A stretch of DNA of 32,035 nt, from contig NZ_WEKL01000108.1 in assembly GCF_019295435.1 (NCBI RefSeq), positions 56,375 to 88,409 of the forward strand. Direction: 5' to 3'. The notes below the pieces were generated by a model, which was given only the letters and a program-made list of their open reading frames with translations, was not told the DNA's origin and searched no databases. Both the position numbers and the translations under genes were made by a program. Within the stretch, counting starts at the first letter, position 1. Each line of letters starts with the position of its first letter. Origin of the DNA: Aquimarina litoralis. GTDB lineage: Bacteria > Bacteroidota > Bacteroidia > Flavobacteriales > Flavobacteriaceae. Shown piece after piece: positions 1 to 32,035 of the stretch.

Positions 1-108
1 TAATCTCAACAAATTGAAAAATTTAATTGGTGGTAGATACCAATAGGAATTTCAGCATGGTTGATAGGAGGATGGTTAATCCAATTTTATCATAAAAATA
101 AATATTAA
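1..108 (+). pseudogene. possible C-terminal remnant of a small membrane protein
   Basis: Reading frame 1 runs from the window edge to a TAA at 106-108 but is interrupted by an in-frame TAG at 34-36. After that stop it encodes a hydrophobic stretch (IPIGISAWLIGGWLIQF) followed by a basic tail (YHKNKY), as expected for the last transmembrane segment of a small membrane protein. The upstream part is outside the window. A single-base change of the TAG to a tyrosine codon would restore a continuous frame, so this may be a decayed gene end. Family not recognised; it could also be chance. Confidence 0.2.
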
Positions 109-424
109 TAATAGTGTCTAAAAAAGAATATAATTAAAATTATCTCAATGAATTTTGTTGTTTTTATGACTCTCCATTGGTTGTAATACCTCATCATATT
201 TAACCACTTCTAGCCACTCCAACTGCGAAGCAGTTAGTTTTTCCAACTTATTGGTTGTATTCTGATTTTGTTCATCTATTCATAATTTACCAAAATTCTA
301 TAAAATATTGAGATAAAAATGGTTGTTGATTTTTTTGGTATTTTTAAAACGGGGAAATTTCAGATAAATAAAATTTAGATATAGACTCCAAATATTCATT
401 AATTAATATTTTGAAAGTTTACAA
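109..424. other. intergenic stretch upstream of the membrane-TPR gene
   Basis: Apart from the minus-strand remnant inside it, this AT-rich stretch holds no open frame of useful length. I see no good TAnnTTTG promoter element directly ahead of the gene at 425 and no strong hairpin followed by a T run. Confidence 0.4.
145..279 (-). pseudogene. minus-strand coding remnant, family unknown
   Basis: On the minus strand an open stretch of about 44 codons ends at a stop (145-147 on the + strand) and contains a protein-like segment including KLEKLTASQLEWLEVVKYDE. It has no usable start: a stop lies directly upstream (280-282). The composition (charged amphipathic helix, low serine) looks more like real coding sequence than the surrounding AT-rich DNA. 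I read it as the tail of a decayed gene. No family recognised. Confidence 0.2.
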
Positions 425-1198
425 ATGGAATTGGAAGAAATTATTAAAAAACTAGAAATTAAGGAAAAACAGATAAAAAACAGAACTATTTGGTGGACAG
501 TGCTTATACCATTGATCTCTGTATTAGTTACTATTCCTGTTACCATTTACACTACTGGAATGACAGTTAAAAAGGAGTTTGAATTAGATAAAATGAACTT
601 TGTTCAAGAGCAAATCAATCAAATTTTAAAAGAAGATGATTTAGTAAAATCAAGGAAAAAACTACAATTTCTATTGGATAGTGAATTGTTTGGGAAAGAG
701 TTCAATGATTCCAAATTAGTAGAATCTTTGGAAAAAAACTTTATAAATGAATCTGATGGTACTAAGAGTTTTATGGAGGGTATTTTGATATTCAATGATG
801 CATTGAATGCTGAAGATGATATTACAAAGGCCGATAAGTATAATACCGCCATAAATTATTTTAATGAATCATTAGAATACAACCCGAATATGCATGAAGC
901 TAGAGTTCATATGGGTTATTGTTTTTATAATTTAGGTTATATATTTGAGAAGTATACATTTTATGAAAAAGCATTGAAACAACTAACAATTGCATTGAAA
1001 AAGGACACTACTCTAATACAATTGCATCTAGACAAAATTGATATTTTTGAAGAATTAGGGGATGCAGATGGTATTCGGGAAGAACTTACTTACATAAAAG
1101 ACAATGACATCATATTCCCATGGGAAGCTTTAGAAGACTCGCAACAGTTGGTAGTAAATAAATATCATCTAAAATATATTGATACATCTTTAGAGTGA
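425..1198 (+). CDS. membrane-anchored TPR protein
   Basis: A 257-residue protein with a short charged cytoplasmic N-terminus (residues 1-22, probably helical), one transmembrane segment at about 23-45 (WWTVLIPLISVLVTIPVTIY), then a soluble domain. Residues about 115-215 contain helical pairs with TPR spacing: AINYFNESLEYNPNMHEARV, followed by a unit built around YEKALKQLTIALKKDT. There is no cleavable signal peptide, so it is likely an inner-membrane protein with the TPR domain outside the cytoplasm. TPR domains bind partner proteins; no partner can be named from the neighbours, which are decayed. The ATG at 425 is the only sensible start ahead of the membrane segment. A 6-bp palindrome (1202-1207 with 1211-1216) follows the stop but has no T run. 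Confidence 0.6.
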   Translation: MELEEIIKKLEIKEKQIKNRTIWWTVLIPLISVLVTIPVTIYTTGMTVKKEFELDKMNFVQEQINQILKEDDLVKSRKKLQFLLDSELFGKEFNDSKLVESLEKNFINESDGTKSFMEGILIFNDALNAEDDITKADKYNTAINYFNESLEYNPNMHEARVHMGYCFYNLGYIFEKYTFYEKALKQLTIALKKDTTLIQLHLDKIDIFEELGDADGIREELTYIKDNDIIFPWEALEDSQQLVVNKYHLKYIDTSLE

Positions 1199-1259
1199 AT
1201 AACTAAGATTCTTAGTCAAGTTAGATAAGAATTAATTATATGATTAACAGGATTATTAA

Positions 1260-1529
1260 ATGATCCTGAGTAAACTCCCTTTTGCAAATAAGAAACCACG
1301 AGCTATCGCTCTAGTTCTTTATTTTATTTCAAAAAGTTTACTACCAAAGAGTATCAGGTTATTGGAAAACAGTATGGATTATCCCAATCTACTTCGAAAC
1401 CATATAATGATGAGTTTATGGAAAAAGGGTGGATTCATAAAGAATCTCATGGTCATTTTATTAATAAGCTCAAAAAAGAAAGGTGAACTTATTGAACTTT
1501 CTGACCTTATTGATCTTTTGACAAGCTAA
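1260..1529 (+). pseudogene. frameshifted remnant of a primase-like protein C-terminus
   Basis: Frame 3 from 1260 encodes a conserved-looking stretch including FANKKPRAIALVLYFIS. At the A-run 1331-1335 the meaningful sequence moves to frame 2 and continues as KKFTTKEYQVIGKQYGLSQS and then GWIHKESHGHFIN until a stop at 1484-1486. Past a second A-rich site near 1471-1482, frame 3 becomes protein-like again (GELIELSDLIDLLTS) and stops at 1527-1529. Two compensating one-base losses would explain this. The winged-helix-like pattern resembles the C-terminus of DUF3987-type primase/helicase proteins of Bacteroidota mobile elements, which I recall only by pattern. The N-terminal catalytic part is absent. 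Best read as a mobile-element relic. Alternatives: an expressed 89-aa ORF, or sequencing error at the A-runs. Confidence 0.4.
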
Positions 1530-1532
1530 TAC

Positions 1533-1586
1533 GGTCAAAAAGTTCAAAAGGCTCAAAAAAGTCATGACCCCTTTTTGACCTTTTTT
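1533..1586 (+). terminator. rho-independent terminator
   Basis: A 10-bp perfect inverted repeat (GGTCAAAAAG at 1533-1542, CTTTTTGACC at 1571-1580) is followed directly by a T run at 1581-1586. The 28-nt loop contains a further small palindrome (GTCATGAC, 1561-1568). It begins 4 bases after the stop of the primase-like remnant, as expected for that gene's terminator. Confidence 0.6.
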
Positions 1587-1647
1587 ATGCATGTTCAAAA
1601 TTTATTTGGTAAGTAAGGTAGTGTTGTTTTTAAAGAAAGAATGATTC

Positions 1648-1707
1648 TGGAAAACACTGTTTTCCACTTTTGCAAACATTTTGGAAAACATCTGGTAAAC
1701 AAAAGTG
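1648..1707. repeat. nested palindromes with TGGAAAACA half-sites
   Basis: TGGAAAACA (1648-1656) and its exact complement TGTTTTCCA (1658-1666) flank a single C, giving a 19-nt palindrome. A third half-site in direct orientation lies at 1682-1690. An outer inverted repeat CACTTTTG (1665-1672) and CAAAAGTG (1700-1707) encloses the third copy. This is the kind of arrangement seen at operators, recombination sites or replication iterons, but which one cannot be told. Confidence 0.35.
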
Positions 1708-2108
1708 TGAAATTGTCTTAGTCTAACATTTTAGGGGAGTTACACGATTTAGTTGCTTATTGAACCAAATAATTTTGTATTATTCATGTTTACTAATCGA
1801 ACTTAAGTTTAGGAATATAAAATAGGTTTAGAATACCACCAACGCAGGTATTTAAATCCCCCTAATACTTAAAAACAAAAACAATAATAACTTTTAAACT
1901 TAGGTAGGCGTTTAGTAAAATCACTTTTGTTGATAGTATCTTCAAAAAAAAGCTCTTTATATGCAACAAAGTCAAGGTTTGATTCCTCTGAAAATAAAGA
2001 ACAAAAACTATAGTTGTAGTCAGTTCTCAACTATCTGTACATCTGCGGGTATTATTTCTTTGTAATTCATTTCTTTTAATAGATCGTTTATTACACAATA
2101 GATTGATA

Positions 2109-2142
2109 TAACTTTGTACGGAAGCATTTGGGCTTCTTTTTT
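2109..2142 (+). promoter_or_regulatory. -7-like element followed by a small terminator-like hairpin
   Basis: TAACTTTG at 2109-2116 fits the Bacteroidota -7 consensus TAnnTTTG. Five bases later a 5-bp stem GAAGC/GCTTC (2121-2125, 2132-2136) with a 6-nt loop is followed by six Ts (2137-2142). Taken literally this is a promoter ending in an immediate stop; it may equally be chance or a leftover terminator. No -33 element is obvious. Confidence 0.2.
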
Positions 2143-2289
2143 GAAATTCGACAATCAAAAATAAAGAACTTATCTACTAGTTCTTTGTAGGAAACTTGAG
2201 TTAATTAGAAGAGTATATAAAATCTGTTTAATTTCTATTCTTTGGAGAATTTAAAATAATAGTGTGTGATAATCATTATTTTAGATAAA

Positions 2290-2347
2290 TGTCTCCTATA
2301 TGTCCCTGCTGTATGTGTCGTTTTTTCAAAATAATACAGGTACTTTG
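2290..2347 (+). promoter_or_regulatory. recurring tandem-half-site promoter, copy A
   Basis: Half-sites TGTCTCC (2290-2296) and TGTCCCT (2301-2307) start 11 bp apart. A T run followed by an A-rich stretch comes next, then TACTTTG (2341-2347). The G of TTTG is 46 bp from the start of the second half-site. GTTTAC at 2355-2360 matches the GTTTAA seen at the same place in copies B and D. The ATG of the coiled-coil microprotein lies 24 nt beyond the -7-like element, so the leader would be very short. Confidence 0.55.
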
Positions 2348-2370
2348 TAGTATCGTTTACAAATACAATT

Positions 2371-2532
2371 ATGTTTCCTTTTTTGAAAAAAATATTCTTG
2401 CCAAAAAAACAACAGCTTCCAATGAATAAGATGAATGAACTTTATCTTAAAAAGAAGGATCTGGAATATAAATTAATGCGTTTAAAAGAAATAGAGCAGG
2501 AATTAAAAGAGATTAGCAAAAGTAATACTTAA
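2371..2532 (+). CDS. coiled-coil microprotein (53 aa), family unknown
   Basis: A short ORF beginning 24 nt after promoter copy A. The first third is hydrophobic and basic (MFPFLKKIFLPKKQQ). The rest is a strongly charged heptad-like helix (LKEIEQELKEISK). It is a structural match to the 54-aa protein at 15952: same length, an F-hydrophobic-K-K motif near residues 4-7 followed by a second basic patch, same C-terminal coiled coil, and the same promoter type at the same distance. That parallel is the main reason to treat it as a gene. No domain recognised. It may dimerise or attach to the membrane through its amphipathic N-terminus (inference). The regulator gene at 2667 follows after 134 bases. 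Confidence 0.55.
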   Translation: MFPFLKKIFLPKKQQLPMNKMNELYLKKKDLEYKLMRLKEIEQELKEISKSNT

Positions 2533-2666
2533 CAATATTCTAAACCGCAGAATAACAATAGTTAGAATTGTGTTTATGTATTAGGTATCTTCATAATATT
2601 TGTTAATTTCATATTAGATTTTAAGCAGTGTAAATAAAATAGGATAGCATAGTAATTGTAACGTTT

Positions 2667-4277
2667 ATGAAGATCAGAGCATTTTTGTTTTTTTTATGGA
2701 GTTGTTTAGGTGTAACGGCACAGAACGAAGTCATTAACGATAGTATTATGGTCGCTAATTGGTATAACCATGCCGTAGAAAATTCCGACCGAAAACCTAA
2801 AAGAGCGAAACTTTATTTGGATACTATTGTTCGGTTTGTAGATAGTGTTAAACATCATAAAAAAGTAAACAACAAATTCATCATTAAAAGGTTAGCAGAT
2901 GCTCATCATTTTTTGAGTTATTTTGAGCGCCGTGAGAGCAATTTCGATCAGGCACTATTACATGCTCAAAATAGTATAAAGGTGAAAGAAGAACATCATC
3001 TTTATGAATCATTAGCCTTATCATATCATCAACGAGCCTTGGCCTGGATGTCTATTTTTGATACTAATGAAGCATTTAATGATTTAATCAAGGCAGAACA
3101 AATTGCTAATCAGCGCAATAAAGGCAAACAATTGCTTCAGGTCTATAGTACTTTGGGTACATTATCACATGACCAAAATGACACGATCAACGCTTATAAA
3201 TTTTATCGCAAATCTATAGTATTAGCAGATTCTATTGGTAATAACTACCAAAGAGCATCATCTTACGCAAATTATGCCAGTTTTTTAAGGAAAGTAGGTC
3301 GTATGGAAGAAAATTTTCCTTATTTAAAAAAGGCATTGGAGTTACATCAACTAAGTAATAACAAAATAGGAATAGAATCAGACTATTTTGCTTTGGGAGT
3401 TTATTATAGATATGTTAATCAACCCAAAGAATCCATCAAATATTTTAAAAAAGCGATAGCGCTTAATAAAGAATTAAAAAGTGATAATACATTACCATAT
3501 AGATACTTAGAATTAAGCAAGGTATACGTGAAAATAGGAAACTATAAAAAGGCTTACGAAACCTATATCAAGTATAAAGATGTTTTAGATGAAAGAAATG
3601 ATATTGAGAAAGTGAGAAGAATGTCTAAATTAGAAGCAGGCTTTGAACTTGAAAAAACAAAACTTAAAGATAGTTTGGCCTATGAGCAAAAGTTAATCCT
3701 AACAAAAGCTACATTAGAACAAAAAACTACCAATAGACTTTGGCTGATATCGATATTAACTTTATGTATTATGGGTATTGCTGTTTACATATATATTAGA
3801 AACAGACAAAAAATAAAAGAACAAGCTTATCAAAATATAATACTTAACAACAAAGTAGCAACAAAAACAGAAGAGATTACCGAATTGCTAAAAGAGACTA
3901 TACAGCATATTAGATCTAAAGAACGCATTGCCGAAAATCTTCAAAAGTTATCTACTGAAAAAGAAGGTGCTAATTTAAAAAGCATTATCGCAGATTTAAA
4001 TGCTAGTAAGTCGGATAATGCAAAGTTGATGCTCATCAAGCAAAATATAGAGCAAGTAAATTATGAGTTTATCAAAAAATTAAAAAGTAAACATCCAGAA
4101 TTATCAAAAACGGATATTGAAATATGTTCTTTAACTCGTATTGGATTAAGTAGAAAAGAAGTTGCCAATCTTAGAAATACATCGTTGGAAGCTGTTAAAA
4201 AATCAAGAAGTCGATTGCGCAAAAAGATGGAACTTTCTGCAGATGTCAGCATAGAAGATTATATAAACTCAATCTGA
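2667..4277 (+). CDS. TPR-transmembrane-HTH (LuxR-like) one-component regulator
   Basis: A 536-residue protein: signal sequence (residues 1-18, ending VTAQ); TPR-like helical repeats from about 60 to 320 (for example PKESIKYFKKAIALNKELKS); a short coiled coil; a transmembrane segment at about 358-379 (LWLISILTLCIMGIAVYIYI); a cytoplasmic coiled coil at 385-470; and a C-terminal helix-turn-helix at about 479-523 (LSKTDIEICSLTRIGLSRKE, then EAVKKSRSRLRKKMEL). This order is common in Bacteroidota one-component regulators, with a periplasmic TPR sensor tied across the membrane to a LuxR-type DNA-binding domain. The HTH is related by eye to that of the regulator at 17349. Flanked by promoter copies A upstream and B and C downstream, it is a candidate activator of those promoters (inference). 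No kinase or receiver domain is present. Confidence 0.8.
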   Translation: MKIRAFLFFLWSCLGVTAQNEVINDSIMVANWYNHAVENSDRKPKRAKLYLDTIVRFVDSVKHHKKVNNKFIIKRLADAHHFLSYFERRESNFDQALLHAQNSIKVKEEHHLYESLALSYHQRALAWMSIFDTNEAFNDLIKAEQIANQRNKGKQLLQVYSTLGTLSHDQNDTINAYKFYRKSIVLADSIGNNYQRASSYANYASFLRKVGRMEENFPYLKKALELHQLSNNKIGIESDYFALGVYYRYVNQPKESIKYFKKAIALNKELKSDNTLPYRYLELSKVYVKIGNYKKAYETYIKYKDVLDERNDIEKVRRMSKLEAGFELEKTKLKDSLAYEQKLILTKATLEQKTTNRLWLISILTLCIMGIAVYIYIRNRQKIKEQAYQNIILNNKVATKTEEITELLKETIQHIRSKERIAENLQKLSTEKEGANLKSIIADLNASKSDNAKLMLIKQNIEQVNYEFIKKLKSKHPELSKTDIEICSLTRIGLSRKEVANLRNTSLEAVKKSRSRLRKKMELSADVSIEDYINSI

Positions 4278-4355
4278 TCTTTTGTTAGTAAACTTGTTTT
4301 CGAAAAATAAAACAAACCAATTTATATTGATTTAGCTATATGTAGGTCCAAAACA

Positions 4356-4414
4356 TGTACCCACATTTGCACCCTCCTATTTTTTTAAGAAAAATCATTT
4401 TGTGATTTACTTTG
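4356..4414 (+). promoter_or_regulatory. recurring tandem-half-site promoter, copy B
   Basis: Half-sites TGTACCC (4356-4362) and TGCACCC (4368-4374) start 12 bp apart. They are followed by a T7 run, AAGAAAAA, and TTACTTTG (4407-4414), whose G is 46 bp from the second half-site. GTTTAA follows at 4421-4426. Copy B resembles copy D most closely, including the T run and the sequence around the -7 element. No ORF starts just after it, unlike copies A and D. Confidence 0.55.
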
Positions 4415-4480
4415 TAATGCGTTTAAACTCTGCTTTAGTGTGTACTTGTATAAGTGAGTTTTAACATTAGGAAAAATAAA

Positions 4481-4537
4481 TGTCTCCTATTTGTCTCCAT
4501 TATTCTTTTTAAGAATAAAGAGTCCAAATTAGTTTTG
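4481..4537 (+). promoter_or_regulatory. recurring tandem-half-site promoter, copy C
   Basis: Two exact TGTCTCC half-sites (4481-4487, 4492-4498) start 11 bp apart, then CTTTTTAAGAATAAAG and a full-consensus TAGTTTTG (4530-4537), with the G 45 bp from the second half-site. It is the nearest promoter to the exported-protein operon, whose ATG is 135 nt downstream, leaving a long leader. Confidence 0.6.
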
Positions 4538-4671
4538 CAAGATAAAATCATAACAATCAAGATATTCATTTAAAAATATAAAACATTGTTTTCAAGAATG
4601 CACATAAGTAATCACTTATTTCAAGTATGCATCAAATTAATTCTGAAACAAAACTTAAATCATTTCTAATT

Positions 4672-5565
4672 ATGAAAAGAAAATTACTTACTTCGTTTTT
4701 TATTGCATTTCTAACTATGTCGACTGTAATGTCTCAGAGTTCTGCCAGTGAAGCGGGAATTGCTATACAAGGTATTGCCAGAAATGCGGATAATACCGCC
4801 ATTACAGATGATTCCGTGAACCTTACCTTTGAGTTATATTATTTTAACGCTTCAAATCTGGAGGAAGCTATATATTCTGAAACTACTACTGTAGATACAG
4901 ATGCTTTCGGAGTGTTTTCTCATGTTATAGATCCCGGATCGGCAAACAATGCTATTATTGCAAATAACCTTGCCTATCTTAGAATAAGTGAAGGCACTAC
5001 CATAATATCAGATGAAAAACTAAAACACGTACCCTACGCGATTGCTGCTAATAATGGTGTTCCTACGGGAGCTATCATGCCATTTATTGGTACTTCTGTA
5101 CCTGACGGCTGGGTATTGTGTAATGGACAAAGTTTAACATCTACTCCAGGATCCGCAAATTTAATAGCACTATTAGGGTCCAATAATGCTCCTGATTTAC
5201 AAGGTATGTTTTTAAGAGGTACCGGTACCAGTCCGGTAAACGGAGAAGATGGGCCTTCTTTACAAGGCACACAAGACGATACATTCGAAGCTCACACCCA
5301 TAATCAAGGAACCTTAGCTACATCTACAGCAGGAGCGCATAATCATAATGATAGTGTCAATGGCTTTAATATGGTATTAAAGGAAGATGGAAAGAAAACG
5401 CTCGACGGATCTGATAATGATTCGGATCAACCCAATTTATTTGAATCAGAGGCAATAGCAACAGATGGTGATCATACCCACAATATAAGTGGTAATACAG
5501 GAAGTACCGGTGGTACAGAAACAAGACCGGTAAACTACGGGGTAAACTATATCATCAAACTATAA
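4672..5565 (+). CDS. secreted phage-tail-collar-domain protein
   Basis: From the ATG at 4672 the protein has 297 residues and a clear signal peptide (MKRKLLTSFFIAFLTMSTVM, cleavage near residue 22). An ATG at 4627 would add 15 residues that bury the signal peptide, so 4672 is preferred. Residues about 25-125 form a beta-rich N-terminal domain common in exported Bacteroidota proteins. Residues about 130-180 match the phage tail collar domain (GAIMPFIGTSVPDGWVLCNG, then PDLQGMFLRGTG). Histidine pairs (AHTHNQG, AHNHND, HTHNIS) and the ending ETRPVNYGVNYIIKL are also typical of collar-type fibres. In phages the domain sits at fibre tips; here the signal peptide and neighbours point to a cell-surface role. 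It is first in the operon, 8 nt ahead of the giant gene, with promoter copies B and C upstream. No other phage genes are near. Confidence 0.8.
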   Translation: MKRKLLTSFFIAFLTMSTVMSQSSASEAGIAIQGIARNADNTAITDDSVNLTFELYYFNASNLEEAIYSETTTVDTDAFGVFSHVIDPGSANNAIIANNLAYLRISEGTTIISDEKLKHVPYAIAANNGVPTGAIMPFIGTSVPDGWVLCNGQSLTSTPGSANLIALLGSNNAPDLQGMFLRGTGTSPVNGEDGPSLQGTQDDTFEAHTHNQGTLATSTAGAHNHNDSVNGFNMVLKEDGKKTLDGSDNDSDQPNLFESEAIATDGDHTHNISGNTGSTGGTETRPVNYGVNYIIKL

Positions 5566-5573
5566 ACATACCT

Positions 5574-8500
5574 ATGAAGAAAATACTAGTAGCACTAGGG
5601 CTTTTGCTTCTGGGTACAGAAGCTTTTGCCCAGGATGGTGCGCAGCATGTTACGGCATCGCAAACCATTCAGAGCAATGGATATTCCATACAAGTTGGAG
5701 TTCCATATTTGGGACAAAACATCAATAGTATAGATCGAACCATTAATCCGGTAGACGTACGTTTTCCCTGGGATATACTATATCTCTACAATACTTTCGA
5801 AGAAGAATCATTCGATGTATCAAAAGGATACTTTGGTGATAAAGTATTGTTAATCTGGAGTATACGTAATAATATAGATGATATCACCAATATAAAAATC
5901 TATCGTAGAGAGTTTGGTACAATTGATTATGATTTTATCAGTAATGTATCTCCTATAGCTACCGAGTACGAAGATGAATATGTAGAGGGAGGAGTTTTGT
6001 ATGAGTATAAAGTGGAAGCCGAAGGAGTTAGTGATATCGAAGAATTGTATAATACATACATCACCGGAATAGGATATAGAAGCCCGACGGCTGTTGTTAC
6101 CGGAAATATTAGCTATGAAGGTGGAAATCCTGTAAAAGATGTGATTATTAAGGCAACCCCTCAAGGGAGTAATATTAATACAGGTAGTGCATTAGTAATT
6201 CCAGCTGCAGGTCAAGTAGAGATTGAAGGGATTGAAAACCCGATAACATCTTCAACTACTTTACAGGCTTGGATAAGACCAGCTCAGGCATACACTAATG
6301 ATTCAGAAAACCCTATTCGAGTTTTTGGACTTAGAAGTTCTAATAACCCGCTAAGTTCAGAGAATCCTTTAGAGATCAAAGCACAGGTATTAATTGGGTC
6401 TAATATATTTAAGGTCACTATAGCTGGTAGTGAGTATCTTCTTGAAAATTATTATCCTTCTGGAAATTTAAACGCTCGTGGTGATGATGAACTCTTACCC
6501 ATTGCGAACCTTAACACAGATTATGTACATCTTTCTGTGGTATTAAAGGATGGCAGTATACCAGTGGTTTACATTAATGGTAGAGAAATAAGCCAAACCT
6601 ATAGAGATGAGGTGCACAATACATTAGTAGACGCTGATGCTTCCTATGTGGCGCCTTATTTTCAGGTCACAGTACCTACACAGACCGTCTCTATGAAAAT
6701 TGATGGTAACGATACCAATTGGGATGATATCTATATTGGTGGAGATCGTGAAGCTCTTGTGGATGAAATCCGTATATGGAAAAATGTTTTAGATCCAGAA
6801 GATATCCGTACAGATTTCAAGCGATATATCAGTGGTAATTATGCAAATCTTATTGCCTATCTAACCGCAAATGAAGGAATTGGTGAATATGCCTATGATT
6901 TTTCAAGAAATGGTTTTAACTATAATAAAAACCACGGAAAATTGTATGATGCGTATACAGCTGATAGTGATAAAATCAGTTGGATCTCAGGATCTGGTAA
7001 TATTCCTACCTCGGATCAATTAGGGATACTTGGAGTAAGTGATAGCAATGGAAATTATGAAATCACATCTATCCCTTATTCAGGTTCTGGAGAATCATTT
7101 ACGATTACACCACTTTATGGGCAACATCAATTCGAACCAAACCAGCAATTGGTGTTTTTGGGTCAAGGTGCTGAAGTAATAAATAAAATAGATTTCACAG
7201 ACACTTCTTCCTTTATTTTTAAAGGAAAAGTTTTATATGACACGCAAGGAGTTTTCCCATCGTTTGTAGAAGTCAATGGAGGAAGTTTTTCTGGACTTAC
7301 CGATGGAGATGAATATGTAAGTGGTCCAGGAATATTAGACGAAGGATATAATTATTATACCAAAGGAACGGAGAAATTTTACAAAGGACAGTATACGTAT
7401 AATGATAATGGAACACCTAATGACGATACGGATGACTACCTAGAAAGATATGCAAATATCCCATCAGAAGAGGTTCAGGTGTTTATAGATGGCGAAATTG
7501 TATTAGATGAAAACAATGTACCTGTAACTTCGGATGATGAGGGTAATTTTGAAATTAGTGTTCCTATAGGGAATCATTACATCACCGTAAAAAAAGATGG
7601 ACACGAGTTTGTGTATAGTGGACGTTTTCCGGCTGAAACAGACGAATTTTATGAATTTTTTGAAGATGCTGAAGAATCCGTAATTTTTGTGGATACCACT
7701 AGAGTAACGGTTGTTGGTAGAGTTGTAGGAGGAACTGTAGAAGCGCAGAAATCCATTGGTTTTGGTGCTAATGGCACCTATACTGGTTCCTATACTGATG
7801 ATGATAGCAATATCCAGGAAGTAGAAATTAGCTCCATCAATAATATTGGTGCCGCCAATATGAGCTTGGGATATACGCCTTCTGGAGGAAGTGTCACTGA
7901 GTATACAAAATTTGGTTTTACCACAAATAGTGAGACTGGCGAGTATCGTGTTTCGGTATTGCCATTAAATTATGAGATTGATCAGATCACTGGATTATTG
8001 ATTCCTAACAATAACGCAATCAATATTTTATCGGCAAATGAATCTGTAAACCTTTCCAGTGTTCCAACAATGGAAACTCCAGTGTATGAATATCCTGATG
8101 GCTCTTTTGAAGAAGGAGATGCCTATCATTTTGAGAAAAGTTTTACTTACCGTACCACTCCGGTACTGAGAGTGGTGAAACAAACATCTGATAGTGAGAT
8201 TGAAGTAAATGATGAGATGATCAGCACAGATGGTTTCGAATATCCAGTGTATACACAGTTTGGAACCTATGAAATTGAATTAAACAGTTTCGAACGTTAT
8301 ATCAATTATGATGGAGCAGAAGAGGTAGAAGATTTAGTGGCAGTAACAGATGGAGAGTTAAATATTACCAATAATTTAGCGTTGGCAGGTTCCGAAACGA
8401 TAACAACAGATGCTACAGACGCGAGTATAATCAAATACTCGTTTAAAGCGGGATTACCGGCAATTTCACTTCCATTTACCAATACCCTAAATGTTCAGTA

Positions 8501-11500
8501 TCGAGTAGGAGGAGTTGATTATGAGGCCGAAAATTATTTGAACGAAGGGATTATCTTAGGAGGACAGTCTGATGGTAGTCAAACTTTTGTAACACAAGCA
8601 CCAGATGTTCCGGATATCATTCTGCGTGATCCACCGGGATCTAATAGTTTTGCTTCGATTGAAGCAGGACAAAGTATTACGCTAACGTCTGAAAGAGAAT
8701 ATGAAAAGACCATAGGAGTAGATAATGACACAAAAATCATGCTCGGAGTAACATTTGGAGCTGGTGGAGGATTAGCAGGTCCCGTAATTACAAGTGAAAC
8801 TACAAACAATATTCAGACTGGGATTACAGTAAGTAATGAGTCCGAATATGGGTATGATTTATCCAAAACCTATACGTTTACACAAACCATTTCTACAAGT
8901 GATGATCCTGAATTCGTTGGAGCCGAGGCAGATTTATATATCGGTCAATCAAAGAATTACTTCTATGGGGTTTATGATGATATTCAGGTATCAGAAGAAA
9001 TTATTGGAGATTCAGATTCATATCAACTAACCAACACAGAGGGTTTGGGGATTTATGTAAGTAAACAAAAAGCCATGTATTTTGTTGAGGAACCTTCAGA
9101 AACGTTCTTTGTATACTCTCAAAAGTATATTCTAAATGACCTTATTCCTAGTATAGAATTAATAATTTCTAATATCGATAATGGGATTATTTCTGAAACT
9201 GATCCAGGAGTACTCACAAAAGCAGAATATGAGCAACAAATAAACCTTTGGAGAAAAACGATTCTTGATAATGAAAGAACTAAGTACAGAGCCTTAAATG
9301 ACCGAGCAGCTATAAAAACTGAAGTGGATAACGAAATGGATGACCTCATACAAGAGTTGCAAGATGAGTTATCAAGTGGGACCTCTGTAGGACCAATAGA
9401 AGCAGCCACCTTAGAAGCTCAAATTGATGAAGCTAATGAAATTAAGAGCTTAGTAAGTGAAAATTTTGAAGATAATGTTTCCTTCGATGCAGGAGTAGGC
9501 GAAATCTCAAAAAGTGTTGAAACGGTTACGGTTGAGACCAATACTCTGGAAATGCAGTTAGTCATTGAAGCATATGTGGCATTAGAATTAGGATTCGAAG
9601 TGAATGATTTTGGAGTTATTAATACCACTACCTTTGGAGTCAGAAAAGAGATAGAAAATAATTTTACCGAAGAAAAGGAATATAACTCAATTATATCATA
9701 TACATTAGCAGATGATGATCCTGCCAATCTATTAAGTGTGGATGTGGTAAATGCTTTTGATGGTAATGGACCAGTGTTTAGTACCATTGGAGGTGCTACT
9801 TCTTGTCCATATGAAGGAGCAGAAGAATCTTATTTCTATAACGATGGTTCTTATGATCCAGATGCTATAGAAATTTCAGAATTAGCAGAAGAAGATAGAG
9901 AGCAATTATCCTATGCAACGCAAAAAACCGAAGACCCTATAATTAGTGTAGAGGTTGCCAGCGTAACGAACATTCCAGAAGATAATAAAGCAGAATTTGT
10001 TTTAAAACTCGAAAACAGAGCTGATTTCACAAGTGATGCTGCTAGTTTTAATTATTTTGAGTTATTGGTAGATAACACCACCAATCCTAATAATGCTATA
10101 GTCAATCTTTTTGATAACGGAACCGTAGTATATGTGCCTTATGGACAAGAAATATACTATACATTAACCTTAGAAAAATCAGTATCAGATATCTATGAAT
10201 ATAATGATATTCGTGTGATTTTACAATCTAGATGTGATCCGGTTAATGTGTTTAGCGATGTATATATCTCTGCAGAGTTTGTACCTTCTTGTTCTGAGGT
10301 TGAGGTTACATCACCTCTTGAAAACTGGGTGTATAATAGAGATACAGCATACAATAATGATGGTAGCACCAATCCAATGGCGATCTCATTAAGTGGTTTT
10401 AGCACTACATTTAATAGTTTTCAGAAAATAGATCTGGAATATCGTTTGGCCTCTTCACCAACCTGGTCAAGATTACACACTTACTATACAACTCAGGAAT
10501 TTTATGATGATGCCAGTAATGAAGGACAAACTGATATATCACTTATAACAGAATCTACATTATCACATGCTTTTGATATCGAAGGATTAGCATTGGCTGA
10601 TGGGAACTATGAGTTAAGAGCAAGAACTACCTGTACAAATGATACAGAATATATCTCAGAAGTAATTGCAGGTACTGTAGATTTGAATGCACCTGAGCGT
10701 TTTGGAACGCCGACTCCAACAGACGGAATTCTATCTGCCGGAGAAGATATTCAAGTGAATTTTAATGAAGATATCTTCTTCAATTCAGCGTTGAGTAATA
10801 TCGAGATAAAAGGAGCTACCAATCAATTACCAATTGATAATAATGTATCTCTATATTTTGAAGGCACCAATAATACTGCGGTTATTAGTAATCCAAGTAT
10901 AGCTACAGGTGATTTTACGATCGAGTTTTGGATGAATAATGGTACTACATCATCTAATGCAACTATTTTTAGTCAAGAAGGAGGTACTTTAGAAATCGGT
11001 ATTGCTAATGGAGAATTATACTTTACCCTTGCTGATTTGTCTGCTAGGGGAGTTATCAGTAATGATGGCTTATTCCATCATTATACGTTTACACATCATA
11101 ATAGTACTGGAGAAATCAGTATATATGAAGATGATAGACAGATCGCTGGAGATACCGGAAGTGCCAATATACAGTTTACCAATAGCAATGACTTGATTAT
11201 TGGAGGAAATACCTTTATAGGAAATATACATGCACTTCGTTTTTGGAATAAAAGTATAAGCCTGGAAGAAGCATATGCCAACCGGTATACACAATTAGTG
11301 GGTAATGAAAGTAACCTCATTGGATATTGGCCCATGAATGAAGGACGTGATGCACTCGCTAATGATATTGCCAGATTTAAACATGCACAACTAAACTCAG
11401 TATCCTGGGATATCAAACCCAAAGGAAACTCATATGAGTTTGCAAATGGTCAATATCTAGAATTGGATAATGTATCTTTTGTACAACTTACTAATGAGAT

Positions 11501-14126
11501 GGATGCTACGCTATCTTTTTGGGTAAAAACCGAAAGTACTGATGAAGCTACGTTGTTCTCTAATGGAAGAGGTGATGGCACTGATATCGTGCAATCAAAC
11601 GGATATGCCAATAAATGGTCTATAGATATGTCTGGTACAGGAATGTTATCACTAGAAAGCGAAGGAAACTCCTACCTATTAACGGATACCAGCATTGCAG
11701 ATAATGGATGGCATCACATAGCCATTTTGTTCAATCGTATAGGGTCTTTACAAACCTATGTAGATGGAGATCTGGTATCTTCTAATCCTATGACAAATAT
11801 TGGAGGATTTTCGGGTAGCAAAATCTGGATGGGTGCTAGAGGAAATATAGATCTATCAGGTATAACAACAGTAGATAGAACATTTACCGGTAAGCTCGAT
11901 GAAATTCGTTTATGGAATACAGTGAGAAATGAGGAACAGATCATACGCGATCAATATAATGAAATAGATACCGAAAGTATAGGTTTAATGCTATATGCAA
12001 GAATGAATGACCCAGAAAATGGAACCAATGATGGTCCTAGATATTATCATCAAGATGCCAATGAAACCATCAATCTGACCAATTCAATTCTTTCTGGAGG
12101 CACCGTTAATTACACCGACGATACACCAGCAATTCAACCAGAAAGAACTACAGTGAAGTTTGATGTAAATCATGTAATTAATGAAGATGAAATGATTTTA
12201 GAGCCTTCTATAACTGATTGGGCGTCCCTTGAAGGTCAGATTGTGGACATCACAGTACATCGAATGTTTGATGCTGCTAATAATATGCAATTATCACCTA
12301 TAACATGGACTGCTTATATCAATAGAAATGAAGTAAGTTGGTATGCCGAAGGATTTAATGAAGTTGTAGAGATGATTCAGGATAATGGAACGTCTAGTAC
12401 TTTTGAGATTACTGTACTCAATAAAGGTGGTAATGAACAATCGTATGCAATTACTAATATTCCTAATTGGATGACCTTAAGTTCTTCTTCAGGAACTATC
12501 GCACCAGATAGTAAAGAAATAATAACAGTTACGATCGATGGCGAACTTGCGCCTGGTGATTATCTTGAAGATCTGTATCTCGAAACTGATTTTGGTTTTG
12601 ATCAAAAGCTTCAAGTTGCTGTAAAAGTATTAAGTGAAGAACCCGATTGGACTATTGATCCTAGTAGTTTTGATTATAGTATGAATCTGGTTGGTAGACT
12701 TAAAATTGATGGTGTTTTCTCAGATGATATGTATGATAAGATTGCAGCATTCCATGATGGAAACGTTCGGGGAGTTGTTGATTTAGAGTATAATGATGCA
12801 TATAATGAATACTTTGCTTTTATAACTATCTACAGTAATATTATTCAGGGAGAAGAAATCACATTCAGTATTTGGGATGCTTCTCAAGGAAAAATTCTTC
12901 AGGCTTCTGTAGATGGTCTCGAGACGATAACATTTGTAGAAAATGAAGTTATGGGAACACTAAGTTCACCGATAATTTTTGAAAATACAGATGAAGAAAT
13001 ACAGCAGATTAACCTAAATCAGGGATGGACCTGGATATCCCTACATATCGAAGACGAAAACTTAACAGACCTGAATGTTTTAACCGAAGGAATGAATCTT
13101 GAAACATCTGATAGAATTCTAAGTCACGCTCCATCCTTATTAGAAACATTTTATGAAGATACTTCGGGAGGAAACTGGTCAGGAACCATTGGTGCTAATG
13201 GAGGCTTATCAACTACTAAGATGTATAAAATGTATCTTGCCAATTCAGAAACACTATCTATTACTGGAAGTCCTGTAGACGCCAATACTTGGGAGTTTGA
13301 GATAAAAGAAAACTGGAACTGGCTTCCATTTATTATCGGAAGCAGCCAGTCGATTAATGAAGCAATGGCTTATTTTGAAGCAGCAGATGGGGATATCATT
13401 AAATCACAAAACCTATTTGCGGTATACGATCCAATCAATGGATGGGTTGGTACCTTAACATATCTGGAACCAGGACAAGGATATATGATAAGCTCTAGTA
13501 TCGATCAAAACTTCCGCTACCCAACATATTTAGATAGATCCATTAACAAAATTGCTGTTCAAAAAGCAAAGAATCAACCTAAAATAACGGCAGAGTTCAC
13601 AAAGTATGCACAAAACATGAATGCTATTGTTCAATTGCCAGAGGGATACCACTCTTTATATGCCTATGATGAGAAAGGTACTTTGAAAGCTACTTCAAAG
13701 GTTCAAAATATAGCAGGAGTAGATCTGGTATTTAGTACAATCTATGGAGATACTGATGAAAAGTTAACTTTCTATGTAGGAAATGACAAGGAACAAAAAG
13801 AAACCTCTTATAGTTTTGATTTTAGAGGCAATAGTATGTTAGGAACCTTACATGATCCGATTGTACTAGAAAATGTTGATATGTCTATAAATGTGTTCCC
13901 AAATCCTTTTGCACAGGATGTAACAATCGAAATCAATGCATTAAAAAGTCAAACGGTAACCGTTAGACTTTATAATCTTACTAATCAATTGGTCGTATCA
14001 ACAATGAAACAAGTAGTACCTGGAAAGAATACCTTAAAAATGAATTCTAATCTTTCACAAGGGACCTATTTCTTGCAAATTGAAACTGGTGATGCTGTAA
14101 TTACAAAGAAATTGATTAAAAAATAA
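5574..14126 (+). CDS. giant LamG-domain T9SS surface protein (2850 aa)
   Basis: Signal peptide at 1-20 (MKKILVALGLLLLGTEAFAQ). LamG-like jelly-roll domains lie at about 205-420, 1755-1943 and 1955-2136 (cues: TLQAWIRPAQ; DFTIEFWMNNG; ATLSFWVKTES, each followed by a YINGREI-, YEDDRQI- or YVDGDLV-type strand). The first is followed by carboxypeptidase-regulatory-like beta domains (SDSNGNYEITSIPYSGSGES). Residues about 1018-1160 form an alternating polar/hydrophobic region, followed by a coiled coil at about 1218-1270. Residues about 2355-2470 repeat the N-terminal domain of the next gene. The C-terminus (about 2771-2850, SINVFPNPFAQDV to KKLIKK) is a T9SS type A sorting domain, so it should cross the outer membrane by T9SS. 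LamG domains usually bind glycans or proteins, so an adhesin is the likeliest role; no catalytic motif was seen. The frame is intact across 8.5 kb. Confidence 0.85.
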   Translation: MKKILVALGLLLLGTEAFAQDGAQHVTASQTIQSNGYSIQVGVPYLGQNINSIDRTINPVDVRFPWDILYLYNTFEEESFDVSKGYFGDKVLLIWSIRNNIDDITNIKIYRREFGTIDYDFISNVSPIATEYEDEYVEGGVLYEYKVEAEGVSDIEELYNTYITGIGYRSPTAVVTGNISYEGGNPVKDVIIKATPQGSNINTGSALVIPAAGQVEIEGIENPITSSTTLQAWIRPAQAYTNDSENPIRVFGLRSSNNPLSSENPLEIKAQVLIGSNIFKVTIAGSEYLLENYYPSGNLNARGDDELLPIANLNTDYVHLSVVLKDGSIPVVYINGREISQTYRDEVHNTLVDADASYVAPYFQVTVPTQTVSMKIDGNDTNWDDIYIGGDREALVDEIRIWKNVLDPEDIRTDFKRYISGNYANLIAYLTANEGIGEYAYDFSRNGFNYNKNHGKLYDAYTADSDKISWISGSGNIPTSDQLGILGVSDSNGNYEITSIPYSGSGESFTITPLYGQHQFEPNQQLVFLGQGAEVINKIDFTDTSSFIFKGKVLYDTQGVFPSFVEVNGGSFSGLTDGDEYVSGPGILDEGYNYYTKGTEKFYKGQYTYNDNGTPNDDTDDYLERYANIPSEEVQVFIDGEIVLDENNVPVTSDDEGNFEISVPIGNHYITVKKDGHEFVYSGRFPAETDEFYEFFEDAEESVIFVDTTRVTVVGRVVGGTVEAQKSIGFGANGTYTGSYTDDDSNIQEVEISSINNIGAANMSLGYTPSGGSVTEYTKFGFTTNSETGEYRVSVLPLNYEIDQITGLLIPNNNAINILSANESVNLSSVPTMETPVYEYPDGSFEEGDAYHFEKSFTYRTTPVLRVVKQTSDSEIEVNDEMISTDGFEYPVYTQFGTYEIELNSFERYINYDGAEEVEDLVAVTDGELNITNNLALAGSETITTDATDASIIKYSFKAGLPAISLPFTNTLNVQYRVGGVDYEAENYLNEGIILGGQSDGSQTFVTQAPDVPDIILRDPPGSNSFASIEAGQSITLTSEREYEKTIGVDNDTKIMLGVTFGAGGGLAGPVITSETTNNIQTGITVSNESEYGYDLSKTYTFTQTISTSDDPEFVGAEADLYIGQSKNYFYGVYDDIQVSEEIIGDSDSYQLTNTEGLGIYVSKQKAMYFVEEPSETFFVYSQKYILNDLIPSIELIISNIDNGIISETDPGVLTKAEYEQQINLWRKTILDNERTKYRALNDRAAIKTEVDNEMDDLIQELQDELSSGTSVGPIEAATLEAQIDEANEIKSLVSENFEDNVSFDAGVGEISKSVETVTVETNTLEMQLVIEAYVALELGFEVNDFGVINTTTFGVRKEIENNFTEEKEYNSIISYTLADDDPANLLSVDVVNAFDGNGPVFSTIGGATSCPYEGAEESYFYNDGSYDPDAIEISELAEEDREQLSYATQKTEDPIISVEVASVTNIPEDNKAEFVLKLENRADFTSDAASFNYFELLVDNTTNPNNAIVNLFDNGTVVYVPYGQEIYYTLTLEKSVSDIYEYNDIRVILQSRCDPVNVFSDVYISAEFVPSCSEVEVTSPLENWVYNRDTAYNNDGSTNPMAISLSGFSTTFNSFQKIDLEYRLASSPTWSRLHTYYTTQEFYDDASNEGQTDISLITESTLSHAFDIEGLALADGNYELRARTTCTNDTEYISEVIAGTVDLNAPERFGTPTPTDGILSAGEDIQVNFNEDIFFNSALSNIEIKGATNQLPIDNNVSLYFEGTNNTAVISNPSIATGDFTIEFWMNNGTTSSNATIFSQEGGTLEIGIANGELYFTLADLSARGVISNDGLFHHYTFTHHNSTGEISIYEDDRQIAGDTGSANIQFTNSNDLIIGGNTFIGNIHALRFWNKSISLEEAYANRYTQLVGNESNLIGYWPMNEGRDALANDIARFKHAQLNSVSWDIKPKGNSYEFANGQYLELDNVSFVQLTNEMDATLSFWVKTESTDEATLFSNGRGDGTDIVQSNGYANKWSIDMSGTGMLSLESEGNSYLLTDTSIADNGWHHIAILFNRIGSLQTYVDGDLVSSNPMTNIGGFSGSKIWMGARGNIDLSGITTVDRTFTGKLDEIRLWNTVRNEEQIIRDQYNEIDTESIGLMLYARMNDPENGTNDGPRYYHQDANETINLTNSILSGGTVNYTDDTPAIQPERTTVKFDVNHVINEDEMILEPSITDWASLEGQIVDITVHRMFDAANNMQLSPITWTAYINRNEVSWYAEGFNEVVEMIQDNGTSSTFEITVLNKGGNEQSYAITNIPNWMTLSSSSGTIAPDSKEIITVTIDGELAPGDYLEDLYLETDFGFDQKLQVAVKVLSEEPDWTIDPSSFDYSMNLVGRLKIDGVFSDDMYDKIAAFHDGNVRGVVDLEYNDAYNEYFAFITIYSNIIQGEEITFSIWDASQGKILQASVDGLETITFVENEVMGTLSSPIIFENTDEEIQQINLNQGWTWISLHIEDENLTDLNVLTEGMNLETSDRILSHAPSLLETFYEDTSGGNWSGTIGANGGLSTTKMYKMYLANSETLSITGSPVDANTWEFEIKENWNWLPFIIGSSQSINEAMAYFEAADGDIIKSQNLFAVYDPINGWVGTLTYLEPGQGYMISSSIDQNFRYPTYLDRSINKIAVQKAKNQPKITAEFTKYAQNMNAIVQLPEGYHSLYAYDEKGTLKATSKVQNIAGVDLVFSTIYGDTDEKLTFYVGNDKEQKETSYSFDFRGNSMLGTLHDPIVLENVDMSINVFPNPFAQDVTIEINALKSQTVTVRLYNLTNQLVVSTMKQVVPGKNTLKMNSNLSQGTYFLQIETGDAVITKKLIKK

Positions 14127-14142
14127 AAGTTAAAATGATTAT

Positions 14143-14276
14143 AGAGGTAGTCCAAAAAGTTATGCTAGAATGTCGAACTGAGCTTGTCGAAGTTATTAAA
14201 CTATCGAACTTTCAATATGTCTTCGACAGGTTCAGACTGACAAATACAAGCTTTTAACACTTTTTAGATAGCCTCT
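14143..14276. repeat. REP-like inverted-repeat element inside an operon
   Basis: Inner arms of 22 nt at 14171-14192 (TGTCGAACTGAGCTTGTCGA and two more bases) and 14221-14242 are inverted copies that differ at about five positions. Outer arms (AGAGGTAGTC... from 14143; ...TAGCCTCT to 14276) continue the pairing imperfectly. The core GAGCTTGTCGAAG is a motif I associate with dispersed palindromic repeats in flavobacterial genomes. It occupies nearly all of the 171 nt between the giant gene and the next gene and can form a long hairpin, so it may partially terminate transcription or protect mRNA ends. Confidence 0.6.
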
Positions 14277-14297
14277 TAATTCAAAAAATATAAATAG

Positions 14298-15212
14298 ATG
14301 AAAAAACATCAAATATACCTATTATGGTTTTTGCTAGTGGGATGGTATTCGTTTGCACAATCACCAAATTGGCAGGTTAACGAAAATAATTTTCAATACA
14401 CCATGTCATTTGTAGCCTTCTTAAATTTAGATGGACAAGATCTAAACGATCCTGATGATCGTGTTGCTGCTTTTGTGAATAATGAATGCCGAGGTGTTAC
14501 TAATCTTACTTATGTAGTTAGTGAAAATAAGTACTATGCATATCTTACCGTGTTTTCGAACAACAATGGCGAAACTATCGAATTTAAAATTTATGATGCA
14601 TCTAATGATGTGGTTAGAGATATTGAGGCAACAGAAACTTTTGAAATAAATCAGCATTACGGGGATCTTTTTCAAGCATTTAGTATTGCAAGTCCACAAT
14701 TAAATAGCGTGGCTAATCTTCTTAGTTTTGACTTTGTAGAAGTATCTGTTAATGATCAGGTTTTTAATGAAAATCAAATTACTTTATATCTTAATGAAAA
14801 CGTAGATAGAACAAGTTTAAATGCAGTGTATGCGGTAAGTCCCGGAGCCAAACTTTATCTGAATAGAGAAGAACTTACATCTGGATCCAACAACTTAGAT
14901 TTTACGAATCCTATTAGTTTTGAAGTCTTATCCGAAGATAAATCAGTTAGTAAAACGTATACAGTGTTGGTAAATATAAATTCAGCAGATTTCAAGTTTT
15001 ACAAAAAAGATGCAGTATGCTATACCGGAGGAGCTATAAAAATTACTTCGGTTACAGATGGTGAAGATGTTATTTTACTAAAAGATAATGAAATCTTACA
15101 GTCCGGAACCTTATCTAACGGTGAACTGATCTTTAATGATCTGGTAACAGGATCGTATACAGTAAGAGTATCTGATAATAGTAAAGTGATCACCATTAAT
15201 CAAAAAAACTAA
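14298..15212 (+). CDS. secreted beta-sandwich protein sharing a domain with the giant
   Basis: A 304-residue protein with signal peptide 1-21 (MKKHQIYLLWFLLVGWYSFA). Residues about 22-135 (SPNWQVNENNFQYTMSFVAF, DDRVAAFVNNECRGV, YYAYLTVFSNN, IEFKIYDAS) clearly repeat residues about 2355-2470 of the upstream giant (DWTIDPSSFDYSMNLVG, DKIAAFHDGNVRGV, EYFAFITIYSN, ITFSIWDAS). Residues about 140-230 look like a cadherin-like or DUF5018-type beta-sandwich ending KTYTVLVNI. The last 75 residues form another short beta domain. There is no T9SS sorting domain or lipobox, so it is exported to the periplasm or rides with a partner. Its stop is followed after 2 nt by the next ATG, so it is co-transcribed with the lipoprotein. 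Function unknown; an accessory of the giant is plausible. Confidence 0.7.
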   Translation: MKKHQIYLLWFLLVGWYSFAQSPNWQVNENNFQYTMSFVAFLNLDGQDLNDPDDRVAAFVNNECRGVTNLTYVVSENKYYAYLTVFSNNNGETIEFKIYDASNDVVRDIEATETFEINQHYGDLFQAFSIASPQLNSVANLLSFDFVEVSVNDQVFNENQITLYLNENVDRTSLNAVYAVSPGAKLYLNREELTSGSNNLDFTNPISFEVLSEDKSVSKTYTVLVNINSADFKFYKKDAVCYTGGAIKITSVTDGEDVILLKDNEILQSGTLSNGELIFNDLVTGSYTVRVSDNSKVITINQKN

Positions 15213-15214
15213 AA

Positions 15215-15604
15215 ATGAAAAAATATATAGCAATAAACCTATTATTGGTTTCCATTTTATTCTATAATTGTTCTAATGAGGATGATGTTACTACTTTTGT
15301 TCCCATATCCATAAACTTTGCATATCCTGATGGGACTGTTATCCTGGAGGATGATTGTATAAACCCTGCTGAACAGTTCTCCATTGCAATTGGCGTAAAT
15401 ACTTTTGGAGTTGGTCCTTCTATACCTACCAAAGTAGATTATACGGTAAATGGAGCTTTATATAGTACAACTTTCACAAACGACGAGATCAAAATGATAC
15501 CTATAACCCTGCAAGAAGGGACGAATATAGCTCAAATTGTGAATAATGGACGCTCAAGTACAATACATATTACAACTCAAGATGATTTTGTTTTGGTAGA
15601 ATAA
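15215..15604 (+). CDS. small lipoprotein, probably surface-exposed
   Basis: A 129-residue protein with a type II signal: MKKYIAINLLLVSILFYNC, with the lipidated cysteine at residue 19. SNEDD follows the cysteine; an acidic run there fits the Bacteroidota lipoprotein export signal that sends lipoproteins to the outer face of the outer membrane. The remainder is beta-rich (VDYTVNGALYSTTFTNDEIK) with one further Cys, and resembles a short Ig-like or cadherin-like sandwich. It is the last gene of the operon, 2 nt after the previous stop and 26 nt before a strong terminator. It could anchor or assist the secreted proteins encoded upstream. Family not recognised. Confidence 0.65.
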   Translation: MKKYIAINLLLVSILFYNCSNEDDVTTFVPISINFAYPDGTVILEDDCINPAEQFSIAIGVNTFGVGPSIPTKVDYTVNGALYSTTFTNDEIKMIPITLQEGTNIAQIVNNGRSSTIHITTQDDFVLVE

Positions 15605-15630
15605 ACATATACCCTATATCATAAGAATGT

Positions 15631-15670
15631 AAAAAGAGGCTATTCGATTTTTAGAATAGTCTCTTTTTTT
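15631..15670 (+). terminator. rho-independent terminator of the LamG operon
   Basis: Stem AAAAAGAGGCTATTC (15631-15645) pairs with GAATAGTCTCTTTTTT (15654-15669) with one G-T pair and an 8-nt loop, and the right arm runs into seven Ts. The A-rich left flank makes it potentially bidirectional. It ends the collar-LamG-lipoprotein operon. Confidence 0.85.
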
Positions 15671-15871
15671 ACAACATTTTGGTAAATAAAACACCTCAAA
15701 AAAAATAGTATTCCAACCCTCTAAAGATGTTTTACCCATTCGTTTAAAGTAGTAGTGATGCATATAAATCATATTAGTTCTTCCCGATTACTATAAATCA
15801 AGGCTAATTTCCCAGATGTACTCTAATAACAAAAATGTTTTAATTACCTGAAAATCATATGTTTAAAATTA
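15671..15871. other. intergenic stretch between the two modules
   Basis: About 200 AT-rich bases between the terminator and promoter copy D. No ORF, hairpin or repeat is seen in it. Confidence 0.4.
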
Positions 15872-15930
15872 TGTACCCTAATATGTCCCCCCTCTTTTTT
15901 TAGAAAAAACAGATTTTGTTGGTTACTTCG
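15872..15930 (+). promoter_or_regulatory. recurring tandem-half-site promoter, copy D
   Basis: Half-sites TGTACCC (15872-15878) and TGTCCCC (15884-15890) start 12 bp apart. A T7 run, AGAAAAAAC and TTACTTCG (15923-15930) follow, with the G 46 bp from the second half-site; the -7-like element has one change from TTTG. GTTTAA is at 15937-15942. The microprotein ATG is 22 nt after the -7-like element, matching copy A. Confidence 0.55.
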
Positions 15931-15951
15931 TACTGTGTTTAACAACCAACT

Positions 15952-16116
15952 ATGATACGGTTTATAAAAAAGATGTTTACTCTTAAAAAATCGGATCTCC
16001 AGTTTGATATAATTCATGATTTAGAAATAGAAAATAAAAAACTGGAAGACATCCTACATAAATTAAAGGATTTAGAAAAAGAGTTAAAGCTAACAAATCA
16101 AAAAGAAAAGATATGA
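15952..16116 (+). CDS. coiled-coil microprotein (54 aa), second copy
   Basis: The N-terminus is hydrophobic and basic (MIRFIKKMFTLKKSDLQF) and the rest a charged heptad-like helix (KLEDILHKLKDLEKELKL). It matches the 53-aa protein at 2371 in length, layout and genomic position relative to its promoter. Its TGA (16114-16116) overlaps the ATG of the next gene (16113) as ATGA, so the two are almost certainly translationally coupled, which supports it being real. No known domain. The amphipathic start could dock to the membrane and the coiled coil could bind the adjacent STAS-like or regulator proteins (inference). Confidence 0.65.
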   Translation: MIRFIKKMFTLKKSDLQFDIIHDLEIENKKLEDILHKLKDLEKELKLTNQKEKI

Positions 16117-16523
16117 GTACAGTACAGGCATACCCAATGGCAGAACCAGTTTCTATATCATATACGCCTCCTACGTGGAAACATAGAATGAATGTAGAGT
16201 ATATAGAAATTGATTTTTCTGGACTTCATACAGAAGAAGAAGTGATCCAATGCGTTTCGGATGCTGCTGAAATGGGGTTACAAAGATATGACAAAACCGT
16301 ACGTGCATTGGTATATGCAAAAGGAATGAAAACCAGTCCAAAAGCCATGCGAACAATAAAAAAATTAGGTAAAACAGTACAGCCTAAGCTTAAAAAATCA
16401 GCATTGGTAGGCTCCGTTGGGATTGTATCTCTACTAATGAAAATATATGTTAGTTATACGGGTAGTAAAATCAAGTTTTTTACGGATAGAGAAGCCGCTA
16501 TTAAGTATTTGATCAACGATTAA
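16113..16523 (+). CDS. STAS/SpoIIAA-like protein, first of three paralogues
   Basis: 136 residues, no signal peptide or membrane segment. Pattern: WKHRMNVEYIEIDFSGL, a helix, then VRALVYAKGM, a basic helix (AMRTIKKLGKTVQPKLKKSA), LVGSVGIVSLLMKIYVSYTG, and KFFTDREAAIKYLIND at the end. The order beta strand / helix / strand / KKSAlVG / FxDxEAAixYL resembles the SpoIIAA-like (STAS/SEC14 fold) family of small bacterial proteins, whose biochemical role is poorly known; some STAS proteins antagonise anti-sigma factors. It overlaps the microprotein by 4 nt and is followed by two paralogues. Compared with the others it has a longer N-terminus (residues 1-20). Being in an operon that ends in an HTH regulator suggests a signalling or switch role. 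Confidence 0.55.
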   Translation: MSTVQAYPMAEPVSISYTPPTWKHRMNVEYIEIDFSGLHTEEEVIQCVSDAAEMGLQRYDKTVRALVYAKGMKTSPKAMRTIKKLGKTVQPKLKKSALVGSVGIVSLLMKIYVSYTGSKIKFFTDREAAIKYLIND

Positions 16524-16561
16524 AATGCCTATAAGAAATCTTTATACAAATTAGTCGAGAC

Positions 16562-16951
16562 ATGGCAAAAGAACATATACATATGATCTATAAACAACCT
16601 CAATGGAAACATGCTAATAATATAGAATATATAGAAATGGACTTTACCAGTTACAAATCTGATGAGCTAATCATAAGACATTATACAGAAGCATGTGATA
16701 TGATTTTAAAGAGGCCTGATAAAAGTTCGAGAGTACTAGTAAATGCCAAAGGAGTAATCATCAGTACGAAGACAATGCGAGTAATCAAAGAAATCGGAAA
16801 AAGAACACAACGAGGCGTAAAAAAATCAGCCATCGTAGGAACCTTAGGCATAACTACATTGATGATGAAGATTTATGTAAGCTATACAGGTAGTCCGGTA
16901 AAGTTTTTTACGGATCGAGAAGCAGCTATCAAGTATTTGATTAATAATTAA
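16562..16951 (+). CDS. STAS/SpoIIAA-like protein, second paralogue
   Basis: 129 residues. It is closest to the first copy in the C-terminal half, where the last stretch is almost the same (VKFFTDREAAIKYLINN), and to the third copy in the N-terminal half (EYIEMDFTSY, then ELIIRHYTEACDMIL). Cytoplasmic by composition and basic in the centre (IKEIGKRTQRGVKKSAIVG). The gene lies 38 nt after the first and 14 nt before the third, in the same direction. The tandem array points to duplication followed by mosaic divergence. Function unknown beyond the fold guess. Confidence 0.55.
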   Translation: MAKEHIHMIYKQPQWKHANNIEYIEMDFTSYKSDELIIRHYTEACDMILKRPDKSSRVLVNAKGVIISTKTMRVIKEIGKRTQRGVKKSAIVGTLGITTLMMKIYVSYTGSPVKFFTDREAAIKYLINN

Positions 16952-16965
16952 GAATTCCTGAAGAA

Positions 16966-17352
16966 ATGACCCAGAAAAACCCAACTATGACTTATAAAAA
17001 ACCTGAATGGAAGCACTATAAGGGCGTCGAATATTTGGAAATGGATTTTACAAGGTATACGTCAGAGGACTTGATTATAAAGCATTACACAGAAGGCTGC
17101 GAGATGATTTTAAGCAGGACAGACAATAGTGTACGAGTATTTACAGATATAACAGGAGTAATGGTAAAGATGGATACCATGCGTATTTTAAGAAAAATCG
17201 GCAAGAAAGCACAGCGTAGTATTAAAAAATCAGCCATACTGGGAGCTGTTGGGTTAGCAATATTGATGTTAAAATTTTACGTCCGTTATTCGGGTAGTAA
17301 ATTAAAGACGTTTAATCTAAAAGAAGCTGCTTTAAACTATATAACACAATGA
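16966..17352 (+). CDS. STAS/SpoIIAA-like protein, third and most diverged paralogue
   Basis: 128 residues with the same layout (WKHYKGVEYLEMDFTRY, DLIIKHYTEGCEMIL, KKAQRSIKKSAILGAVGLAI). The C-terminal signature is altered: the FFTDREAAIKYL of the other two has become TFNLKEAALNYI, with the acidic D-R pair lost and RYSGS replacing SYTGS. If D-R is part of an active or contact surface, this copy has lost or changed it. Its TGA (17350-17352) overlaps the ATG of the regulator (17349) as ATGA, implying translational coupling and a fixed ratio of this protein to the regulator. Confidence 0.55.
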   Translation: MTQKNPTMTYKKPEWKHYKGVEYLEMDFTRYTSEDLIIKHYTEGCEMILSRTDNSVRVFTDITGVMVKMDTMRILRKIGKKAQRSIKKSAILGAVGLAILMLKFYVRYSGSKLKTFNLKEAALNYITQ

Positions 17353-18206
17353 TGGATTTGGATTCGAATATGAAGGAAGTAGGTAATTCTAAAATAATAA
17401 TTTCTGTAATTACCAAAGATGCTACACAAGAGTTTATTCGGCTTTTACAGAAATATAAAGCAAAAGTGAATATCATGGATGCTATACCCAAAAAGATAGA
17501 ATCGTGGGGAGCAACACCAGATACCATAGTTATTGATAGCATTTCATATAGTAAGTGGGAACAGCAAATCAACAAACTAAAAGAAGAGAATACATATAAA
17601 GAAATCCCAGTGATCGTACTCAACGAAAAAGAAGTGAGTATTGAAGATGTTTTATCGATACAGGATAAAGATTTTTTATTACTACATCGTAATGAGTCAA
17701 TTGCTATAACCAGAGCAATTTTTGGAACCGTAAAATATTGGAGAAAACTAAACAATGCATTGATCAAAACCAATCAGTTAAACAGAATTTTATCTACTAA
17801 CTATCTGTCATTGGATGCGAAGACTGAGTGTCTGGAGAAATCAAAAAATCAGATAGAAGTAATATATCCAATAGCAAATACTGAAGTTAAAGAAGAATTA
17901 ATCAAGATTGATAACAACATTACTCAAAACTTAAAAAATGGAAACCACTATGAGTTATTTAAAGCACATTTTGAAGAAGTACATCCACTCTTTTATAAAA
18001 AATTATTAGCTATCAATAAAAATTTATCAAACAATGATCTCAAACTAGCTGCTTTACTAAAGATGGGATTTAATAATACGGAAATCTCTTTTTTTATGGG
18101 CATATCCATGGCTGGTGTAAAAAAAGCAATACAACGTTTACGAAAAAAATTAGAATTAAGACCTGAAGAATTCTTACGACCATTCATATTTACCATAGAA
18201 GTATGA
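17349..18206 (+). CDS. receiver-like / LuxR-type HTH regulator
   Basis: 285 residues, cytoplasmic. Residues about 15-125 have the alternating strand-helix pattern of a response-regulator receiver (IIISVITKDATQEFI; PDTIVIDSISYSKWE; KEIPVIVLNEKEV). The acidic pair normally following strand 1 is missing; an Asp lies at the end of strand 3 (VIDS). It therefore looks like a degenerate or phosphate-independent receiver. A helical linker spans 126-205. The C-terminus has the Bacteroidota HTH context HFEEVHPLFYKKLLA followed by LSNNDLKLAALLKMGFNNTE and VKKAIQRLRKKLEL (about 226-270), the same HTH type as the TPR regulator at 2667. It is coupled to the third STAS-like gene by ATGA overlap and followed 31 nt later by promoter copy E, so it probably controls the genes downstream and perhaps itself (inference). 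No partner kinase is in view. Confidence 0.7.
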   Translation: MMDLDSNMKEVGNSKIIISVITKDATQEFIRLLQKYKAKVNIMDAIPKKIESWGATPDTIVIDSISYSKWEQQINKLKEENTYKEIPVIVLNEKEVSIEDVLSIQDKDFLLLHRNESIAITRAIFGTVKYWRKLNNALIKTNQLNRILSTNYLSLDAKTECLEKSKNQIEVIYPIANTEVKEELIKIDNNITQNLKNGNHYELFKAHFEEVHPLFYKKLLAINKNLSNNDLKLAALLKMGFNNTEISFFMGISMAGVKKAIQRLRKKLELRPEEFLRPFIFTIEV

Positions 18207-18587
18207 AAACTGTAAAAAGATGGAAAAACGAATAAAATGTCTCCCATAAGTCTCCTTTATTAATTTTTTTTAAGTGAAATCTTAAATAATTTTGAACTGT
18301 AAATGTGTTTAATAGAACAAACATAAGTATCCCAAACTTTAAACCCCTTAGAACTATGAACTTAATAAACCCATACACCTAGCGACATCTAAATAAGAAG
18401 TGCCTCTAGCACAACTATATTTTAGAAATTCCATGTCGTTTATACTCTGAATTAACCCCACAAATATCAAGTATTTATGAATTTTGATCCCCTGTAGAAA
18501 AGGAAGATCCTAGGATTCTTTTGTCCTAAATCAATCCAAATTTTGCAGAAGAAAAGTAAGAGTAAAAATTTAAAAATCTACCCCTTT
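18207..18587. other. regulatory intergenic region and leader of the M4 protease gene
   Basis: 381 bases with promoter copy E near the start and no gene. The predicted leader is nearly 300 nt. It contains a palindrome ATCCTAGGAT (18507-18516) in a longer imperfect hairpin (about 18498-18522, A-rich left side, TTCTTTT right side), about 65 nt ahead of the ATG, which might act in termination or translation control. Confidence 0.4.
18238..18294 (+). promoter_or_regulatory. recurring tandem-half-site promoter, copy E
   Basis: Half-sites TGTCTCC (18238-18244) and AGTCTCC (18249-18255) start 11 bp apart. A T8 run, AAGTGAAA, and a consensus TAATTTTG (18287-18294) follow, with the G 45 bp from the second half-site. 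GTTTAA is at 18307-18312, about 5 bp further away than in copies B and D, so the exact -7 position here is less certain. It lies between the HTH regulator and the giant protease gene. Confidence 0.55.
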
Positions 18588-21500
18588 ATGAAAAGACAAT
18601 TACTATGTATCATAAGCTTGTGTTTCCTATATATAGGCTACGGACAAGAATCAAAATTAAAGAGGATTCCAATCACCAAAATAGCGCAAAACAATCAAAA
18701 ATCTAGTTTTGAAAGTATGTTGTTCTCTGACTTAAAAACGAAGTCAGGTATAGAATTCAGAGCTGTTAGAAACAATGTAGACAAACAACAGCAAAAACAT
18801 ACGACCTACCAGCAATATTATAAAGGAATTAAGGTCGAAACCGGAATCCTAAAACTACATCAAAAAAATGGAGTAAACAGCTCTTATAATGGAGCTTATT
18901 TTGATATAACCGGAGTAAACACTACACCACAAATTTCAAAACAACAAGCAAAAGCAACTGCCAGCGCCTATTTTAATAATAACACTGTATTTTGGCTAGA
19001 CGATCAAGGAATTGTTGAGGAACGAAAAGCCACCGCTGACTTGGTGATATTACCCAATAGACAAACCAATGAGATTCGATTAGCGTATGCTATTGGAGTT
19101 GGAGCATCACAACCTGTTTTAAAAATGGGAATAGTATATGTAGATGCCGTTTCTGGCAACGTCTTAAAGTTTAAAAACAATGTACTTTCTTGTGAACACT
19201 CAGATAAAGATCATGCACATCATAACCATACAGCATCTAAACCTTTCGGGGCTCCTTTTGTTTCTGGTACCGGTGCTACGGTATATTCTGGGTCACAAGC
19301 TATAGAAACAACTTTAGATAATAGCAATTATATTTTGTATGACCAAACCAGAGCCAATACAGGAAGTGGTCAGTTAGCAGGAAGCGCAGCAAAATTTGGA
19401 ATTGCAACTGTAAATATGAATCATTCTGCTAACGTGAATGATTATTTTAACGATGCTGTGGTTACCGAATTTACTGATGCTAATAATACCTGGACCGCTG
19501 CAGAAATGAGTACTGATGAAGACCAATATGCATTAGATGCACATTGGGGTGCACAACTGGTATACGATTACTTTAAGAATGAGCAAGGCCGCAATAGCTA
19601 CGATGGTAGTAATTCATCTATTGTATCCTATGTACATTTTGATACCAACTACACCAATGCTGCTTGGGTATCATTTAATAATAACAAAGGGTTTATGATT
19701 TACGGTGATGGTGGAGGATCATATACTCCATTAACCAATCTGGATGTAGTAGCACATGAAATTGGTCATGGTGTGCAAAGAAACACCTCAGATTTAGATT
19801 ATGAACTAGAATCAGGAGCAATTAACGAAGGGTTGTCTGATATCTGGGCGATGGTAATTGATAACTATGCCAACAATAACCACGGACAATCAAAAAACAT
19901 CAACCTGATAAGTGAAGAAAATGGTGGAGGTGCCTTTAGATCAATGTCCAATCCAAATCTGTATGGGCAGCCTGATACCTATGGAGGAACATTTTGGTAT
20001 GATGTGTCCAATTGTACACCTAATGGAACCGCTAACGACTATTGTGGAGTACATACCAATAGTGGTGTACTAAATTATATGTTCTATTTGTTAGTCAATG
20101 GAGGTTCTGGAACCAACGATATTAGTGATGCTTTTTCTGTAACTGGAATTGGCATGGATGATGCAGCGGATATCATGTATCAAATGCAATCGGTGTATTT
20201 AACGAGTACTTCAAATTTTGCAGATGCCAGAACCGGTGCGATACAAGCGGCTGTAGATTTATTTGGTAGTTGCTCACAACAGGAACAATCGGTAACCAAT
20301 GCATTTTATGCTGTGGGTGTTGGAGCAGCTTTTGTAACACCGACAATAGCGATTACCACACAGCCAACGGATGTGACAACAGAAGTAGGCGAAACTGTAC
20401 AACTTACCGTAGAAGGAACGGGTTACGATAATGTACAATGGTATATAGTCCCTAATGGAGGAGGAGGTTTTTCAAGTATTGCTAATGATGCGACGTATAG
20501 CGGGGTATTCACCAAAACATTAACGATAAGCAATGCTGCTCTAAGTTTAAATGGTAATCGTTATGTTGCTTATCTCACCAATACCTGTAATGATGATCTA
20601 TCTTCAAATATAGTTACCCTAACAGTAAATGAATACACTTCAATTCCAGACAGCAATTTTGAGGCAGCACTTGAAGCTTTAGGCTATGATGATGTTTCTG
20701 GAGATGGGAAAGTGCCAACCAACAACATTAATTCGCTTACTAGTCTTAATGTTGATAATACTAATATATCTGACCTCACAGGAATAGAAGATTTTGTAGA
20801 CTTAGAAACCTTGGAGGTTAGAGATAACAACCTTACAAGTTTAGACTTAACCAGTAACACAAAATTAACAGGACTTGGAGCCGAACGTAACAGTTTAACA
20901 AGCCTGAATGTTACCAATTGCCCAGATTTGGAAGTGGTACTATTAGCAGATAACAACCTAAGCAGTTTGGATGTTTCTAATAACTTGATTTTAAGGGGTT
21001 TGTGGGTGCAAAATAATAATATAAGTGCCATAGATGTATCTAACAATACCGCATTAAAAGCTATATCATTAACTGGAGGAGGAATGACCGAAATTGATGT
21101 GTCTAATAATTTATTGTTAGAAAGACTCTTCCTTAACGATAATGCATTAACCGAACTCGATTTAAGCAATCATTCTAACTTGTTTATTTTGGGGGTACAA
21201 AGTAACAACTTAACGAGTCTTAATATTCAAAATGGTAACAATACTAATTTCACATTTTTTCAAGCAACCAACAACCCTAATTTAACTTGTATCCTAGTAG
21301 ATGACGTTGCATATGCAGAAACCAATTTTACCAGTATAGGTGCCCAAACTATATTTAGTGATACCTATTGTCGTTATACAAGTATACCTGATGCAGCTTT
21401 TGAATATGGGTTAAATTCGAGAGGTTATGATGATATTGAAGGTGATGGTCAAGTACCAACAGCTTTAATTGAACCAGTTACTTCATTAAGCTTGAATTAC

Positions 21501-24500
21501 TTTTATATTTCGGATTTAACTGGGATTGAAGATTTTTCATCATTGGTAGATTTAAGTATTAACGGGAGTAATCTTCCGGTGTTAGACCTAAGTAATATGA
21601 CCAATTTAGAGTCATTACAAGTCAGCGATAGTAATATCACTAGTTTGAATTTAGATGGTCTAACCAATCTAAGAACCCTTTCTGCAAGTTTTAATGAGTT
21701 TACATATTTGGACTTATCATCCCTTATAAGTTTGGAAAATGTTGATTTAGAGCAAACTACGTTAAATTTGTTAGATGTTAGAAATGGTAACAACACAGCA
21801 ATTACAACATTTAATACAACACATACCCCCTCTTTGACCTGTATTCAAGTAGATGATAATGCTTACAGCACAGCGAATTGGACACAAATACATGCGAACA
21901 CCAACTTCATTGAAGGAGATTACTGTTATTATACAACTATACCAGATGCTAATTTTGAGGCAGATTTGGAAGCCTTAGGTTATGATGATATTTCAGGAGA
22001 CGGACAAGTACCTACGGCTTTAATTGAGGGAATAACAAGTCTAAATGTAAGCAATAATAATATTTCAGACCTAACCGGTATTGAAGATTTTGCTGCACTT
22101 GAGCAATTACAATTAAACAACACTAGTATTTCTACGGTTGACTTAAGTTCAAATAATTTGTTGAAAATATTTGATAGTGATGGCAGCCCAATTACTAATA
22201 TGGACTTTAGTAGCAATGTACTACTAGAAGAAATTACAATTGAAGAAACTGGTACAGGATTAGCCAATTTGGATTTAACAAATAATCCTTTGCTTAACAA
22301 AATTGATATCACGAATGCTGGACTTCAAGACATTACGCTTCCGGATTTACCTGATTTAGAAATTTTCTTTCTATCAGATAATAATTTGACAGCAAGTTTT
22401 GACCTTTCTGCTTCCACTAGTCTAGAAAGAGTCGCCTTGACTAACAATAATATCACAAACCTAGATTTGCGAAATGGAAATAATACAGGAATACTATCTA
22501 TATTTTTAACTAACAACCCAAATCTAAATTGCGTTTTAGTAGATGATGCGTCTTACAGCACAACAAATTGGACCAATATTGACGCCACAACTAGCTTTAG
22601 TGATACCTATTGTCGTTATACAGCTATTCCAGATCCTATTTTTGAAATTAATTTAGAAGCTTTAGGCTATGATGATGTTTCTGGTGATGGAGAAGTGCCT
22701 ACAGCACTTATTGAAAATATAACATCGCTAGATATTAGCTCTAGTAGTATTGAAGATTTAACAGGAATTGAAGATTTTACAAGTTTACAAGTTCTATTAA
22801 TAGGATCTAATAATATTACAAGTGCAGACTTTAGCAATAATATAAACCTTATAGGGGTAGATCTAAGTAATAACCCAATAAGCTCTCTAAACCTTACTTC
22901 AAATGAGAAGTTGGATGTTTTACTCTTAGAAAATGCGCAACTAGATATTATTGATCTAAGTAAGAACACAGAATTAGAATCCTTATCAATAATTAATTCA
23001 GGATTAGAAAGTATAGACCTAACAACTAATGTTCAGTTAGAAGTATTAGATGTGTCCAATAACAATTTAACATCGTTAGACCTCAGTCACATATCAGGTA
23101 TTTATTCTATTGTTGTTGAAAACAATAATTTAGAATACCTAAACATTAAAAATGGAGTGAATAGTTTTATTTCTAATGACACTTTTAAGACGACTAATAA
23201 CCCTAGTTTATCGTGTATTCTTGTAGATGATGCTGCATACAGTGCTACAAACTGGACGAATATAGACAACCAAACTAGTTTTAGTAATACTTATTGTCGT
23301 TATACAACCATTCCAGATAGTAATTTTGAAGCTGCTTTAGAAGCCTTAGGCTATGACGATATTGCTGGTGATGGACAAGTACCTACAGCACTCATTGAAA
23401 ATGTTACTTCATTATCTATTGGAGATAATAATATTCAAGATATTTCAGGACTTGAAGATTTTGTGGCACTTACTGATTTAGTCCTATTTCAAGTAGCTTT
23501 GCCTTCTATTGATTTGTCTAGTAATACCTTGTTGGAAACTTTAAATTTATCAAAAAATCCATTCACAGAATTGGATGTATCTGCGCTTACGAACCTTAAA
23601 GAACTATACCTCGATGATACCGATATTACAAGTTTAGACCTATCTACAAATACAGCAATAACATTAGTAGAAGTTACAAATAGTGATGCCATAACAGCCA
23701 TAGACTTTAGAAATGGTACGAATACCAATTTGATAGCACAAGATTTTAGAGGAAACCCAAATCTAAATTGCGTTTTAGTAGATGATGCGTCTTACAGCAC
23801 AACAAATTGGACCAATATTGACGCCACAACTAGCTTTAGTGATACCTATTGTCGTTATACAGCTATTCCAGATCCTATTTTTGAAATTAATTTAGAAGCC
23901 ATTGGCTATGATGATATTTCTGGTGATGGGCAAGTACCAACCGCGCTTATTGAAACATTAACCGTGTTGGGAATAACAGGAGCTCCAGGTGTAACAATCC
24001 AAGATTTAACAGGGATTGAAGATTTTACAGCGCTACAGGTTCTAGAAGTTAACGAAAACGCTATTACTAATTTAGACCTTAGTAACAATGCTAATCTTAT
24101 GACTATCTCTGTTCTAAACAATGGGTTAACAAGTATTGTATTCCCTAATGATTCATCCAATTTAAGAACCTTGCTATTATCTGGAAATAATTTAGAATCT
24201 TTAGACCTTTCAAGTGCTATCATATTAGACGAAATTATAGTAGATGGCAATACACTTAGTTATCTCAATGTAAAGAATGGAAATAATACGGCAATCTCAT
24301 ACTTTAGTGCCACAGGAAATAGTGAACTCAACTGTATTCTGGTAGATGATATTACCTATAGTAATACAAACTGGACAAACATTGATATGCAAACCAGTTT
24401 TAGTGATACCTATTGTCGCTACACCGCTATTCCAGATAGTAATTTTGAAGCCGCTTTAGAAGCGTTGGGGTATGATGATATCTCAGGAGATGGGCAAGTA

Positions 24501-27500
24501 CCAACAGCATTGATAGAAGTAGTTACTTCTATAAACTTATCCAATCAATCGATAACGGACGTAACAGGTATTGAAGATTTTAATAGTCTTAGTACATTGG
24601 ATATCAGTTTAAATGCTTTAACATCTTTAGATGTAAGTTCAAATACAGCATTAGTAAACTTAAATGCTACAAGTAATCAATTAAGTAATGTTAACCTATC
24701 TAACTGTTCTCAATTAGAAGAATTGAGATTAGATCGTAATGAATTATCCGCTATTGATATTTCCGACAATATAGCTTTAGAGCATTTAGGAATTGCTTTT
24801 AATGACTTAGTTGATGTTGATTTTTCTAATAATTTAAGTATTATCAATTTCGACGCTTCTGCAAATAATTTAGAAAACCTTGATCTTTCTATATTAACCG
24901 CGTTAGATAATGTTTATTTAGATGATAATAATCTATACAGACTTAATATGGCTAATGGTGCCAATGAAGATATAGTAGTATTGAATATTATTAATAATTC
25001 AAATCTTGAGTGTGTACGCGTAGATGATGCAGCCTACAGCACAACTAACTGGACGAATATTGATATTCAAACGACCTTTAGCGATACCTATTGCCGTTAT
25101 ACTGCCATTCCGGATTTAGATTTTGAAGAGGAGTTAGAAGCATTAGGGTACGATGATATTTCAGGAGATGGACAAGTACCTACGGCCTTAATTGAAACTA
25201 TAACTGAGCTCAATGTAAGAGCAAGCGGGATTGATGATTTGACAGGTATCGAAGATTTTACTGCTTTAGAGGTATTAAATTGTAGTATTAATAGTCTGAC
25301 AACCCTTGATCTTTCAGAAAATGTAGCTCTAAAAGAATTGGACTTTGGTGCCAATAACGGGATTAACTCCATTGACCTTTCTTTAAATACAAATTTAGAA
25401 ATCTTAAAAGCCCCTGGAAACACATTAGTTCAGTTAAATATTTCTCATAATATCGAGCTCGTTGAAATCGATATTTCGAGCAATGATCTTACAGCTTTAG
25501 ATCTTAGTAATAATACAAAATTAGAAACAATTAAAGCTACTTCATTAAATTTAACAAGCCTTGATGTGAGTCAACTTCTTGAATTAAAATCACTAATTGT
25601 ATCAGATAATGAACTTTCTGTTTTAGATGTTACTGCTAATAGTAAATTACAGACACTTATAATTCACAGAAACCCTATTAGTGTCATTGATATTTCAAAT
25701 AATACAGAACTGCTGTCTTTTCGGGCGGATGAAACAAATCTGGAATCTATTGATCTAAGTATACATCCAAATTTGATAGTAGCAGATTTTGATAATAATC
25801 CTCTCCTAAGTTATGTAAATATAAGAAACGGTAGTAATACTACGTTAAGTAGCTTTACCTGTACTGATACTCCTAATCTAAGCTGTATTATAGTAGACGA
25901 TGCTGCATACAGTACTACTAACTGGCCCAATATTGATGCAACAACAACTTTTACGTCTACAAATTACTGTCGTTATACTGCTATTCCAGACAGTAATTTT
26001 GAAGCTAAGTTAGAGGCTTTAGGATACGATGATATTTCTGGTGATGGACAAGTACCTACGGCATTGATAGAAAATATAACATCCATTGACCTAAGAAGTA
26101 ATAATATTAATGATGCTACCGGAATTGAAGATTTTACTGCTCTAAAAACACTTGTTCTTGACAGTAATAATTTGTCCGAAATTGATCTGTCCAACAATAT
26201 AGCGCTAGAACAACTAGATCTAGATGCTAATAATTTATTAGAAATTGATGTATCTCAGAATATTAATCTAATAAATCTTGACTTAGTAAGGAATGATTTA
26301 TCCGAAATAGATTTAACTACTAACGTCGCTATAGAGGAATTAAACTTAGGTAGAAATAACATAGCTACCATCGATCTTAGTACACTTGTTTCTTTAAAAT
26401 ATTTAGGAATTAATGATAATCCATTGAGTAGTTTGGATGTTTCAGCAAATAGCTTGTTAAAATATATAGATGCATCCAATACAGCACTTTTGAGTATTGA
26501 TTTATCAAACAACACATTACTAACAGAAATACTTATTGAAGACTGTAGTACTATTGAAAGTATTGATATTTCTGGATTAACCCTTTTGGATAACTTGTAT
26601 CTTAATAGAAGTACTATAGCAGCACTTGATACTAGTGACAATACCTCATTGGGATACATAGGTATAGAAGATAATACAGTTATTACCAGTTTGGATCTTA
26701 CCAACAACTCTATCATTGATGCTCTAGAACTCACAAATGCAGTGGCACTTACTAATATTACTTTTGGGAATAATACATTGCTATCAGAAATCGAGGCTGA
26801 CAATACTGGTTTAAGTTCGATTGATGTAAGCACCCTAACAGGTTTAGAAGACTTGGAAATTCAGAATACCATGATTGAAGTGTTAGATCTTTCTAACAAT
26901 GTAAATCTAGAGAGATTAAATGCTTCAAATAGCAATCTAAGTCAACTCAATATTAAAAATGGAAATAATACCATCATTACTGGTTTTAATACCACCAATA
27001 ATCCAAATCTAACCTGTATCCTCGTAGATGATGCAGCCTACAGCACAACCAACTGGACGGATATTGATAACCAAACAAGTTTCAGTGATACAAGCTGTAC
27101 CACAGATTTTGTAGTAATGCCAAAAGTCTTTTTGCAAGGTGCAGCCTTAAACCCTAATACAGGAGAAGAGACCTTAATGCGAGATGATCTAAGAGTAGCT
27201 AGTTTACTACCAACCATAAGTCCTTATACAGATGGTGCAAGCTGTGATGCTACAGTATTTGATATTACCGGGGATGATGCCATTGTAGATTGGGTTTGGT
27301 TAGAATTGCGAGATGCTACAAATAACACCTTAGTAAGTTATTCGCGCTCTGCTTTATTACAGCGTGATGGCGATATTGTAGATGTTGATGGTACTTCTCC
27401 ACTAGATTTTTCAACAGAGGATGACACCTATTATATGGCGATACACCATAGAAATCATTTGGGCATTATGACCAATAGTGCTATTACTTTTTCAACAACA

Positions 27501-27770
27501 GCAGCGAATACAATAGATTTAACAATGGATGCCTCACAAATCCAAGGAGGAGCTAATGCTGTAGCAGAAATAGGCGATGGTACTTTTGCATTAATATCCG
27601 GTGATCATGATGCCAATGGTCAAATTCAAAATACAGATATCAATACAGTGATCACATTACTTGGGGCTTCTGGATATAGCGATGCAGATATGGATATGAA
27701 CGGTCAGATTCAAAATACGGATATCAATAACTTAATGAATCCCAATGTTGGGAAAGGAGAACAATTTTAA
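18588..27770 (+). CDS. giant secreted M4 metalloprotease with LRR modules and dockerin-like C-terminus
   Basis: About 3060 residues. The open frame begins with a TTG at 18543, but the ATG at 18588 starts directly at a signal peptide (MKRQLLCIISLCFLYIGYGQ). Residues about 35-210 are an FTP/PepSY-type propeptide. The M4 thermolysin-like domain has zinc motif H390-E391-I-G-H394, third ligand E414 in GAINEGLSDIW, and proton-donor-type H489 in GVHTNSG, so it appears catalytically complete. An Ig-like domain spans 587-680. Nine LRR modules fill about 685-2840; each opens YTxIPDxxFExxLexLGYDD-GDGxVPT and closes with a Cys pair (LTCILVDD, then SDTYCRY). Residues about 2840-3000 are a conserved Bacteroidota C-terminal domain (DFVVMPKVFLQGAALNP). 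Two EF-hand loops DxDxNGQIQNTD (about 3005-3045) look dockerin-like, and the end is GKGEQF. No T9SS type A domain is present. The LRR part suggests substrate or host-surface binding. Confidence 0.85.
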   Translation: MKRQLLCIISLCFLYIGYGQESKLKRIPITKIAQNNQKSSFESMLFSDLKTKSGIEFRAVRNNVDKQQQKHTTYQQYYKGIKVETGILKLHQKNGVNSSYNGAYFDITGVNTTPQISKQQAKATASAYFNNNTVFWLDDQGIVEERKATADLVILPNRQTNEIRLAYAIGVGASQPVLKMGIVYVDAVSGNVLKFKNNVLSCEHSDKDHAHHNHTASKPFGAPFVSGTGATVYSGSQAIETTLDNSNYILYDQTRANTGSGQLAGSAAKFGIATVNMNHSANVNDYFNDAVVTEFTDANNTWTAAEMSTDEDQYALDAHWGAQLVYDYFKNEQGRNSYDGSNSSIVSYVHFDTNYTNAAWVSFNNNKGFMIYGDGGGSYTPLTNLDVVAHEIGHGVQRNTSDLDYELESGAINEGLSDIWAMVIDNYANNNHGQSKNINLISEENGGGAFRSMSNPNLYGQPDTYGGTFWYDVSNCTPNGTANDYCGVHTNSGVLNYMFYLLVNGGSGTNDISDAFSVTGIGMDDAADIMYQMQSVYLTSTSNFADARTGAIQAAVDLFGSCSQQEQSVTNAFYAVGVGAAFVTPTIAITTQPTDVTTEVGETVQLTVEGTGYDNVQWYIVPNGGGGFSSIANDATYSGVFTKTLTISNAALSLNGNRYVAYLTNTCNDDLSSNIVTLTVNEYTSIPDSNFEAALEALGYDDVSGDGKVPTNNINSLTSLNVDNTNISDLTGIEDFVDLETLEVRDNNLTSLDLTSNTKLTGLGAERNSLTSLNVTNCPDLEVVLLADNNLSSLDVSNNLILRGLWVQNNNISAIDVSNNTALKAISLTGGGMTEIDVSNNLLLERLFLNDNALTELDLSNHSNLFILGVQSNNLTSLNIQNGNNTNFTFFQATNNPNLTCILVDDVAYAETNFTSIGAQTIFSDTYCRYTSIPDAAFEYGLNSRGYDDIEGDGQVPTALIEPVTSLSLNYFYISDLTGIEDFSSLVDLSINGSNLPVLDLSNMTNLESLQVSDSNITSLNLDGLTNLRTLSASFNEFTYLDLSSLISLENVDLEQTTLNLLDVRNGNNTAITTFNTTHTPSLTCIQVDDNAYSTANWTQIHANTNFIEGDYCYYTTIPDANFEADLEALGYDDISGDGQVPTALIEGITSLNVSNNNISDLTGIEDFAALEQLQLNNTSISTVDLSSNNLLKIFDSDGSPITNMDFSSNVLLEEITIEETGTGLANLDLTNNPLLNKIDITNAGLQDITLPDLPDLEIFFLSDNNLTASFDLSASTSLERVALTNNNITNLDLRNGNNTGILSIFLTNNPNLNCVLVDDASYSTTNWTNIDATTSFSDTYCRYTAIPDPIFEINLEALGYDDVSGDGEVPTALIENITSLDISSSSIEDLTGIEDFTSLQVLLIGSNNITSADFSNNINLIGVDLSNNPISSLNLTSNEKLDVLLLENAQLDIIDLSKNTELESLSIINSGLESIDLTTNVQLEVLDVSNNNLTSLDLSHISGIYSIVVENNNLEYLNIKNGVNSFISNDTFKTTNNPSLSCILVDDAAYSATNWTNIDNQTSFSNTYCRYTTIPDSNFEAALEALGYDDIAGDGQVPTALIENVTSLSIGDNNIQDISGLEDFVALTDLVLFQVALPSIDLSSNTLLETLNLSKNPFTELDVSALTNLKELYLDDTDITSLDLSTNTAITLVEVTNSDAITAIDFRNGTNTNLIAQDFRGNPNLNCVLVDDASYSTTNWTNIDATTSFSDTYCRYTAIPDPIFEINLEAIGYDDISGDGQVPTALIETLTVLGITGAPGVTIQDLTGIEDFTALQVLEVNENAITNLDLSNNANLMTISVLNNGLTSIVFPNDSSNLRTLLLSGNNLESLDLSSAIILDEIIVDGNTLSYLNVKNGNNTAISYFSATGNSELNCILVDDITYSNTNWTNIDMQTSFSDTYCRYTAIPDSNFEAALEALGYDDISGDGQVPTALIEVVTSINLSNQSITDVTGIEDFNSLSTLDISLNALTSLDVSSNTALVNLNATSNQLSNVNLSNCSQLEELRLDRNELSAIDISDNIALEHLGIAFNDLVDVDFSNNLSIINFDASANNLENLDLSILTALDNVYLDDNNLYRLNMANGANEDIVVLNIINNSNLECVRVDDAAYSTTNWTNIDIQTTFSDTYCRYTAIPDLDFEEELEALGYDDISGDGQVPTALIETITELNVRASGIDDLTGIEDFTALEVLNCSINSLTTLDLSENVALKELDFGANNGINSIDLSLNTNLEILKAPGNTLVQLNISHNIELVEIDISSNDLTALDLSNNTKLETIKATSLNLTSLDVSQLLELKSLIVSDNELSVLDVTANSKLQTLIIHRNPISVIDISNNTELLSFRADETNLESIDLSIHPNLIVADFDNNPLLSYVNIRNGSNTTLSSFTCTDTPNLSCIIVDDAAYSTTNWPNIDATTTFTSTNYCRYTAIPDSNFEAKLEALGYDDISGDGQVPTALIENITSIDLRSNNINDATGIEDFTALKTLVLDSNNLSEIDLSNNIALEQLDLDANNLLEIDVSQNINLINLDLVRNDLSEIDLTTNVAIEELNLGRNNIATIDLSTLVSLKYLGINDNPLSSLDVSANSLLKYIDASNTALLSIDLSNNTLLTEILIEDCSTIESIDISGLTLLDNLYLNRSTIAALDTSDNTSLGYIGIEDNTVITSLDLTNNSIIDALELTNAVALTNITFGNNTLLSEIEADNTGLSSIDVSTLTGLEDLEIQNTMIEVLDLSNNVNLERLNASNSNLSQLNIKNGNNTIITGFNTTNNPNLTCILVDDAAYSTTNWTDIDNQTSFSDTSCTTDFVVMPKVFLQGAALNPNTGEETLMRDDLRVASLLPTISPYTDGASCDATVFDITGDDAIVDWVWLELRDATNNTLVSYSRSALLQRDGDIVDVDGTSPLDFSTEDDTYYMAIHHRNHLGIMTNSAITFSTTAANTIDLTMDASQIQGGANAVAEIGDGTFALISGDHDANGQIQNTDINTVITLLGASGYSDADMDMNGQIQNTDINNLMNPNVGKGEQF
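22515..22660 (+). repeat. 146-bp exact direct repeat, first copy
   Basis: Read base by base, 22515-22660 is the same as 23754-23899 (offset 1239 bp, 413 codons, in frame). It covers the footer of one LRR module and the header of the next. The sequences differ again at 22514/23753 and 22661/23900. Other module junctions encode similar protein but differ at many silent sites. Confidence 0.8.
23754..23899 (+). repeat. 146-bp exact direct repeat, second copy
   Basis: Second copy of the repeat at 22515-22660. Both contain the header variant IPDPIFEINLEA, which occurs in no other module, so one copy is probably a recent duplicate or gene-conversion product of the other. Confidence 0.8.
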
Positions 27771-27791
27771 AAAGAATAATAACCCTTGATT

Positions 27792-28691
27792 ATGAAAAAT
27801 GTAAAATCTATGTACTGTCAAATAAAAAAACAGTTTCGGCTTACCTTTTTGTTAGTGTTCGCTACTATAGCAATTCAGGCTCAGGATATTCATTTTACCT
27901 TTGCCAATGCCCAAAAAACAATCGAAAATGGTAATTACTACTATGAAGTCGATGTAATGATTGAGGCTTCTGAAGCTTTTAAACTAGGATCTGGACAGGT
28001 GTATTTAACCTACAATCCAGAAGCATTTGGAGATAATATTTCTAAACACAATGCAATCCAGTACAAGTATGACTCTGGTTATATTTTAGGAGAAAACTAT
28101 ACGTTACCCGCATACAAAAGTTTTGTGCAAAATGACAATACTGTGCATCGTGTATCCTTTGCTTTTCAACAAGGTGTGAGTGCTGAAACCATTACCAAAG
28201 CAAATGTAACTACTATTGCTAAGTTGCTGTTTCATATCAAAATAAAATATATGGATGCTACCAAAGATCCTATGATTGCTTTTGAAGAAGGAGTAATCTT
28301 TCAAGATCAATTTTTTACAGCTTGTGGCAGTATGCTCAAAAGTGGTATCAAAGCTGGATTCCCAGATTGTGCTAATTTACCAGGAATCCAATTGATCAAT
28401 GACACCTATGATTCTAGTGGTGCTGCCTTACAAACCTTAAACATAGAAGAACAACAAATTGATACTATTAGTTTGTACCCTAATCCAGTCAAAGAATTTT
28501 TTACTATACGTGGTTTAGGAAGTGTAAAATCTGATATCTATATAACGGATCTTAACGGTAAGTTAGTCCAAACAATGATAGATCATTCATTGGACCGAAC
28601 TATTGATGTAACTAGGCTACAATCAGGTGTGTATTTTGTACAAATAGATAAGCAAAATTCCCGAAAAACCTACAAACTCATCAAGGAATAA
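27792..28691 (+). CDS. cohesin-like T9SS surface protein
   Basis: From the ATG at 27792 the protein has about 299 residues; the frame also allows a TTG at 27786 that adds two residues. The signal sequence ends near residue 30 (LLVFATIAIQAQ). Residues about 30-190 have the layout of a cohesin-type beta sandwich: YYYEVDVMIEAS, FKLGSGQVYLTYNPEAFG, HRVSFAFQQG, AKLLFHIKIKYMD. CG and FPDC cysteines follow. Residues about 228-299 are a T9SS type A sorting domain (ISLYPNPVKEFFTIRG, SGVYFVQI, KTYKLIKE). It follows the protease gene by 21 nt, hence the same transcript. Cohesins bind dockerins, and the protease ends in dockerin-like loops, so this protein could hold the protease on the cell surface (inference). 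The N-terminal domain is paralogous to that of the next gene. The cohesin call rests on pattern only. Confidence 0.65.
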   Translation: MKNVKSMYCQIKKQFRLTFLLVFATIAIQAQDIHFTFANAQKTIENGNYYYEVDVMIEASEAFKLGSGQVYLTYNPEAFGDNISKHNAIQYKYDSGYILGENYTLPAYKSFVQNDNTVHRVSFAFQQGVSAETITKANVTTIAKLLFHIKIKYMDATKDPMIAFEEGVIFQDQFFTACGSMLKSGIKAGFPDCANLPGIQLINDTYDSSGAALQTLNIEEQQIDTISLYPNPVKEFFTIRGLGSVKSDIYITDLNGKLVQTMIDHSLDRTIDVTRLQSGVYFVQIDKQNSRKTYKLIKE

Positions 28692-28836
28692 TAAAAAAAT
28701 AAGCAGATAACATACTCCTCTTTTATTAGCTGCCAGGGACACCTCGTTATGTGGCTAACAAGGTATCGTTTGTCTAAAACTTAATGTGAAACTAAAATAA
28801 GAAATACCTCAATAAACCTAATTAAAAGTAAAATCC
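28692..28836. other. 145-nt spacer between cohesin-like genes
   Basis: No tandem TGTCYCC promoter copy is present here. TATCGTTTG near 28763-28771 is only a loose -7 match. A weak hairpin (TTAGCTGCCA with TGGCTAA) lies around 28726-28761. The next gene is probably read from the upstream promoter or a weak local one. Confidence 0.3.
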
Positions 28837-31830
28837 ATGAAAAAAATAATACTATTTACCTTGCTGATATGTCTCTCGACATATATGAATGCTCAAGACA
28901 TTACTTTTACGTTTCAGAATACCAGAAACACCAATGACGGAACAGACGACTTTTATGAAGCGGATATTTATATAGCAGCTACTTCGGATTTTAAGCTTGG
29001 ATCAGGGCAAATTTATTTTACCTATAGCACTGCCGCATTTGGTGAAAACATCCATAGCGGAGGTAACTTTGAATACTTACAACCAGCTGGATCTATTTTG
29101 GCAGAAACCTATTCTGGTTTTCCTGCTTATTCATCATTTATTGCTAATGATAATACAAACTCAAGAGTTTCTACATCTTTCCAACAAGGATTAAGTAGTG
29201 GTACTATCACGGCTAATAATGTAACCAGTACACCAAAACACCTTTTTAGTATACGAATCAAATATGCTGATATCAGTGAGGATCCTACCATTGCTTTTGA
29301 AACGGGCTCTGTATTTTTAGATCAGTTTTTTACTGCTTGTGGACCAACTACATTCGGTTTCCCAGATTGTACAAATTTTCCTGGAGTTCAATTAACAAAT
29401 GACACATTCGATAGTACAGGAGCAGAAATAGATACAACAGTACCAGTCATTACTTTAGTAGGAGCTGCAACGGTAACTGTAGAAGCAGGGACTACCTATA
29501 GCGATGCAGGTGCTACAGCTACTGATCCATTTGATGGAGATCTCACCGCAGATATTGTAGTAGTAAACCCTGTGGATACAGCTGTTCCAGGAATATATAC
29601 GATAACGTATAACGTGAGTGATGCTGCAGGAAATGCAGCTACACAAGCTACTAGAGAAGTAACTGTTGAGGATACCACCGTACCAGTAATTACATTAACA
29701 GGAGTTGCAACATTAACCGTAGAAGCGGGAACTGCTTATACCGATGCAGGAGCTACAGCTAATGACTCATTAGATGGTGATATCACAGCAGATATTGTAA
29801 TAGTAAATCCTGTGGATACAGCTGTTCCTGGAATATATACCATAACTTATAATGTAAGTGATGCTGCAGGAAATGCAGCTGTACAAGTTACTAGAGAAGT
29901 AACGGTATCTGATACAACAGTTCCAGTAATTACTTTATCAGGCTCCACAACCCTAACTGTAGAAGTAGGAACGAGTTATACGGATGCGGGAGCCACGGCT
30001 GCTGATTCATTTGATGGAGATATCACGGCGGATATCGTAGTGGTTAACCCTGTAGATACAGCTGTTCCTGGAATATATACCATAACTTATAATGTAAGTG
30101 ATGCTGCAGGAAATGCTGCTGTACAAGTTACTCGAGAAGTAACCGTATCAGATACTACTGCACCTATAATTATCTTAACGGGAGCTGCTACCGTAACCGT
30201 AGAAGCAGGAACGAGTTATTCGGATCCAGGAGCTATAGCTGCTGATTCATTTGATGGAGATATCACAGCAGATATTGTAGTGGTAAATCCCGTAGACACT
30301 GCTGTTCCTGGAATATATACAATAACCTATGATGTAAGTGATGCTGCGGGAAATGCGGCTGTACAAGTAACTCGTGAAGTAACTGTGTCAGACACGACTG
30401 TGCCTGTAATTACCTTAACGGGAGCTGCAATCCTAACCGTAGAAGCAGGAACGACTTATACCGATTCAGGAGCTACAGCTGTAGATTCATTAGATGGAGA
30501 TATCACGACAGATATCGTAGTGGTAAACCCTGTAGACACTGCTGTTCCAGGAATATATACAATAACCTATGATGTGAACGATGCTGCAGGAAATGCTGCC
30601 GTACAAGTTACCAGAGAAGTAACCGTGTCTGATACAACAGTTCCAGTAATTACTTTAACCGGAGCTACTACCCTCACTGTAGAAGCAGGAACGACTTATA
30701 CCGATGCAGGAGCTATAGCTGCTGATTCATTAGATGGAGATATCACGGGAGATATTGTAGTGGTAAATCCCGTAGACACTGCGGTTCCAGGAATATATAC
30801 AATAACCTATGATGTGAGCGATGCTGCAGGAAATGCTGCCGTACAAGTTACTAGAGAAGTAACGGTGTCTGATACAACAGTTCCAGTAATTACTTTAACC
30901 GGAGCAGCAATAATAACTGTAGAAGTTGGAACGACTTATACCGATTCGGGAGCTACAGCTACTGATTCATTTGATGGAGATATCACAGCAAATATTGTAA
31001 CGATGAATCCTGTAGATACTTCTACGCTAGGAGTATATATAATAACTTATAATGTAAGTGATGCTGCAGGAAATGCGGCTGTACAAGTTACCAGAGAAGT
31101 AAGGGTATCCGATACGACAGTTCCAGTAATTACCTTAACAGGAAATGCAACCGTAACCGTAGAAGCAGGAACTATTTATACCGATGCGGGAGCGACAGCT
31201 ACTGATTCTGTAGATGGAGATATTACAGCGGATATCGTAGTAGTAAACCCTGTGGATACATCCATTACAGGAGTATATACTATCACTTACAATGTAAGTG
31301 ACTCAGAGGGGAATGCAGCTGTACAAGTAACAAGGGAAGTAACTGTTGTAGATACGACTGCTCCTGTTATTATCTTACAAGGTGATAACCCTGTGGACAT
31401 AGAAGAAGGAGGGAATTATGTAGATTCTGGAGCTATAGCCACAGATTCGTTAGATGGAGATATCACAGCAAATATTGTGGTAGTAAACCCTGTTAATACA
31501 GCTGTTTTAGGAACCTATATCATAACGTATAACGTGAGCGATGCTGCAGGAAATAATGCAACACAGGTTACTAGAACAGTAAACGTAGTACCATCTTTGA
31601 GTATAGCGGATAACACATTAGAAGGATTAGCAATGTACCCTAATCCAAGTGCTGACAATGTATTTATTACGCTTGATGTAGAACAAGTCATTATCTATAA
31701 CAGTAATGGACAAAAAGTGATGGAAACAAAGAACAATAAGATTGCTGTTTCTCATTTAGAGTCTGGAATATATTTTGTCCACATTTTTACAAATCGAGGC
31801 AATGATGTCTTAAAATTAATAAAACAATAA
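28837..31830 (+). CDS. cohesin-like T9SS protein with nine DUF5011-type Ig repeats
   Basis: A 997-residue protein with signal peptide 1-19 (MKKIILFTLLICLSTYMNA). Residues about 20-190 form a cohesin-like domain paralogous to the previous gene: FKLGSGQIYFTYSTAAFGEN, then QFFTACG, FPDC, PGVQLTNDTFDSTGAEI. Residues about 200-919 are nine 80-residue repeats of DUF5011/HYR-type Ig-like domains (TTVPVITLTG, TVEAGTTYTDAGA, DSFDGDITADIVVVNPVDT, GIYTITYNVSDAAGN, VTREVTV). Residues about 925-997 are a T9SS type A sorting domain (LAMYPNPSADNVFIT, SGIYFVHI, DVLKLIKQ). The layout is a binding head on a long stalk ending in the surface anchor. With the preceding gene it may display the dockerin-like protease at two distances from the cell (inference). 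Confidence 0.8.
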   Translation: MKKIILFTLLICLSTYMNAQDITFTFQNTRNTNDGTDDFYEADIYIAATSDFKLGSGQIYFTYSTAAFGENIHSGGNFEYLQPAGSILAETYSGFPAYSSFIANDNTNSRVSTSFQQGLSSGTITANNVTSTPKHLFSIRIKYADISEDPTIAFETGSVFLDQFFTACGPTTFGFPDCTNFPGVQLTNDTFDSTGAEIDTTVPVITLVGAATVTVEAGTTYSDAGATATDPFDGDLTADIVVVNPVDTAVPGIYTITYNVSDAAGNAATQATREVTVEDTTVPVITLTGVATLTVEAGTAYTDAGATANDSLDGDITADIVIVNPVDTAVPGIYTITYNVSDAAGNAAVQVTREVTVSDTTVPVITLSGSTTLTVEVGTSYTDAGATAADSFDGDITADIVVVNPVDTAVPGIYTITYNVSDAAGNAAVQVTREVTVSDTTAPIIILTGAATVTVEAGTSYSDPGAIAADSFDGDITADIVVVNPVDTAVPGIYTITYDVSDAAGNAAVQVTREVTVSDTTVPVITLTGAAILTVEAGTTYTDSGATAVDSLDGDITTDIVVVNPVDTAVPGIYTITYDVNDAAGNAAVQVTREVTVSDTTVPVITLTGATTLTVEAGTTYTDAGAIAADSLDGDITGDIVVVNPVDTAVPGIYTITYDVSDAAGNAAVQVTREVTVSDTTVPVITLTGAAIITVEVGTTYTDSGATATDSFDGDITANIVTMNPVDTSTLGVYIITYNVSDAAGNAAVQVTREVRVSDTTVPVITLTGNATVTVEAGTIYTDAGATATDSVDGDITADIVVVNPVDTSITGVYTITYNVSDSEGNAAVQVTREVTVVDTTAPVIILQGDNPVDIEEGGNYVDSGAIATDSLDGDITANIVVVNPVNTAVLGTYIITYNVSDAAGNNATQVTRTVNVVPSLSIADNTLEGLAMYPNPSADNVFITLDVEQVIIYNSNGQKVMETKNNKIAVSHLESGIYFVHIFTNRGNDVLKLIKQ
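29434..31593 (+). repeat. nine 240-bp in-frame tandem repeats
   Basis: Equivalent positions recur exactly every 240 bp (29461, 29701, 29941, 30181, 30421, 30661, 30901, 31141, 31381), with no insertions or deletions in nine units. The middle units are most alike in DNA; the first, eighth and ninth differ more. Each unit encodes one DUF5011-type Ig domain. The pattern fits stalk growth by unequal exchange. Confidence 0.9.
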
Positions 31831-31834
31831 AGGT

Positions 31835-31893
31835 AAATCTCATCTACTCCTTTTTGTCTTCTTCTTTTAGGCAAGAAGGGGTATTAGAGATTT
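31835..31893 (+). terminator. long imperfect hairpin, possible terminator
   Basis: AAATCTC (31835-31841) pairs with GAGATTT (31887-31893), and ACTCCTTTTTGTC pairs with GGCAAGAAGGGGT with several G-T pairs inside. It begins 4 nt after the stop of the DUF5011 gene. Only four Ts follow the stem, so it may be a weak terminator or an mRNA end-protecting structure. Confidence 0.5.
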
Positions 31894-31936
31894 TGGTGAT
31901 AATAAGTGTATTCTTTATTGTAAAAACCCCTTAAAT

Positions 31937-32035
31937 ATGAAAACAATTATACATTTTATCATAATCACTTTTATTTTTGGTTTATGTACTGCACAAGCGC
32001 AATACACACAAATACCAGATGCAAATTTTGAAGCT
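31937..32035 (+). CDS. start of another secreted LRR protein, cut by window end
   Basis: 33 codons are visible: a signal peptide (MKTIIHFIIITFIFGLCTAQ, AQ) followed immediately by YTQIPDANFEA. That is the header of the LRR modules in the protease at 18588 (YTTIPDANFEA in its third module). This gene therefore encodes a related LRR protein, here with the LRR module directly at the mature N-terminus and no protease domain in front. The rest lies outside the window. Confidence 0.75.
   Translation, partial: MKTIIHFIIITFIFGLCTAQAQYTQIPDANFEA

Follow-up and report, generated by a model that had tools for sequence, protein, structure and literature searches.

By sequence comparison, the five sites A–E in the 32,035-nt stretch of DNA analysed here (the window) belong to a larger family of sites, present in Aquimarina and related marine Bacteroidota, that share a real, rigid and conserved promoter architecture: two direct half-sites, 11–12 bp apart, followed by a -7 box at a constant spacing. 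We consider it probable (roughly 80%) that these sites are operators of neighbouring LuxR-type regulators, which would bind at them and, from there, activate sigma-A promoters. The element was not found described in the open-access literature searched, a scope that most subscription papers fall outside. To the preliminary description of the sites, the present analysis adds a likely regulator family, spread beyond the genus and a correction of the -33 region.

Five sites with one architecture and two subtypes

Direct reading of the sequence confirmed the five tandem half-site copies, 11–12 bp apart, at the positions originally reported (Table 1), together with their intergenic location and their orientation along the genes. 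Measured from the start of half-site 2, the final G of the -7 element is 46 bp downstream in A, B and D and 45 bp downstream in C and E, again as first reported. The claim that all five represent one architecture holds, with the refinement that two subtypes exist: an 11-bp TGTCTCC-like form (A, C and E) and a 12-bp TGTACCC-like form (B and D). Each of A, B plus C, D and E heads a gene unit. Site A precedes the genes for a microprotein and the membrane regulator, site B lies 3' of that regulator gene, and site E begins 32 bp past the gene for the 285-aa regulator; a counterpart of site D is present in L146/L108.

Table 1 Sites, regulators and putative targets in the window (positions of the whole window)
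Feature	Position	Strand	Description
Site A	2290-2347	+	Half-sites TGTCTCC 2290-2296 and TGTCCCT 2301-2307, 11 bp apart; -7 element 2340-2347
Coiled-coil microprotein, 53 aa	2371-2532	+	First ORF after site A
TPR-LuxR regulator, 536 aa	2667-4277	+	TPR, one predicted membrane span (359-377), long helix, C-terminal HTH
Site B	4356-4414	+	Half-sites TGTACCC 4356-4362 and TGCACCC 4368-4374, 12 bp apart; -7 element 4407-4414
Site C	4481-4537	+	Half-sites TGTCTCC 4481-4487 and TGTCTCC 4492-4498, 11 bp apart; -7 element 4530-4537
Putative targets of B and C	4627-14126	+	312-aa Collar-domain protein; 2850-aa protein with Laminin-G domains and a type IX sorting domain
Site D	15872-15930	+	Half-sites TGTACCC 15872-15878 and TGTCCCC 15884-15890, 12 bp apart; -7 element 15923-15930; reads TTACTTCG
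Coiled-coil microprotein, 54 aa	15952-16116	+	First ORF after site D
Three small similar-looking proteins, 136, 129 and 128 aa	16113-17352	+	First SpoIIAA-like over cut-off, second below cut-off
LuxR-type regulator, 285 aa	17349-18206	+	No predicted membrane span; N-terminal part without family assignment
Site E	18238-18294	+	Half-sites TGTCTCC 18238-18244 and AGTCTCC 18249-18255, 11 bp apart; -7 element 18287-18294
Putative target of E, 3060-aa M4 metallopeptidase	18588-27770	+	Leucine-rich repeats; start ATG 18588 assumed

That five such copies arose by chance in an AT-rich sequence has a negligible probability in our estimate, even though the bare 11-bp pattern by itself is close to chance in the window: the bare 18-mer pair with up to two mismatches was found seven times against 4.3 expected. 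The 12-bp form of the pair was found 10 times against 4.3 expected, a count reached in 0 of 100 shuffles. Against chance also stand the independent loci, the 36/36 linkage to regulator genes, the fixed -7 offset and the 11/12-bp peak at class level, all presented below, and the ranking by a whole-architecture matrix built from 41 sites of other genomes, some of which belong to the same genus. This matrix placed the five sites as the top five of the window (B 38.8, D 38.1, C 34.1, E 26.4 and A 16.0 bits). In 100 Markov windows scored on one strand as the null, the 95th percentile was 16.5 and the maximum 18.4 bits; B, C, D and E lie well above all of these windows, and site A is not significant alone because its score falls below both values.

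We then asked how a matrix behaves in genes and upstream of them across the 6.3-Mb genome, the comparison proposed in the preliminary description, and the answer depended on the -7 box. With a half-site matrix trained on this genome's own sites, 39 pattern hits were examined (9/9 from one search and 30/59 from another), and half-sites alone failed to separate genes from gaps. Among these 39 hits, 8 scoring at least 17 bits lay outside frames of more than 87 codons, compared with 10 inside frames of at least 224 codons, and the best in-frame hit reached 21.0 bits against 21.1 bits for the lowest of the 8 outside. Adding a -7 box (at least 4/6, offset 38–40) separated the two classes: it was present in 8/8 outside hits and in 1/10 in-frame hits of at least 17 bits (4/31 of all in-frame hits). 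The bare half-site pattern was consequently rejected as proof, being near chance in the window and giving no separation of genes and gaps on score alone. This genome holds at least 12 sites, namely A–E, C1:71435, C64:16221, C64:35585, C46:25768, C40:39999, C40:43748 and C40:51976.

Promoter anatomy

The alignment comprises 51 sites: 10 from this genome (two of which, G and H, were first noticed through their -7 box), 12 from other Aquimarina, 28 that score at least 14 bits on half-sites alone, and the site of L132 (6.7 bits, a diverged pair of two TGTTACC half-sites that has a good -7 box), included on visual inspection. The 12 other-Aquimarina sites were also picked by eye and represent 8 of 24 pattern loci plus 4 extra, the rest having been omitted as genic or as lacking the architecture. 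Counts over these sites are not all independent events, because some rows come from near-identical relatives such as L150 and L157. With half-site 2 at offset 0, the consensus reads TG[TC][CA]CCC, followed by a T tract (+12 to +17) and then by T39 A40 n n T43 T44 T45 G46, with T at offset 44 in 51/51 sites. TAnnTTTG (at least 5/6) occurs at offset 39 in 21 of the 29 named sites, which were not selected by their -7 box, and in 35/51 of all sites; offset 40 accounts for 3/29 named sites, and every offset but 39 for at most 4.

Two details of the preliminary description required correction. Its statement that no -33 element is evident is only half right: TTTG is not clear there, but the T tract sits at the expected -33 position. 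The GTTTAA after the -7 box is indeed found in A, B, D and E, but it is no general feature, since offsets 53–58 carry at most 0.52 bit over the 51 sites.

According to the portion of the F. psychrophilum study consulted, TAnnTTTG is the sigma-A motif, with the -7 box mapped at -12 to -5 (PMC9723704). By analogy, half-site 2 would span roughly -51 to -45 and the T tract roughly -39 to -34, with half-site 1 a helical turn upstream of half-site 2. Among the promoter signals described in that portion, which include the motifs SM1-6, it is this sigma-A -7 box that the sites reported here have in common; the sprB adhesin operon there relies on other signals, sigma-54 and SM5; the text searched gave no match for LuxR or direct repeats (PMC9723704).

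In every aligned site the half-sites are located upstream of the T tract and the -7 box, and none overlaps the start. This bears on the alternative that neighbouring regulators bind the repeats but repress, blocking the promoter until a signal releases it. Repression would be expected to produce the same site anatomy and the same regulator linkage, but a position upstream of the promoter is the usual one for activators, and we regard this alternative as unlikely.

Linkage to LuxR-type regulator genes

A set of 42 named Flavobacteriaceae loci was fetched by the C-terminal part of the regulator only, without any DNA motif; the loci derive from Aquimarina, Kordia, Tenacibaculum, Gilvibacter, Hanstruepera, Salegentibacter, Aureisphaera, Lacinutrix, Bizionia, Hyunsoonleella and other Flavobacteriaceae. 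Using the own-genome matrix, a pair of at least 12 bits was detected within 600 bp past the regulator stop in 29/42 loci, compared with 0/42 in the coding control and 4/42 on the reverse strand; at 15 bits or more the counts were 26/42, 0 and 0. The 13 loci lacking a pair of at least 12 bits comprise six in which the next gene is on the opposite strand, six in which a second regulator comes next, and L132. In the six loci with a second regulator, the site follows that second gene in 6/6 (+93, +94, +94, +94, +18 and +166). A pair after the regulator is thus present in 36/36 loci whose next non-regulator gene is co-directional (30 directly, including the pair of L132 accepted by eye, and 6 after a second regulator), a count that disregards minus-strand ORFs of 61–83 codons adjoining the regulator in L137, L138 and L145. 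In two of the six opposite-strand loci, L127 and L142, a site lies 400–500 bp upstream of the regulator start. Distances from regulator stop to site form clusters, at exactly +21 in 8 loci and at +95 to +101 in 10 (L116-L157), and after four second regulators the site is at +93 or +94.

Within this genome, a pair of at least 20 bits follows the gene in 6 of the 30 loci matched by the 536-aa regulator; the other 24, many of them other TPR proteins, have no pair above 13.0 bits after the gene. In one of these, with the regulator at C97:2805-4244 (L057, L105), tandem TGCAACC half-sites 11 bp apart lie downstream of the regulator and are a diverged form of the element.

Two further readings concern this linkage. 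The repeats might bind another, unlinked DNA-binding protein, with regulator genes merely frequent neighbours, and sites away from regulator genes do exist, for example in L111 and at C40:51976; we hold this to be very unlikely in view of the 36/36 linkage and the association of half-site letters with the recognition helix of the neighbouring regulator (see below). Alternatively, G+C-rich repeats followed by a T tract might constitute a terminator or an RNA element downstream of the regulator gene, many sites lying 18–110 bp past a stop codon with a T run. This hardly seems credible, given that the repeats are direct and not inverted, that sites such as those of L127 and L142 precede the regulator gene, that the distance to the -7 box is kept, and that the window contains no Rfam family and sites A–C no terminator prediction.

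Regulator proteins and their nearest known systems

A membrane span was predicted by hydropathy in the 536-aa regulator and in 42/42 named relatives, but not in the 285-aa regulator, and in these membrane regulators the predicted arrangement puts a TPR or 7TMR-DISM sensor on one side of the membrane and the HTH on the other. GerE (PF00196) scores of the 536-aa and 285-aa regulators, 16.7 and 16.3 bits, are both below the Pfam cut-off of 23.5 bits; among relatives, L115 reaches 25.0 bits and L110 22.7 bits. The HTH model (pLDDT 89.1) displays a four-helix LuxR-type fold that aligns with NarL/LuxR-type domains. In a structure comparison of the full 536-aa model, the 50 matches listed were TPR proteins (LGN, kinesin light chain, Rap and others), and a search of the output module against sequences of solved structures returned nothing better than E 0.035.

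NarL, DosR, LiaR, RcsB and VraR (NarL/LuxR, GerE) represent the same DNA-binding type. Unlike in those systems, the direct repeats here are one helical turn apart and fixed to a Bacteroidota -7 box, and the regulators are mostly membrane-anchored, as far as predicted, with no receiver domain identified. ToxR and CadC are membrane-anchored one-component activators, and the layout predicted here is like theirs, with sensor and HTH on opposite membrane sides; the regulators described here, however, have another HTH family and the reverse order, with the HTH at the C-terminus. MalT, a LuxR-type activator with a TPR-like sensor and direct-repeat boxes upstream of its promoter, is a soluble ATPase. 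It has the TPR sensor, the LuxR-type HTH and direct repeats upstream of the promoter in common with the present regulators, whereas a membrane span is predicted for the window regulator, whose MalT-like TPR score (23.9 bits) stays below the cut-off of 45. Both window regulators match the BT3442 family (NF053779) weakly over their C-terminal part, at 20.5 and 17.1 bits against a cut-off of 940. BT3442-family regulators were rejected as carriers of the same element, as none follows the gene in the two relatives examined (L158 and L159).

Half-site letters and the recognition helix

The two halves of a site vary jointly: TGCACCC, TGAACCC, TGTTACC, TGTCCGC and TGTCACC were each found as pairs, and half-sites agree at positions 3–6 in 93% of cases compared with 63% in shuffles, a level reached in 0 of 10,000. 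A recognition-helix residue of the neighbouring regulator corresponds to base 3 of half-site 2 in 33/36 pairs (K-T 17, S-C 14, T-A 2). The remaining three are M-T (1) and two exceptions, K-C (1; the window regulator with site B) and S-T (1; C1). When the preceding residue is arginine, base 6 is G in 4/7 cases, compared with 0/29 when it is lysine.

The half-site letters may follow the recognition helix, although common ancestry may explain the pattern. Another column, R/K after the recognition helix, associates equally strongly, as expected from common ancestry, and a tree test of the residue-base code, with 1–4 independent contrasts, was underpowered and not significant. With this rival column and so few independent contrasts, we treat the association as a lead.

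Spread beyond Flavobacteriaceae

To sample the class, a wider HTH alignment was applied to 119 genomes, 51 of which had a match at E <= 1e-10. This yielded 89 downstream regions, 78 of them readable; 11 were dropped because the HTH or the stop was not located, and the own-genome locus L189 was omitted. For the 54 regulators of at most 800 aa, direct repeats of any sequence (at least 6/7, within 400 bp) were present at a distance of 11 bp in 24 and at 12 bp in 21, compared with 2–16 at other distances from 8 to 30 and with 11 and 11 in coding DNA. When a -7 box at offset 39 was also demanded, the counts were 8 (11 bp) and 7 (12 bp) against 0–1 elsewhere. TGTACCC, TGTAGGG, TGTAGAG and TGTCCAC pairs are examples. 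The 24 regulators of more than 800 aa gave no peak in repeat distance, with 2/24 at 11 bp having a -7 box. Exact TGCACCC-N5-TGCACCC has four occurrences, confined to 2/199 family genomes, and each is accompanied by a -7 match of at least 4/6 at offset 39 or 40. Judging from these repeats, the grammar is broad and each half-site subtype patchy.

Microproteins and putative target genes

Neither of the two window microproteins has an NCBIfam match, and the one after site D has one database relative. An ORF of 46–59 aa that starts with a basic/aromatic segment and ends in a coiled coil, picked by eye, is the first ORF after 16/51 sites: the two in the window, L118, L128, L131, L132, L133, L136, L137, L138, L143, L146 (trimmed to a later start), L147, L151, L153 and site I on C64. 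L279 encodes a 62-aa microprotein of the same kind.

The putative target operons often encode large, probably secreted proteins. Nine complete proteins encoded after named sites include two with a type IX sorting domain, five with leucine-rich repeats (one with an M4 metallopeptidase), one YHYH protein and one of no family; no sorting domain was found in the 3060-aa M4 metallopeptidase of the window. In L111, from another Aquimarina, sites precede cytolysin-family and phospholipase-family genes. A SpoIIAA-like protein together with a LuxR-type regulator also occurs in L146 and L147, and a similar small protein in L145. A C-terminal stretch resembling DIDMNGQVQNxDINxxxNxNxGKGEQF recurs in several giant targets (L104, L114, L131, L141, L153, L155 and L281); those of these proteins that were scanned had no sorting-domain match.

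Positions 9384-10906 of L115, likewise from another Aquimarina, comprise a 7TM-LuxR gene, a site, an 82-aa GG-leader-like peptide and an ATP-grasp protein, resembling a graspetide cluster; the ATP-grasp protein is near the grasp-with-spasm maturase family, below its cut-off. This promoter type may thus drive a peptide natural-product cluster there.

Proposed mechanism and wiring

The activator-dependent promoter proposed in the preliminary description is supported: the repeat pair is conserved, its distance to the sigma-A -7 box is fixed and the regulator neighbours are strict, all of which fit an activator operator. A signal at the sensor across the membrane would let a pair of HTH domains bind the two repeats side by side, so that the LuxR-type regulators could activate the sigma-A promoter of the adjoining operon from half-sites that adjoin the -33 region, an ordinary activator position. 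Counter-evidence to this main reading comes in part from the window itself, whose own regulator with site B is one of the two K/S exceptions and whose two regulators score below the GerE cut-off. Also counting against it are the failure of half-site scores alone to tell genes from gaps, the few independent contrasts behind the residue-base association, the 24 own-genome loci with no pair above 13.0 bits, and the absence of a peak among regulators of more than 800 aa.

A wider proposal is tentative, and we put the odds somewhat against it. Bacteroidota membrane LuxR-type regulators may use a class-wide promoter grammar, in which two direct half-sites at a spacing of 11–12 bp, next to the regulator gene, precede TAnnTTTG by 39 bp, together with a protein-DNA code legible in the recognition helix, and the 46–59-aa microprotein may be a feedback partner that pairs with the regulator coiled coil. 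If the class-wide grammar and code hold, operators and targets would be predictable from sequence for the many orphan TPR- and 7TM-LuxR regulators of Bacteroidota genomes. One could then test how these bacteria select the large surface and secreted proteins that they produce, across a target range of giant leucine-rich-repeat and metallopeptidase proteins, type IX sorting domain proteins, a graspetide-like cluster and new microproteins.

The wiring within the window is the least certain step of the best explanation, at about even odds. The membrane regulator (2667-4277) may act at B and D; D would yield the soluble regulator (17349-18206), which may act at the TGTCTCC sites A, C and E. The circuit would then be a feed-forward loop whose outputs are the giant proteins and also the membrane regulator. 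In favour of this scheme, the 12-bp subtype follows membrane regulators and the TGTCTCC subtype follows the soluble 285-aa regulator at E, and in L147 the 18-mer of site E recurs 34 bp past the gene for the relative of that 285-aa regulator. The scheme is not clean-cut, because a TPR-LuxR gene precedes the TGTCTCC-subtype site at C1:71435.
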